Assembly: GCA_903813345.2 (NCBI GenBank)
Contig: CAIIXF020000002.1
Location: 34,304,109 to 34,368,108 of the forward strand
DNA: 64,000 bases
Source: Owenia fusiformis
Lineage: Eukaryota > Annelida > Polychaeta > Sabellida > Oweniidae
Reading direction: 5' to 3'
Part shown: positions 1 through 64,000 of the stretch, piece after piece
Layout of the letters: each line of letters opens with the position of its first letter
How positions within the stretch are numbered: position 1 is the first letter of the stretch
Notes under the pieces: generated by a model
The model's input: only the letters and a program-made list of their open reading frames with translations
The model's database searches: none
What the model was told of the DNA's origin: nothing
Made by a program: the position numbers and the translations under genes

Positions 1-556
1 TATACCAAGTTGCACCCATGCCTATTATAAAACAATGGCTGACAACATCGCATGCAAGACCTTCGACTGCTCCAGAGTTGCCGTTTCCAACAATAGTAGT
101 GTAAATGGACATTGGATGAGTAACCATGGTAATAATTAGATCGGATAAAGCTTGGCTAAAAATCATCAAATCATTTGATTTGCGCAAGTTTTTTGATGTT
201 ATCAGAACAATGATAATGAATGCATTGCTCGGGACACCAGCGATCATTAATACTACCAATATGGTAACCTCAATCTTAAGTTCAGCTCTTGGTACTTCAA
301 GATCCCGCAAGAAGGCTTGTACAATGAATGTCTTGGGGTCTGTAACACTTGTAGATTGATCTCCCTTGACATTTTCGTCTGAGCTGAAGTTCTCATGCGA
401 TGACCCAGTCGTAAACGAAAGCCATTTGTTCAACCCGTTACATCCAGGTGATCCCGCTGTTATGCTGTTATTTTTTATCGTTTCATTGAAAGCATGGATA
501 GAACGTAGAGGAACCTCATCAGACTGAAAAAGACATGTTAGAAATGTGGTAGTCAT
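1..556 (-). CDS. N-terminal part of a class A (rhodopsin-like) GPCR, runs off the left edge
   Basis: The minus strand is open for 185 codons from an ATG at 556-554 to the window edge. Residues 1-94 form a Ser/Thr/Asn-rich extracellular tail with three N-glycosylation sequons (NET at 24, NNS at 29, NFS at 56). Transmembrane helix 1 spans about 95-120 and has the family's conserved Asn (N111, in GVPSNAF). A basic first intracellular loop (SKNLRKSND) leads to helix 2 (about 129-150) with its conserved Asp (D139, in LSDL). A Cys at 169 (LACD) fits the position that forms the disulfide at the start of helix 3. The DRY motif and later helices would lie left of base 1. The ligand cannot be told. The start is uncertain: TGTCTTTTTCAG ends about 30 bases inside the frame and could instead be a splice acceptor, which would make this an internal exon. 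Class membership is confident. Confidence 0.85.
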   Translation of the reverse strand, partial: MTTTFLTCLFQSDEVPLRSIHAFNETIKNNSITAGSPGCNGLNKWLSFTTGSSHENFSSDENVKGDQSTSVTDPKTFIVQAFLRDLEVPRAELKIEVTILVVLMIAGVPSNAFIIIVLITSKNLRKSNDLMIFSQALSDLIITMVTHPMSIYTTIVGNGNSGAVEGLACDVVSHCFIIGMGATWY

Positions 557-1075
557 GTTATGGTACGTGTTATGTTTATGTTATGGTACGTGTTATGTTT
601 ATGTTATGGTACTTGTTATGTTTATGTAATGGTACGTGTTATGTTTATGTTATGGTACGTGTTATGTTTATGTTATGGTACGTGTTATGTTTATGTTATG
701 GTACGTGTTATGTTTATGTTATGGTATGTGTTATGTTTATGTTATGGTACTTGTTTTGTTTATGTTATGGTACTTGTAATGTTTATGTTATGGTACTTGT
801 TATGTTTATGTAATGGTATGTGTTATGTTTATATTATGGTACGTGTTATGTTTATGTTATGGTCGTGTTATGTTTGTTATTTTTATGTTTGTTGTTTATG
901 GTACGTGTTATGTTTATGTTATGGTACGTGCTATGTTTATATTATGGTACGTGTTATGTTTATGTTATGGTACTTGTTATGTTTATGTAATGGTATGTGC
1001 TATGTTTATATTATGGTACGTGTTATGTTTATGTTATGGTCGTGTTATGTTTGTTATTTTTTATGTTTGTTGTTT
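557..1075. repeat. 23-bp minisatellite beside the receptor start
   Basis: About 22 tandem copies of a 23-bp unit (TATGGTACGTGTTATGTTTA plus TGT). Because 23 is not a multiple of three, every frame cycles through the same 23-residue peptide, so the long open frames here are artefacts. A variant stretch containing GGTCGTGTTATGTTTGTTAT occurs near 861 and 1040, giving a higher-order period of about 180 bp. The array begins at or within a few bases of the receptor's putative ATG, so it is either 5' UTR/promoter sequence or the end of an intron. Confidence 0.9.
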
Positions 1076-1270
1076 CTTGAATATAAAAGTGATATCACGT
1101 GATTGATGTTTCGTTACACTGGCTTTTGTCTTTGAGATCATTTGTGGGCTTTTACATAAAGATAAGGAGTTACCTTCTTACACAATCAGTCTCAACGAAA
1201 ACTCACGTCGTCTCCTGATCTAGCAAGTGCTATTCAACAGAATAAGTAGTGACGATGATAAACATATAGC

Positions 1271-3498
1271 AAGGCATGTGTCCGATTCCAGCCAATCCGA
1301 ACAAGCTATTCCATATACCTGCACTGCATTATATGACCAATAACCCATCCAAAGTCACTTGAATGGTTGTCAAGGGGACAACCAATGCGAAAAAATAGCT
1401 CAGAAGACAACAGAATCGTCAATTTAATACCTAAATGACAAAAGAGGAACAGTTTCTTTAGCATTTTACTTTCTTCTTTGTTGAAGCTTGACCTTTAACT
1501 GAGTTATCTGTAATTTTCCTAGTCTTACATATGACCATTGGATCTATCCACATAAACATGTGGTCCCCTCAACATGTTCTCCAAAGCAAATATGAGGTAC
1601 CCTTGCCCATGCGCACATGCATTGTAATATCACACTGATTCTATCAATTATTTTTGCATAAGTTCATATAGGTCAGTTTGTGATGCTGTAAAGCGCTTTC
1701 AGAGGCCCTTCAAATAATCAAGGTTTTAAAGTGGGATGACCCTTGGGGCCAATCCATTGGGTAATTCAATGCTATCTTCTGATTTCCAAAGAGTTCTACC
1801 AAACGATCTGCCACACGCCTTTGAACCATCCTGTTGCCATCATACGTAACAAAATTGAACACTCTGACAATGAAATCTTGTATTTCTATCCAGGAAAGAA
1901 ACAACTGGATCATCGATCATATCAAGATATCACTGTCCACAGTATTCACACCAAAACAAGAATTGATCACTTCATGTCCAACCACTAAGAAGTTGGCGCA
2001 AATCAGATTTCACATGCGCCTATAAAATCTGTCCTGTACAGCCAATCATGGACGGATTTTGAATCTGATGGTGTGGATTTATTCGAGAAAGACTGTTTAT
2101 GGTATCTAAGTATATTTTAGGGATAAAGGAAAAATCATGAAAGATATTGAACCTTTTTGTAAGTGTAACATTTTTTAAGACACACTGTATAGTGTTATAT
2201 ATCATTTTAAAGCATATGATCATTCTCTTTCTCAGCACTCTTTCAGAATGAACAGGTTTTAAGTCCCATTTTATAAGTTGTCATGGTTACCAGATTCCCA
2301 AAAATACATTGAGTTTGTGCTTGGACGTGATATCACGTCCTTAGTAGTCAACGTATGTGTTAACTGTTTTTCGAAATTCCGTTTATGTTACTTAAGTGAG
2401 GAATTAAATGGACGATTCTGTTGTCTTCTGAACTATTTGTTCGCAACATGTAAATTTTCTTAAACATATGATACTAATACACGTTTGTGATAAAAATGTC
2501 GTGGGAATTTTGCCTACAATTTGTGAAATAAGGAAAAAAGAAAAATCGAACCTATGACGTTCCGACATTTTGTTACCGAAACAAACCGTTTCGGTAACCA
2601 GCGTAATCGAGCGGATCACCAGTGGTTATAACAAATTCTATACCATATCATTTAACATTGTGTTGCCAACTTTATTAACTGAGCCTGTAAACATGTAGAG
2701 AATTATGCTGAAATCCCGTTAACATAACATCATTATCATCGTTTTTGTAATTGTTGTACTTTTTAGCCCATTCGTTTACGTAACTTTAGTGAGGAAGAAT
2801 ATTGATGATTTTGCAGTCTTACAAGGAAATACGTTCGCAAAAGCATGGATTTTCTGAAACATATCACTCGTGAAATCATGGAAAAACAAAACCGTATTGA
2901 TTGAAATCGTTTGCGCCATTTGTTTACGTAACTCGCTTTACGAGTTCCCCACAGTGAATATCACTAAAAAGATATTAAATGACCTAAAAAATATACTTTC
3001 AAGTATACCTTTTGCAATGTTTAATTTGTACTACTGTTTGCTGAGGCCCGGGTATACAGTCATTAATAAAAAAATCAGTCTTATTCTTATTAATAAAAAA
3101 TCAGTCTTATTCTTATTCAATGTAAGTAATATAGTAATGTAGTAAAAGATTCTATTATATACATGTATACACCACACATTACCAACTCAGTATACTAGGG
3201 GACTTTTTAAACATTTTTTAACATATTCCTTGGCCTCAGACTGTTTGTGTCAGTTGGTACCATGGATTGTCGCCATGACGAAAATGCAACACTTAACATT
3301 TGACATAAACACATGTAGCTCGTTATTCCCTATGATTCTATTTATAGAATTTTACTCAAATATGAAATTATCAGCTGATCGGTTTCATTAGTTTCAATTG
3401 AATCTACAATGAGTGACCTTAGGTGAAATTTTGGTTATATAATACAATGTAGTTATTTGAAATAGCGTGTACGGATTTGCTGGAATCGGACACACCTT
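1271..3498. mobile_element. 2.2-kb DNA element with about 45-bp terminal inverted repeats, non-autonomous
   Basis: The left end reads AAGGCATGTGTCCGATTCCA. The right end, read on the minus strand, gives AAGGTGTGTCCGATTCCAGC, and similarity continues inward for about 45 bp. The flanks are ATATAGC (1264-1270) and ATCTAGC (3499-3505), a possible target duplication with one mismatch. Inside, 2340-2480 and 2770-2890 are diverged copies of one another. No transposase-like frame is visible. The superfamily is not assigned. Confidence 0.55.
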
Positions 3499-5892
3499 AT
3501 CTAGCTTTGTGTGAATATTGTTTTACGTACGTGTCTCACATAAAAACACACACTGCAAGAAAAAACTTTCCATACGCACTTACGTTCGTGGACATCACGA
3601 GTGGCTTTTTAGTAAAATCATGAAAATCGATGCATCGCATATTCACTGCGGAATATGCTATACTTATTTGCGGGATATGCCATATTCCGCAAGTGAACGT
3701 GCTATATATTCACTCTTGCAGAATTGCTTATTCCATGTGATTAACTCACTATACATGTAAGATGTAATTGATCCATTTAACATCTAGTTCAACAAAATCG
3801 CGCTCTTTTCAAGATGGAGTCTAGTTCTAATTATTGCCGCTAGATGACCTCAGCGTATAACACAATACTGACAGCACAATCATGGATTGTGCCAAACTTA
3901 CATTTGTAACTATAGTTTCATGTCATCACAACAACTCGTATCGCAAATACAGCGTTAACATTAATATCTGGCATATTTCGCGTAACAGGATCCATTAAAT
4001 ATTTCAATTTACTAGAATATAGGCACTGAGTACAGACTTTCCAATATATAAAGGCTCGGTGAAACATCTGAGTGCGTAATACTTCATTATGTTCTAATAT
4101 ATCAATTGTGTTGTGTCCTGTTGTTTTATATTATCCTATGTACATTTACCGAATGGATAATCTTAAAAACGCAGGACAACGTAAGATAAATAGTCCTCGT
4201 TGAAAGCCGGCTTTCAAAAGAATATGACTTTTAAATAAATAATTTAGCCTTATAAAATTATTTATTACATTAAAAAGAGATTTTGCAAATAATATAAAAT
4301 CTCTAAAATTTAAATCAATTAATCTTACCGTAATTTGCGCGATAAGTACAAATAATATAAAGTCGCATATTTGTTGTAGTACGTGCCTTCCCATCGTAAT
4401 AATGTTATCATTTTGTTGACAGTATTGCATAAATATGTTGTAGTCTGGAGGGATTGTCACATACATGGGTTCTTCCTGATATACTTTACATCATTATCAG
4501 AGTATCAACATGAAAGCAATATTTTCTATCAGTATTCGATTTCAAGATTTTAAGAATACACAGTGATGTATTGATATTCCTTCTTCAGGGTGTTCAAAAA
4601 ACGCAACCCAAAGAAATCGCTATATCTTGAACAACACTTGTTATATTATTTTCATATTTACAGGAAAGAATTGAAGAAGAGAATGTGTGAGTAATAGCTC
4701 CTGTAGATGGTTAGTTGTAAAACATGATGCCTTGGACATCTGCTCAAAAGTCGGTTGTACTGGGAAAATACGAAAAACGCAGTCAGCGGTGATTGCAACC
4801 GCAAAAAAACTAAATAAAATAGTATTTTGGCTCTTGGTTTTGGCCTCAAATCATCTTGGTTCACTGTACGGTAAATCTGTACAGTGAAATCAAAATCACT
4901 TCAGGGACTTTACAGTCATGGTCGAAATGCTTTCAAATCGCAGTCAAATGCCCTGGTAAAATATAAGCCGGCCATTTTGAATTTTAAGAGGAACAAATCA
5001 GAAAACGGTACAATATTTGCCATTTACTCTAAAATAAAATTAGCTTTCATTTGAGTATAATGAAGCTGTACTTAAAAAATCTCTAAATTAATGTAAATTC
5101 CCATTAAATATTAAGAAAATCGATCCATTAGTATTCGAATTATCTTCCGAACGGACGGACGGCTTCACTGTATCCCAACAGAACTTCGTTCGTTGAGATA
5201 ATTACTTGATCGATTAAATATAGTGGGGGAGGGGGGGAGTAATCCTCGAGGGTTATGAGTTATAACACCTTCGATTTGCTGTTATATTTTTGCAATGACC
5301 CCATTCCTTAGAACATGTTTAATGTACACGTGAACTTGTGATACATAACATGTGCAGGACTAAATCAACGGATTTCGACTAGCCACAGCCTTACAAGTTC
5401 TCGTAGAGACGCACAGCATAACCGTCCTAGTATATGAACTCAATGGCGTAGTTAAACTACCTACCTCTATGTCATGGAGTGTCACGTAATATGATCACTC
5501 ACTTATTATGAAATGAAGTTTCCGTTACGTAAATCCGAATTTTGAATATCCAACTGAACATAGATGTTTGCATATAGCTGTTTCCCTATATAAAAATATC
5601 ATAAATTGATTTATTTATTTCAAAAGAATTCTTAATAAAAACTATCAGCTGTTATCTTGCAGTGAGTGGCTTTGAGTTATATTAGGAAACGTTAACAAAT
5701 TTTAAGAAAAGCACAACAAAGGAATTTAATTCATCGACAAGGTGCGTGGTTCATTTCAGCAAATTAATATTTTGCCAAGAGCATATTTCTCAACTTACAA
5801 TATCTTTGAAAGTCCTGTTTCTTCACTCTTTCAACCCCCAGAGCTTGTCCTTGGTTAGAAAGATTATGCGATGATTTAGCAATGAACGTATA
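3499..5892. other. Gene-free AT-rich spacer
   Basis: No open frame here has recognisable protein features. Contents worth noting are a hairpin at 3641-3697, a short GGACGGAC motif near 5150 that resembles the ends of the interspersed repeats elsewhere in the window, and a G-rich run at 5225-5238. This spacer separates the receptor gene from the 3' end of the zinc-finger locus. Confidence 0.5.
3641..3697. repeat. Hairpin-forming inverted repeat
   Basis: The left arm ATTCACTGCGGAATATG and the right arm CATATTCCGCAAGTGAA are reverse complements apart from one extra base, with about 20 bp between them. A related ATATTCACT motif recurs at about 3707. It may be a small element relic. Confidence 0.5.
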
Positions 5893-7176
5893 ACAGTCGA
5901 GTTTCATAATGAACATACATACCAGTCAAATTTCAGAATGAACTAGTCGAGTTTCAAAATGAGCAAATACCAGTCGATTTCAGAATGAACCAGTCATAAG
6001 AGCCTGAATGAACATACCAGTCAAGTTTAAGAATGAAGAAATACCAGTCGAGTTTCAGAATGAACAAATACCAGTCAAGTTTAAGAATGAACAAATACCA
6101 GTCGAGTTTCAGGATGAACAAATACCAGTCGAGTTTCAGAATGAACCAGTCATGAGAGCCTGCATGAACATATATACCAGTAAAGTTTAAGAATGAACAA
6201 ATACCAGTCGAGTTTCAGAATGAATCAGTCATAAGAGCCTGAATGAACATATATACCAGTCAAGTTTAAGAATGAACAAATACCAGTCGAGTTTCAGAAT
6301 GAACCAGTCGTGAGTTTCTGAATGAACATATATACCAGTCAAGTTTCAGAATGAACTAGTCGAGTTTCAAAAGGAACAAATACCAGTCGAGTTTCAGAAT
6401 GAACCAGTCATGAGAGCCTGAATGAACATATATACCAGTCAAATTTAAGAATGAACAAATACCAGTCGAGTTTCAGAATGAACCAGTCGTGAGTTTCTGA
6501 ATGAACATATATACCAGTCAAGTTTCAGAATGAACTAGTCGAGTTTCAAAAGGAACAAATACCAGTCGAGTTTCAGAATGAACAAATACCAGTTTCATAA
6601 TGAACATATATACCAGTCAAGTTTCAGAATGAACTAGTCGAGTTTCAAAATGAACAAATACCAGTCGAATTTCAGAATGAACCAGTCATGAGAGCCTGAA
6701 TGAACATATATACCAGTCAAGTTTAAGAATGAACAAATACCAGTCGAGTTTCAGAATGAACCAGTCGTGAGTTTCTGAATGAACATATATACCAGTCAAG
6801 TTTCAGAATGAACTAGTCGAGTTTCAAAAGGAACAAATACCAGTCGAGTTTCAGAATGAACCAGTCATGAGAGCCTGAATGAACATATATACCAGTCAAG
6901 TTTAAGAATGAACAAATACCAGTCGAGTTTCAGAATGAACCAGTCGTGAGTTTCTGAATGAACATATATACCAGTCAAGTTTCAGAATGAACTAGTCGAG
7001 TTTCAAAAGGAACAAATACCAGTCGAGTTTCAGAATGAACCAGTCGTGAGAGCCTGAATGAACATATATACCAGTCAAGTTTCAGAATGAACTAGTCGAG
7101 TTTCAAAATGAACAAATACCAGTCGAGTTTCAGAATGAACCAGTTGTGAGTTTCTGAATGAACATATACCAGTCGG
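5893..7176. repeat. 1.3-kb minisatellite with higher-order structure
   Basis: Tandem units of roughly 22-28 bp are built on ACCAGTCGAGTTTCAGAATG with AACAAAT or AACATATAT joints. Variant units (TCGTGAGTTTCTG, TCATGAGAGCC, CTAGTCGAGTTTCAAAAGG) recur in fixed order. TCGTGAGTTTC starts near 6308, 6487, 6765 and 6944, so a block of about 179 bp has itself been duplicated. The array ends 130 bp below the last zinc-finger exon and may mark the 3' boundary of that locus. Confidence 0.9.
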
Positions 7177-7306
7177 GTCGCCTAAATTTACATATGATAT
7201 AAATATCATTCTATAGTCTTTGCGATGTATAAGTTATATCTGAAGACACTTTTACAAGTTTGATCTCAATCAAAAGAAGAGGAATGTCCTATTATTCCAT
7301 TTATCA

Positions 7307-7566
7307 TCAAGAAAAATGACCTCGAGATTTTTTATGGAAACTAAGAGAGCCAGTATGGGCAAACCTCATAGGGCATAAATTGCATGCATATGGTTTGTTC
7401 CCTGTATGAGTGTTCATGTGTCTTTTCATGGTATACTTTGTAGTAAATATTTTAAGGCAAACTTCACACTGATGGTCCCTTGATTGCTGATAGGGATTTG
7501 TACTTGTTTCTATAGCAACACTTGAGTTTGTTGGTTCTTCCCACCTGGACAACTGGCTCCAATTAG
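7307..7566 (-). CDS. ZE1: alternative terminal exon, two zinc fingers (3'-most of the locus)
   Basis: The acceptor is GTATTTCCAG at 7567-7576. Two bases complete the split codon and 85 residues follow. A Ser/Thr/Asn-rich lead-in (1-30) precedes finger 1 (C33, C36, H49, H53). The linker is HTGNKPYA. Finger 2 is C61, C64, H77 and H83, with five residues between the histidines rather than the usual three or four. The stop follows two residues after the last His. An upstream open stretch reading through the acceptor is intron. It would be the most distal choice for splicing. The role is inferred as a DNA-binding tail of a nuclear transcription factor. Confidence 0.83.
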
Positions 7567-8339
7567 CTGGAAATACAAAAAAAGCTCTAGATTCATAAAC
7601 CATATGTCTGAAATGTATTGTATATTCGAACATGACTGTATTCACGCCTTCTATAAACTGTGAACAAAGTTAATATTTCACCTGGTATGTATTCGTCGAC
7701 ACTGCACCTGGTAATACGAGTAATGTGTGACGTGATAACGGCGGGCCATGATGAATAATCGAAAATGTTGGTAGTTTTCATGTTTGAATCGTAATATAGA
7801 CCCCATAGCAGGTGATATATCGACAAATGGATACCTTAGGGCAGGCACAAAAGCTTTTCGAACCCCACAGAAATCGTTGTGCGGTATGTATTCGTCAATA
7901 TAACACCTGGTCTTCTGTCTTTGTTTCTTAATTAAAGTAAAGTAATGTAACAACTTTATAAGAAAGCATTACAAATGAGTGATCTGATTTTGACCTACAA
8001 TATGAATCCATCAATTATCATTAAAAACATCATTACAAAATGTGCTATCAATCACAATGCCAACTATATCAAATACAATATGAACAATATCAAATACAAT
8101 GAACCATGTCAAATTCAATATCAACCATATCAAATACAATATGAACCATATCAAATACAATGAACCATATCAAATACAATAATATCAACCATTTAATTAC
8201 AGTGCAGTTGTAAACCACTTAAAAAGTGCTCAAAACAAAAATGAAAAAGTGCATTTCAAAAGAATTTATGGCATAGGTTGTTCGCTCTAACCCCGGGCTC
8301 TAACCACCCCTGCTCCCCTCTCTTCTGAGTGCAGGCAGA
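7567..8339. other. Intron-like spacer between ZE1 and ZE2
   Basis: No exon is visible. On the minus strand, GACGAATACATACC occurs twice, about 190 bp apart (near 7690 and 7893), each preceded by a CCAGGTG motif, which suggests a small duplicated or element-derived segment. The 21-bp repeat at 8065-8182 lies in this gap. Confidence 0.5.
8065..8182. repeat. Short tandem repeat, about 21-bp unit
   Basis: Five to six imperfect copies of ACCATATCAAATACAATATG. The apparent peptide NNIKYNEPCQIQYQPYQIQ is a product of the repeat and not a gene. Confidence 0.8.
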
Positions 8340-8659
8340 TTACATGTATGTGAGGTACCTTCCTATCGCATCGTTCCGGTGTTTCTTCTTGTGTCTACTC
8401 AATGAGCCATCATTTGAAAATGTTGCAGAACATATTGGACAAACATACGGCTTCTCGCCAGTGTGGATGAACATATGCCTCTTTAGGGCCTGGTTTGACC
8501 TGAACTGTTTCAAGCAAAGCTCACATTGTTTCATCTCTATGTGAATAGATGGAGCTAGCGATGCAGGAATCGAGGCTTGTTGTTGTTGGTTGCCAGGTGA
8601 TTTGGGACTCTGAGTATACAGATGCTGCTGTAACCATGGTAACTGAGTGTTCATCATTT
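8340..8659 (-). CDS. ZE2: alternative terminal exon, two zinc fingers
   Basis: The acceptor TATACTTTCAG ends at 8660. The exon opens with AA and then an in-frame ATG, so 105 residues follow the split codon; that Met need not be an initiator. The lead-in (1-43) is Gln/Pro/Ser-rich (GNQQQQASIPAS). Fingers are at 45-65 (CELC...HMFIH) and 73-93 (CPIC...HKKKH), joined by a standard HTGEKPYV linker. A 12-residue basic-to-neutral tail (RNDAIGRYLTYM) ends the frame. Helix residues SNQALKR and NDGSLSR differ from those of the neighbouring exons, implying a different DNA target. Confidence 0.88.
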
Positions 8660-9197
8660 CTGAAAGTATAATTCATTTTGGTTTAACAACAAATTAAATT
8701 TAAATAATTGTGATTTAGTTGGAATCAACTGTGAATTGTGAATGGATTCTGATTGACTGACACACTACATAATACACGTTGGCTAATAACAATTTGATAT
8801 TACTCAACTAAAAGTTGTGAAAACTCTGTTAGCTACAATGTAAAAGAAAATGACCCTTCCTATCCTCCCAATTAATTCAAATGAAATTAAGGTAATCGTA
8901 CAATGGTAGCATTCCCCTTAAGAATAATTATCACTGTTGTATAAAGAATTTTGTGTGCTTGTCGAGGGTAGCAAACTATCAGCTAGGTTAACAAAAAATA
9001 CCAATGCTGCAAAACAAATAGTACTATTTGAAAATATTTGAAAATATGGGATTAGAAGCAAGTCATATACAACAAATGCAGACGAACAGGGAAACAAACA
9101 CTATACATGTAGTGTTAAGTCAATAATTTATAATATTTGAAAGATTAAACCTAAATTATATTTATCGAATATTGTCGTGTCATCTTTTACATTTGAC

Positions 9198-9734
9198 CAT
9201 GGGCTTTCAACTAGAAGGGTAGGCAACTTCCCATATTTCATACATAAACATTGCCATGGGTTTTCAAAATTGGAGAATGTACACATTCCAAGAAAATCTT
9301 ATTTTGTACTTTTTATTGATGATTAAAACAAATAACTCAAAAATAAAAACATGATCTTCTACATACATCTTGATAATTTAATAAAAATTGGAATTCATCA
9401 TAATTATGACAATACAGAAAGTGAACATTCTCCCACAAATTATGTTTTTATTGGAATGTGTTCTTGAATAATTACCCACAATGCAATACTCAAAGAGAAC
9501 ATCTTGATAACTCTTATTCTTATTGCCGTCTCTTTTGTTTACTTTTATATGATATTGAATATATTCTATGCTTGAATCATATTAAAAATTGATTTTTATT
9601 CAAAATAATACTAAAACATACATTTATCTAGTACTTTTTGAAATATTGCCATAAAAGGGAAGCATGTCATTGCTCATTTTGAAGGTCTCATGTTATTGCA
9701 TAGAGTTGCATACCCTTCTAGTTGAAAGCCCATG
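9198..9734. mobile_element. 537-bp MITE with 7-bp target duplication
   Basis: The ends are inverted copies: CATGGGCTTTCAACTAGAAG on the left, and the same read from the right on the minus strand. They continue for about 30 bp with one mismatch (GGGTAGGCAAC against GGGTATGCAAC). The element is flanked by identical ATTTGAC at 9191-9197 and 9735-9741. It has no coding capacity. A 7-bp duplication does not fix the superfamily. Confidence 0.75.
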
Positions 9735-10691
9735 ATTTGACAAACGATCATAAATCTCAACGATAGCTTTTATCAAATCAGGAAATTGTTAAAATGACTG
9801 CAGGTTTACTGAAGTCAATTCTTTCGATTTTAAATGAGTTAGTTTTACTGCTCTGCATGCCTGAGTTGTCACATAAGTTTTCTTTGCAACTTTATCATTT
9901 ATATTAATTCTTGATCACCAGGGCCAATGCATTGCTTCGGCATAAAAGCATGATACAGAAAATCAACTTTTACACCTTTATAGTTGTGTGAATAGGAATC
10001 TAGCCACTAATTATTTCAGACATAAAACTTGAAGATTTCGAATACACACAAAAATACAGAGTGTTCAATAATTACTAATTAAAAGGCTATAACTTCTATA
10101 TTGTTTCATTTTTCTCATTTACACATTTTTGTTCACTACTATATCTAAAAAGCTATAACATATGAACAAACTTGTGTAATCAAAATTATAAAATGATATA
10201 TTTTGTTGACATTCAGATAAGTGCTATACATTTACAGTATGTACATATGTATAAAGCAGTGGGATCTGGCAAAGTTCTATGTACTGGTAAGAGCCATACA
10301 AATAATATTATATTAGTACATGTATGCGTTTTAAAGAGATGAATCACTTTCAAAGGGAAGCTGTGAACAAATATCTTAAATGCTGCTGTACCATATGCAC
10401 ACTATTTGCTATTGTTACCATTTTAATTCAAAACGATCATTTTATACATATTTACCAACTTTAAATTTAACATGACTCTTCAAACTAGATGTTGAAGTTC
10501 ACATTTATCCATTTTCAATGATGTTTGGTTAGGGCTTATAATTTCAGCAAATTTCAAGACTAAGAAAAATGTATGGTACCAACATATATTAAGTAGACCT
10601 TCCTCTACACCATGTAAAAATATGAAAGGATTCCTGCTGGTAATAAAGGAAATATAGCTTGCTACAAGTTCACTTTTTTGGATCTATATAA

Positions 10692-10752
10692 GATCTTTAT
10701 AAGCACTCGCCCGGAAAACGAGAGGTCATGGGTTCAATCCCCACTGGTATAC
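10692..10752 (+). other. tRNA-like fragment (probable SINE relic)
   Basis: An anticodon-arm-like CTCGCCCGGAAAACGAG is followed by a variable stretch and a good B box (GGTTCAATCCC at about 10733). No matching D arm or A box is visible upstream, so this is not a working tRNA gene. A tRNA-derived SINE remnant is most likely. Confidence 0.4.
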
Positions 10753-10868
10753 ACTGACTTTTTCACATGGCCCTTTTCTCAGAATTTCATTCTATGTTTT
10801 CATTAAACAAATTATGTACAGTAATAATTCACTGAATCAATTACTTCAATCTCTTTGTATTTTGTCAT

Positions 10869-11116
10869 TTAAGCAATACACGAGTGGCACTTTTTTACAT
10901 GTCCACGTAGATTCGATTGTGCAGCGAAACTGGCTGGACAATACTGACAACTGAATGGCTTATTTCCAGTATGGATGTTTATATGAACGTTAAGATTGTC
11001 CCTTCGGGAGAATTTCTTTCGACACACTGGGCACTCAAATTTCTTTGCATATTCTGTTTTGCGCTTTATTCCTCTTTTGCTTTGTTGTCCCATTTTAAGC
11101 CATGGATGTAGGGTCT
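10869..11116 (-). CDS. ZE3: alternative terminal exon, two zinc fingers
   Basis: The acceptor TATATTTTTCAG ends at 11117. Eighty-one residues follow the split codon. The lead-in is short and strongly basic (KRGIKRKTEYAKK, about residues 13-25), which could act as a nuclear localisation signal. Finger 1 is at 28-48 (CPVCRKKFSRRDNLNVHINIH). Finger 2 (56-77) has C56, C59, H72 and H77 (HVKKCH). The linker is HTGNKPFS. Finger 2 shares the C-P-A-x-x-A-A-x-S-N-L pattern with ZE4, ZE5 and ZE6, marking one exon subfamily. Stop follows SCIA. Confidence 0.88.
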
Positions 11117-12529
11117 CTGAAAAATATACAGAGATATATGAAAAATTACATTAATCAAAATTCATTTTGTTGCAAGAGTGATTACATGTATGTAATATAT
11201 GATTGAAAAGCTTACAAAAATAAAGTTTTTGTTCAAAAATTCAAAATACATTTGAATTTATCTCGATAGTAAAATATAAAGTAAAAAGTTCCTATCTAAT
11301 ATGATAATTCCATTATCCAAGAAATTAGTTCATAACCGGGTTCATAACACATATAATACTAACTTCAACAAAAACTGGATCATTCACAAGACTATGTTGA
11401 TTAATTCTTTGAATACCCTTCTCTAAATCATAGCTATGAGATAATTAACTTGATAATCATGCATACTGGGAAGAGAGGCAACAATACATCAAAATATCCT
11501 GGAGACCTCCAGAACCCCCTCCCCCTGATTCTGTTTTATTGATGTGCCCTTACTAACCATCTCGATTCACAAGGTTTCAGTTGCTCCAATTTAACCTTGA
11601 TGTTCTAGTATATGATTCCTTTGCTTAAGTAAACAAAACAAAATTCAATGATACTCTCAGCAAAGACACTGAACTCCAGTATGATTACACAAGGGAAACA
11701 TCAATTCAATTACTTCTTTCAACGGACACCTCATTAAGGGCCATAAGACTCATAAGTGGGACCCCTAATATTCAGACACTTTTGATTACCCCCCCCCCCC
11801 CCCCCCCCCCCCGTGATGTTCACCACTGGCATGACACACCACAGAGTAACAGGACAGAAAAATAAGCATTTGTATCCAAAGTGTATTATAACCATGTGTT
11901 GGAATTCAAAGAGGCTTACTGACATTAACATTAAGAGGCTTTGTCACTAAACCAATGTATATTTACAAATATTAGAGGAGGGAGAAAAATCAATCATATC
12001 TTGCTAAAATACATCTATTCTTAAAAGAAAGGGCCATTTTTAATTTGAAATATGTTTAAATCAATATACAGGTAAATGTTCTATTACATTTCAGAGGGTC
12101 AGTCTGAAATGTATTTAATTACTACTTGGGACTGTACTGTATTGAAATTATGATCTGGGCCCTTGTAAGGAGTCTGTCTGAGTTACTCACTTCGAGAGCC
12201 ATGTTAGATTTTGAAACGTATATTATATCAAAATCCATATAGCTTTCGAAGAAAAACATGTCTGAGGAGGATCAGTATAACATGGTCAAGACGCTCTATG
12301 ATTCAGATTCCAGTTCAATCCAGAAAATACCAGTTCTTTCAACCTTCTTGGATTTCACTGATGGCAAAAACATCCTTTGCCTTGGAGCATCGTTATAATG
12401 CATCCTTCGAAAAGATGTGAAAAAGGAGTTACTAAGTTAAACCTTGACCTTTGACCAATGACCTTGACACTTCTCTGCTGAAATCATCACTAAAGAATTC
12501 AACGAGTTTCATGGGTTTGAGTATACCTG
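11117..12529. other. Intron-like spacer between ZE3 and ZE4
   Basis: No coding exon is visible. It contains a run of 24 C at 11789-11812. The open frame across that run (a polyglycine on the minus strand) is an artefact. The rest is AT-rich single-copy-looking sequence. Confidence 0.6.
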
Positions 12530-12816
12530 TTAAGGATGGTACTTTTTCATATGTCCAGTAAGATTAGAGGCAGCAGCAAAACACGCTGGACAGTGTTGAC
12601 ATTTAAATGGTTTGTTTCCAGTATGAATGTTAATGTGATAATTTAGATTTCCCCTCTGAGAGAATTTCTTCAAACACATTGGACACTCAAATTTCTTCTT
12701 GTGTAATATTGGTCTAAGTGGAGTTGAACTATGCTTGGGTCCAGTATCGATGTTGTGATATAAACTGGCACGTTCCCGTCGATGTGGTGGAGTTCCAGAC
12801 AATGGACGTTCAGTCC
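12530..12816 (-). CDS. ZE4: alternative terminal exon, two zinc fingers
   Basis: The acceptor TTATTGTTTCAG ends at 12817. There is no ATG ahead of the fingers, which fits an exon entered only by splicing. Ninety-four residues: a lead-in rich in Pro, Arg and His (1-40), finger 1 at 44-64 (CPMCLKKFSQRGNLNYHINIH), linker HTGNKPFK, and finger 2 at 72-93 (CQHCPACFAAASNLTGHMKKYH). The stop comes one residue after the final His. It is closest to ZE3 (shared NLN-HINIHTGNKPF core), and both are probably products of an old exon duplication. Confidence 0.88.
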
Positions 12817-13087
12817 CTGAAACAATAAAAACAAATTATTCCAGTTTGGTTGACAACCAATTATGGATTAAAGTGTCAATGTTTTTTCTGAAATTAACCA
12901 ACTTTTATATTTCAACCCTCCAATTAAAATAAATTATGCTTCTCTCAAAATGACAAATTAGTACTTGACTTTGCTCAAATATATAAGACTAAACAAACAG
13001 GACACCGTTATATGATAATAATGACTTAATTATTAATTAAGACTCAGAATATTCTACTATATTCTCTAAATTATGGCTAGAAGATAC

Positions 13088-14015
13088 AACTAGATAACAG
13101 CAATGCCAAGGCGAGGCAAATCCCATCAAACAGCCATGGCTTCCATTTTTGAAAATCATCACCTATTAACCAAATCGCCACTAAACAGTGTATTGAAGTA
13201 TTCACATATAAACTTTCAACAAAATCGCTTCACCATTTCCCAGGAAAGCAACAACGTAAAATAACAAACATAAAAATGGCTGCCATTTTTTAAAATGGCC
13301 ACTCACTACCCAAATTTTCATGATAAAGTGTAAAATGCTTCTATTTATTCACGTATAAAATTTAAACAAAATAGCTCCTTTATTTTTCCAGTTAGAGCAA
13401 AAAAACATATAAAATAACAGGCATAAAAATGGCCAAAAAATGGTGGCCCTCTCACTGGCCAAAGAAGAAGAAAGTGTAATGTGCTCTAAGTCTTCACATA
13501 TAAAATTTCAACAAAATTATTCTACTACTTTTCAAGTTATAGTAAAAACGTAAAATAACACACACAAAAATGGCAGCCATTTTGTCAGAGAGAGTACCAT
13601 ACTTACGACAATCCACATATCATTTATGAACTACTTTTCCAGTTACAGCATTGTAAAATAGTGAATTTTTCCTTTTTTATTTAAATATTTTTTAATCTTA
13701 ATTCATACCCTACACATTTCTTTTGCATTTAAAACATATTAATATTGCAGTTTTATATGTTGTACCTAAAATACTGTATAATTGACACTAAAATGGCGGC
13801 CATTTTAAAACTGGTGTCCATTTTGAAAAATGGCTTTTGAGCAGAATTTGTACTCACATGGGGCATACAGGTACGAAATACAAACAATATTGGGCCAACA
13901 GCTTTTGAGTTATTGCCCAAACATTTTGTAATATAGAAATATATGGACAGATGTAAGGACGGATGTATGGATGGACAGATAGAGCCCTTCACTATATCCC
14001 CCCCCCCCTAACATC
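13088..14015. repeat. Interspersed repeat with AAAATGGC/GCCATTTT palindromes
   Basis: It starts with AGCAATGCCAAGGCGAGGCA and carries several diverged internal units, each with a CAACAAAATCGCTTC-like motif and an AAAATGGC...GCCATTTT palindrome. It ends with TTGAGTTATTGCCC, ATGGACAG-type runs and a polyC. The same beginning, unit and end are found at 57.2-59.6 kb, so this is a dispersed family and not a local repeat. Confidence 0.7.
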
Positions 14016-15257
14016 GCTGGATGGTATAATTGATTTTCTCAACTTACTTACTGGAAATGAGGGAAAAGGAAATTCAATCCTCTAAGATAATGATGCAACA
14101 AAATATCAAAGAGTCAATGTGAACTGTAATATACTGAAAATAGTTTTTTAATCAAATTTCAAAGGAAAGGGAGTGCAAATAGTTCAAAGTTGGAAGCAAT
14201 CTTGGAAAAAATATTTCCCTTACGATCCTGAATGTATTTTTTGAAAAAAGAATTAAGATGTTCAAGATGTAGAAATATCCAAATTCATTGGAGTAAAAAA
14301 AGGATAAGCCCTATGTGATATTCTTTTATAATTTTTGCTAGTAACCATGCATTAAATGTTTTGAATAAAAACTACAACAGAAATTCCTAAATACCATAAA
14401 AAATTGACTGACCTCCTTAAGCCTCCCTTACATTGGCACCATTTCAGGTATGATTCATTTGAACATAGAATCAAATCTAGTCCTATACTAAGGCCTGATA
14501 TGATCCTGTTTGAAATTCAGGTGTGAAATAAAAAAAGAGACAAAAATTATAAATTGTTATTCTCTCCTTTTTTGATATAATTTATTACAATTCGCACAAA
14601 TCTTTAGCAGTTTTACAATGCAGGTATATGATATTCTGTTACACTTTAACGTTCTTATCACAGATTCAAAATATTATAAAGAAACCTGAGGTCAACAACC
14701 TATTTGACATTTCCAGTAAAGGAGAAAGACGTAAATTTCGCATAATTTCTGTAAACTTGATTCATTCTGAAATATCCTGAAACAGAAGAAGTATCTCAAA
14801 CTATCATACACACTTTATTTCTAGATGCCTCTTTCTCCTGAGTATACTATCTGACATTTCCTAAATAGGTCAATATTTTTTATTGAATCATAATTCACCA
14901 TCACTTACCTTGATATACAGGGTGTCCATAAAATATCTTTATACTTTACACTGACTTCATGTATTGTAATTGTAAAAAGATTTTGGATACCCTGGACTTT
15001 GGATACCTTGTTTTATATAGAGAGGATCCAAACATGTTCTTGTATCACACATACAGTAAGACACAAGATGTTAATAGCAGCATAAAAATTAGGAGTAAAA
15101 TTTCCTTTATTTTTAATAAGACGAGTGGTCAGTTCTTATATTCTTGAAAAGAGAAGTTTAAACCTTTGAAAGGTTACTTGCTAATCTTGGTACCATTGGA
15201 AAGCTCACCATGTGTACTACAGCTAACACGCTTGATGACTAAAAGTTCAGAACATGT

Positions 15258-15579
15258 GAGAAACTTCTTAAAGATGAAAAATGCTGGTTTCCATGGTAAA
15301 TGCAATGTTATCACTGTTAATCCCCAGAACTATAACATGTTATGCATGTGACGAAATGCATTTAGGGAAGGGGTAATGCATGAAAATGTTTAGAAAATAT
15401 TCCCTTCATTCTTAAGGTGAGAAACTTCTTAAAGATGAAAAATGCTGGTTTCCATGGTAAATGCAATGTTGTCACTGTTAATCCCCAGAACTATAACATG
15501 TTATTCATGTGAAGAAACGCATTTAGGGAAGGGGTAATGCATGAAAATATTTAGAAAATATTCCCTTCATTTTTAAATA
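15258..15579. repeat. 161-bp tandem duplication beside ZE5
   Basis: Two near-identical copies starting at 15258 and 15419 (GAGAAACTTCTTAAAGATGA, through to ATTCCCTTCAT). Only a few differences separate them, so the duplication is recent. The second copy ends a few bases from the ZE5 stop codon, within the likely 3' UTR of that exon. Confidence 0.85.
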
Positions 15580-15585
15580 GCATTT

Positions 15586-15905
15586 TTAAATAAAACTTGG
15601 ACAGCATTTCTTCAGATGTCTTTTAAGATTAGACGCTGCGGCATATCTCGCTGGGCAACGTTGACATTTAAACGGCTTGTTCCCTGTGTGAATGTTATTA
15701 TGATAATTCAGATAGCTTTTCTGGGTGAATGTTTTTAGGCAAATTGGACACTGAAATCCTCCATTGCTTGACCTTGGCTGGTTGTGTCCATGTGGTTGCT
15801 GTGGTGACTGGAGAGTGGGTGCATTAGGGGGTGCTTGGAGAGAAGGTGCTATATACTGCTGTGGTGATTGTGTAGCCTCACTAGACAAAGACCAGGTTTG
15901 TGAAG
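15586..15905 (-). CDS. ZE5: alternative terminal exon, C2H2 finger plus a C2HC-type finger
   Basis: The acceptor TTTTGTTTCAG ends at 15906. 105 residues. The lead-in (1-48) is low complexity, rich in Pro, Gln and Ser (TQSPQQYIAP, LQSPQQPHGHNQP), and likely disordered. Finger 1 is at 52-72 ([21 protein letters not shown]). In finger 2, C80, C83 and H96 are followed by KKCC, so the fourth ligand must be Cys (C100 or C101) and not His. The linker is HTGNKPFK. The exon and about 1 kb or more of its upstream intron are duplicated as ZE6. No start codon is needed. Confidence 0.88.
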
Positions 15906-17813
15906 CTGAAACAAAATGAAACTAATATTAATGTTAGATGCAGTTTGATACCACACCTAAGATTCATATTATTTAGCATAATATTGTGCATAATTTACAC
16001 TATAAAATTGAAGTGAGTTATCCTAGGCTTCACTTTTCACTTTTTTTACATGAGGCCAATATCATAAATATCTAGTCTCTAGTGATCTTTGTATCCATAT
16101 GTCCACCAGGCCATCTTTCATCAACTATTCCCACAAACATATTTACTCTAAAATCAATTTTGGCAGAATTTCTTGATTAAAAAATAAGATATCTGTATTG
16201 AATATATGTTGTTTATTTTTGTATGTTTTTCATTTCTATGTTATTTTGTATAGTATTAGAAATATTGATAGTCCTGCATACAAATAAGCCAGAAAAATAA
16301 AAATATAGGGATTTTCTCAAACTTGTAACTGAGTTGCCTTATAAATAGGCTCACATCTGAGCACTATTCTAAGCTGTTATGGAGAACTAGTGACTGATGA
16401 GAGATGATACTTCTAATTCAGTTGAACCTACATTCACTGAATTCATTTACAATTTTCGAGGCCTTTTGTTTTGTTAGAAACGATTTGTTGCTTACTGATC
16501 ATTGATACAGTCATGAATATCACTTTAAAATACTGATATTAATTTACTTTGAATTCTTAATTTATTTCAACTCTTATAATATGATTAATACAATATCAAT
16601 CAAACAAGCCAGATATGATATCCTATGATTTTCTGTGGATGTCCTTTGGAGATATCAATAATGAGTGGATAAAAGAGATATCCCAAGAACATCAAAGAAT
16701 ATGATATCTATCCTATGAATAAACTGAGTTCCTTTAAATTGAAAAAGATGTATCTAATTGTAATAACTAACTTATATTATCTAGGATATGATATTTATCC
16801 TATGAATAAATTTAATTTCTCTAAATTGTAAAAGTATTGTAATAACTTACTTAACATAACATGCTGTACACTGACTTTCCATACAAGGGCACAATTTTAT
16901 TACTGACAGTTTGCACTTTAACTTAAATGTGGATCCTTATTTACAAGAAATTATGTCCATTGTGCTGGTGGACAACTGAAATTTGCCAGGCAATGATATT
17001 TCATTCACTCGGCTCTCGTCTAAATGCAGTAAACACCAGTTGTGCAAAAATGTGACAATAAAAGAATATTACACTTTAAAGATGTAATACTTAAAGATGT
17101 TATACTTAACATAGTTGCTGTGACTATGATTCATGTAATTTTTTATCTTCCATTAAAAATGTTTGACATGATTTTTACATATTAAAATAACATTTTACAA
17201 CATGCACCCAATATTCCATATTCTTGTGGTATTCACAGTAGCTTCAGGGGTGAATAATTACAATAGTTACGATATCCATAGTGAGCACCATCAATAATAA
17301 CCATAGTTCCACAGTGAGCACTATCTTATCTGTCATATATTGCTGTACATAAATGGTTTTATATAGAATATATAAAATAGATGGTACTCATTGTGCATTC
17401 ATCTTCTAGGGGATCTCACTCTAGATTGGGGTAAACATTTTTTCCTATTGTATCTAATTTTTTCCTCGTCATGTTTTGAAATACAAGAACAGCGAGAGAA
17501 TTATGATTTTCTGTCCAACCCAAAATATCAAATAATCTAAAACAAGGCATTAACATGCACAACCTGCCATTTGTTACACTATTAATTCTTATATACACCC
17601 CCAAAATGCAATCTGGTTTTTGACGCCGTTCCGGTGCAGTGTATGGACTGACTAGTCCGGTGGCAAATTTTGATGTCGAAAGGTTTGGGTGCCAGAATGG
17701 TGCCGAAACGGTGCTGGAACAGCGCCAATTTTTTTCGATGCCGAAATGGTGCCAAATTATATTGGCTGTGTAGCACCTTTAAATAAAACTTGGACAATTC
17801 TTATATAGCACCT
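15906..17813. other. Intron-like spacer, part of a tandem block duplication
   Basis: The sequence above ZE5 is recognisably repeated above ZE6. AGCCAGATATGATATCCTAT lies at about 16609 and again at about 18836, 704 and 709 bp above their respective exons. ACCCAAAATATCAAATAAT recurs near 17518 and 19330. At 17590-17770 is a less AT-rich stretch with repeated GGTGCC motifs, of unknown nature. Bases 17771-17797 are an extra direct copy of the ZE6 tail. Confidence 0.65.
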
Positions 17814-18127
17814 TTAAATAAAACTTGGACAGCATTTCTTCATGTGCCATTTGAGATTAGATGCTGCGGCATATCTTGCTGGGCAACATTTGCATTTAAA
17901 TGGCTTATTGCCTGTATGAATGTTATTATGATAATTCAGATAGCTCTTCTGGGTGAATGTTTTTAGGCAAATTGGACACTGAAATCCCCCTTTGCTTGAC
18001 CTTGGCTGGTTGTGTCCATGTGGTTGCTGTGGTGACTGGAGAGAGGGTGCATAAGGGGGTGCTTGGAGAGAGGGTGCTATATACTGCTGTTGTGATTGTT
18101 CAGCCCTACAAGACCCGATTTGTAAAC
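17814..18127 (-). CDS. ZE6: intact duplicate of ZE5 without a start codon
   Basis: I translated this from the acceptor (TTCTGTTTTAG, ending at 18128): 103 residues with no interruption and a stop at 17814-17816. The lead-in keeps the ZE5 pattern (QQQYIAPSLQAPPYAPSLQ, SPQQPHGHNQPRSS). Finger 1 (50-70) is identical to ZE5. Finger 2 (78-99) is CKCCPARYAAASNLKWHMKKCC, again with Cys as the last ligand. Differences such as QRC to KCC and KRHL to KWHM are substitutions that keep the frame, which argues for selection on a working exon. The acceptor has TAG where most neighbours have CAG. No ATG precedes the fingers. Confidence 0.85.
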
Positions 18128-19714
18128 CTAAAACAGAATAAAACTAATATTATGTTTGATATTTCTCATATTCAGTTTGATACCACCAAAGATTTAGTGT
18201 ATTATTTATATAAGCATTACTATTTGCCTTATGCTGTGCATGGTTTACATGAATAAATTGAATTGAATTGAGTTACTCTGTTATGTTAAGCCTTCATTAT
18301 CACTTTATCTACATTAGGCCATGGCCAGTATCATAAATATGTAGTTTCTATCTATCTCTTATATATAATAAACATATGCCCATCATCAATTTTGGCAGAA
18401 TTTCTAGATGTTAAAAATGACATTTCTGTGTATATAGCATATATTTTGCTTATGTTTTATATGTTTTTCAGTTCTTTGTTATTTTTTATATGAAATGGAG
18501 GCAGTCCCGCATACAAACCTGAAAAAGCATACGGGTTTTGTCAAAGTCTCAACTGAGCTGCCCTATAAATAGGCCCACATGTGACAACTCTTACAGGCTG
18601 ATATGCAGGACTACTGACTAGTAAGACAGACCTGCAATGACTGAAATCATCACAATAAGGGTTGCATTATCAAGAGGCAGGCCCTTTGTTTTGTTAAAAA
18701 TGATTGCCTACATTAAAACACAGTCATTGATAGTCATGAATATTACTTTAAAATACTCATGTTAATTAAGTTTTAATTCTAAATTTTATTTCAAATCTTA
18801 TAAAATGACTTACAATATCAATTAATAAAAAACAAGCCAGATATGATATCCTATGATTTTCTAGGTATATCTTTTTTAATTTAAGATATCAATAATTAGT
18901 GAATGAAAAAGATATCCAAAGAACATCATAGGATATGATATTTATCCAATGAATAAACTGAGTTTCTCTAAATCGAAGAAGTTGTATCTAATTGTAATTA
19001 TTAACTGGACATCAACTACTATACACTGATTTTAGATACAATGGTGGAAAATTGAAACCTGACAATTAAAGAATATTACACTTTAAGCAGCTATGGTGTA
19101 TAATGCCAGCATTTGCTGGTATCAATGAACTGCCAGCTGTTGGCTGATATTTGATTGCTATTATATGACCAACTCATTTAAATATGAATAGAATGTAACC
19201 TAATACTATTCAAATGAGCTGCCCATAAAATTGTCAGCCGACAGCTAGCAGTTGAATTTGCCAATGCTAGCTTAATGATTCATGTCATTTTAATGTATAT
19301 CTTCTAAAAAATTATTAAAATTTTCTGTTTAACCCAAAATATCAAATAATTAAGTTATCCAATGATTCCAGTTAAATAAAGAAAATAAAGAAAAGAATTC
19401 CTGAGGAAGCTCACCTCCGTGTGGAATAATACTACAGATTCTGGGGTCCATTTTGGAATTGTTGTAACTAACAATTTGGTCGCAAATACTTATTCGCCAA
19501 AAGGTAGTCTTTTCCTTAGATCATAAGTTGTGTTTGTACCAAAAATGAACCCCTGTATCACATGAAAATGAGAATATATATACATTAAATGTGCCAATTA
19601 ATTGCTATAAAATCACAGCCAATAGGCACATTTCAAACATTTTAAAATGCGCAAAAATATCTGAAGAAAATATATATTTCAAGTATCAAATCAGTCATTT
19701 ATCTGCTTCATTCA
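18128..19714. other. Intron-like spacer between ZE6 and ZE7
   Basis: The first kilobase or so is the second copy of the block found above ZE5. A palindromic element relic lies at 19095-19275. There is no additional finger exon. Confidence 0.6.
19095..19275. mobile_element. Short palindromic element (MITE relic)
   Basis: The left part GAACTGCCAGCTGTTGGCTG is matched in inverted orientation by CAGCCGACAGCTAGCAGTTG about 110 bp away. The centre (CTCATTTAAATATGAATAGA) recurs at about 42770 (CTCATTTAAATATGAATGGA), inside a second palindrome, so both belong to one family. Confidence 0.55.
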
Positions 19715-19995
19715 TTAATGGTCCTTTTTCCTGTGTCTTGTAAGATTGCCAGGAGCATTATAAGCTTTCCCGCAAATATTACATTTATATGGCTTCTCGC
19801 CAGTATGGATGTTCATATGAATCAGCAATCCTGGCCTGGTGGCGAATGTTTTCAGACATAGCTGACATTGGACATCTTCTTCTGACGGTGTATCTTTCCT
19901 GTATGGACTCCTATAGTTGTCTCTGTGTGAAGGATTATAGCCAGGATTGGCAGCTGGTTGGAGGACGTACATTGCCTTGTTATATGGGTAAACAC
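19715..19995 (-). CDS. ZE7: alternative terminal exon, two zinc fingers
   Basis: The acceptor TCTTATTTCCAG ends at 19996. Ninety-two residues follow the split codon. The lead-in (1-41) is Tyr/Asn/Pro-rich ([30 protein letters not shown]) and turns acidic just before the fingers (SEED). Finger 1 is at 43-63 ([21 protein letters not shown]). The linker is HTGEKPYK. Finger 2 at 71-92 is [22 protein letters not shown]. The final His is the last residue, so the exon has no C-terminal extension. Confidence 0.88.
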
Positions 19996-21389
19996 CTGGA
20001 AATAAGAATATAACAATTATATTAGTTCAATTGCAGATATTTCATCTATTCTAGATTCAGAAAACAGAAAGTTAGAATCAATTATAAATGTATATCATGT
20101 ACTGCTATTTATTAACCAATTTCTTCCACATTTATTGAATAACAAGACATTCCACGCTTATTGAATAAAAAGACATTCCATGCTTATTGAATAACAAGAC
20201 ATTCCACGCTTATTGAATAACAAGACATTCCACGCTTATTGCATAACAAGACATTCCACGCTTATTGAATAACAAGACATTCCACGCTTATTGAATGACA
20301 AGACTTTTTGAATTTGCAACAATAAGAAAAAGAGCTGCTGGTAGTTCCTGAAGATCTTTTTTCACCAGAGACAAACATAATAAGTAAATCACCATGATGC
20401 AATTATGAATTTCATTATCATATACCCTTTTACTCAGTAAAACCTGCCAAGGAAAATTCTCCAGACTGGCCAAAAATGTTCCTTGTAGACAGGTGTTCCC
20501 TACAGAGTGGGGACTTTAACATGTTAATTAATAGAAAAATATATTTGGTTCTTTTGAAAACTGTGCCCTTGTAGATGTTGCTTACAGAAAGGTGTTCCAT
20601 TGGACAGGTTTTACTGTATTATGCATGAAATTTCCTCCTATTATATTCAATTCTATGTTCATGTTGTAAATTAACTATAAACCCCAAATGGACACATGCA
20701 GTTACAGAAACACTTTTTTGAACAACCAATGATAAAAATTACAATACAAAGGAAACATTTGAGGCACAAATAATCTGTTTAAACTCAAAATTTAGAACAA
20801 GAGTACAGAGTAACCAACTTAGAGACCAATCAGTGACATTGATATTGGATATGACCTTGGCATCTTGTGAGTTGTGACCCCTACCTCATGACATTAACCC
20901 AGAAGTCAAAAATAGGTTATACTTGCAACCTTTAACTGCATGCTAGAATAAAATCTTATTTACTGGAGCATCATACTTTATATCAAATTATGATATTTGC
21001 CTTTTTGCAAAATAAATTAACTTTAACCTCAAAATGACTAATTGGTACAGAATTTCTGTAATGAGATTGCTGGACTGCATATCTATGCTGTAAATGGTCT
21101 TATTCAACTCTTTAGTCTAGCAGCACATTTTGTAACAGAGTCATAGGGCCCAACTATATATTTTGCATAAGTTTCTAACATTATCGCAGGGATTTAAAAT
21201 AGCAATGTTGTTTTGCATCTCCATAAAAACAGAAATTAAAAAATTGTCTTGATTGTTTGTTGAAATTATTGAATACTTGATATTGCAGAAAACTATGTTT
21301 AGTATAGCAATCCATACTAATATGAGCAATTTACATTAAAAATCAAACTTTAATGTATATCCACTAACATTGTCGCCATGCTGTCTATA
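19996..21389. other. Intron-like spacer between ZE7 and ZE8
   Basis: No finger exon is visible. It includes a 26-bp tandem repeat at 20132-20300. The remainder is AT-rich without recognisable structure. Confidence 0.6.
20132..20300. repeat. 26-bp tandem repeat, about six copies
   Basis: The unit is TTATTGAATAACAAGACATT followed by CCACGC. Copies differ by one or two bases (AAAAAG, GCATAAC variants). It is non-coding. Confidence 0.88.
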
Positions 21390-21655
21390 TCACTGAAAAA
21401 AGCTATTGATGGGGTGGTATTTCCTCTTATGGTAAGACAGGTTGCTAGGGTGTTGAAACGCAGATCCACACTGGTGACATTTAAATGGCTTCTCTCCAGT
21501 ATGAATATTCATATGGTAAGTCAGATGCTGCGATGTTGTGAATGTCTTTAGGCAAATAGGACATCGAGGACGTATCTTCTCTTTTGATGTTGTCACCATT
21601 GCTGTTGCTGTTGCTATTGTTGTCTCTATGGTGATGGCAGGCTTCCATCTGGCAA
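21390..21655 (-). CDS. ZE8: alternative terminal exon, two zinc fingers
   Basis: The acceptor TTAATTTTCCAG ends at 21656. Eighty-seven residues. The lead-in is Thr/Ala-rich ([17 protein letters not shown]), encoded by a (GCAACA)n-like tract, then a basic EKIRPR. Fingers are at 31-51 ([21 protein letters not shown]) and 59-80 ([22 protein letters not shown]), with linker HTGEKPFK. The tail is PINSFFQ. A motif in its upstream intron (21825-21955) is repeated above ZE10 (25315-25425), linking the two as possible duplicates whose exons have since diverged. Confidence 0.87.
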
Positions 21656-22841
21656 CTGGAAAATTAATGTGTTTGTATGTGTTAATTCATGTGCTTCTAC
21701 ATGTTACTTTAGGCAGGACTTCTTACACTATTCTACAATTAAATATTGCATTTAAGAGTCACATCCTATCTCTATGTATATAACACTAGGACACACAATG
21801 CAGGAATATTTAGATTTGAAATGAGATGTGACTGTTCTAAAACCTGCAATAAGGAAATTAATCTAAACAAGCCACTATGATTATTCACAGCTATAAGTGT
21901 TTCATCTGAATGAATTACTCCCTTGTTGGACAGTGGAAGTTTGTCTAATTACCTTCAGCCTACACATACATAATATAACTGCCATCAGGCGATCAGTTGG
22001 TTTTATTAGATAATCCACATCATCAACCTGGCACTTCCTGATACTGCTTCATATACCTTAAATTTTCTTAGCTACTGTAACGACCCTTGGGCACGTCCAT
22101 CGGGGAGCTGTAGTGTACTGAGCCAGATACTAGACTCGAAAGAGAGTGTGCTAAATTCAATCCCGCGTATGGGAATCGAACCCAGGACCTTCCGCTCTCA
22201 GACTCTCTACCCCTGAGCCATAAGGACTAGCCTCTACAGCTGAGACTGTAGTAGCGACTTGTTATCGAAGGTCATTACACTGCTATCATCCATAAATAGT
22301 CAATTGCCTCAACAAATCAGAATCAAAAGTCAGAGTGAAATTTTTGGCACCCAAAATATCAGAGTGATAATCATAACCAATCTTATAATTATTTTTGCTT
22401 ATCATGTCATAGTCACAGATCGAGTAAGACAGTGTTTGCATAAATAAAGATTTTCTTTCTTGTATTAATTTTTTTATTTATTTTAATCCAAAAATACATA
22501 AAGATGTGACAAAACTAAAATCATATATAAATCGAATATAAACTTATAAAGTTGTTCACTGGACATACAAGTAATGTATGGTACCAAAGACTTGATGCAA
22601 TATTGAATAGAACTGAAACATATATTTTACTTTAGATCCTATTTTCCACAAGTTACTAAGCCGACCTACCAAGCCAGTCAACCTCGATAAGAATTAATCA
22701 CCAAAGTCCCAATATCCTACCAACAGTAGCTTACAAAGTTCAATAGACATAGGACAGAATATTTTACAGTAGGTTTTATCTTAAAAATGTCTGTGTCTGC
22801 TGGAATAATACCTAAAGGTATGTAGCAAAAAGTAATTCAAA
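21656..22841. other. Intron-like spacer between ZE8 and ZE9
   Basis: It contains the segment at 21825-21955 (CATCTGAATGAATTACT) shared with the intron above ZE10, and the SINE at about 22075-22265. Poly(A) signals on the minus strand (TTTATT on the plus strand, near 22473) lie about 370 bp below ZE9. Confidence 0.55.
22075..22265 (-). mobile_element. tRNA-derived SINE
   Basis: On the minus strand there is an A box (TGGCTCAGGGGTAGAG at about 22219-22204), a variable middle and a B box (GGTTCGATTCCC at about 22180), followed by a body of about 100 bp ending near 22075. The tRNA-like head is immediately recognisable. The body family and exact ends are not known to me. Confidence 0.6.
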
Positions 22842-23161
22842 TCATTTCGGAGAAGATGATTTTCTGTTTCTTGCTCCAATATATTCTTTGCCATGCACAT
22901 CAAGAACATGTCTTCGAAGATGCGTCATCCTCCGAAATAATTTACAGCATATGTGACATGCCAAGGATTTAGCTTCGTGAATCTTCATATGTTGATTCAG
23001 GTTACTCTTTGATGTGAACTGCCTGTTGCATACCACACATTTAGTTCTATTGTTGGAGTCTTGCTCAGGAGGCTCATTCAACTGATCAAGTGTTGCAAAT
23101 CTTGACACAGCATTATCCTGGTTGTATGGGTTCATTCTCAGGATAAAAGTGTTGCTCATTC
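22842..23161 (-). CDS. ZE9: alternative terminal exon, two zinc fingers with a non-canonical linker
   Basis: The acceptor TTCTTATTTCAG ends at 23162, and the exon begins GA then an in-frame ATG. 105 residues. The lead-in (1-38) is Asn/Glu/Asp-rich. Finger 1 is at 41-61 (CVVCNRQFTSKSNLNQHMKIH). The linker is EAKSLA, unlike the TGEKP/TGNKP type used almost everywhere else, so the two fingers may not lock on DNA in the standard way. Finger 2 is at 68-89 (CHICCKLFRRMTHLRRHVLDVH). A basic, Ser-rich tail of 16 residues follows (KEYIGARNRKSSSPK). It is the most divergent intact exon. Confidence 0.87.
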
Positions 23162-24655
23162 CTGAAATAAGAAAAACAAATTATAAGTATATTTTAAAAT
23201 GTCACCACCATTTGTTAAAGATGCAGAATGCCGAACACCATCCACTTGATTATCCTAACTTACACGACATACCATACATGATCATTTCTAAAATAAGGAA
23301 AGTCTACTGACAGAGCACAATTTCTCACCAGTGTGAATCTTTATATTCTCTTTGCTACCGTCTGATCTGATTATCTAGATAATAATTGATTAATATTGAT
23401 ACCTACATATATATTTGTGACAAAACAATGACCTTTTAAATTCTATACATTGCTATTTATATTTTTATTGTAAAATGGAGCCATAATTATTGAGCAGATC
23501 AGTTTTAATGATTTGGAGTCTAGAGGTAAAGAGTTAAAGATATGGTCTGAGTACTTTCCTGTGGCAATTATTTTAGTTCTAGTATGAACCATATTTTAAA
23601 CACCAGAAAATTATGCTACAAACTAATATCAATGACTAACTTTATACAATTCTGACCTTTTGAAATCTTCAGTTTGAAAATTCATATTTTACAAAAGAGT
23701 TCTATAAAAATGTGTCAACTCTAAGATATCTTGAAAAAATTTAGCGTAAAGTACTTTCAATTCAAACCTCTACAGGAATAATCTAAATCATTTCTTTAAG
23801 ATTTATTTTGATTTTTGTATATAGACAGTACAGTTTATATTGAACATTTTTGAAAGGGCCTTTTATGTGCACAATTTATTTCACTGGTATTTTAGCGGCT
23901 TTGTATAAAAAACCACCTTACAAAGCCTATTTTAGCTAAGAGTCCATTGATCCCTATCATCTACCAAAGTATCTTTTCTTTAAAGTGCAATATACAGGTT
24001 CGACCATGGAATCAACCACAGCCTAAAAGACGATAGAAATAACTTTTACATAAGGGCGGGGCAATCAATCAATCTGTGTTTATTTATTCTCTTCTTTTCA
24101 GTTACTAGGATTCTATCAAAACCCTGGAATTAACAACAATAAACCTCAAAATTATTTCAGATGAACAATGTATTCTGATAAGCAATTATGACTACAGTAC
24201 TTCACATCTATCTCTTAATTACGCAATCACAACATAAATAAATAAATAAATGACATATTCAGCCATCATTGTAATGACATCATTTCCTATGGGTTGCTGG
24301 TTGTTAACAATTCTTATATTACATGTATACATTACTTCACTACCATCTAACACTGTTGGCTTCGAGTCTCTTTGAGGAAATCTATGGTAGATTAATTTAT
24401 GTATGATAATACATGTAGTAGGACTTGAGGATATTTCAATGATTTTAGCCAGGGTAATACATTTTGCGGAATCATGGAAAATGCAACAGGTATTCACCAA
24501 AATAGTATGAAATATTTGCTTAATTTGTCACTGTTATATTCATAATACATCCTCCTTATTATAAACCACTCCTAGAGTTTCATGTCAATGTGCCTGGTTT
24601 GGAAACACATGTGTTCAATCTTACAAGATAAGCTTCAAATACTAGTAAAAATAAT
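23162..24655. other. Intron-like spacer between ZE9 and ZE10
   Basis: AT-rich with no finger exon. A segment near 23198-23260 (ATGTCACCACCATTTGTTAAA) resembles one at about 38238 above ZE14, a hint of shared ancestry of intron sequence. I see nothing else. Confidence 0.5.
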
Positions 24656-25026
24656 CTATGTATCATCTCCAAAGCCTGCAAATGGACTTTTCTCCCTGTG
24701 TACTCTCTCATCATGTGTCCTCCTATGTCTATGCATTGTACCACTCTGTCTGAACATCTTATGGCACAAATCACATTTAAATGGTTTTTCTCCAGTGTGG
24801 ATCATTAAGTGGGTCTTATACACATGTAAAAACTCAAAACTTTTCAGGCAGATTTTACAAATGAATTGTTTTTGGTTTTGGCTCTCCTTTGGAGGGACAG
24901 ACTGTTTCGAACTGTGTAAGACCCCTGGCTGTGGTAGATTATACAGAGACAGACTGTGCTGTAAAAGACTATGAGGAGCTTGTTTCATGGGTAGAGTAAG
25001 GCTTGGTAGACCCCTATATACAGGAT
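24656..25026 (-). CDS. ZE10: alternative terminal exon, two zinc fingers
   Basis: The acceptor TTCTAATTTCAG ends at 25027. 122 residues, with the longest lead-in of the two-finger exons (1-54; Leu/Pro/Ser/Gln-rich, ending ESQNQKQF). Finger 1 is at 56-76 (CKICLKSFEFLHVYKTHLMIH), the linker is HTGEKPFK and finger 2 is at 84-104 (CDLCHKMFRQSGTMHRHRRTH). The 18-residue tail is charged and then acidic (DERVHREKSPFAGFGDDT). Open frames on the opposite strand here are shadows of this exon. Confidence 0.88.
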
Positions 25027-25814
25027 CTGAAATTAGAAAATAGTAATTTTGATTTTAAGAGGCAACAAGGAATAGAATTGTTTTCTCCAGACAGAAGAGA
25101 AGGGAACTTTGTCAGGAAAAACTTGTCAGGTTCACATAGAAAACATGTTTATAGCATTTTGCTCAAATGATATATACACTTTGCGTCACATTGTAATAGT
25201 TGATTGTACTATGTAATGATTGGAATAAACTTACCTCAAAATAAGATAAAACTACAGACACTAAGAAAAAAGAAAAAATCTGAAGTGCCACACCTGTAAT
25301 TACTCTTAGATAACAACTTTTATATAAAATCTGGCTGTTCTAAACCTGCAAGGGAAAGTTAACCTAATACAAAAACAACTGTATATGTTTTCATCATCTG
25401 AATGAATTACTGCCCCTGTTATATACGAGTCTAAGTGAATAGAAACAATCACAAAATGCTTCCATTAAAGACAGATTTTGCATTAAGCTGAGTTCAGGCT
25501 GATCTTGGAATGTTGTAATACACCGATCCTTGGAACTGGGATTAGAATCACATTATAAAATAATGAAACTAAGATAGTGGCACGAAACAGAAATTTTTAC
25601 AATGCACAATAATGCATAATAATAAACAGTAGGTAAGCAATTTGATTGGTTGAAAGTATTTAGCCTTGGTTTAAATAATGACATGCCTTGATTTTTAGTT
25701 TATTAGACAATAAATCTAAAAAAGTGGACTTAACACCTTGTTGAGGTATCAGATAACCAAAAAGAATAGATTAATCCTGGAAAGGAAAAAATATTTCACA
25801 CTAGATCTACTTAA

Positions 25815-26416
25815 AGGAATATTCCTTGACAAACCATCTCTCTCCTCATATGGTAGCTATAACCATATATACGCTTGCCATGTTTAGCAAAACACGCAAA
25901 AATGTTTTGATATGGTCAAATTTGATCACTTAGAAATGTGATGCTCAATTCCAGTAAGCTGCCATCTTTTAAAATTTCACACAGGAAGTGATGTCATCGA
26001 CTCTCAACTTTGCATATAGCATTAGGTGAGGAGCTATTAAGAATTACAAAACCAGCTAAATATTCTTTTTCAACTTTGTATCTTATTTAATCCTTCTGAA
26101 AATCTCTTCTTTTATTCTAAGTTGACAAGCCCTGAAAATATTTTTGCACAGAAAGTAATGATCACTTGTCTAGAAGTGATTTTGTGCTACTTTCCTATAC
26201 TGTTATGGGCAAGGTTATAGAAGTTGAGAGTTGATGACATCACTTCCTGCAAGAAATCTTAAAAGATGGCAGCTCACTGGAAATAAGCACTAGACTTTTA
26301 AATGATCAATATTGACCATATTAAAACATTTTCCCATGTTTTGCTAAGTATGGAAACTATATATATGATTATAGCTACCATATCAAGAGAGAAAGGGTCT
26401 GGCAAGGAATATTCCT
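25815..26416. mobile_element. 602-bp foldback MITE with TTAA target duplication
   Basis: The two ends are inverted copies about 200 bp long and roughly 85% alike by eye, beginning AGGAATATTCCTTG on each side. Further in they share ATATGGTAGCTATAA, TTAGCAAAACA, AGCTGCCATCTTTTAA and GGAAGTGATGTCATC. TTAA sits directly outside both ends (25811-25814, 26417-26420), the target site used by piggyBac-type elements. The first 14 bases are themselves nearly palindromic. No coding capacity. Confidence 0.85.
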
Positions 26417-26575
26417 TTAAGAAAATTAGATCTTGAATATCATTTCATTTTACTTTATGAAGTAATCAAAATGTTCTATGATGTGACAGCTATCTGAACT
26501 GTATCAGTTAGATTTCTTACTTTCTAATTGATAAATATATCACTCCTGTAGCAAGTCTGATTAAATAAAAAAAAT

Positions 26576-26712
26576 GTCCGGGCCCCTAAAATCAAAAAGT
26601 GGACCCAAATTATGACATTTAAGGCCCATTTTCTTCATAATTGGGCCTACTATTTCATAATCCAGGCCCCTTAAACCAAAAAGTGGACCCAAATTATGAA
26701 ATTTAAGGCCTA
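26576..26712. repeat. Two-copy direct repeat
   Basis: CAAAAAGTGGACCCAAATTA followed by TGACATTTAAGGCC occurs at about 26594 and again at about 26679 with small changes. Confidence 0.7.
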
Positions 26713-27180
26713 TTTTCTACATATGTATGTATATGTTTCATGTGTGTTTGATTTGATTCCTTTATCAACTTGTCACACTATGCAATAACTTGTGTTGAAA
26801 GGGCAAATATATTAAAAAACATATAAATGCTCAAAATCGAAATTGTTGACATGAAAAATCTTTCTTGGAACTTATTAATTACGATTGTAATCAGAATTAC
26901 ATTCCATCCTCCCTGAGAAGGGTCTAAGATCCAGAATACCTTATTATGTAAACAAGGAATTGTGTACAACTGCTTGGAATGAATATGTAAACCTGTTTGG
27001 ATTGAATACATACAGATTTTAACCATTTTTAGTAGATAATTATTATATACAAACTAAACTGACATACAATTAGTACAGATATTTAAGTATTACTTGACAG
27101 TCTAACATATCAAGGAAACAGCTCAGTGATTCAGTCATTTTTATGTTTTTTTTCTATGTCTGTTGACAGCTGATAAGTGT

Positions 27181-27437
27181 CTAAATGATTTGAGGACACA
27201 TTTCACATTGGTATGGTTTCTCTCCCGTATGAATCCTCATGTGTTCTTTGATATAAACCTTCTGAGAAAATCTCTTTTCACATATATCACATTGAAAAGG
27301 TTTTTACCAGTGTGAATCATTTCATGTCTTTTACAATTCAGTAAGTCTCTCTCTTCAGTATGAATCCCCATATGTTTTTTGCAGTAGGTTTGATGATTAA
27401 ATGCCTTCTTACAGATGTCACAGGTGTATACCCTCAT
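27181..27437 (-). pseudogene. ZE11: broken zinc-finger exon
   Basis: One good finger is readable (CDICKKAFNHQTYCKKHMGIH). After it the CxxC half of a second finger is missing (HTEERDLLNCKRHEMIH). Then HTGKN replaces HTGEK because one base is absent relative to the family codons, shifting the frame. Past the shift the other frame carries a clear finger ([29 protein letters not shown]) and stops at 27181-27183. No acceptor of the array's type sits at the expected place; TATTAG at about 27497 and GATAG at about 27477 would give phase 1, but both are weak. It resembles the ZE12/ZE13 finger type. A sequencing error could explain the single-base loss but not the missing half finger. Confidence 0.75.
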
Positions 27438-28585
27438 GTCATATTTTAACTGTTTTGTGTACTGTAATTGCTGACTATCTATCTGTTTGTCTAATAATGG
27501 GATCTTGTTGACACATAAAGTGATAATAATAAAAATAATAATATTAGTCTTTTAATACATATCAATGGTGTAAATAAAATACTTAGGCAATGGATTTCCT
27601 CTCAGTTTCAACCTACAGGTTATGTATCAACAGTATATTATAAAATATTTAGAAAATGGATTTATTTGGATATGTATTGGATGGTTTAAGATATATATCA
27701 TCCTTAACATGGTAAAATGCCTAACATGAAGCATAAGAAAGAACAAGGCACAGGACTAACAGGACTAAATGGCCACCAGAAAACAAGATGGCCGCCCAAA
27801 AGTTAATCAGCTCTAGTACTTGATATCCTCTATCATTTGTGTAAATTTGAAGGAAATCCGATGAACGGTTTTCCTGAAATGGCGATGACAAGATTTTTCG
27901 AAAAACCTTCAAAATGGCCACCAGAAAACAAGATGGCCGCCCAAAAGTTAATCAGCTCTAGTACTTGATATCCTCTATCATTTGTGTAAATTTGAAAGAA
28001 ATCCGATGAGCGGTTTTCCTGAAATGGCGATGACAAGATTTTTCGAAAAACCTTCTAAATGGCCACCAGAAAACAAGATGGCCGCCCAAAAGTTAATCAG
28101 CTCTAGTACGTCATATGCTCTATCATCTCTGCGAATTTGGAGAAAATCTGATGAGCAGTTTTCCTTAAACGGCGATGACAAAAAGCGGGACGATCACCAC
28201 CACGATCACGACCACGACCACGACCAGTATGACGACTATATCCCACCGATGGTGTGATAAAAAGAGATTACATTATTGTATATTTTTTTTGTGCAATTGT
28301 TCAAATTTATCCTCTATCATGCTAGGATTTTACTTTAATTTTTAAAATTAATTTTGATATTTGCTTTTCAGAAACTGGTGAGCTGATCACTGATGCTAAT
28401 AAAATATAAAATATTACCATTAATAAACATAACAGCCCTGTAGCCAGCTTTTGCAAGAATGAATTCACTTTTCAAAATAATTCCAGAGGGGTTATATGGG
28501 CATTTGACAACTTTGGCCCGAAACAATTGTGAAGTGCTCAGAAACATAAAAACTGCATGATTTTGAAAGATGAAAGACTTTTTGA
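27438..28585. other. Spacer holding two element relics
   Basis: Apart from the 145-bp repeat (27765-28255) and an element relic (28434-28590), I see no gene or distinct feature. Open frames in the repeat are artefacts. Confidence 0.5.
27765..28255. repeat. Three-unit 145-bp tandem repeat ending in a GACCAC run
   Basis: ACAAGATGGCCGCCCAAAAG starts at about 27784, 27929 and 28074. Each unit also contains GTAAATTTGAAGGAAATCCG-like and GGCGATGACAAGATTTTTCG motifs. The block ends with a CACGACCACGACC microsatellite and TATATCCCACCGATGGTG. The layout (tandem units with ATGGCCGCC, then a simple-sequence end, then CTATATCCC) parallels the families at 13 and 57-59 kb. Confidence 0.8.
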
Positions 28586-28590
28586 ATTTT
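28434..28590. mobile_element. Decayed relative of the CAGGCC...GTAGCCAGG element
   Basis: CCCTGTAGCCAG, TTCCAGAGGGGTTA, CATTTGACAACTTTGGCCCG, GAAGTGCTCAGAAAC and AACTGCATGATTTTGAAAGA follow in the same order as on the minus strand of the element at 44812-45022. One end has decayed. Confidence 0.6.
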
Positions 28591-29665
28591 AACATCATTA
28601 ACTAATCACTATCGCATGTTCAAAGAGCATGTATTTTAATATCATCAACTAGTCACTTTGACATGTTCAAAATGCATGAATTTTAACAATATCAATTTAT
28701 CACTTTCTCACATTCAAAGGGCATAAATTTTAACATCAGCAACCAATCACTTTGACATGTTCCAAGGGCATGTATTTTAACATCATCAACTAATCACTTT
28801 GACATGGTCAAATGGCATGAATTTTAAAATGGTCATCATTTTCAAAGACCATGAATGAATTAACATCATCAACTCATCACTTTGACATGTTCAGAAGGCA
28901 TTCATTTCAACACAATCAATTAGTCACTTTGACATGCTCAAATGGCATTTATTTTAACATCATTAACGAATCACTTTGACATGTTCAAAAGGCATGAGTT
29001 TTAACATCATCAACTAAACACTTTGACATGTTCAAAAAGAATGAATTTTAACATTATCAAATAGCCACTTTGAAATGTTAAAATGACTTGAATATAACAT
29101 CATCAACTAATCACTTTCAAATGTTCAAATGGCATGCACTTTAACATTTACAACTTATCACTTTGCCATGTTCAAAGAGCATGTATTTTAACATCAGTAA
29201 CTAGTCACTTTGACATGTTCAAATGGCATGAGTTTTAACATCATCAACTAGTCACTTTGACATGTTCAAAAAGAATGAACTTTAACATTATCAAATAGCC
29301 ACTTTGAAATGTTATAATGACTTGAATATAACATCATCAACTTGTCACTCTGATATGTTCAAAAGGACATGAATTTTAATACCATAGACTAAACATTTTG
29401 TCATGTTCAAAAGGCATGAATATAACATCATCAATTTATCACTTTGACATCCTCAAAAGGCATGAATTTAACATCATCAACAAATCACTTTGTTATGTTC
29501 AAAGTGCATAAATAATCAACTTATCACTTTAACATGTTCAAAGGGAATAAATCTTAACATCATCAACTAATCACTTTGACACATTCAAATGTCATAAATT
29601 TTAACATCATCAACTAATCACTTTGATATGTTCAAAGGGTATGAATTTTAGCACCATCAACAAGA
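28586..29665. repeat. 47-bp minisatellite, left array
   Basis: About 23 diverged copies of the unit CATCATCAACTAATCACTTT plus GACATGTTCAAAGGGCATGAATTTTAA. It ends 160 bp below the fossil fingers that trail ZE12. The same unit resumes at 30895 on the far side of ZE12, and a short piece lies at about 34070-34160. Confidence 0.9.
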
Positions 29666-29824
29666 CATAAATAAGCTTTTATACAGCTGGCTATGTAATT
29701 TTAGGTCATATAGATAGATCATGGGGAAGTGTTGTATATTAGTATATATTGTCTGTTGTCTTGTTATTTATAACATCTTCTATTAACATGATTAAAATCC
29801 ATAATTTATCTCTAGGTAATAACT

Positions 29825-30042
29825 TATGTCTTTTAAGATAAAATATCTGAGTAAATCTTTTCTCAAATATATAACACTGAAAAGGCTTTTCACCAATGTC
29901 GATCTTATTATGTCGTTTTCACTTACTTTGAAAATTTGTTCTTGCATATATCACACTAAAAACGTTTTTCATCAGTGTGGATGATTTTATGTTGTTTTAA
30001 TTTACTGAGATATCTAAATTCTTTTAAACATATTTCACATCT
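29825..30042 (-). pseudogene. Decayed fingers downstream of the ZE12 stop
   Basis: Directly after the ZE12 stop the same frame still reads CEICLKEFRYLSKLKQHKIIH, then HTDEKRF and a second stop where the family has Gln, then CDICKNKF. Beyond, shifted and increasingly degraded finger codons run to about 29825 (a KAFSV-like block and a KRFTQ-like block). These are at least two, probably three, fingers that once extended the ZE12 array and are now untranslated. Confidence 0.75.
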
Positions 30043-30743
30043 TTAAGGTTTCTCCCGAGTGTGGATCAGCTTGTGTTGTTTCAGATGAACCTTCCGAGAA
30101 CATTTTTTACCACATATATCACACTGGAAATGTTTTTCACCAGTGTGAATCATGTTATGTTTTTTTAATGTACGGAGTTCTCTAAATTCTTTTAAACATA
30201 TTTCACATTTATGAGGTTTTTCACCAGTGTGAATCATTTTATGTTTTTTTAATGTACGGAGATATCTAAATTCTTTCACACATATTTCACATTTAAAGGG
30301 TTTCTCCCCAGTGTGGATCAGCTTGTGTTGTTTCAGATAAACCTTCCGAGAATATTTTTTACCACATATATCACACTGAAAAGGTTTTTCACCAGTGTGA
30401 ATCATTTCATGTTGTTTTAATGTACTGAGTTCTCTAAATTCTTTTAAACATATTTCACATTTATAAGGTTTCTCTCCAGTATGTGTCCTCATGTGTGTTT
30501 TGAGATGAAACTTCCGAGAAAATTTTTTCTCACAAATCCCACACTGAAAAGGTTTCTCACCAGTGTGGATCATTTTATGTTGTTTTAAATTACTAAGATG
30601 TCTAAATTCTGTTAAACATATTTCACATTTATAAGGCTTCACTCCAGTATGAGTCCTTATATGGTTTTTGTTATGGTCCCCCTTATTCATATATTTGTAG
30701 CACACTTTTCTTGATAATTGTTCTGGCATGAGCTCGCACAAAT
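30043..30743 (-). CDS. ZE12: alternative terminal exon, seven intact fingers (largest in the window)
   Basis: The acceptor TTTATTTCCAG ends at 30744. 232 residues. Like ZE13 it opens CELMPEQ-(L/V)-SRK. The first finger (about 14-31, CYKYMNKGDHNKNHIRTH) has lost the CxxC pair that ZE13 keeps (CGICYKSM). Seven canonical fingers follow with a strict 28-residue period starting near residue 39, alternating CEICLKEFR and C(D/G)IC(G/E)KK types, which points to expansion by duplication of finger pairs. The frame ends at HTREKP with a TAA where the next Tyr codon would be, and readable finger sequence continues beyond it. The exon sits in an island between two 47-bp satellite arrays. Confidence 0.9.
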
Positions 30744-30894
30744 CTGGAAATAAACAAATAGTAGTAATTGGTTATATGATAAATGTTGACAGCTATAAAG
30801 TAAATCTAACTATGACCTTACTTTTAAGAAGACAAGCGACAGAACTTTCTTTAAGCATTATAGTTTATTCTACAATCTAGGATACATAATTATT

Positions 30895-33303
30895 TACATC
30901 ATCAAGTGATCTCTTCGTCATGTAAAATGATATGTACTTTGACATCATCAACTTAACTCTTTGACATGTTCAAAAGGCATGAACTTAAAAATTATAAACT
31001 AATCACTTTGAAATTTATGTTCAATAAAAAACATGGGTTTGAACATCATCAACTTTGACATGAGTTTAACAGCATTAACTAATCACTTTGACATGTTCAA
31101 AGGGCATGAATTTTAACATCATCAACTGATAACTTTGACACGTTCAATGGGCATGAATTTTTCCACTAATCACTCTGACATGTTCAAAAGCAATAAATTG
31201 TAAAGCATCAACTAATCACTTTGTCATTGTTCAAATCCCATGAGTTTTACAGTATTAACTAATCACTTTAAACATGTTCAAATGGCATGAATTTTTGACA
31301 TCAAGAACTGGTCATTCACACATTCAAGGGGCGAGCATTTTAACATCATCAAATAATCACTTTGACATATTCAAAAGGCATGAATTTCAACATTATCATC
31401 TTATTACTTTCACACATTCAAAGGGCAAGAATTTTTACATCATCAACTAATCACTTTGACATGTTCAAAGGGCATGACTTTCAGCACCATCAATTTAACA
31501 CTTTGACATGTTCAATGAGGATGAAATTTAACATCATCAACCAATCACTTTGACATGTTCAAAGGGCATGAATTTTAACATCATCAACTAATCACTTTCA
31601 CATGTTCAAAGGGCATGAATTTTAACATCATTAACCAATCACTTTGACATGTTAAAAGGGCATGAATTTTAACATCATCAACCAATCACTTTGATATGTT
31701 CAATGGGCATGAATTTTAGAATCATGAACTAATCACTTTGTCATTGTTCAAATGGCATGAATTTTAACATCATCGACTTATCATTTAACTAGTTCAAAGG
31801 GCATGACTTTTAGCACCATCAATTTAACACTTTGACATGTTCAATGAGCATGAAATTTAACATCATCAACCAATCAGTTTGATATGTTCAAAGGGCATGA
31901 ATTTTAACATCATCAACTTATCACTTCCACACATTCAAAGGGCATGAATTTTTCCACAAATCACTCTGACATGTTCAAAAGCAATAAATTGTAAAGCATC
32001 AACTAATCACTTTGTCATTGTTCAAATGCCATGAGTTTTACAGTATCAACTAATCACTTTCACATGTTCAAATGGCATGAATTTCAACATCATTAACTAA
32101 TTTACTTCCACACATTCAAAGGGCATGCATTTTATTATCATGAATTAATCACTCACACATTCAAAGGGCACGTTCCTAGAGCTTGAATTTTAACATCATC
32201 AACTAATCACTTTCACACGTTCAATGGGCATGAATTTCTACACCATCAACTTATTACTTTGACATGTTCAAAGGGCATGAATGGTAGCACCATCAACTAA
32301 TCACTTTGCAACATTCAAAGGGCATGAATTTTTACATCATCAACTAATCACTTTAACATGTTCAAATGGCATGACTTTTAGCACCATCAACTAATCCCTT
32401 TGACATGTTCAATGGGCATGAATTTTAGAATCATCAACTGATCATTTTGTCATTGTTCAAATGCCATGAGTTTTACAGCATCAACTACTAGCATCACTTC
32501 AACATGTTCAATGGGCATGAATTTCAATTTGTTAACTGATCACTTTGACATGTTCAAAAGGCATTTATTTTAACATCAGCAATTAATCTGTTTCGTTCAA
32601 ATTGCATGACTTTTAACAACATCAACTTATCATTTTGACAAGTTCAATGGGCATGAATTTTAACATCATTAACTTATCACTTCCACACATTCAAAGGGCA
32701 TGAATTTTTCAACTAATCACTTTCACATGTTCAAAGGGCATGAATTTTAACATCATCAACCAATCACTTTGACATGTTCATTGGGCATGAATTTCAACAT
32801 CAACTAATCACTTTTTCAATGGGCATGAATTTCAATATAATTAACTTATAACTGATAACTTTGACATGTTCAAACAGCCTTAATTTCAACATCTGCAACT
32901 AATCTCTTTCACAAGTTCAAAGGGCATGAATTTTAGCACCATCAACTAATCACTTTGACATGTTCAATGGGCATGAATTTTAACATCATCAACTAATCAC
33001 TTTGACATGTCCAATGGGCATGAATTTTAACATCATCAACTAATCACTTTGACATGTTCAATGGGCATGAATTTTAACATCATCAACTAATCACTTTGAC
33101 ATGTTCAAACAGCCTTAATTTCAACATCTGCAACTAATCTCTTTCACAAGTTCAAAGGGCATGAATTTTAGCACCATCAACTAATCACTTTGACATGTTC
33201 AATGGGCATGAATTTTAGCACCATCAACTAATCACTTTGACATGTTCAATGGGCATGAATTTTAACATCATCAACTAATCACTTTGACATGTTCAATGGC
33301 TTG
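30895..33303. repeat. 47-bp minisatellite, right array (2.4 kb)
   Basis: About 50 copies of the same 47-bp unit as the array at 28.6-29.7 kb. Copies between about 32880 and 33303 are nearly identical to each other (GGGCATGAATTTTAACATCA, CAACTAATCACTTTGACATG), so this end was homogenised most recently. Confidence 0.92.
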
Positions 33304-34268
33304 AATTAAAGTGTAACATGGCAATAGAAGACCAGTGGGTGGTGAATAATAATAATAATATAGAAAGTAATGTTTAATTTAATAAAATTGTATATCACAC
33401 AACCCACCAAACAAACATAGAAACAAATAACATGAACAACATAGAAACAAATAACACATATGGCATACAAAACTGCTTTAAACAATAGAAGTAAAAGTGA
33501 TCAGTAAAAGAAAGACCTGAAACTATTGGAATTAATTATTTGACAAATTGATGTAAAGACATAAAGGGACCTGTTAACATGAAAATGATATAAATGGGAA
33601 TTGGTCATTATAAAATGAATGAAATAGGAAAAATCATTCCATAATACTACTGTTTTCCCAGGGAAATATGAAGGAATAAAAATGGTATTGAATCGTATTA
33701 CATGGAAAAATCGTACTGTCCCCAAGAAATCGTATTGGAGCGTATTACATGAAAAAAATCGTATTGGAAAGTATTAACCTATTTTGGGTTTCCTGCTTAT
33801 TTTTAACCTTGACTAATTGATAAAATGAATATGGGTTTTATCCCTCGCAAAATATTATATAGACATTGGACAATATGATATTTGCCAAGGGAGTGCAAAC
33901 AATGCATTTATTAATATAATGTTTTATCCAAATGTAACATTTTAGAGGGATGTATTATGGAATAAATAGGTTATTTCTGGTCGGGATTGAATATGGCTTT
34001 TATTCCTCAGAAAATATGATATTGACCTAAGGCTATAGGACACTCGGTCACTGAATGACTATATTACAACATTATCAACTAATCACTTTAACATGTTCAT
34101 ACAACATGCATTTTAATATCACCAACCACTCAAGGCATGACAGAAGGGCATAAACATGATGAATAAGCTTTCATACAGCTTGAAAGTATTGCATTTCAGT
34201 ATGTTATATTGTGTGCTGTTATTTATGTCATCTTTTTATTTTTAGATTTTAGATTCATACTTTATCTC
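33304..34268. other. Spacer below ZE13
   Basis: AT-rich. It contains an AAT microsatellite at about 33346-33360, a small direct repeat of AATCGTATTxxA near 33690-33770, and a last fragment of the 47-bp satellite at about 34070-34160. No exon. Confidence 0.5.
34235..34240 (-). promoter_or_regulatory. Poly(A) signal candidate for ZE13
   Basis: AATAAA on the minus strand, about 29 bases past the ZE13 stop codon, with T-rich plus-strand surroundings. Confidence 0.45.
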
Positions 34269-34564
34269 TTAATGTATCAACAGGTGTCTTTCAAGATTAA
34301 ACTTCCGAGAAAATCTTTTGTCACATATACTACACTGAAAGGGTCTTTCACCAGTATGAATCATTGTATGTCTATTAAAATCAGACGATCCTTTAAATTC
34401 TTTCAAGCACAATTCACATTTATAAGGCTTCTCTCCAGTATGTGTCCTCATGTGGCATTTGTAGTGAACGCTCTGATTCATGGATTTGTAGCATATTCCA
34501 CATGTGAACTTAGCTTTGGAATTGGATTTTCGTGATACTTGTTCTGGCATAAGCTCACACTGAT
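34269..34564 (-). CDS. ZE13: alternative terminal exon, three zinc fingers
   Basis: The acceptor TTTATTTTTAG ends at 34565. Ninety-seven residues. QCELMPEQVSRKSNSKAKFT leads directly into finger 1 (21-41, CGICYKSMNQSVHYKCHMRTH), finger 2 (49-69, CELCLKEFKGSSDFNRHTMIH) and finger 3 (77-97, CSICDKRFSRKFNLERHLLIH), with TGEKP/TGERP linkers. The final His is the last residue. It is sister to ZE12 by the lead-in, but with three fingers, and is probably closer to the ancestral form. A poly(A) signal follows the stop. Confidence 0.9.
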
Positions 34565-34818
34565 CTAAAAATAAACAAATATTAAATCAGTTAGTGGTAA
34601 GTTATATGATATACATGTATATGGAAAAATACATTGATGTGTTTGTTAACATACCTTCATGGAGTTCCTCCTTAATGATTACTGGATGTTTCAATTGAAA
34701 TTCCTGAATAGTTCTTCAACCTGTATCACTTTCAGACATTTCAAGCTTTAACATTTTCCGATACCAAAATCACAAAAGGCATATGGAAAAGGGAATAGAT
34801 AAGTCAAATCAGACTTAC

Positions 34819-37556
34819 ATAATCACTGTGGTACAAATGTGAAGACATGGTGTAGTTATGCTGGGTTATAATCACTGTGGTACAAATGTGAAGACATGGT
34901 GTAGTTATACTGAGTTATAATCACTGTGGTACAAATGTGAAGAGATGGTGTAGTTATGCTGGGTTATAATCACTGTGGTACAAATGTGAAGACATGGTGT
35001 AGTTATACTGGGTTATAATCACTGTGGTATAAATGTGAAGACATGGTGTAGTTATGCTGGGTTATAATCACTGTGGTATAAATGTGAAGACATGGTGTAG
35101 TTATACTGGGTTTTAATCACTGTGGTACAAATGTGAAGAGATGGTGTAGTTATACTGAGTTATAATCACTGTGGAATAAATGTGAAGACATGGTGTAGTT
35201 ATGCTGGGTTATAATCACTGTGGAATAAATGTGAAGACATGGTGTAGTTATGCTGGGTTATAATCACTGTGGTATAAATGTGAAGACATGGTGTAGTTAT
35301 GCTGGGTTATAATCACTGTGGTATAAATGTGAAGACATGGTGTAGTTATGCTGGGTTTTAATCACTGTGGTACAAATGTGAAGACATGGTGTAGTTATGC
35401 TGGGTTATAATCACTGTGGTACAAATGTGAAGACATGGTGTAGTTATGCTGGGTTATAATCACTGTGGTATAAATGTGAAGACATGGTGTAGTTATACTG
35501 GGTTTTAATCACTGTGGTACAAATGTGAAGAGATGGTGTAGTTATACTGAGTTATAATCACTGTGGTATAAATGTGAAGACATGGTGTAGTTATGCTGGG
35601 TTATAATCACTGTGGTATAAATGTGAAGACATGGTGTAGTTATACTGAGTTATAATCACTGTGGTACAAATGTGAAGACATGGTGTAGTTATACTGGGTT
35701 ATAATCACTGGTACACATGTGAAGACATGGTGTAGTTATGCTGGGTTATAATCACTGGTACAAATGTGAAGACATGGTGTAGTTATGCTGGGTTATAATC
35801 ACTGTGGTATAAATGTGAAGACATGGTGTAGTTATGCTGGGTTATAATCACTGTGGTACAAATGTGAAGACATGGTGTAGTTATGCTGGGTTATAATCAC
35901 TGTGGTATAAATGTGAAGACATGGTGTAGTTATACTGGGTTATAATCACTGTTGTACAAATGTGAAGTCATGGTGTAGTTATACTGGGTTATAATCACTG
36001 TGGTACAAATGTGAAGTCATGGTGTAGTTATACTGAGTTATAATCACTGTGGTACAAATGTGAAGACATGGTGTAGTTATGCTGGGTTATAATCACTGTG
36101 GTATAAATGTGAAGACATGGTGTAGTTATGCTGGGTTATAATCACTGTTATACAAATGTGAAGACATGGTGTAGTTATGCTGGGTTTTAATCACTGTGGT
36201 ACAAATGTGAAGAGATGGTGTAGTTATGCTGGGTTATAATCACTGTGGTACAAATGTGAAGAGATGGTGTAGTTATGCTGGGTTATAATCACTGTGGTAT
36301 AAATGTGAAGACATGGTGTAGTTATGCTGGGTTATAATCACTGTGGTATAAATGTGAAGACATGGTGTAGTTATGCTGGGTTATAATCACTGTGGTACAA
36401 ATGTGAAGACATGGTGTAGTTATACTGGGTTATAATCACTGTGGTATAAATGTGAAGACATGGTGTAGTTATGCTGGGTTATAATCACTGTGGTACAAAT
36501 GTGAAGACATGTTGTAGTTATACTGAGTTATAATCACTGTGGTACAAATGTGAAGACATGGTGTAGTTATGCTGGGTTATAATCACTGTGGTATAAATGT
36601 GAAGACATGGTGTAGTTATGCTGGGTTATAATCACTGGTACAAATGTGAAGACATGGTGTAGTTATACTGGGTTATAATCACTGTGGTACAAATGTGAAG
36701 ACATGGTGTAGTTATGCTGGGTTATAATCACTGTTATACAAATGTGAAGACATGGTGTAGTTATACTGGGTTATAATCACTGTGGTACAAATGTGAAGAG
36801 ATGGTGTAGTTATGCTGGGTTATAATCACTGTGGTACAAATGTGAAGACATGGTGTAGTTATACTGGGTTATAATCACTGTGGTACAAATGTGAAGAGAA
36901 GGTGTAGTTATACTGGGTTATAATCACTGTGGTACAAATGTGAAGAGATGGTGTAGTTATGCTGGGTTATAATCACTGTGGTATAAATGTGAAGACATGG
37001 TGTAGTTATACTGGGTTATAATCACTGGTACACATGTGAAGACATGGTGTAGTTATGCTGGGTTATAATCACTGTTATACAAATGTGAAGACATGGTGTA
37101 GTTATGCTGGGTTATAATCACTGTGGTATAAATGTGAAGACATGGTGTAGTTATGCTGGGTTATAATCACTGTGGTATAAATGTGAAGACATGGTGTAGT
37201 TATGCTGGGTTATAATCACTGTTATACAAATGTGAAGACATGGTGTAGTTATGCTGGGTTATAATCACTGTGGTATAAATGTGAAGACATGGTGTAGTTA
37301 TGCTGGGTTATAATCACTGTGGTACAAATGTGAAGACATGGTGTAGTTATACTGGGTTATAATCACTGTTATACAAATGTGAAGACATGGTGTAGTTATG
37401 CTGGGTTATAATCACTGTGGTATAAATGTGAAGACATGGTGTAGTTATGCTGGGTTATAATCACTGTGGTATAAATGTGAAGACATGGTGTAGTTATACT
37501 GGGTTATAATCACTGTGGTACAAATGTGAAGACATGGTGTAGTTATACTGGGTTAC
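34819..37556. repeat. 49-bp minisatellite, about 56 copies (2.7 kb)
   Basis: The unit is ATAATCACTGTGGTACAAAT followed by GTGAAGACATGGTGTAGTTATGCTGGGTT. Copies are almost identical. Variation is restricted to a few sites (ACAAA/ATAAA, GACATG/GAGATG, ATGCT/ATACT, and a two-base-shorter TCACTGGTACA form), which occur in shuffled combinations. This suggests rapid turnover by unequal exchange. It lies in the intron between ZE13 and ZE14. Confidence 0.95.
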
Positions 37557-37804
37557 AACTATTTTCATAGTGAGAATAACCACAAAATGAACAGTATAAT
37601 CATGCTCTTACTGACTAACAATTAAAAAATAAACAATGCTATGTATTCAAACAATGGAATTAATAGAATTTATTGAACTGTATACAAATTACAAACATCA
37701 CATTCAAACTTACTTCATCATAATATTTGGAACATAAAATTAATCAAGATGTTTGAAATTGTTTAATGTCATGACTGTTTACTTCTGTGATCCAAGTACT
37801 ACAC

Positions 37805-37905
37805 CTTATGACTTAACCAACATTTAAATGTTATTTCTCCAGTATGGATCCTCATATGATGATCATAATGGGCCCTGTTAACCATGTATTTTGTGCATAT
37901 TCTAT
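37805..37905 (-). pseudogene. Relic of a finger exon abutting ZE14
   Basis: Immediately past the ZE14 stop, in another frame, the minus strand reads [28 protein letters not shown]. It aligns with the first finger of ZE16 (CPICKKPMVNKGHYSYHMRTH). Its own lead-in and acceptor are gone, and it soon runs into stops. A deletion appears to have brought the middle of one exon against the end of another. Confidence 0.65.
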
Positions 37906-37909
37906 ATGG

Positions 37910-38142
37910 TTATCTTGTTATATTCATATGTTTCTTCTTAATATGTTTCTTCAGATCTGCATTTTGTCGATACGATTTCAAACACAAATTACATTTAAAT
38001 GGTTTTTCTCCAGTATGGCTCCTCATGTGATATTCATAATGTGTCTTGTCATTCAACAATTTCTTACAAATATGACAAGAATATTCAAATCTGGGTTTTC
38101 TCAGGTTTCTTCCCTCAGTTACTTGTATAGTGTATCCATAAT
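37910..38142 (-). CDS. ZE14: alternative terminal exon, two zinc fingers
   Basis: The acceptor TTTGTATTTACAG ends at 38143. Seventy-six residues. A short lead-in (YGYTIQVTEGRNLRKPRFEY) precedes finger 1 (22-42, CHICKKLLNDKTHYEYHMRSH), the linker HTGEKPFK and finger 2 (50-71, CNLCLKSYRQNADLKKHIKKKH). The tail is MNITR. The open frame continues upstream through the acceptor into the intron, but that part (leucine- and valine-rich) is not finger-like. A decayed finger lies right behind the stop. Poly(A) signal candidate: minus-strand AATAAA at 37669-37674. Confidence 0.87.
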
Positions 38143-38732
38143 CTGTAAATACAAAAGAAATTAACTCAGCAGGTGTTTCAAACAAAAGTACAAAATAGGT
38201 TATAGAGAGGGGCAATAATACACAAAGCATTAACATGCAAAATGTCACCACCTGCCATTAGTTACAGATGCTGAATACCATCTGCAAAAAGTTGTTGTCA
38301 CTACTTGTAATGGTGACATAAAAACAGAGACATGCGTAACATAAAAAGCATGTGCAATGTGACCAGAAAAGGAAGACCATTGAATTAGGCAATATCTACT
38401 AAAATAGTTACATCAATGGCATTTAGCACACTCCAGAACGGTTTTAGGAAAATTCATATGGTTATCAAAAATACATTTAGTAGGTCACTATCTTTAAAGT
38501 TATGAAAACAGTACAATAGAGTATGAAACCAAAGATTCATACATGTTTCATTAACCTGACAAATTGTTGTCACCTGGTTTAGTTATTGCAAATGGTTAGA
38601 AAAATGTAACATTTTGTTACAGACAACAATCACTAACTTCCAAAAACCAATGCAAGTATGCAATATGTCACACATTTTGGTGTTGAAATAATAATTTAAT
38701 AACTAATTCATTCCAATATTACAACTAACTGG
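38143..38732. other. Intron-like spacer between ZE14 and ZE15
   Basis: No exon. A segment near 38236-38282 (TGTCACCACCTGCCATTAGT, then CTGAATACCATCTGC) resembles sequences above ZE9 (23.2 kb) and near 17.56 kb, possibly remnants of a shared element or of duplicated intron. Confidence 0.45.
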
Positions 38733-39115
38733 TCATGGAATCATTTTTTGTGTTTTTGCTTCTTTTTTCTTTACAGTTAATGACATTAGCCATGTGACTG
38801 AATTTAACTCTCTTAAACACAATTCACAATTGAATGGGTTTCCTTTTGATTGGCAGTTATATGATTTTATTACCTTTCCTTTCATTACTCTTTTAATTTT
38901 TTTTCCTTGTTTGTGTCCATGAACTTCTCTCTGATGTCTATTCAAATCAGATATTTGTCTGAAGTCTTTCAGACAAAGTTTACATTGAAATGGTCTTTCT
39001 CCAGTATGCATCCTCATGTGATAACCTCTGTTAACTATAGATTTTTTGCAGATTGGACATTCATATTTGACTTTGGATTTTTGAGGTTTCATTGAGTTGA
39101 TGTGGTGCCTGTGAT
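38733..39115 (-). CDS. ZE15: alternative terminal exon, one intact finger with two damaged ones
   Basis: The acceptor TATATTTTTAG ends at 39116. 126 residues. Finger 1 (19-36, CPICKKSIVNRGYHMRMH) is three residues shorter between the Cys and His pairs than its sister in ZE16, so it may not fold. Finger 2 (44-65, CKLCLKDFRQISDLNRHQREVH) is intact. A 25-residue lysine-rich stretch follows (GHKQGKKIKRVMKGKVIK), then a third unit that keeps CELC but has no His pair (CELCLRELNSVTWLMSLTVKKK). The frame is open, but the exon looks to be losing function. Its lead-in HRHHINSMKPQKSK matches that of ZE16. Confidence 0.8.
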
Positions 39116-39424
39116 CTAAAAATATACAAATATAATATTTTTTAGTAAAATATGGTAGGTGTGTGTATATTTTTCAGCATCAACTTCTATATGGTGAAAG
39201 TAATAATAAAGGTGCTCACAACACTACTTGGGTCAATTTTCTTGGTTCCATATTTTATGTATACAAGGAATTCAACAAGTTAATTTTGCTATAAAACTAA
39301 TATTTATTAGACTAATAATAAACTAATAAAACTCTTTTTAATAAAACTTCAACAGTATCACCTTCAAATATTTGTAAATAAAAAACTGAAACTTTGTATG
39401 TGTATCTCATCGAGCTAGTTGTAA

Positions 39425-40168
39425 CAGGCCTCTTAGAATTCCAACAACGCGAACATCAGTTCTGAGCTTGCGAACTACGTTCCTTGCGCTCGAACCACGA
39501 TTCTCACGTTGCAAACGTGATATCTTTAGTTGCGCGCCACCATTTCCTCACTCCCGAACATATTTCTTCACTGGAGAACAGAGATCCACGCTCGCAAACA
39601 ATTTGTACAAAGTGTGTCCGTGTATTTGGGATTCCAATTGCAAGCAACAACACTAGGAGTCGGGTTGCAGTTTACATTGACCCTTATATGTACATGTACA
39701 TGTGTATTTCAATAGTCATAAACTCTCAGCAGCCAATAAAAAGCCATGTTTTTGTTTTTATTACCCAGCCCTTTCACTGAAAATGTCAATGCTTGGGATC
39801 ACAAAGTATTGACTGTTACTACTGTAGTAGTAACAGTCGCAAAGATGCTGTAATTTTCAATAAGTTAGGGTATTCATTAACATGCACAAAAACTGGGAAA
39901 GTATTTTTTCAGAATTCCAAATAAAAACACCCCGTTGGAATTTTAGTTATGTTTAATATGAATAAAATTACAGACTTTTTTTGATCAGGTGTGTGGTTTG
40001 CAAGCATTGATCTCTGTGCCGGGTGGAGAAATATCTTAGGGACCGAGGAAATGGTGGTGTGTGGCTAGGATTTCACATTCGCGACGTGAGAATCGTGGTT
40101 CGTGTGCAAGGAACATAGTTCGCGAGCTCAGAACTGATGTTCGCGTTGTTGGAAGTCTAGGAGGCCTG
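39425..40168. mobile_element. 744-bp MITE with about 95-bp terminal inverted repeats
   Basis: The ends CAGGCCTCTTAGAATTCCAA and (read from the right) CAGGCCTCCTAGACTTCCAA continue as inverted copies for about 95 bp, roughly 88% alike by eye, with ACAACGCGAACATCAGTTCT identical in both. TGTAA lies on both sides (39420-39424 partly, 40169-40173), a possible 5-bp target duplication. The interior is non-coding. The open frames here come from the terminal repeats. Confidence 0.75.
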
Positions 40169-40229
40169 TGTAAGAACTTCTCATTCATACTTTGTTTGAT
40201 CACGCATATGTACAATTTTAACCAATTAA

Positions 40230-40415
40230 CTCATCAGGAGGTTTTCATTTACAATAATATAATAAAATGTGTCCTATATACAAAAATAGTCTCTTATATA
40301 CAAGTCCAATCTTCAGTGTATTGTCCTAAATGTCCTTTATACGCCAGTATCATCTTCATATGCCTTATTGAAAAAGGCTTTGAAGCAGTTTTGTTGATTA
40401 TTGTAGTCTAAAAGT
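40230..40415. repeat. Segment duplicated at about 45360-45520
   Basis: CTTATATACAAGTCCAATCT, TCAGTGTATTGTCC and CGCCAGTATCATCTTCATAT correspond in order to CTTATATACAACTCCAATCT, TCAGTCTTTTGTC and ACCAGTATGGATCTTCTTCATAT below ZE17. So the regions downstream of ZE16 and ZE17 share ancestry. Confidence 0.6.
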
Positions 40416-40521
40416 CCTTGAAACACACAGAAATAGATAACTTTTGATTTGTGAATGGGTAGTGCAATTTGATGAAAGTCCATTGTTAGTGTATTATCTT
40501 ATTGTATAAAAATGTTAAGTG

Positions 40522-40739
40522 TTAGTGAGTGAGTCTATGTATATCTCTCTGATGCCTATTCAAATTGCTGACATTTCTGAACCCTTTCAAACACAGTTGA
40601 CATTTATATGGTTTTTCTCCAGTATGGGTCCTCATGTGATAACTGTAATGGCCCTTGTTAACCATGGGTTTCTTGCAGATTGGACACACATATCTGGCTT
40701 TCAATTTTTCAGGTTTCTTTGATTTGATGTTACTGTGAT
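40522..40739 (-). CDS. ZE16: alternative terminal exon, two zinc fingers
   Basis: The acceptor TATATTTTTAG ends at 40740. Seventy-one residues, one of the two smallest open exons. The lead-in HSNIKSKKPEKLKARYV is lysine-rich. Finger 1 is at 18-38 (CPICKKPMVNKGHYSYHMRTH), the linker is HTGEKPYK, and finger 2 is at 46-67 (CQLCLKGFRNVSNLNRHQRDIH). The tail is RLTH. It is the intact sister of ZE15 and of the relic at 37.8 kb, so three descendants of one exon lie within 3 kb in different states of decay. Seventy-nine bases above its acceptor begins the 3.6-kb element at 40818. Confidence 0.88.
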
Positions 40740-41779
40740 CTAAAAATATAAAGAAAATATTTCTTTGTAATATGGTGCATGCTTATTTGGAGGCGAAATA
40801 ATAACCTGAATATTATACAGGGGGCCGTTCTTGGTACAATCGTAACTTACGACCGTCGTAACTTACGACTCGTCGTAAGTTTAAATATTTACGACCGAGT
40901 TACGACAGGTCGTAAGTTACGACCGCGATGTTTTTGGAAGCCGTCGTATCTTCGTCGTAAATAACCATACTTACGACCGGTCGTAAGTAGTTAAGTTATA
41001 TCACATGATGATCATGCGATTCTTTTACGCCTAAAAGTGCGCTATTACGAAATTTAGAATCAACGCGTCATTTGGGATTTTCAGAATATTTCCATACAGT
41101 ATCAATCATTTTTATATTTACTTTTAATAAACATACTTAATAAGTACTTAACAGTGTTCGAAATTTATTCTAGCAATAATAATATTCAATACATAAAGGC
41201 TACAGTAACAAAACGGCATGCCACGTAACGTTAACGAACAAATCATCAAATTAATAGGTACACCGTATGGTTTTTGTCACCACTTGTTGGCGGCAATTGG
41301 CGGTCGGCGTCTGGAGTTTGTCGTCTGTAACAAATTGCAGGTGGTGATATTTTGTGTGGTAATTGCCTTGTTGATGTTTTTTAACTGATATGTTTCTAAG
41401 CTATGGGATGTTTTGAAAAAGGCGCAATGTCACCAGCGTGCAAAAACTTTTAGCCAAGTAGTGGAAGTCTGAACGACCTGTAATAAATCCATAGATCATC
41501 ACAAAATGAAAGTCGTTTCTGTTTTTTAAATGACTAATAACAAAGTGTTACGTAATGAAAAAGAATAATCAAAATATGTCATCGAGTGGAGGGGGGTATA
41601 CTTTGTAAGACATACTGTATGTAATTGAATTGCCGGGAACGAGAAGAAGGAGAATGGGTTCTTTTCCCTCCAAAGGTTTGGCAACCTTAGGTCCCTCATT
41701 GAACTGTTTGAGTTTTCATTAACTGTACTTGCAATGAAAAAGGTAGAAGTAAATTGAATTAAATTCCTATTCCTCAATT

Positions 41780-42308
41780 ACAATAGGTCGAAAATTGATT
41801 CATTTGATGAATTTTTGAAAATCGTTATTCCCATGTAGACTAACGCAAAATGGGTTCGGGGCAAATCAGTATTCAGAATACTGTATATATTAAGTGGTAA
41901 GTGGTATTTAATCCGAGTGGTTAATTTTCCGAATGGTCAAATTTCATCATTTTCATCATTTTCCTAATTTTAATTTTCCTGATTACAAGAAACCTCCCAT
42001 TGGATAACATTATAAAGACAATATTTCCGACATTTAATTTTCCGAACCTGGCAAAAATTAGGAAATAGGCAAATTAAATGATTAGGCAAAATTACCACTT
42101 ATACAGTATCTATTGTTGGATTGTCTAGTTTACTTTATGTACATTAGTTTACAGAGCTTCAGGGTTATTTTTGAAAATCATTTTTCGCCTCCTGGGTTAT
42201 ATCAATGTGGGAGGTTCCTTGTGGCAAACCCACCATTTCCTATTTTACTGTATACGGGAATGTCGATCTTCAAAAATTCATCGGATATGTCATTTCCGAC
42301 CTATTGTA
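41780..42308. mobile_element. Foldback element nested in the 3.6-kb element
   Basis: ACAATAGGTCGAAAATTGAT on the left is mirrored on the right by ACAATAGGTCGGAAATGACA (minus strand). Similarity runs inward for about 60 bp (CCGATGAATTTTTGAA, ATTCCC). The centre has repeated TTTTCCGAA and AATTTTCC motifs. Non-coding. Confidence 0.6.
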
Positions 42309-42694
42309 GTCTTTGAAAAATTGAGAAAAATTAGAGGCATTTAAAATTCAAATACAAATTAAAACGCATGGTTGAGGTGGAACTCCATTATTAACTGCTA
42401 AATCAAGCTGCTAAATCATTTGACGATAATTGACCCGGTTCTCTGTGATTGTTCTGTCGTCTTCATCATCGAAATTCTTTCTCTAGGGCTATTTGAAGGA
42501 GTATTTTAGGCTAATCCCAAGCCAAAAAGCCCAAATTTTGAAGATTAATGCACAAATTAAAAAAACGACCCCCTTGCTATGGACCTGTAAAGGATGTCAC
42601 ACTTAGTCAAAAAGTGACTGGATATTAGCATAGTAAATGATCTTGAGATGTTTATACTTCAATCCTTTCAGAGCTTTCATTGGATGAGAGCTGT

Positions 42695-42890
42695 CTGGAT
42701 CTTAGCTTGTATACGCGAATGCAAGTAGCGACTGTCGGCTTCCTTATTAAGCTACTTTTTATGGCACACTCATTTAAATATGAATGGAATAGTGCCAGGT
42801 TATATGTAAACGTTTTGGTCATAAAAAAGTAGGTTAATCCGTCAGCCGTCAGCCAGTAATTAAATTCGCAAATACAAGGTTAGGGACTAT
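42695..42890. mobile_element. Palindromic MITE relic, same family as 19.1 kb
   Basis: GCGAATGCAAGTAGCGACTG on the left pairs with a CAGTAATTAAATTCGC region on the right, and CTCATTTAAATATGAATGGA lies in the centre, as in the copy at 19095-19275. Confidence 0.5.
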
Positions 42891-44428
42891 GATTTTTATG
42901 AGGGTCAGTTCTTGTAATCACATGACCAAATTAAAACAATCGGAAGATAATTATTTGCATTATTGTTCAACTCTGCTTTTTCTGGCTTAAATTCAAGTTT
43001 CCAAATGTCAGACCAAGTTCTACTTTTTTAATATAATTTTGAAGTTGAATATGAGATTAACAACATTCAAGATGGGTAATAAAAAAATCATAGCATCTCT
43101 GGGTGGTATTTTGTAAGCGGAAAATGTACCTTTACTGAGAAAATTGGAGTTTAGAATAGCTGCATTCCATCAATCTGCCCAACGCATTACGACACTCGGT
43201 GTTGCTTTAAATAAAGCTAAACGCAAGCACAGCACAGCCAAAGGCATAGGGTACTGGACTGTTCACTGTGAATGCGCAATTTGAATCTAATTTTCGACTC
43301 ATAAACACATTCTATCATCACATCATTCTCACAACACATACTTGGAGTTTCAATCAAGATTATAAGATATTCAGAAACTCGTTGAAAATCTTTTCAAATG
43401 TATGGTTTCGTTGAATTACATGTACAGGTTTTACAGGTAAAATCAAAATTTTGCTACTGTTTAAGTTTAATCTGGACAACTGCTTACATGTGTTTTTTTA
43501 TCAACAAAACAACAATGGATACAGAGTTATCTGTAAAAAACAATAAAATAGCACTGAAATAAATTTCTCAGTTTTGTCCTTCGATGTGGAAGGCACTGCC
43601 GGATGTCCTTTCATTTTTTGCGCTGAACTGCGTAGCACAGTTACGCGGCTGTGCCATCGTTTTGATTCTCCACCTTGATATTTACCTTTTAACACGCTTA
43701 AATACGTGATCCGGAAAGGACCTTCCGGTTGCTAAATGGAGGGATATACAAAGTTTGCATTTTGATTGCAAGCGAAGCAGTTGTAGAACTGATTCCTTTT
43801 GAGAATCATATGCTCTCTCTATGCTCTGAATGCAGTTAAAATTGCTCTCTCCCACTCTTTTCAATGATACTTCTCTTAACTTTTCTGGTTGAGACACCAA
43901 TGAAATTGTGTCGCTTGTCACGTGATCTTATGTATGTTTCTTTCAACTCATTGAATATGAAGGCTTTTTAACGTCTCTGCAGACATATTCACCTTATTAA
44001 AATCACGACATTCAAAACCGTTAGGATACTTTGGAGCAGACGGCGGGGCACGACATGTATACTCGATGTACAAGATATTCCAATCACACCAAATACAAAA
44101 CTTAATTCAATAATTAGTGCCCAATCAAACAGCAAAATATCCTCAACTACACCAAATACAAAAATGAATAAAAAATTGATGTCCAAACTAATTAGCCACA
44201 CAATGGCGAACAGTGAGCTAAGTTACGACCAAATCGTAAGTTAAGACACCCCTAACCCTGGTCGTAAGTTACGACCGATTTTTAGTGAAAGTCGTAACTT
44301 ACGGAAATAGTGACGACGTTCGGAAGTTACGACGATGTACGAAAAACGCATTTTTTGCCAGTCGTAGTAAGAGAACAATGACTTACGACCGGTCGTAAGT
44401 TACGACCGTTTCCAAGAACGGTCCCCAG

Positions 44429-44811
44429 GGTAAGAAAAATTTGCCAATACTAAGTTTAATATAAAAACATGTACTTTTAAAGTGCACTTCATTAGGTATT
44501 CTTTGAGAATGGAAATATACATTGAACTTTGTATCCCTCTAAATGGTTAATCACTAGAAAAATGGACTGATCATAATAGGAAATATATTTCCTATTGAAG
44601 TCCTTGATAATTAGGCTAATGCTCAAAATTACCAATTAAACTGGCATGTTTAAGTCCCAAAGCCAGATCAAATCCAAGTAAATTCATAAACTAATTGCAA
44701 GGTATGGTAATGTTTTAAAAGGTAGAGGGTGTTTTGTTTTTTAAACATTCACAAAAAAGGTTGCACAATTTTATGTGAAAAAACCACACTTCTAAGATAC
44801 GTGACAACCTG
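44429..44811. other. Spacer between two elements
   Basis: AT-rich. I see no gene or repeat. Confidence 0.5.
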
Positions 44812-45022
44812 CAGGCCAGTAGCCAGGGGGGGTTCACAGGGTTCGGGCGAACCCCCCCCCCCCCCTGGCCAAAAATTCTTTCAAAATCATGCAGTTTTTG
44901 ACCATTTTGAGCACTTCTCTAGAGATTTTAGCCTAATTTGGGCCAAAATTGTCAAATGTGAACCCCCCCTGGAATTTTTTGCAAATTGAACCCCCCCTTG
45001 GCAAATCCTGGCTACGGGCCTG
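44812..45022. mobile_element. 211-bp MITE, CAGGCC...GTAGCCAGG ends (hAT-like)
   Basis: The ends are CAGGCCAGTAGCCAGG and, from the right, CAGGCCCGTAGCCAGG. C- and G-runs stand just inside. TIRs of this form are common on hAT-type MITEs in invertebrates, from general knowledge. The expected 8-bp target duplication is not clear (ACCTG flanks both sides). Related decayed copies are at 28.4 kb and inside the element at 51.3-53.3 kb. Confidence 0.7.
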
Positions 45023-45509
45023 ACCTGTATGGTCTGAAAATCATCGTTGGCTTGTTGAAGTGTCTTATAAATAAATAAAATGTTCAAGGTTTCAAAATAA
45101 CTTTAATTAAACTAAAATAACTAATGTATTTTGAACAGATCATACAACAAGTAAAGCTAATTTTGTTCCAAAAAGTTATTTATTAGACAATCATTTCCTT
45201 TGATATCCACAGATTATGTTCAACACGACATTTGTTAACTTTGGATCTATATAATTTCTCCAAATTACAACAGTCTCTTATTTCTTACAGTGTATACAAT
45301 ATTGTCTATTGTCCCTAATGCCCATCAAACACCTGTATGTATTAATGGGCAATGGTCTATATAATACTCTCTTTTCTCTTATATACAACTCCAATCTTCA
45401 GTCTTTTGTCTCTAACGTCCATTATATACCAGTATGTGTATTATGTGTATATAATATAAAAGTCTCTTTTTTCTTATACACAAGTCATGATCTTCATCTC
45501 TTGCATCTG
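45023..45509. other. Spacer and probable 3' UTR below ZE17
   Basis: Bases 45360-45509 are the copy of the segment at 40230-40415. A minus-strand AATAAA candidate lies near 45178. No exon. Confidence 0.5.
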
Positions 45510-45814
45510 CTATACACCAGTATGGATCTTCTTCATATGAGTTATTAGGTGATTCTTCTGGTGAAATCTTTTATCACATTCTCTACATTCAAATGGTTTC
45601 TCTCCAGTATGGATCATTAAGTGTTGTTTTAATGTGCACTTAGCTCTGAACCTCTTCAAACAAAGCTCACATTCAAATGGCTTCTCGCCAGTATGGGTCC
45701 TCAAGTGATAGTTAAAATTACCAACATTGTTCAGTGTCTTATTGCATGTTGGGCACACATATTTAGGATAAGGTTTTGAAGTAGTTTGGTTTACCATAGT
45801 GGGGTCTCGGAGTC
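45510..45814 (-). CDS. ZE17: alternative terminal exon, three zinc fingers
   Basis: The acceptor TATATATTTCCAG ends at 45815. One hundred residues. The lead-in (LRDPTMVNQTTSKPYPKY) runs to finger 1 (20-40, CPTCNKTLNNVGNFNYHLRTH), finger 2 (48-68, CELCLKRFRAKCTLKQHLMIH) and finger 3 (76-97, CRECDKRFHQKNHLITHMKKIH), with TGEKPFE linkers. It stops after TGV, as if a further linker had been cut short. An open frame extends upstream across the acceptor into a MITE (45882-46127). That part is not finger-coding and I exclude it. Confidence 0.88.
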
Positions 45815-45881
45815 CTGGAAATATATAGAGTTGCATTAATTTTGATTTAAGAATGGTAAAAGCAATTGGTGAGTCCATTGT

Positions 45882-46127
45882 CATCCTCCGATCACAGGGT
45901 TTCAAAATCCAGAACATATTCTTTCTTTTTACCCCCTGCGATAAGCAGTTACCATTTCCCCGATTAAGAACTCGCAATCTGATTGGCTGTCGCAACACTG
46001 CGACAGAAATCATGTATAAGTCATTGCGCATAATTAGATCACGTGATTAAGTTAAATCGGGCGCGTCCAAATTGGTTATAGCAGGGGGAAGAAGGAGGTA
46101 CGGATTTTGGACCTGCTAAGGAGGATG
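45882..46127. mobile_element. 246-bp MITE with 9-bp target duplication
   Basis: The ends CATCCTCCGATCACAGGGTT and (from the right) CATCCTCCTTAGCAGGTCCA continue inward to a shared CAAAATCC and CCCCCTGC. GTCCATTGT flanks both sides exactly (45873-45881, 46128-46136). A 9-bp duplication fits Mutator-type elements. It landed 67 bp above the ZE17 acceptor, near where a branch point would lie. Confidence 0.85.
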
Positions 46128-47258
46128 GTCCATTGTATGCATATCATCTTACTGTGTAAGCAATGTTATGTGTTAGTGATAATTTTTTTATTTAGAAATA
46201 TGTATCAATTTATTGACTATGGAATTTTAATATCATTAACTTTTTAATACACCAGATCATTTTTAACAACCTGAAAACTATATTTTCAGTAGTATTCTTC
46301 TGGAAAACATTTTTTGAATTATTTTTTTCAATTCTAGGTATGCTGTATGTTTGACATTACTTTTAATAATCCTAAATTACAATTCAACAAGAAATGGCAA
46401 ACATTATGACCCTGAACAAAACAAGTAGATGCCTTAACAATATTATATCACCATATGTGACATAAAAACAATGTTTCCCGAGTGAATATTGTTTTATTAC
46501 TTATTGGGAACATATTTACAATACAGGTACATGTATTTAGTACAAAGCATAATACAATTTACTACAGATTTAGTTCACTATGAATCTTTTAACTCAAAGA
46601 TGATTGAATGAAACTAGATATGTTAGTGAAGTACTATTTATATCATATACATCGGCAGAGCTTCCAAAGAAGATAAATATCCACTGCTCCATGATGAAAG
46701 AATCACCCTCATTGCAGGCCTTCATACTACAATTTAGGAAACCTGTTTAACAGCTACAATTTGATTGATAAATTGCAATTTTTACTTTTTGGAAAAGACA
46801 ATTTAGATGCATCAACAAATGAAAATTTAATTCATATTGTTAGTTATTATATATACATGAGTTTTAATATCATATCAAAACAGGTTTAGATTCTTCATTT
46901 TTCTGCTTTTTCCTTTTTGTCATCATCCCCGCCCATGGGAATCCCTTGATTCAGTGATTTGGAATTAAATATATAAGTAAACCTTTTGTATTTTATATTA
47001 TATCTATTATATCACTTAATTATATATTAAATTGCCGCTAATGTTGTAAAACTTTGGCAATCAGCTAATTGTGTTTATCTATGTTATTATTAGAAATATA
47101 AATTGATAACATGAAAAAAGGCTAAATATCATTTAAAACAAGTTGAAAACTTTTGGTACCACTAAAAATTGTCAATTGGTCACAGGACTCCAAAAAAGTG
47201 TTCCACTCATCAGCCAAATGTACTGCAAACAAAAATGAGTTTTAATTTTTTAATTGTT
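46128..47258. other. Intron-like spacer between ZE17 and ZE18
   Basis: AT-rich without recognisable exons or elements. Confidence 0.5.
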
Positions 47259-47674
47259 TTATGTTTGGTGAAATGTGGATACATGCTTTGTCTTCATATG
47301 TGCTAAAAGTTTAGATTTTGCATGAAATCCCATCTGACAAATTCTGCAGTAGAATGGTTTGATGCCAGTATGTGTCATTTTATGTCGATTATAATCAGTC
47401 AATCCACGAAACTCTTTCAAACATAGTTCACATTGATATGGCTTCTCTCCGGTATGAATCCTCATATGGTAACTAAAATTGCTCTTGTTTTTGGATCTTT
47501 TGTGACATATTTTACAAACTAAATGATCATTGTATTTTAAGTTATCGGGCTTCTCGCTAGTATGTATCCTCATATGGACATCATAGAGCTCCCTCTGGTG
47601 GAGATTCTGGTGACATATTGGGCAAATATACTGATTCCCATACAAAGTTGTCGATAGGTAGCCACTTGGGTGCT
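47259..47674 (-). CDS. ZE18: alternative terminal exon, four zinc fingers
   Basis: The acceptor TGTTTATTTTCAG ends at 47675. 137 residues. Fingers are at 17-37 (CPICHQNLHQRELYDVHMRIH), 53-73 (CKICHKRSKNKSNFSYHMRIH), 81-101 (CELCLKEFRGLTDYNRHKMTH) and 109-130 (CRICQMGFHAKSKLLAHMKTKH). Fingers 1 and 2 are separated by 15 residues (TSEKPDNLKYNDHLV) and not the usual seven, splitting the array into 1+3. The tail is VSTFHQT. ZE19 is a partly degraded sister. A second, near-identical acceptor lies 113 bp upstream. Confidence 0.88.
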
Positions 47675-47756
47675 CTGAAAATAAACACAAACCTCAGCTC
47701 AGTTATTAATTCAATAAAACTTCAAATAGAATCATACATAAGAAGAATCATCAGGT

Positions 47757-47800
47757 ATCACCAAGTGGCTCCCCTTAGTTGGGTGCTCTGAAAATATGTA
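47757..47800 (-). repeat. Duplicate acceptor and exon start of ZE18
   Basis: Minus strand: TATTTTCAG followed by AGCACCCAACT, against TATTTTCAG and AGCACCCAAGT at ZE18. From this acceptor the same phase stays open for about 18 codons and then stops before any finger. Used as written, it would produce a finger-less tail or act as a decoy. Confidence 0.6.
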
Positions 47801-48829
47801 TATATTCATAAATCTTATCTGAACAATTAATTCACTAAAAATTCAAAATCATTTTTATGATACATAAGAAGTAAGGAAAGCAATGTCATCCATAATAGAG
47901 GGTTTTTTCAAGTGGCTGGCAATTAACTACACATCCCTAGGCTGCAGCTTTAGTAGATAACTGACACATGAATTACCCGACACTTGAAATGCTACCTAGT
48001 GACACATGAGAACAAATACACCCTTTTACCAGACTTATGACATTCACTTAGATGACACTTGGAATATACCCTCACCCTTAATTGTGATGGTGGCATTTAA
48101 CATGTTTAAGTAAGATTAAGTGAAACCTAACTTGCATGTTTTGAACGACATTTCCAACACTCATCATGGATAAATCAAATATTGGGTCAAATTTGCAGGG
48201 ATACATCAGGAGATCAATGATATGAGGGGGCATTCAAAAGATCTATATCAGAAAATTAACTGTATTTGAACAGCAAAAAGGTGGAGGGGGTTGGCAGCAT
48301 TGATAGCTTAGTTCAGGGCTTTAGTTCTAGATATCTTCAGAAAATGAATGAATATTGAAGAACAACGTACACAGTATACTAGTATTATACTTATTCTTTA
48401 TTGACAACACCTCAATATTGACACTAAATTAAAAAATCCTACTTGATCAAATACATCTACAATAATATACAACAAAGACAATACTAACAATGAATAGTTT
48501 CAATGCTGAGATACAAACATACCATGGTGAAACAGGTTTAAAATATCACTATGGTGTATCACTAAATAATGACTTACTTAATGTTCTTATGAGTGGAGAA
48601 TAAAATCACTATTGAGAATTGGGAAATATATCTTAAAACACACACAAGGCTAACATTTCTACTGAAAATCCACAATTAAGCTCTCTTCAAGATGCCATAG
48701 TCACACAGTAAGTATCACCAAGTTGATGCTGCTGCAGGTGGGTGCCATTGTTTAAAACACCATACATTTTTGAGGTACAGTAACAAGAGTTTTGAGTTTC
48801 AACCCCTAGAGTTATTCTCAATTTTCCTT

Positions 48830-48835
48830 TTTATT
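48830..48835 (-). promoter_or_regulatory. Poly(A) signal candidate for ZE19
   Basis: AATAAA on the minus strand, 12 bases after the ZE19 stop. Confidence 0.45.
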
Positions 48836-48847
48836 TTGAAGACATGT

Positions 48848-49236
48848 TCAAGCATTGTGAACCTTCATGTGTGTCAGAAGTTTGGATCTTGAATGGAATG
48901 CCTCTTCACAAACCTCACACTGAAATGCTTTTTCACCAGTATGGATCATTTTATGTCGCTTAAAGTTAGCTAATCCTCTAAATTCTTTCAAACACATTTC
49001 ACACTGATATGGCTTCTCTCTGGTGTGGATTCTCATGTGGTAATTAAAATTGTTCTTGTTTTTGGATATTTTGTTGCATATTTTACAAATTAAACCATCC
49101 TTGGATTTGATATAATTAGAGTTTTCTCCAGTATGTGTGCTTGTATCATATTGGCCACTATAGTCTGGGTTCTCCTCGCATGTTGGATACACGTATAGAC
49201 CTCGGTTTCCTGCTGATGAGGCGCCACTTATATGTC
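48848..49236 (-). CDS. ZE19: alternative terminal exon, three intact fingers plus one degenerate
   Basis: The acceptor TTCTGTTTTCAG ends at 49237. 128 residues. The region matching finger 1 of ZE18 is now YVYPTCEENPDYSGQYDTSTH, with the first Cys and one His lost, so it cannot bind zinc normally. Intact fingers are at 50-70 (CKICNKISKNKNNFNYHMRIH), 78-98 (CEMCLKEFRGLANFKRHKMIH) and 106-126 (CEVCEEAFHSRSKLLTHMKVH). The second linker is TREKPYQ. ZE18 and ZE19 share the long spacing before the CKIC finger, confirming a duplication. Confidence 0.87.
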
Positions 49237-49820
49237 CTGAAAACAGAAAAATATCAATTTTGAATATGTTTACCCAACACTATTTGAGTAAAATGAGGCC
49301 AAAATAATAATAATAATAACCATGACAATTTCAACCAATAGACCATGTTAACTAAGTCTAATATATTTCATAATGTTGTGAAAATGCCTACAATGTCTTT
49401 CATTCAAGATGAAATATGAGCAGGAATCCCTTTCCCCTAATAGACAGCACACCCAGGTGGTATCACAAGTACTACAACTACTATAAGGTATGTTGCAAAA
49501 CATATCAGGATCCTGGCAGCAAAAGTATACCAGGGTTTTGGTACAAACTGGCTAGAGCACAAAGGATAGACAAGGTAGTTCAGTCACCTCATATCACATG
49601 TATATTGCCAAGTATTACAAATGTTGATTTGTGCACATATCGGCTTACTGTAAGCATTAGACAAAAAAAATATGTTGCTAATTGAAAGAGGTTTCATTTA
49701 TTCACAAAAGTACAACATGCATATTTATTTGCATATTATTTTGCGTATATATTCAGTTAAAGTCTGTACTCTTAAAATAAGTATGAAAATAACAATAACT
49801 TCAATCAATCAGAGCAATTG
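49237..49820. other. Intron-like spacer between ZE19 and ZE20
   Basis: No exon. It contains an AAT microsatellite at about 49305-49318 and two minus-strand AATAAA signals (49697-49702, 49724-49729), about 90-120 bases past the ZE20 stop. Confidence 0.5.
49724..49729 (-). promoter_or_regulatory. Poly(A) signal candidate for ZE20
   Basis: AATAAA on the minus strand. A second copy lies at 49697-49702. Both are within 130 bases of the ZE20 stop. Confidence 0.4.
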
Positions 49821-50131
49821 TCAGTTTGTATCCAGTTTTTCCCTGTGTGTCTTCAAATGTTTAAGACAGTAATATTTTCTTGAGAATCTCTTTCCACATA
49901 TGTCACATGCAAATGGCCTTTCTCCAGTATGTGTCTTTTTATGAGCATTCATAAGTCCAATGGATCTAAAGCTCCTTAGGCATAAATCACATCGGAAAGG
50001 TTTCTCGCCAGTATGGATCATCACGTGGTATTCCATATTACTCTTACTTAGCAAGGTTTTCTTGCAAGTTTTGCATTTATAATGCAAATTTTTCATTCCA
50101 CCTTTCGTCATGTCACCATAGGTTTGGTAGC
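49821..50131 (-). CDS. ZE20: alternative terminal exon, three zinc fingers
   Basis: The acceptor ATCTTTGTTTGCAG ends at 50132. 102 residues. The lead-in YQTYGDMTKGGMKNLHYK is followed by finger 1 (19-39, CKTCKKTLLSKSNMEYHVMIH), finger 2 (47-67, CDLCLRSFRSIGLMNAHKKTH) and finger 3 (75-95, CDICGKRFSRKYYCLKHLKTH). Linkers are TGEKPFR and TGERPFA, and the tail is REKLDTN. All zinc ligands are present. It is one of the cleanest canonical exons. Confidence 0.9.
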
Positions 50132-51315
50132 CTGCAAACAAAGATTAAAACAATTAAACTCATTGAATCGAAATAGAATAATTGGGAGCTACGATAGACA
50201 GACGGGCGTATCTCAAATTGTATATATCTTTTATGGACTCTTTGATGTCATCACAATGACATATTAATCAGTACAGTGTGCAATATACAAACAAAAATGG
50301 TGGCCATTTTGAAAATAGGCGAGGAGGGAATAACCAGGAGTCATAGGGGAGTTTTCTGTATTGATGTTGAACAGAAATAACTTAAAACGGGAATCCTATC
50401 GACAGAGGTTTTAAAACATGCCACTATAGACAGACAGACGGACAAGTGAGTGATTGCAAAAGCGCACCATGTGAGCTAAAAATATCTTAGACTAAACTAA
50501 CAACAAATATATATACAAAATGACAAATGAAAAATATAAGACAAAGAGTAAGTTTAAAATACAGCATAAGAAAATGTAAAAATATCAGTGTGATGTATCA
50601 TTGACACAATGTTCATCAAACTTGAATGAGTGATAGATGAGTTTTGCTAAATGTTATACTACATAAGAATTCTCATGGAACACGAGCTATTTAAATACAT
50701 TATCAGGCATGCCTACGCAATTAAATTGCTTAATGGTATCAAACAAAAGTTTTCTTTCTTCTGTATTTTTTCTACAACTTATTCGATCGAAGATGTTGTT
50801 CATCTTCCAAAATATTACAGGCATCTCATAGACATTCATTTATTGGCTTTGGTTTAGTCTTTACGTAACGGCCAAATTCTATGTTTAACTTGTGTGAACT
50901 GAGCCTAAACCTGAAAATAGCTTGTCTATAGTTTTATTTTGAATATTCAAATAAATTTCACTTTCAAAGACATTTATAAAGTTCTCAAAATAGGGTATTT
51001 GAGTATATCTTCTGTCAATTGGTTTTCATTATTCTGATGTAAATTCTTAGTTATTTTCATCATCAATCTTTTGAGTTTGCCAATATGAAAATGAATCACA
51101 GGTTTTAAGAACATCAATGATTTTCGTGACCATGTGTCTTTGAAACCAAGTTGACTCATTTCGTGGTCATACATATACGATTTATGAAGAATATTTCAGG
51201 GGATAGTTGAAGTAAACGGACCCAATATTTCAATATTTATATTCAAAATATAAATACCGAATGTAGATTTTCATTGAACTAGATTAATAGGTTCTTGCCA
51301 GGATATTGATGCATT
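50132..51315. other. Intron-like spacer between ZE20 and the CACTA-type element
   Basis: Bases 50190-50490 hold a fragment of the AAAATGG repeat class (ATGGTGGCCATTTTGAAAAT with nearby GACAGACAGACGGAC). The rest is AT-rich with no exon. Confidence 0.5.
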
Positions 51316-53327
51316 CACTAGGGCAGAGCATTTGTACTGAAAGGAGCGTTTTCAGTACAAATATATACTGAAAAATGTACTAGTTTTGTTTCAGTACAAA
51401 TTTAAGTATATTTTTGTACTGAAAAATGCACTGAATTTTTTCAGTATATTTTTCAGTACAAATTCATGTACTGAAAAATATACTGAATTTTAAGTACAAA
51501 TTTAAGTATAAATATGTACTGAAAAATGTACTGAATTTTAAGGACAAATTTAAGTGCAAAAATATACTGAAAAATGCACTGAGAATTTAAGGATAAATTT
51601 AAGTACAAATATATACTGAAAAATGTACTGAAATTTAAGTGCAAAAGTCAGTATAAAAATGTACTGAAAAATATACTGAAATTTAAGTGCAAAAGTCAGT
51701 ATAAAAATGTACTGAAAAATATACTGAAATTTAAGGATAATTTTAAGTATAAATATATGCAATGAGAAATATTTGTGCCCAATAATGGAAATAAGAGAAA
51801 ACGTAAATGTAAGGCACTTTATAAACTCTAAATCACTCAAAAAGTTCTTAGAATGGTGAAAAAGTGCATGATTTAAAAAAAGATTTTGGGCGGGGGGGAG
51901 GGGGGTTTGCTTGGACCCCTGAACCCCCCCCCCCCCAACAGGAATGCTATTACATTATGAAATTATTTTGGATGCTTCCTTTACAGCAGCCTTTAACCAA
52001 ACTTAAAAGAGTCTCTCTGTAATCAGGTTTGTTTTGCCTTGTCAAAATATTTTGTTTTGTTAGTGGATTAATAAAGTTTCTTTAGACACATCCTTTAAAG
52101 CAGACTCTAATCAAACTGGAGAGGCTAGGTTTACTGTAATCAAGTGATTTCCTTTTTAGAAGTTATGTTTATGGATTTATTAAAAACGGCCTAAATCACT
52201 CAAAAAGTTCTTAGAATGGTGAAAAAGTGCATGATTTTAAAAGAATTTTTGGCCGGGGGGGGGGGGTTTGCTTGGACCCCTGAACCCCCCCCCAGGAATG
52301 CTATTACATTATGATGGATGCTTCCTTTACAGCAGACTTTAACCAAACTTAAAAGAGTCTCACTGTAATCAGGTTTGTTTTGCCTTGTCAAAATATTTTG
52401 TTTTGTTAATGGATTAATAAAGTTTCTTTAGACACATCCTTTAAAGCAGACTCTAATCAAACTGGAGAGGCTAGGTTTACTTTAATCAAGTGTTTTCCTT
52501 TTAATAAGTTATGTTTTTGGATTTAATTATTTAAGACGCATCCTGTTATAATATCTGATTGCATTTTCTCCATCAATAAATTTCTTTTTAGCCCGATCAA
52601 ACCTATCAAATATAATGCATATATAAGGGTTATGTACTGGGAGGTTTTGGATACCCATATTTCCTGAGGGATAAACACTTTATTTAAAACTGATCGTACA
52701 TAACATGTGTATTCCATACCTTTTGAGGTTTCTAGATACATTCTACCTTATTAAGTTCTAAAATTCAAAAACATTAAAGGTACACATTTTCTCAGTCTTA
52801 AAAATAAGTTTTTCATGAGATTTTCACTCATATTGCTTGAGCAAATTAATTAATTGATATCAAAATTAAAATATATAACATGAATATAGAACCTCATTTG
52901 TTCGAGTATAGCAAAATCCATGGTATAGATGTCAAAGTCAGGAAGATGTCGTAATTCAAAATCTAAGTACCGTATGTTTTTCAGTATAAATTTACACTTA
53001 AATATGCCCTTAAATTTCAGTATATTTTTCAGTACATATTTGCACTTAAAATCACACTTAAATTTCAGTATATTTTTAAGTACATATTTGCACTTAAAAT
53101 CACACTTAAAATTCAGTATATTTTTCAGTTTAAATATATACTGAAAAATGTACTTAAAATTTCAGTACATTTTTCAGTACATATTTATACTGAAATTTGC
53201 ACTGAAATTTTAAGTATATTTTTCAGTACATATTTATACTGAAAAATATACTTAAAAATTCAGTACATTTTTCAGTACATATTTGTACTGAAAACGCTCC
53301 TTTCAGTACAAATGCTCTGCCCTAGTG
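51316..53327. mobile_element. 2.0-kb non-autonomous CACTA-type (EnSpm) element
   Basis: The terminal inverted repeats CACTAGGGCAGAGCATTTGT run at least 47 bp with no mismatch that I can see, and ATT lies directly outside both ends (51313-51315, 53328-53330). CACTA termini with a 3-bp duplication define the CACTA superfamily. As in plant CACTA elements, the subterminal 350-450 bp on each side is packed with short direct and inverted repeats (GTACTGAAAAATGTACTGAA types). No transposase is visible. The identical ends imply recent movement. It lies in the intron between ZE20 and ZE21. Confidence 0.85.
51828..52515. repeat. Two-copy internal repeat of about 360 bp inside the CACTA element
   Basis: CTAAATCACTCAAAAAGTTC starts both copies (about 51829 and 52191). 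Each continues through a G-run/C-run pair (TTGCTTGGACCCCTGAACCC), GGATGCTTCCTTTACAGCAG and GAGAGGCTAGGTTTACT. The first part resembles the GTAGCCAGG MITE family, suggesting that a captured element was then duplicated. Confidence 0.8.
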
Positions 53328-53395
53328 ATTGCTATTATTTTGGGTACTTCTAACCATTCTCGTTTTATCCCCTCCCCTCGCTGTATAAAAAAACA

Positions 53396-53518
53396 ATATA
53401 CTCTTTATTCCCATTTTGTTATTTAATTGGACTTTCATCATGATCCTAAATTTACAATATACTCTTTATTCCCATTTTGTTATTTAATTGGACTTTCATC
53501 ATGATCCTAAATTTACCA
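53396..53518. repeat. 61-bp tandem duplication
   Basis: ATATACTCTTTATTCCCATT through CATGATCCTAAATTTAC occurs twice, head to tail and essentially identical, just below ZE21. Confidence 0.9.
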
Positions 53519-53546
53519 AAAATAATAAGCTAATTATTTGCATATT

Positions 53547-53552
53547 TTTATT
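53547..53552 (-). promoter_or_regulatory. Poly(A) signal candidate for ZE21
   Basis: AATAAA on the minus strand, about 20 bases past the ZE21 stop. Confidence 0.45.
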
Positions 53553-53571
53553 ACTTGTTTATCCATTCTAA

Positions 53572-53861
53572 TCATTGATGTTTAGCTTTTATATGTAATT
53601 TAAGGTGCTGGTTCAGGGAGTATCGCTTTCCACATAAAGTACAAATAAAAGGCTTTTCTCCAGTATGGGTCCTAGTATGACGGTTCAGTTGACTGACTGA
53701 TCTAAAATCTTTAAGACACAGTTCACATATGTATGGCTTCTCTCCTGTATGGGTCATCATATGATATTTGAAATCTCCTTTAGAATGTAGTACTTTCTCA
53801 CAAATTGTACACACATAGTGCCTGGTTTTGTTTAATCTATTGTAGCTACTGTGAATGTGAA
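53572..53861 (-). CDS. ZE21: alternative terminal exon, three zinc fingers
   Basis: The acceptor CTTTATTTCCAG ends at 53862. Ninety-five residues. No ATG precedes the fingers. The lead-in HIHSSYNRLNKTRHYV goes straight into finger 1 (17-37, CTICEKVLHSKGDFKYHMMTH), finger 2 (45-65, CELCLKDFRSVSQLNRHTRTH) and finger 3 (73-94, CTLCGKRYSLNQHLKLHIKAKH), with TGEKPYI and TGEKPFI linkers. Stop follows one residue after the last His. The first finger resembles that of ZE22 and ZE25 (KVL, FKYHM), making these three a subfamily. Confidence 0.9.
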
Positions 53862-54692
53862 CTGGAAATAAAGGATATATGAATTATTTTTGGTATTTTC
53901 CCAAAGTTAGAAATCTTCATTTGTTTCACTGGAGGCAACAATCCCTTTTCGCTCTGATTCATTGTTTCAGAAGACCTTATGGCCTTTTGGGAGATGACTG
54001 ATGGCTAATATCTTAACTGTCAATCATGTTTTCAATATTCATGTAGAATTAAATATTGAAGTTAAAACACAGTTTATACAAAACCTATACTCTTAATTCG
54101 GTAAGTAAACTTGATGAGGAATATTGTTTCAAAATATGATACAAAGTAAATGAGAGAAATGAAAGGAATTGTGATTTTTTTAGATGCATCCACCATTTTG
54201 AATTTCCCACAATCCTCTGCACATGACGATGCAATGCATGTTTGTTGCTCAGGTTCTCTTATTATATGTTCCTTTGTAAAACTACACATAATATGTCTGT
54301 GGATATTGAGAAAACACAATTTTAGTAAATTGCTTTATTTTATTTTGAAAACCCTTATATAAAACATAGAATAAAACATAAAATAGAACACAAAACTATT
54401 TAAGACTTATAGATGAGTATTTAAGATCCATTTCTTGAATTAGAGTTTGAAGTCCAATAATTCACTGCCATGGAAAAAATGTTGTCTAAAACTTTTTACA
54501 TGTCTTTATGTATCTACATTAAACTTAAAAATATAACAATAATGCTAATTTATCAATAATACTGAACACAATCCACACATCACAGTAGATTTGAAAAAAT
54601 CAACATGTCACCACTTTTTGGTCGTAACAAAAAAAACTTGAAGGATAACTTGTCCATCGTGATTGAAAACAACTTGTTTTTCTCAATTCTAC
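53862..54692. other. Intron-like spacer between ZE21 and ZE22
   Basis: No exon. Minus-strand AATAAA candidates near 54330-54345 lie about 470 bases below the ZE22 stop. Otherwise AT-rich. Confidence 0.5.
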
Positions 54693-54814
54693 ATCCACAA
54701 TACTCTCACATGGCTCTTAGAATGCCTGTTCAAATGTCAGGCTTATCTAAATGACTCTCACCATAAATCACATTTGAATGATTTCTCGCCAGTTTGTGTC
54801 CTTATGTGATATTT
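54693..54814 (-). pseudogene. Duplicated, decayed finger fragment after ZE22
   Basis: A tandem copy, about 115-120 bp long, of the ZE22 second-finger region (CTCACATGGCTCTTAGAATG and TTTCTCGCCAGT occur in both). On the minus strand it reads HIRTQTGEKSFKCDLW followed by a stop. The duplication placed a stop after the second finger of ZE22 and left this copy untranslated. Confidence 0.7.
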
Positions 54815-55032
54815 CTACATCCATAATGCTCTCACATGGCTCTTAGAATGCCTGTTTAAATGTCCAGATGATCTAAATGACTTCCAACACAGATCACATT
54901 TGTATGGTTTCTCGCCAGTATGTGTCCTCATGTGATATTTCAAGTGACTATTGTCATATAACACTTTATCACAAACTGTACACTTTATTACTTTCTTTGG
55001 TTTGTTAAATGTATTGATGCCATGGTTTGAAC
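54815..55032 (-). CDS. ZE22: intact two-finger exon without a start codon
   Basis: I translated this from the acceptor (CTATATTTTCAG, ending at 55033): 71 residues, stop at 54815-54817. The lead-in SNHGINTFNKPKKVIK is nearly that of ZE25 (SKHSIKTINKPKKVIQ). Finger 1 is at 17-37 (CTVCDKVLYDNSHLKYHMRTH), the linker is HTGEKPYK, and finger 2 is at 45-65 (CDLCWKSFRSSGHLNRHSKSH), followed by VRALWM. The first in-frame Met lies inside finger 1, so a start-based search would miss the exon. Its sister ZE25 has a third finger. Here the third was lost when a tandem duplication brought in an early stop. Confidence 0.82.
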
Positions 55033-55227
55033 CTGAAAATATAGAACAAAGGAAAGCATTAATGTACTAATAGAGCAATCAATTAAGTGTGATTATTCAG
55101 ATGAGATATTGAAAAAGGTAACTAACTTTGCCCTCAATCCTTTCCTTCAGGAATATATAATGAAAAGCCAGTAAATATGGTGAAATTCAGCATGAGTTGG
55201 ACATATTGTCAAACAAAGCATGAACCG

Positions 55228-55412
55228 AAGGTGAGTGCATTTGTATTGACATTCTGTCCACTGAGTGCATTTGTATTGACATTCTGTCCAATGAGTACAT
55301 TTGTATTGACATTCTGTCCAATGAGTGCATTTGTATTGACATTCTGTCCAATGAGTGCATTTGTACTGACATTCTGTCCAATGAGTGCATTTGTACTGAC
55401 ATTCTGTCCAAT
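55228..55412. repeat. 30-bp tandem repeat, six copies
   Basis: The unit is GAGTGCATTTGTATTGACAT followed by TCTGTCCAAT. Because 30 is divisible by three, it gives clean 10-residue peptide repeats on both strands (MSAFVLTFCP / RMSIQMHSLD). I find no splice signals or start context that would make it a gene. Confidence 0.85.
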
Positions 55413-56416
55413 TCAAATTCAAACTTAAAAATGAAAACATTGTTCAGAGAATTGGGGATTTAGATCCATGAAATAACCAAACTTGCTGTTATTTTCACCA
55501 TTCCCAAGTGAGACATAACAATGCAAAACAATACATGGATTCCTGGATGCAGATTGAATAGATGTATGGACAATTAGAGAAGGGCTAAGCTGCATTTTGA
55601 TTGATTGAGAAACTCAGTTAGAGAATGGACATGTTTGAGTTTGTAAATATGCTAAGAAGTTCACAAAAGGAGGATCATGCATTTCAATAGACAAATACGC
55701 AATAGACGAAAATATGGTCATTAACATAAATATTTCCCACAATGCATCACTTCAAATTCTCCTAACCTTAAACCATGTTTTGCGTATTGTCGGGACGATA
55801 AAGGTCAAACTTATATCAAGTTACAACCCTCACAATTGATACAAGCCAAACATATATAAACATGAAATCAAGCCAGAAATATGCAGCATAAAATAAAGGG
55901 ATGAGCAGTAAGATGTAGATTTTCTATATTGATTTTGAGAAGCTACTCTTGTGTGCTCAGAATTATGGTGAATTTTAAGACTTATATAACAAATATACAG
56001 TATTTTTGGTGTATTTTCACAACTATAAACTATGTAGGTCTATTTCCTATTCTTTCTATTTGTACAAAGACATACATATATATGTGTTTAAAATATTTTA
56101 TGATGAAAACTGTTAACCTGCTAACCAAGCTTGCCATAATGCCATGATTCAACATAAATGAAGATGAAAACTCAAATGCCATGTTGTTTGTTCATTCATT
56201 CATCTATCTCAATCACCAAATATTGATGCAGTTATATAGTCCTAATCAAATATTTCACTCTTGGCTTATGTGATAAGTCAGGTCTTGGTTATTGAGTGTA
56301 TTATTCATCACACTAAATAATTTGACCCAATCCCCAAAATATTGAGTACATCATTTTATCACCAAATAATTAGCCCATGACTTATTGATTTAGATAAGGC
56401 TTTAATTACTGAGTAT

Positions 56417-56422
56417 TTTATT
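56417..56422 (-). promoter_or_regulatory. Poly(A) signal candidate for ZE23
   Basis: AATAAA on the minus strand, five bases past the ZE23 stop. ZE24 has AATAGA at the matching place. Confidence 0.4.
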
Positions 56423-56426
56423 TATA

Positions 56427-56734
56427 TCACTCCAAATATTGATGTTTCATCTTCATATGATTTATAAGGGCACCTTTAGATGCAAATTGTTTTTCACATA
56501 GATTACACTTATAAGGTTTTTCTCCAGTATGGGTCCTATTGTGACGATTCAACTGTCCAACAGTAATAAACTTTTTCAAACACAATTGACACTGATATTG
56601 TTTTTCTCCAGTATGTGTCTTCATGTGGTAATTATAATGAGCCTTTTGGGTTATGATCTTATCACATACTGGACACCTGTACATAGATTCCCCGCCAAAA
56701 CCTTTGTGGCTCTTCTGTGCAGTGAGTTGACCCC
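56427..56734 (-). CDS. ZE23: alternative terminal exon, three zinc fingers
   Basis: The acceptor TTTTTTATTTCAG ends at 56735. 101 residues. The lead-in GQLTAQKSHKGFGGESMYR runs to finger 1 (20-40, CPVCDKIITQKAHYNYHMKTH), finger 2 (48-68, CQLCLKKFITVGQLNRHNRTH) and finger 3 (76-97, CNLCEKQFASKGALINHMKMKH). The first linker is TGEKQYQ, with Gln in place of Pro. The tail is QYLE. ZE24 is a close copy. The two share the TGEKQYQ linker and an identical second finger, so they may bind overlapping DNA sites and differ mainly in fingers 1 and 3. Confidence 0.9.
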
Positions 56735-57204
56735 CTGAAATAAAAAAATAGCATTATGGTAAAGCCACGATATGAGAATTTTTATGATTACAAATACCAA
56801 TAATGAAATTGGTAATATTCTATTTAGCATATTTTGTGATGGTTCAGAACTTAATTTCTAACTTATTCAATCGAGGTTACCTCTTCGGACAATTTTTCTG
56901 TAATACCCATTAACTAAATCATTAAGCTCTTATGACTATAGTATAAACTGGTACCCACTGGCATAGTAGGATGACTTTCTTGGCAAAAATCTAATAAATA
57001 GCTGAACATCTTCAAAAATAGTTCACATTCATTAGATAACTGAACTGACTTATGAAGTTTAGTTTCTGCATCCAAAAGGATAATGAATTAGAAATTTATA
57101 TCGCTGACTAAATATTAGCCAATTCAATTCATCAGTTGGCCTTTGGAACTCAGGTTTTATTAATTCATTATTGTGATTCAACAATTGTTTAATATTCTAC
57201 ATTA
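56735..57204. other. Upstream intron of ZE23, duplicated above ZE24
   Basis: AAACTGGTACCCACTGGCAT and TGGCAAAAATCTAATAA correspond to AAACTGGTATCCACTGGCAT and TGCAAAAATCTAATAAG at about 61650-61710. The finger relic visible in that second copy (61.8 kb) has faded further here (TTCAAAAATAGTTCACATTC near 57012). Confidence 0.6.
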
Positions 57205-59630
57205 AGTTAAAATCCAACCAGAACAACGGCAACGCCAAAGCGTAGCGAATCCCATCGAACAGAAATAGCTGGCATTTTTACAAACGAAATATATATAGCA
57301 AATATCATAAAATAACACACATAAGAAAGTTGTCATCAGAAGAAGTAATATGCTTTTTTATAGTATTCACATGCCAAATATGAACAAAATCGCTCCACTA
57401 CTTTTCGAGTTATAGTAAAATACTTTAAAATGGAGGCCATTTTTCAAAATGGCCACCTTCTACCAAAAGTGTCATAAGACAGTGTGCCATGCTAATAGTA
57501 TTCGAATACCAAATATAAACAAAATCGCTCCACTACTTTTCAAGTTACAGCAAAAATCGTAAAATAACGAGTAAAGGCCGAGTAAAATACGTTTTAATGG
57601 CGACCATTTTTCAAATTCCATTTTTTGTCATCAGAAGAAGTAAAATGCTTTATTTATGGTATTCACATGGCAAATATGAACAAAATCGCTCCACTACTTT
57701 TCGAGTTACAGTAAAATACTTTAAAATGGTGGCCATTTTTCAAAATGGCCGCCTTCTACCAAAAGTGTCATTAGACAGTGTGCCATGCTTATATTATTCA
57801 CATACCAAATATGAACAAAATCGCTTCACTACTTTTCGAGTTATAGTAAAATACGTTAGAATGGTGGCCATTTTGAAAAATGGCCGCCTTCTACCAAAAA
57901 TGTCATTAGACAGAAGAGGAGGGAAAGCCCCAGAGTTTCAAGATGACAGACATAATTACCTCTCTTGCTTACCACCTTCGTTCGTTCGAATTTTCATCGG
58001 CTAGTTATCAAATACTACACTTCGATGGGATGTTATAATTGATATAGGCATATTCCGTACACCTTTCTTTATCTTGATGTGAAATGAGAAGCTATGATAT
58101 TGGTTAACCTTCTGCATGCTAACTTAATTCGGCAAATATATCCCATGCGACTGACTTATTTTTCAAAGAGTGCAAAAAATGATATGCCTGGACTAAATAA
58201 TTAATATCTCAATAACTACTGAATGAATCTGGATAAAATTTTCACAAAGAGAAGATACATTGGCCTGGCTCATGAAAAAAATGTTCTCATGAATTTTTTA
58301 CATAAATAAACAGGACTGGGCATAAATATACCATGAATACTCCTCCAGAATCCCCCGCTTCGCCCCTGTGGAGATTCAACGTCTGGTCAGAATCCAAAAC
58401 TGAATTTGCAGCGATCGAATGTTCATTTTTCAGTTCAGAAAATATTCTAGTTTCTATTTTCGATGACCATTATCGGCTCCCAAGAGCCTAAAGAGCTCGA
58501 AATCGCAATCCATTTCCTCCACATGTTCGTTGTGATCGTATTTGGCCGCCATTTTGTACGATTTGTTCACTAAAAACGACTTAAACACTGTTTAAATCGT
58601 TGAATTGAGAAATATTTTTCGAAACATCGCCATTTCTAGGTCAACAGGAAGTCCCCACATAAGGACTAAATAAATCGGGCAATCTGATTGGATCATAAGA
58701 CCGGCGGGAAAAAGTTAAGTTTTTGAAAGTTTAAATTCGACTGGAGTCGCCGGCAGTTGCCGGGGATTGTTAAGCACGGGCGACTACGCTCGCCGGTAGC
58801 ATGCTAAAGGTTAACACGCCAGAAATGAACATAATATTATTCGAAGCGTATTTCGAAAATTTTGAAACCGCCATTGATGACGTCATTTGTTTGTCGACTT
58901 TTGACCAATCAGCGACCGTGTCATCTCAATACAGATTTACATTATAAGCGTATGTCATCTTTGAACCCTGGTGTTTCTCCCCCTCTGATTAGACAGTGTA
59001 CCATGCTTATAGTATTCACAAACCAAATATGAACAAAATCGCTCCACTACTTTTTGAGTTAAAGTAAAATATGTTAAAATGGCGACCATTTTTCAAAATG
59101 GCGGCAAATTTTCAAAATGGCCTCCTTCTACCAAAAATGTCATTAGACAGTGTACCATGCTTATAGTATTCACAAACCAAATATGAACAAAATCGCTCCA
59201 ATACTTCTTGAGTTACAGCAAAAATCGTAAAATAACGAGTAAAGGCCGCCATTTTTCAAGATGGCTGCCATGTGCTATTTCAATTTCTACATTTCTAGCT
59301 TTATCAATGTCCTATATAATTTTTTTACATTTAAAACATAATGCTATCACAGTTTTACATATTGCACCTAAATTACTGTAAAATCGGCACTAAAATGGCC
59401 GCCATTTTTAAATGAGCGGCCATTTTGAAAATCGGCTTTTTAGCAGAACTTCTACTCCCATAGGGTATATGTGTAAAAAATATGAACAAAATCGGGCCAA
59501 CGGTATTTGAGTTATTGCCCGGACGGACAGACGGACGGATGGACGGACAGACGTACGTACGGACGTACGTACGTACGGACGGACGGACGGACGGACGGAC
59601 GGACGGACGGAGGCGTTCCCTATATTATGC
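57205..59630. repeat. AAAATGGCCGCC-type interspersed repeat, interrupted by a nested element
   Basis: It starts with ACGGCAACGCCAAAGCGTAG (compare 13.09 kb). It contains at least six units of about 140-155 bp, each with ATGAACAAAATCGCTCCACT, an AAAATGG...CCATTTT palindrome and TGTCATTAGACAGTGTGCCA. It ends with TTTGAGTTATTGCCCGGACG and a run of GGAC/TACG repeats to about 59612. The open frames in it are artefacts of the unit. The middle is split by the insertion at 57914-58987. Confidence 0.8.
57914..58987. mobile_element. 1.07-kb element nested in the repeat, 9-bp target duplication
   Basis: ATTAGACAG stands on both sides (57905-57913, 58988-58996) and belongs to the host repeat unit, so the insertion point is exact. 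The ends are inverted copies of about 35 bp (AAGAGGAGGGAAAGCCCCAG against CAGAGGGGGAGAAACACCAG, both leading to AAGATGACA). A 9-bp duplication suggests a Mutator-type element. The interior is non-coding; AACACGCCAGAAATGAACAT near 58814 has a decayed counterpart at 63394. Confidence 0.8.
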
Positions 59631-60565
59631 CTGTGAGAATGTTTGACCATGGTTGTATGCTTAACAAAACAAGATTTAACTGTGAACTTCTTTTCTCTTT
59701 TTTTTCAGATATACAGTCTTAAAAGTAATTATGTTCTTAAATGATAGTGACATGCACCTGACATCCACATATCGAGAGAAATGATATGCCGCATAAAATA
59801 AAGGGATGAGCAGTGATATGTAGATTTTCTATATTGATTTTGTGAAGCTACAGTCGCTATAGAGCAAATGTGACTGAGGCTTAACTAATGAATAGGGTGC
59901 CACATATAGAAATGGAATACTCATAATGATATATATATAGCCCCAACTTTTTCAGTTGTCTATCATTCCTCGAACTATCCTTTTCAATTGATTGATTTCA
60001 AATAAAAGAGAAATTCATCTATACAGTACGTATATTTCATATTCAAATCTTGTGTGCTCAGAATTACGTGAATTTTAAGACTAATCTAACAAATATACAA
60101 TTTGAACAGTATTTTTGGTGTATTTTCACAACTATAAACTATTCTCTATTCGTTCTATTTGTACAAAGACATACATATATAAGTGTATCACATATTTTAA
60201 GATGAAAACTGTTGTTAACCTTTGATTGGAAGCCAAGCTTGCTATAATGCCACAATTCCACAAAGATGAAAATGAAAACTAAACTTCCATGTTGTTTGTT
60301 CATTCATTCATTTATCTCAATCACCAAATATTGCTGCAGTTATATAGTCCTAATCAAATATTTGACCCTTGGCTTATGTGATAAATCAGGTCTGAGTTAT
60401 TGGGTGTATTATTCATCAAACTAAATACATTGACCTAATGTGAATGTGATAAATAGAGTCCCCAAAATATTGAGTACATAATTTATCACCAAATAATTAG
60501 CCCAGGACTCATTGTTTTAAATAAGGCCCAAATTACTGAGTATTCTATTTGGATCTCCCCAAATA
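59631..60565. other. Spacer below ZE24, second copy of the block at 55.9 kb
   Basis: CGCATAAAATAAAGGGATGA, TTTTAAGACTAATCTAACAA, CAGTATTTTTGGTGTATTTT and GTTCATTCATTCATTTATCT occur in the same order as between 55885 and 56200. ATGTTCTTAAATGATAGTGA (59730) also occurs at about 62243, below ZE25. No exon other than ZE24. Confidence 0.65.
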
Positions 60566-60861
60566 TTAATGTTTCATCTTCTGATGTTTAATAAGGGCAG
60601 CTTTAGATGCAAATTGTTTTTCACAGAGAGTACACTTAAAAGGCCTTTCTCCAGTATGGGTCCTATTGTGACGATTCAACTGTCCGACAGTAATAAATTT
60701 TTTCAAACACAATTGACACTGATATTGTTTTTCTCCAGTATGTGTCTTCATGTGGTAATCATAATGAGCCTTATGGGTTGTTAGCTTAGCGCATACTGGA
60801 CACTTGTAAATAGATCCCCTGCCAAAACCTTTGTGGCTCTTCTGTGTAGTGAGTTGACCCC
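60566..60861 (-). CDS. ZE24: alternative terminal exon, three zinc fingers, copy of ZE23
   Basis: The acceptor TTTTATTTTCCAG ends at 60862. Ninety-seven residues from the acceptor; an internal Met in finger 1 must not be taken as the start. The lead-in GQLTTQKSHKGFGRGSIYK precedes finger 1 (20-40, CPVCAKLTTHKAHYDYHMKTH), finger 2 (48-68, identical to ZE23) and finger 3 (76-97, CTLCEKQFASKAALIKHQKMKH). The last His is the final residue, so the four-residue tail of ZE23 is missing. Substitutions keep every zinc ligand. Confidence 0.9.
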
Positions 60862-62310
60862 CTGGAAAATAAAAATAGCATTATGGTAAAGCCACGTTAT
60901 GAGAATTTTCATGATTACAAATGAATTGAAATAGGTAATATTTCATTTAAAGCCAAGTGATGATAGAAAGCACAATTTAAAAAATTCTAAATACTTTGTT
61001 AAGATTATGTTGAAATAATTTTTATATGGTTCAGGACAGCCTTAATTCATTAGGTATCTTAAAGAGAAAATCAGATATTGTGAGCAGGCTAAACAAAAAA
61101 TTGTTTCAATTTTAGAATATTCTTGGCTCATGTCATTCCTCGTCATGTCTATTTTCTAAAAATCACAAAAGTGCATACTTTATTCAAGGAAAACTAAAGA
61201 TTTTTACAATAATGTATTATTGTTCTATAAGAATGGTTACCATTCTTATTATTTGGGAGAATTTAAACATTTTTCACCCATTTTTGCACCTTGAATCAAT
61301 AGTGACTTCACCAATTTATAAAAATTGTGAATCTTTTGGGAGGTATTGTTTTTTACTATTTATATTGTAAGGATAAGATTGGTAGGTCAATTATACAAGT
61401 TGCTTGTAATTTTGTCACCCCTTGTAGATCTGATTCTGCCTTTAATTCTGATGTTCAATTCAAACTCACTGATATTGTACAAGCTGATAAATTACCAACA
61501 GTAACATGTTGTAATTCTAAATTCTTTTTGCTCTCATTTATTTCTTACTTTTTCAATCAAAGTTACTTCTATGGGAGATATATTCGATAACACCTAATTC
61601 TATTTAATTAACCCAAACTAATTCATTCAGCTCTTGTGACTTTAACTGTATAAACTGGTATCCACTGGCATTGTAGAACTCATGGATAATTTCTTAAATT
61701 TGCAAAAATCTAATAAGTGCTTTTCCATGGCTCTTAATATGATCATTGTCAAAAATATTGTTCACATTCATGTGGTTTCTCACCAGTATGTGTCAATTGA
61801 CTTGTGAAATTCAATTTCTATCTCCTTAAAAAACAATGAATTAAAAATTGAGATCAATTGAACAAGTCAACTCATCAGTTGGTCTCATAAACTCAGCTTT
61901 TATTAAGTCATTATTGAGATTCAACAAATTAAGACTCTCTTCCCAAACATGGTACATCAGCAAAACAAATCAATGGATTTCGCACTTAACTGACCTGAAT
62001 CTGTAATGAGGTCACTTTTTGATCCCATTTTGATTCAGGCATAAAAATCACATTTTTCAATTGTGCAGTTTTCTCAAAAATTTCATTGTTGTTTACAGTA
62101 AATTGGTTGACCAATTGGTTAAGAGAATGACACCATGGTCAAACATATGATATAAAAAAACAAGATTAAATGTGTATTTCACATGTACTACTTTTCTTTT
62201 TCATATAGCAATCAACATATAAACTTTAAAGTAATGAACTGATGTTCTTAAATGATAGTGACATGCACCTCACATCCATATATGATCAAACCTATATGGT
62301 AATTTGTATT
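60862..62310. other. Intron-like spacer between ZE24 and ZE25, with a finger relic
   Basis: An 87-residue open frame on the plus strand (61327-61590) has no recognisable domain and I do not call it. A finger relic lies at 61735-61800. AATAATGT-rich AT sequence makes up the rest. Confidence 0.5.
61735..61800 (-). pseudogene. Zinc-finger linker relic
   Basis: Minus strand: THTGEKPHECEQYF followed by a stop. The linker is unmistakable, but the CxxC and the rest of both fingers have gone. It is the only readable trace of an exon between ZE24 and ZE25. Confidence 0.6.
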
Positions 62311-62597
62311 TCAGTGCATCTTTTTTATATGTAATCTCAATTCATTTGGTTGACTGTAAGACTTTTCACAAAGTTTACATTTATAAGGTTTCTCGCCAGT
62401 ATGGACTCTTCGATGACGTTTCAACAAATGAGTCGTGACAAATCTTTTTAAACATAAATCACATTTATGTGGCTTCTCGCCAGTATGTGTCTTCATGTGG
62501 TATTTGAGATGACTATAGTCATATAACACTTTTCCACAAACAGTACACTGAATTACTTTCTTTGGTTTGTTAATTGTCTTGATGGAATGCTTTGAAC
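62311..62597 (-). CDS. ZE25: alternative terminal exon, three zinc fingers
   Basis: The acceptor CTATTCTTTCAG ends at 62598. Ninety-four residues. The lead-in SKHSIKTINKPKKVIQ precedes finger 1 (17-37, CTVCGKVLYDYSHLKYHMKTH), finger 2 (45-65, CDLCLKRFVTTHLLKRHRRVH) and finger 3 (73-94, CKLCEKSYSQPNELRLHIKKMH). The final His is the last residue. Its front half pairs with ZE22 and its back half with ZE26 ([27 protein letters not shown]), so it looks like a mosaic of two neighbours, or the form from which both were copied. Confidence 0.9.
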
Positions 62598-63576
62598 CTG
62601 AAAGAATAGAACAAAGAAACAATTAACCAACAGATAGAAAAACACATGTAAAAAATACACTGCTGAAAGAATAAAAACAATTTTTCTTTATAATTAGAGT
62701 CAGTATGAGATGACCAAACATGAATCTATTTTTTGAATATATCTTCTTGATCCATCATTTATTTGTGCTTTCCATTTAGATTTTATGAAGTAGTTGTTTT
62801 TATGTTAAAATAACAAATTGATTTTGTTTTGCAATATTTCGATTTTATTCTTTAATCTTTTTCAAGCAACTGAAAATTGTTGCTATAATTATGACATCAT
62901 AGACTAAATTATGACATCATAGACTAAATTTTCAGTTGCTTGAAAAAGATTTAAAGAATAAATCGAAATATTGCAAAACAAAATCAATTTGTTAGATTTT
63001 ATGAAATACATGAACAGTTCTAAAGTCTGAAGTTAATACATTTTTGAGGATTGGTAATTCAAACACAAAGCTAATCTACAAAACAGATGAATAGGGCACC
63101 AGTTAGAAACTGATAATTTATAATATGTTTATTGTTCATCATTTATTTATCATTCAATAAACTACCTCTCAAATAGTTTAATTCTGATAAAAGAGAGCTT
63201 TAAGTACATATTCAGTTTAAGGCGCTGTACCCCTAAGTATCATGAAACTGAACTGGTTGATAATTCTTTTAGATTAAATATTTGTGTGCAATGAATAATG
63301 ACAAATTTTAAGACTCACATTAAAAGATATCATTGAAAGTACAACAGAGATCCACCAAAAATAGTATGAAATATTTGTACAATATTGGTAAACACACCAG
63401 AAATTAACATCATATTATTCAAAGTGTTTTACATAGTTTAGTTAATTTGCCATTTTGTTTTCGTCAGCTCCTACGTCATTTGACCTCAGCAATATATTGT
63501 GATTCAGTACATCTACATGTATTTCAAAGTTTTAAAAAGTTCACATTTATATGGATTTTGTACAATACCTTTTAAT
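62598..63576. other. Intron-like spacer between ZE25 and ZE26
   Basis: It holds the hairpin element at 62812-62993 and, at about 63390-63480, a decayed fragment of the element found at 57.9-59.0 kb (CACACCAGAAATTAACATCA, TCCTACGTCATTTGAC). No exon. Confidence 0.55.
62812..62993. mobile_element. Near-perfect 66-bp hairpin with a 50-bp loop (foldback MITE)
   Basis: The arms AACAAATTGATTTTGTTTTG through AAGCAACTGAAAAT are reverse complements with only one or two indels. The loop contains ATTATGACATCATAGACTAA twice in direct order. TTAGATTTTATGAA occurs both at 62777 and 62992, near but not exactly at the two ends. The almost unaltered arms mean it is young or recently corrected. Confidence 0.75.
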
Positions 63577-63956
63577 TCAATGCATCTTTTTTATATGCAA
63601 TCTCAAGTCATGCTGATTTCTGTAAGACTTTTCACAAAGTTCACATTTATATGGTTTTTCTCCAGTATGGACTCTTTGATGACGTTTCAACATGTAAGTC
63701 GTTATAAATTCTTTTAAACATAATTCACATTTAAAAGGTTTCTCGCCAGTATGTGTCATTATATGGTAATTTAGGTTTCCTACTTGGAGAAATGTTTTTG
63801 GACAAAGGTGACACTTAAATGGTCGTGAAGTACTAGGCCTATGTGTTCCCATGTGGAGTTTTAGCCGCGATTGACAACTGAGCTGTTTTTGGCAAATTCC
63901 ACACTTATATTTATCATGATCAACTGTGCAGCTGATTCCAGTATATATGGAATAAC
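63577..63956 (-). CDS. ZE26: alternative terminal exon, four zinc fingers (5'-most in the window)
   Basis: The acceptor TTGTCTACTTCCAG ends at 63957. 125 residues follow the split codon. The lead-in is YSIYTGISCTVDHDKYK. Fingers are at 18-38 (CGICQKQLSCQSRLKLHMGTH), 48-68 (CHLCPKTFLQVGNLNYHIMTH), 76-96 (CELCLKEFITTYMLKRHQRVH) and 104-125 (CELCEKSYRNQHDLRLHIKKMH). The first linker is long and proline/serine-rich (RPSTSRPFK), separating finger 1 from a tight block of three. Fingers 3-4 are close to fingers 2-3 of ZE25. The open frame continues a little above the acceptor, but only as intron. As the first exon of the array to be transcribed, it would be the default terminal exon if splicing followed order of synthesis. 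Confidence 0.9.
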
Positions 63957-64000
63957 CTGGAAGTAGACAAAATATTAACTTATTAGGAACTTGCATTAAA

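What the first reader, a model, noticed from the sequence alone, without database searches (positions are those of the whole stretch)
7307..63956. A lola-like array of 25 interchangeable zinc-finger terminal exons
All 25 open exons are on the minus strand, each follows an AG acceptor, each starts with exactly two bases of a split codon, and each ends in its own stop after two to eight fingers. I checked the phase at every exon by hand and found no exception. Chance or unrelated single genes would not give one phase and one strand 25 times. The only simple reading is one constant upstream part joined to one of many DNA-binding tails, as in Drosophila lola. I know of no described locus of this size outside insects, but cannot search for one. 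The recognition-helix residues differ from exon to exon, so the locus could encode a family of transcription factors with one shared partner domain.
Basis: partly seen in the sequence, partly recalled or inferred. Interest (0 to 1): 0.95.

Follow-up and report, generated by a model that had tools for sequence, protein, structure and literature searches.

The report
Annelid zinc-finger gene with swappable tails
In the marine worm Owenia fusiformis, one gene appears to carry about 42 interchangeable DNA-binding end pieces that could each be spliced onto the same front part, as in the fruit-fly gene lola but with an unrelated front part, and similar genes recur along the same chromosome.

Summary
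The window comes from Owenia fusiformis (annelid), contig C2. It carries 25 open minus-strand zinc-finger exons; by a generic acceptor score the best acceptor gives a two-base split codon in 23 of 27 finger ORFs. The array runs on outside the window to 85.4 kb: 46 finger ORFs, 42 intact tails. About 8 kb upstream of it lies the constant part: two exons whose last donor leaves one base, G, so every junction codon is G+NN, never a stop. The public annotation joins this constant part to one tail at exactly that junction (P0001). The constant part is not BTB: it begins with a ~55-residue helix-plus-hairpin domain without a Pfam or PDB sequence match. A paralogous gene with 11-12 tails lies head to head with it. 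The domain occurs at 45 loci on C2, and finger linkers there lie downstream on the same strand (37 of 47; flipped 0 of 47). At two sister loci annotated isoforms join one constant part to 2 and 3 tails. For the other 41 tails here I found no junction to the constant part. It works like lola but is not a lola gene.

The parts
7307..7566 (-). tail exon, 2 fingers; last tail of the array
   Evidence: no further canonical finger ORF in 60 kb beyond the window
8340..8554 (-). tail exon, 2 fingers, acceptor uncertain
   Evidence: weak acceptors only
10869..11116 (-). tail exon, 2 fingers
12530..12816 (-). tail exon, 2 fingers
15586..15905 (-). tail exon, 2 fingers, close duplicate of the next
17814..18127 (-). 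tail exon, 2 fingers
19715..19995 (-). tail exon, 2 fingers
21390..21655 (-). tail exon, 2 fingers (acceptor chosen by hand over the script's)
22842..23161 (-). tail exon, 2 fingers
24656..25026 (-). tail exon, 2 fingers
27181..27551 (-). decayed tail exon (fingers in two different frames)
30043..30743 (-). tail exon, 7 canonical fingers; another lies behind its stop
34269..34564 (-). tail exon, 3 fingers
37910..38142 (-). tail exon, 2 fingers
38733..39115 (-). tail exon, 1 canonical finger plus imperfect ones
40522..40739 (-). tail exon, 2 fingers
45510..45814 (-). tail exon, 3 fingers
47259..47674 (-). tail exon, 4 fingers
48848..49236 (-). tail exon, 3 fingers
49821..50131 (-). tail exon, 3 fingers
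53572..53861 (-). tail exon, 3 fingers
54815..55032 (-). tail exon, 2 fingers
56427..56734 (-). tail exon, 3 fingers, close duplicate of the next
60566..60861 (-). tail exon, 3 fingers
62311..62597 (-). tail exon, 3 fingers
63577..63956 (-). tail exon, 4 fingers. The array goes on beyond the window end (17 more intact tails and two fragments at 65722-85312, constant exons of gene A at 93016-93342 and 93711-94239, all minus; gene B plus: constant exons 100517-100982 and 101124-101441, two-exon finger modules about 105747-114792, tails 116736-147883)
   Evidence: beyond the window

Best explanation
The window is the larger part of the alternative 3' end of one transcription-factor gene (gene A) of Owenia fusiformis. 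Two constant exons about 29 kb upstream of the window encode an N-terminal helix-plus-hairpin domain and an acidic linker. Their last donor leaves one base (G). Each of about 42 downstream exons on the same strand offers an acceptor followed by two bases, a linker, usually 2-4 C2H2 fingers and a stop. The spliceosome joins the constant part to one tail per mRNA, most likely in cis on one long transcript with alternative 3' ends, giving a set of proteins that share the N-terminal domain and linker and differ in DNA-binding specificity. Shown: the anatomy, the matching phases, one annotated junction here, several at sister loci, dN below dS between related tails. Inferred: that most tails are used, that joining is in cis, that the shared domain mediates protein contacts, that the linker is a SUMO-type repression module, and that tails bind different DNA.
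For: Two-base phase in 42 of 46 array ORFs, 23 of 27 in the window. Constant exons upstream on the same strand, donor TCAG|GTGAGA leaving one base. Of the 28 domain loci then held, nine (A, B and seven sisters) gave a recognisable exon 2, and in nine of nine a donor leaves one G (for L039 the script took an earlier AGGT than the likely CAAG|GTGAGA seen, which is also one-base). P0001, an annotated Owenia protein, is constant part A joined to the tail at 80735 with the predicted split codon. Annotated isoforms of the sister constant at C2:9703959(+) have tails about 2.4 and 7.7 kb downstream, and of that at C2:19798218(-) about 5.7, 24.6 and 38.2 kb downstream, all on its strand. Along C2, finger linkers have a same-strand constant domain 5' of them within 100 kb in 53 of 67 of a truncated list (flipped strand 1, random mean 4.8) and in 37 of 47 of a second, narrower pattern whose list covers all of C2 (flipped 0, random mean 3.4). 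dN is below dS in 14 of 14 chosen tail pairs. The two constant domains of A and B are the only matches in the region, the next lying about 263 kb away, so the tails have no private copies.
Against: Of 9 tail linkers searched (8 of array A, 1 of B), one was found in an annotated protein of 233-742 aa, and that model (P0043, partial) joins two tails to each other, not to the constant part. AATAAA is not enriched behind the tails (24 in 300 bases downstream against 24 upstream, 44 tails), so private poly(A) sites are not shown. The annotation mixes RNA-seq with ab initio prediction (passage of PMC9977687), so a model is not a read. The match for P0019's tail at 19759667 is imperfect (64% identity, three stops inside), partly because the query was a concatenation. 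Fourteen of 67 and ten of 47 linkers on C2 have no constant domain where the model wants one. One of the 14 tail pairs, with a fragment, is close to neutral (dN 0.07, dS 0.09).
Confidence: 0.85

Rival explanations
1. mod(mdg4)-like trans-splicing: the tails are transcribed from their own promoters and joined to the constant part between separate transcripts.
For: The distance from donor to last acceptor is about 85 kb, and lola itself uses both cis- and trans-splicing (PMC1947980 passages). The anatomy of donor and acceptors would be the same.
Against: At mod(mdg4) tails lie on both strands (figure legend of PMC12692577); here the tails of each gene are on the strand of its constant part, and the same holds along C2 (37 of 47 against 0 flipped). 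Same-strand placement is expected for cis and not needed for trans; tandem duplication alone would also keep strand.
Confidence: 0.1
2. A cluster of ordinary separate zinc-finger genes, each finger exon having its own private first exon and start.
For: Most tails have no annotated junction to the constant part that I found.
Against: One phase in 42 of 46; no further copy of the constant domain among the tails; an annotated junction to a shared constant part; several tails per constant part at two sister loci. I did not search for private first exons of other kinds.
Confidence: 0.03
3. Mostly relics: only the few tails near the constant part are used, the rest of the array is decaying duplicates.
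For: The annotated junctions at this locus involve tails at 75-81 kb, the near end. One window exon is broken and fragments exist.
Against: 25 of 27 window ORFs are readable, acceptors are kept, and dN is below dS in all 14 pairs tested, eight of which lie within the window.
Confidence: 0.15

Closest known systems
Drosophila longitudinals lacking (lola)
   Same: A common N-terminal part joined to one of many C-terminal finger exons; at least 20 isoforms by cis- and trans-splicing (PMC1947980, passages).
   Different: lola has a BTB domain of the TTK type, reported only from arthropods (PMC11426971, passages); here the common part has an unrelated small domain, about 42 tails, and a head-to-head twin gene.
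Drosophila mod(mdg4)
   Same: Common exons joined to one of more than 30 alternative 3' exons (PMC12692577, passages).
   Different: All mod(mdg4) mRNAs are trans-spliced and its tails lie on both strands; FLYWCH tails (recalled). Here C2H2 tails, one strand per gene.
Cephalopod 'zinc finger protein 236-like' (Argonauta hians, P0039) and unnamed relatives P0036, P0038, P0040-P0042
   Same: Same N-terminal domain followed by zinc fingers (E 5.7e-4 for P0039; sequences).
   Different: Weak sequence match; whether those genes have alternative tails was not testable here. The unnamed ones come from sources 'lgn' and 'ena' without a species.
KRAB and ZAD zinc-finger families
   Same: Lineage-specific expansions of a fixed N-terminal domain with varying fingers (recalled).
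   Different: No KRAB or ZAD match in the constant part; there each gene has its own domain exon (recalled), here many tails share one.

Membership tests
lola / TTK-type BTB-ZF genes | BTB domain in the common exons | tested here: not met
   Pfam scan of constant part A plus a tail has nothing but finger families above the cut-offs; 146 BTB matches in the genome (150 of 196 candidates scored), the nearest on C2 about 3.95 Mb away
lola / TTK-type BTB-ZF genes | Many alternative C-terminal finger exons downstream of one common part, one phase | tested here: met
lola / TTK-type BTB-ZF genes | Transcripts joining the common part to many tails | tested here: inconclusive
   One annotated junction at this locus, five tails at two sister loci, 1 of 9 linkers found in a further search and not joined to the constant part
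mod(mdg4)-type trans-spliced locus | Tails on both strands with own promoters | tested here: not met
   Strand only: array A tails minus, B tails plus; promoters not tested
mod(mdg4)-type trans-spliced locus | Joining in trans | not testable with these tools
   No RNA reads held
KRAB-ZNF / ZAD-ZNF | KRAB or ZAD domain | tested here: not met
   Searches (constant part A; 29 domain copies): no such match; only sub-threshold hits, best DUF1930 at E 0.039
Known fold for the constant domain | Match to a solved structure | tested here: inconclusive

The most novel reading that the evidence does not exclude
One chromosome-scale contig of an early-branching annelid (position recalled) carries a family of about 45 lola-like loci built on a previously undescribed lophotrochozoan helix-hairpin domain, often as head-to-head pairs with arrays of finger tails running away on both sides. 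Together they would make hundreds of interchangeable transcription factors from some tens of promoters. The design arose independently of the arthropod BTB genes, and a BTB version of the same layout may exist on contig C8 of the same genome.
Probability: 0.6. Interest if true: 0.87.

Novelty: new variant of a known kind. Interest (0 to 1): 0.78.

Why it matters
Combining one shared partner domain with many DNA-binding tails by splicing is known from a few insect genes such as lola and mod(mdg4). Here the same logic appears in an annelid with an unrelated domain, in larger arrays and at many loci of one chromosome. That would make it a convergent way of expanding a transcription-factor repertoire without new promoters. 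It also names a domain (helix plus hairpin) that no Pfam model reaches above its cut-off, found also in a cephalopod protein, whose role can be tested, and it warns that counts of zinc-finger genes in such genomes may miss most products.

Tried and rejected
A BTB constant part was the first guess; it was rejected. A cluster of single genes was set aside on phase and on the absence of further constant domains. Poly(A) signals were tried as support and gave nothing. 'Recognition residues differ' was checked: the 44 readable tails have 44 distinct contact codes, and 106 fingers have 86 distinct quartets, but entropy at contact positions is not higher than at other variable positions. Over the 14 pairs contact positions differ in 47 of 125 and other non-fixed finger positions in 101 of 315 (Fisher P 0.31, overlapping pairs), so I do not claim positive selection. 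Fold searches gave no convincing match; Rfam found nothing in the window at gathering thresholds. Eight literature searches listed no title or abstract start describing such an array in an annelid or the Owenia family; I saw listings only, and only open-licence PMC papers are covered. Of papers I saw passages only (PMC11292947, PMC9977687, PMC11426971, PMC12692577, PMC1947980). In PMC9977687 the words 'zinc finger' do not occur in the main text.
Full report
1. The observation. The canonical C2H2 fingers of the window lie on the minus strand. I scored all AG sites upstream of the first finger of each ORF by a generic acceptor matrix without regard to phase. The best one leaves two bases in 23 of 27 ORFs in the window and 42 of 46 in the whole array. 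The exceptions are one exon with no good acceptor (8343), one where my penalty for a nearby AG moved the choice (21393), the decayed exon (27240) and a leftover finger behind a stop (29959).

2. The surroundings. The window is C2:34304109-34368108 of a 498-Mb genome in 525 contigs. I fetched 60 kb below and 140 kb above. The minus-strand array continues to 85445 (window coordinates) and no canonical finger ORF follows below 7307; a plus-strand array lies at 116714-147883, with further plus-strand finger exons at about 105747-114792. Of 46 array-A ORFs, 44 read through without an internal stop from the chosen acceptor (two acceptors, 8554 and 21655, set by hand). Two of these are fragments (83371, 85012), which leaves 42 intact tails, 25 of them in the window. 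Array B has 11 readable tails, or 12 if the one at 118283 uses its second-best acceptor.

3. The constant part. Between the arrays two pairs of exons stand back to back. Gene A (minus): exon 1 from ATG 94239 to 93711, exon 2 93342-93016. Gene B (plus): exon 1 from ATG 100517 to 100982, exon 2 101124-101441. In both, exon 1 ends after one base of a codon, exon 2 keeps phase (length a multiple of three), and its donor TCAG|GTGAGA leaves the base G. Tails supply two bases. The junction codon is therefore always G+NN, which cannot be a stop. Because exon 1 ends in the same phase, exon 1 could also join tails directly (inference). Of 28 domain loci held, nine (A, B and seven sisters) showed a recognisable exon 2; in nine of nine a donor leaves one G.

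4. Species and annotated junctions. The constant part of A matches at 100% a public protein of Owenia fusiformis, P0001. P0001 continues after ADQSS with AQQYEYYG, the start of the tail at 80735: the predicted junction to the letter. P0005 is the start of gene B. Other annotated proteins on the same contig show one constant part with different tails: P0015 and P0017; P0008/P0021, P0019 and P0020. One search places these tails about 2.4 and 7.7 kb, and 5.7, 24.6 and 38.2 kb, downstream of their constant domains (C2:9703959 plus, C2:19798218 minus), each on the same strand; the farthest match is imperfect. The annotation combined RNA-seq junctions with ab initio models (PMC9977687, passages), so this is support, not proof. 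Against it: of nine tail linkers searched, only one turned up in an annotated protein of suitable length, in a partial model that fuses two tails, and the search by the constant part returned a single protein with constant part A.

5. Selection and origin. In 14 chosen pairs of related tails dN is below dS in each; several dS values are saturated and one pair with a fragment is near neutral. 38 of 55 tails have their closest relative within two ranks (no shuffled control was run). The array thus seems to have grown by local duplication, with its fingers kept under purifying selection. The 44 readable tails have 44 distinct contact-residue codes, but there is no clear excess of change at contact positions (47 of 125 against 101 of 315).

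6. The domain. The first 55-60 residues are the best conserved part of the family. AlphaFold2 gives one helix (3-23) and a hairpin (29-38, 47-56), pLDDT 88. Pfam, PDB sequences and PDB folds give no match above threshold. Relatives outside Owenia exist: an Argonauta hians zinc-finger protein (P0039, E 5.7e-4) and unnamed proteins P0036, P0038, P0040-P0042. P0035 joins the domain to a homeodomain. In 23 of the 43 fetched proteins, which I picked to leave out near-duplicates and proteins not of interest, the linker keeps a stretch of the form [EDS][EDP]xI[TLYV][ILV][ED] in 17 of 23, mostly close to a psi-K-x-E motif (no chance control). I read this as a possible SUMO acceptor with a SUMO-interacting stretch, hence repression; that is inference from recalled motif knowledge.

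7. Chromosome-wide pattern. The domain has 56 matches in the genome at E up to 1, 47 of them on C2, forming 45 loci there. Eight neighbouring pairs lie within 15 kb and all eight are head to head (random placement gives 0.8 close pairs; 0 of 20,000 trials reached eight). A finger-linker pattern has 644 matches genome-wide (control 0). Of the 67 C2 matches in its list, cut at 19.75 Mb, 53 have a same-strand constant domain upstream within 100 kb, against 1 with strands flipped and a random mean of 4.8. With a narrower pattern (128 matches, 100 listed, all of C2 covered) it is 37 of 47 against 0 and 3.4. Fourteen and ten matches have no such partner: two lie 144-178 kb from one, the others cluster at 5.12-5.14, 7.19, 21.94 and 22.07-22.10 Mb. 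The pattern also rings on other contigs, where the new domain is not near (0 of 29 on C8, 0 of 24 elsewhere).

8. Reading. The simplest account is one gene A with about 42 alternative terminal exons and a twin gene B. It works like lola (at least 20 isoforms, PMC1947980) and like mod(mdg4) (over 30, PMC12692577), but fails the lola membership test on the BTB domain. Same-strand placement favours cis-splicing over trans-splicing.

Noticed in passing
G000 C8:12138517-12138864(-), 12146041-12146379(+), finger linkers 12065039-12119169(-) and 12168451(+): A head-to-head pair of BTB exons with same-strand finger linkers on either side, i.e. perhaps the same layout with a BTB domain. On C8, 15 of 29 listed linkers have a same-strand BTB upstream within 100 kb, flipped 1, random mean 1.0. 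One exon read (L057): four fingers, the last C2HC, and a stop; acceptor and donor phases not seen.
   Followed up: partly
constant exon 2 of A (93016-93342) and B (101124-101441): The last part of the two exons has 167 identical and 2 different bases plus a 15-base gap, the first part 104 identical, 38 different and 8 gapped: recent gene conversion, or constraint on the DNA or RNA before the donor.
   Followed up: partly
window coordinates 133332-134687 (outside the window, L015 and L016): Eleven tandem copies of a ~123-base unit that carries the last finger of the 132973 tail with its stop: a minisatellite made of a finger.
   Followed up: no
window coordinates 105747-114792 (outside the window): Two-exon finger modules in gene B: an EKxPEDVK exon with a one-base donor (GTAAGTT) and a GK terminal exon, both with two-base acceptors.
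   Followed up: partly
window coordinates 94896-95294 (outside the window): Plus-strand ORF resembling the C-terminal part of a LINE-type reverse transcriptase, between the two divergent genes (family recalled, not searched).
   Followed up: no
P0035: Owenia protein with the same N-terminal domain followed by a homeodomain (PF00046): the domain is not tied to zinc fingers.
   Followed up: no
window 34819-37555, 31065-33307, 28583-29661: Large minisatellites between tails (49-base unit x 56; 47-base unit in two arrays).
   Followed up: no
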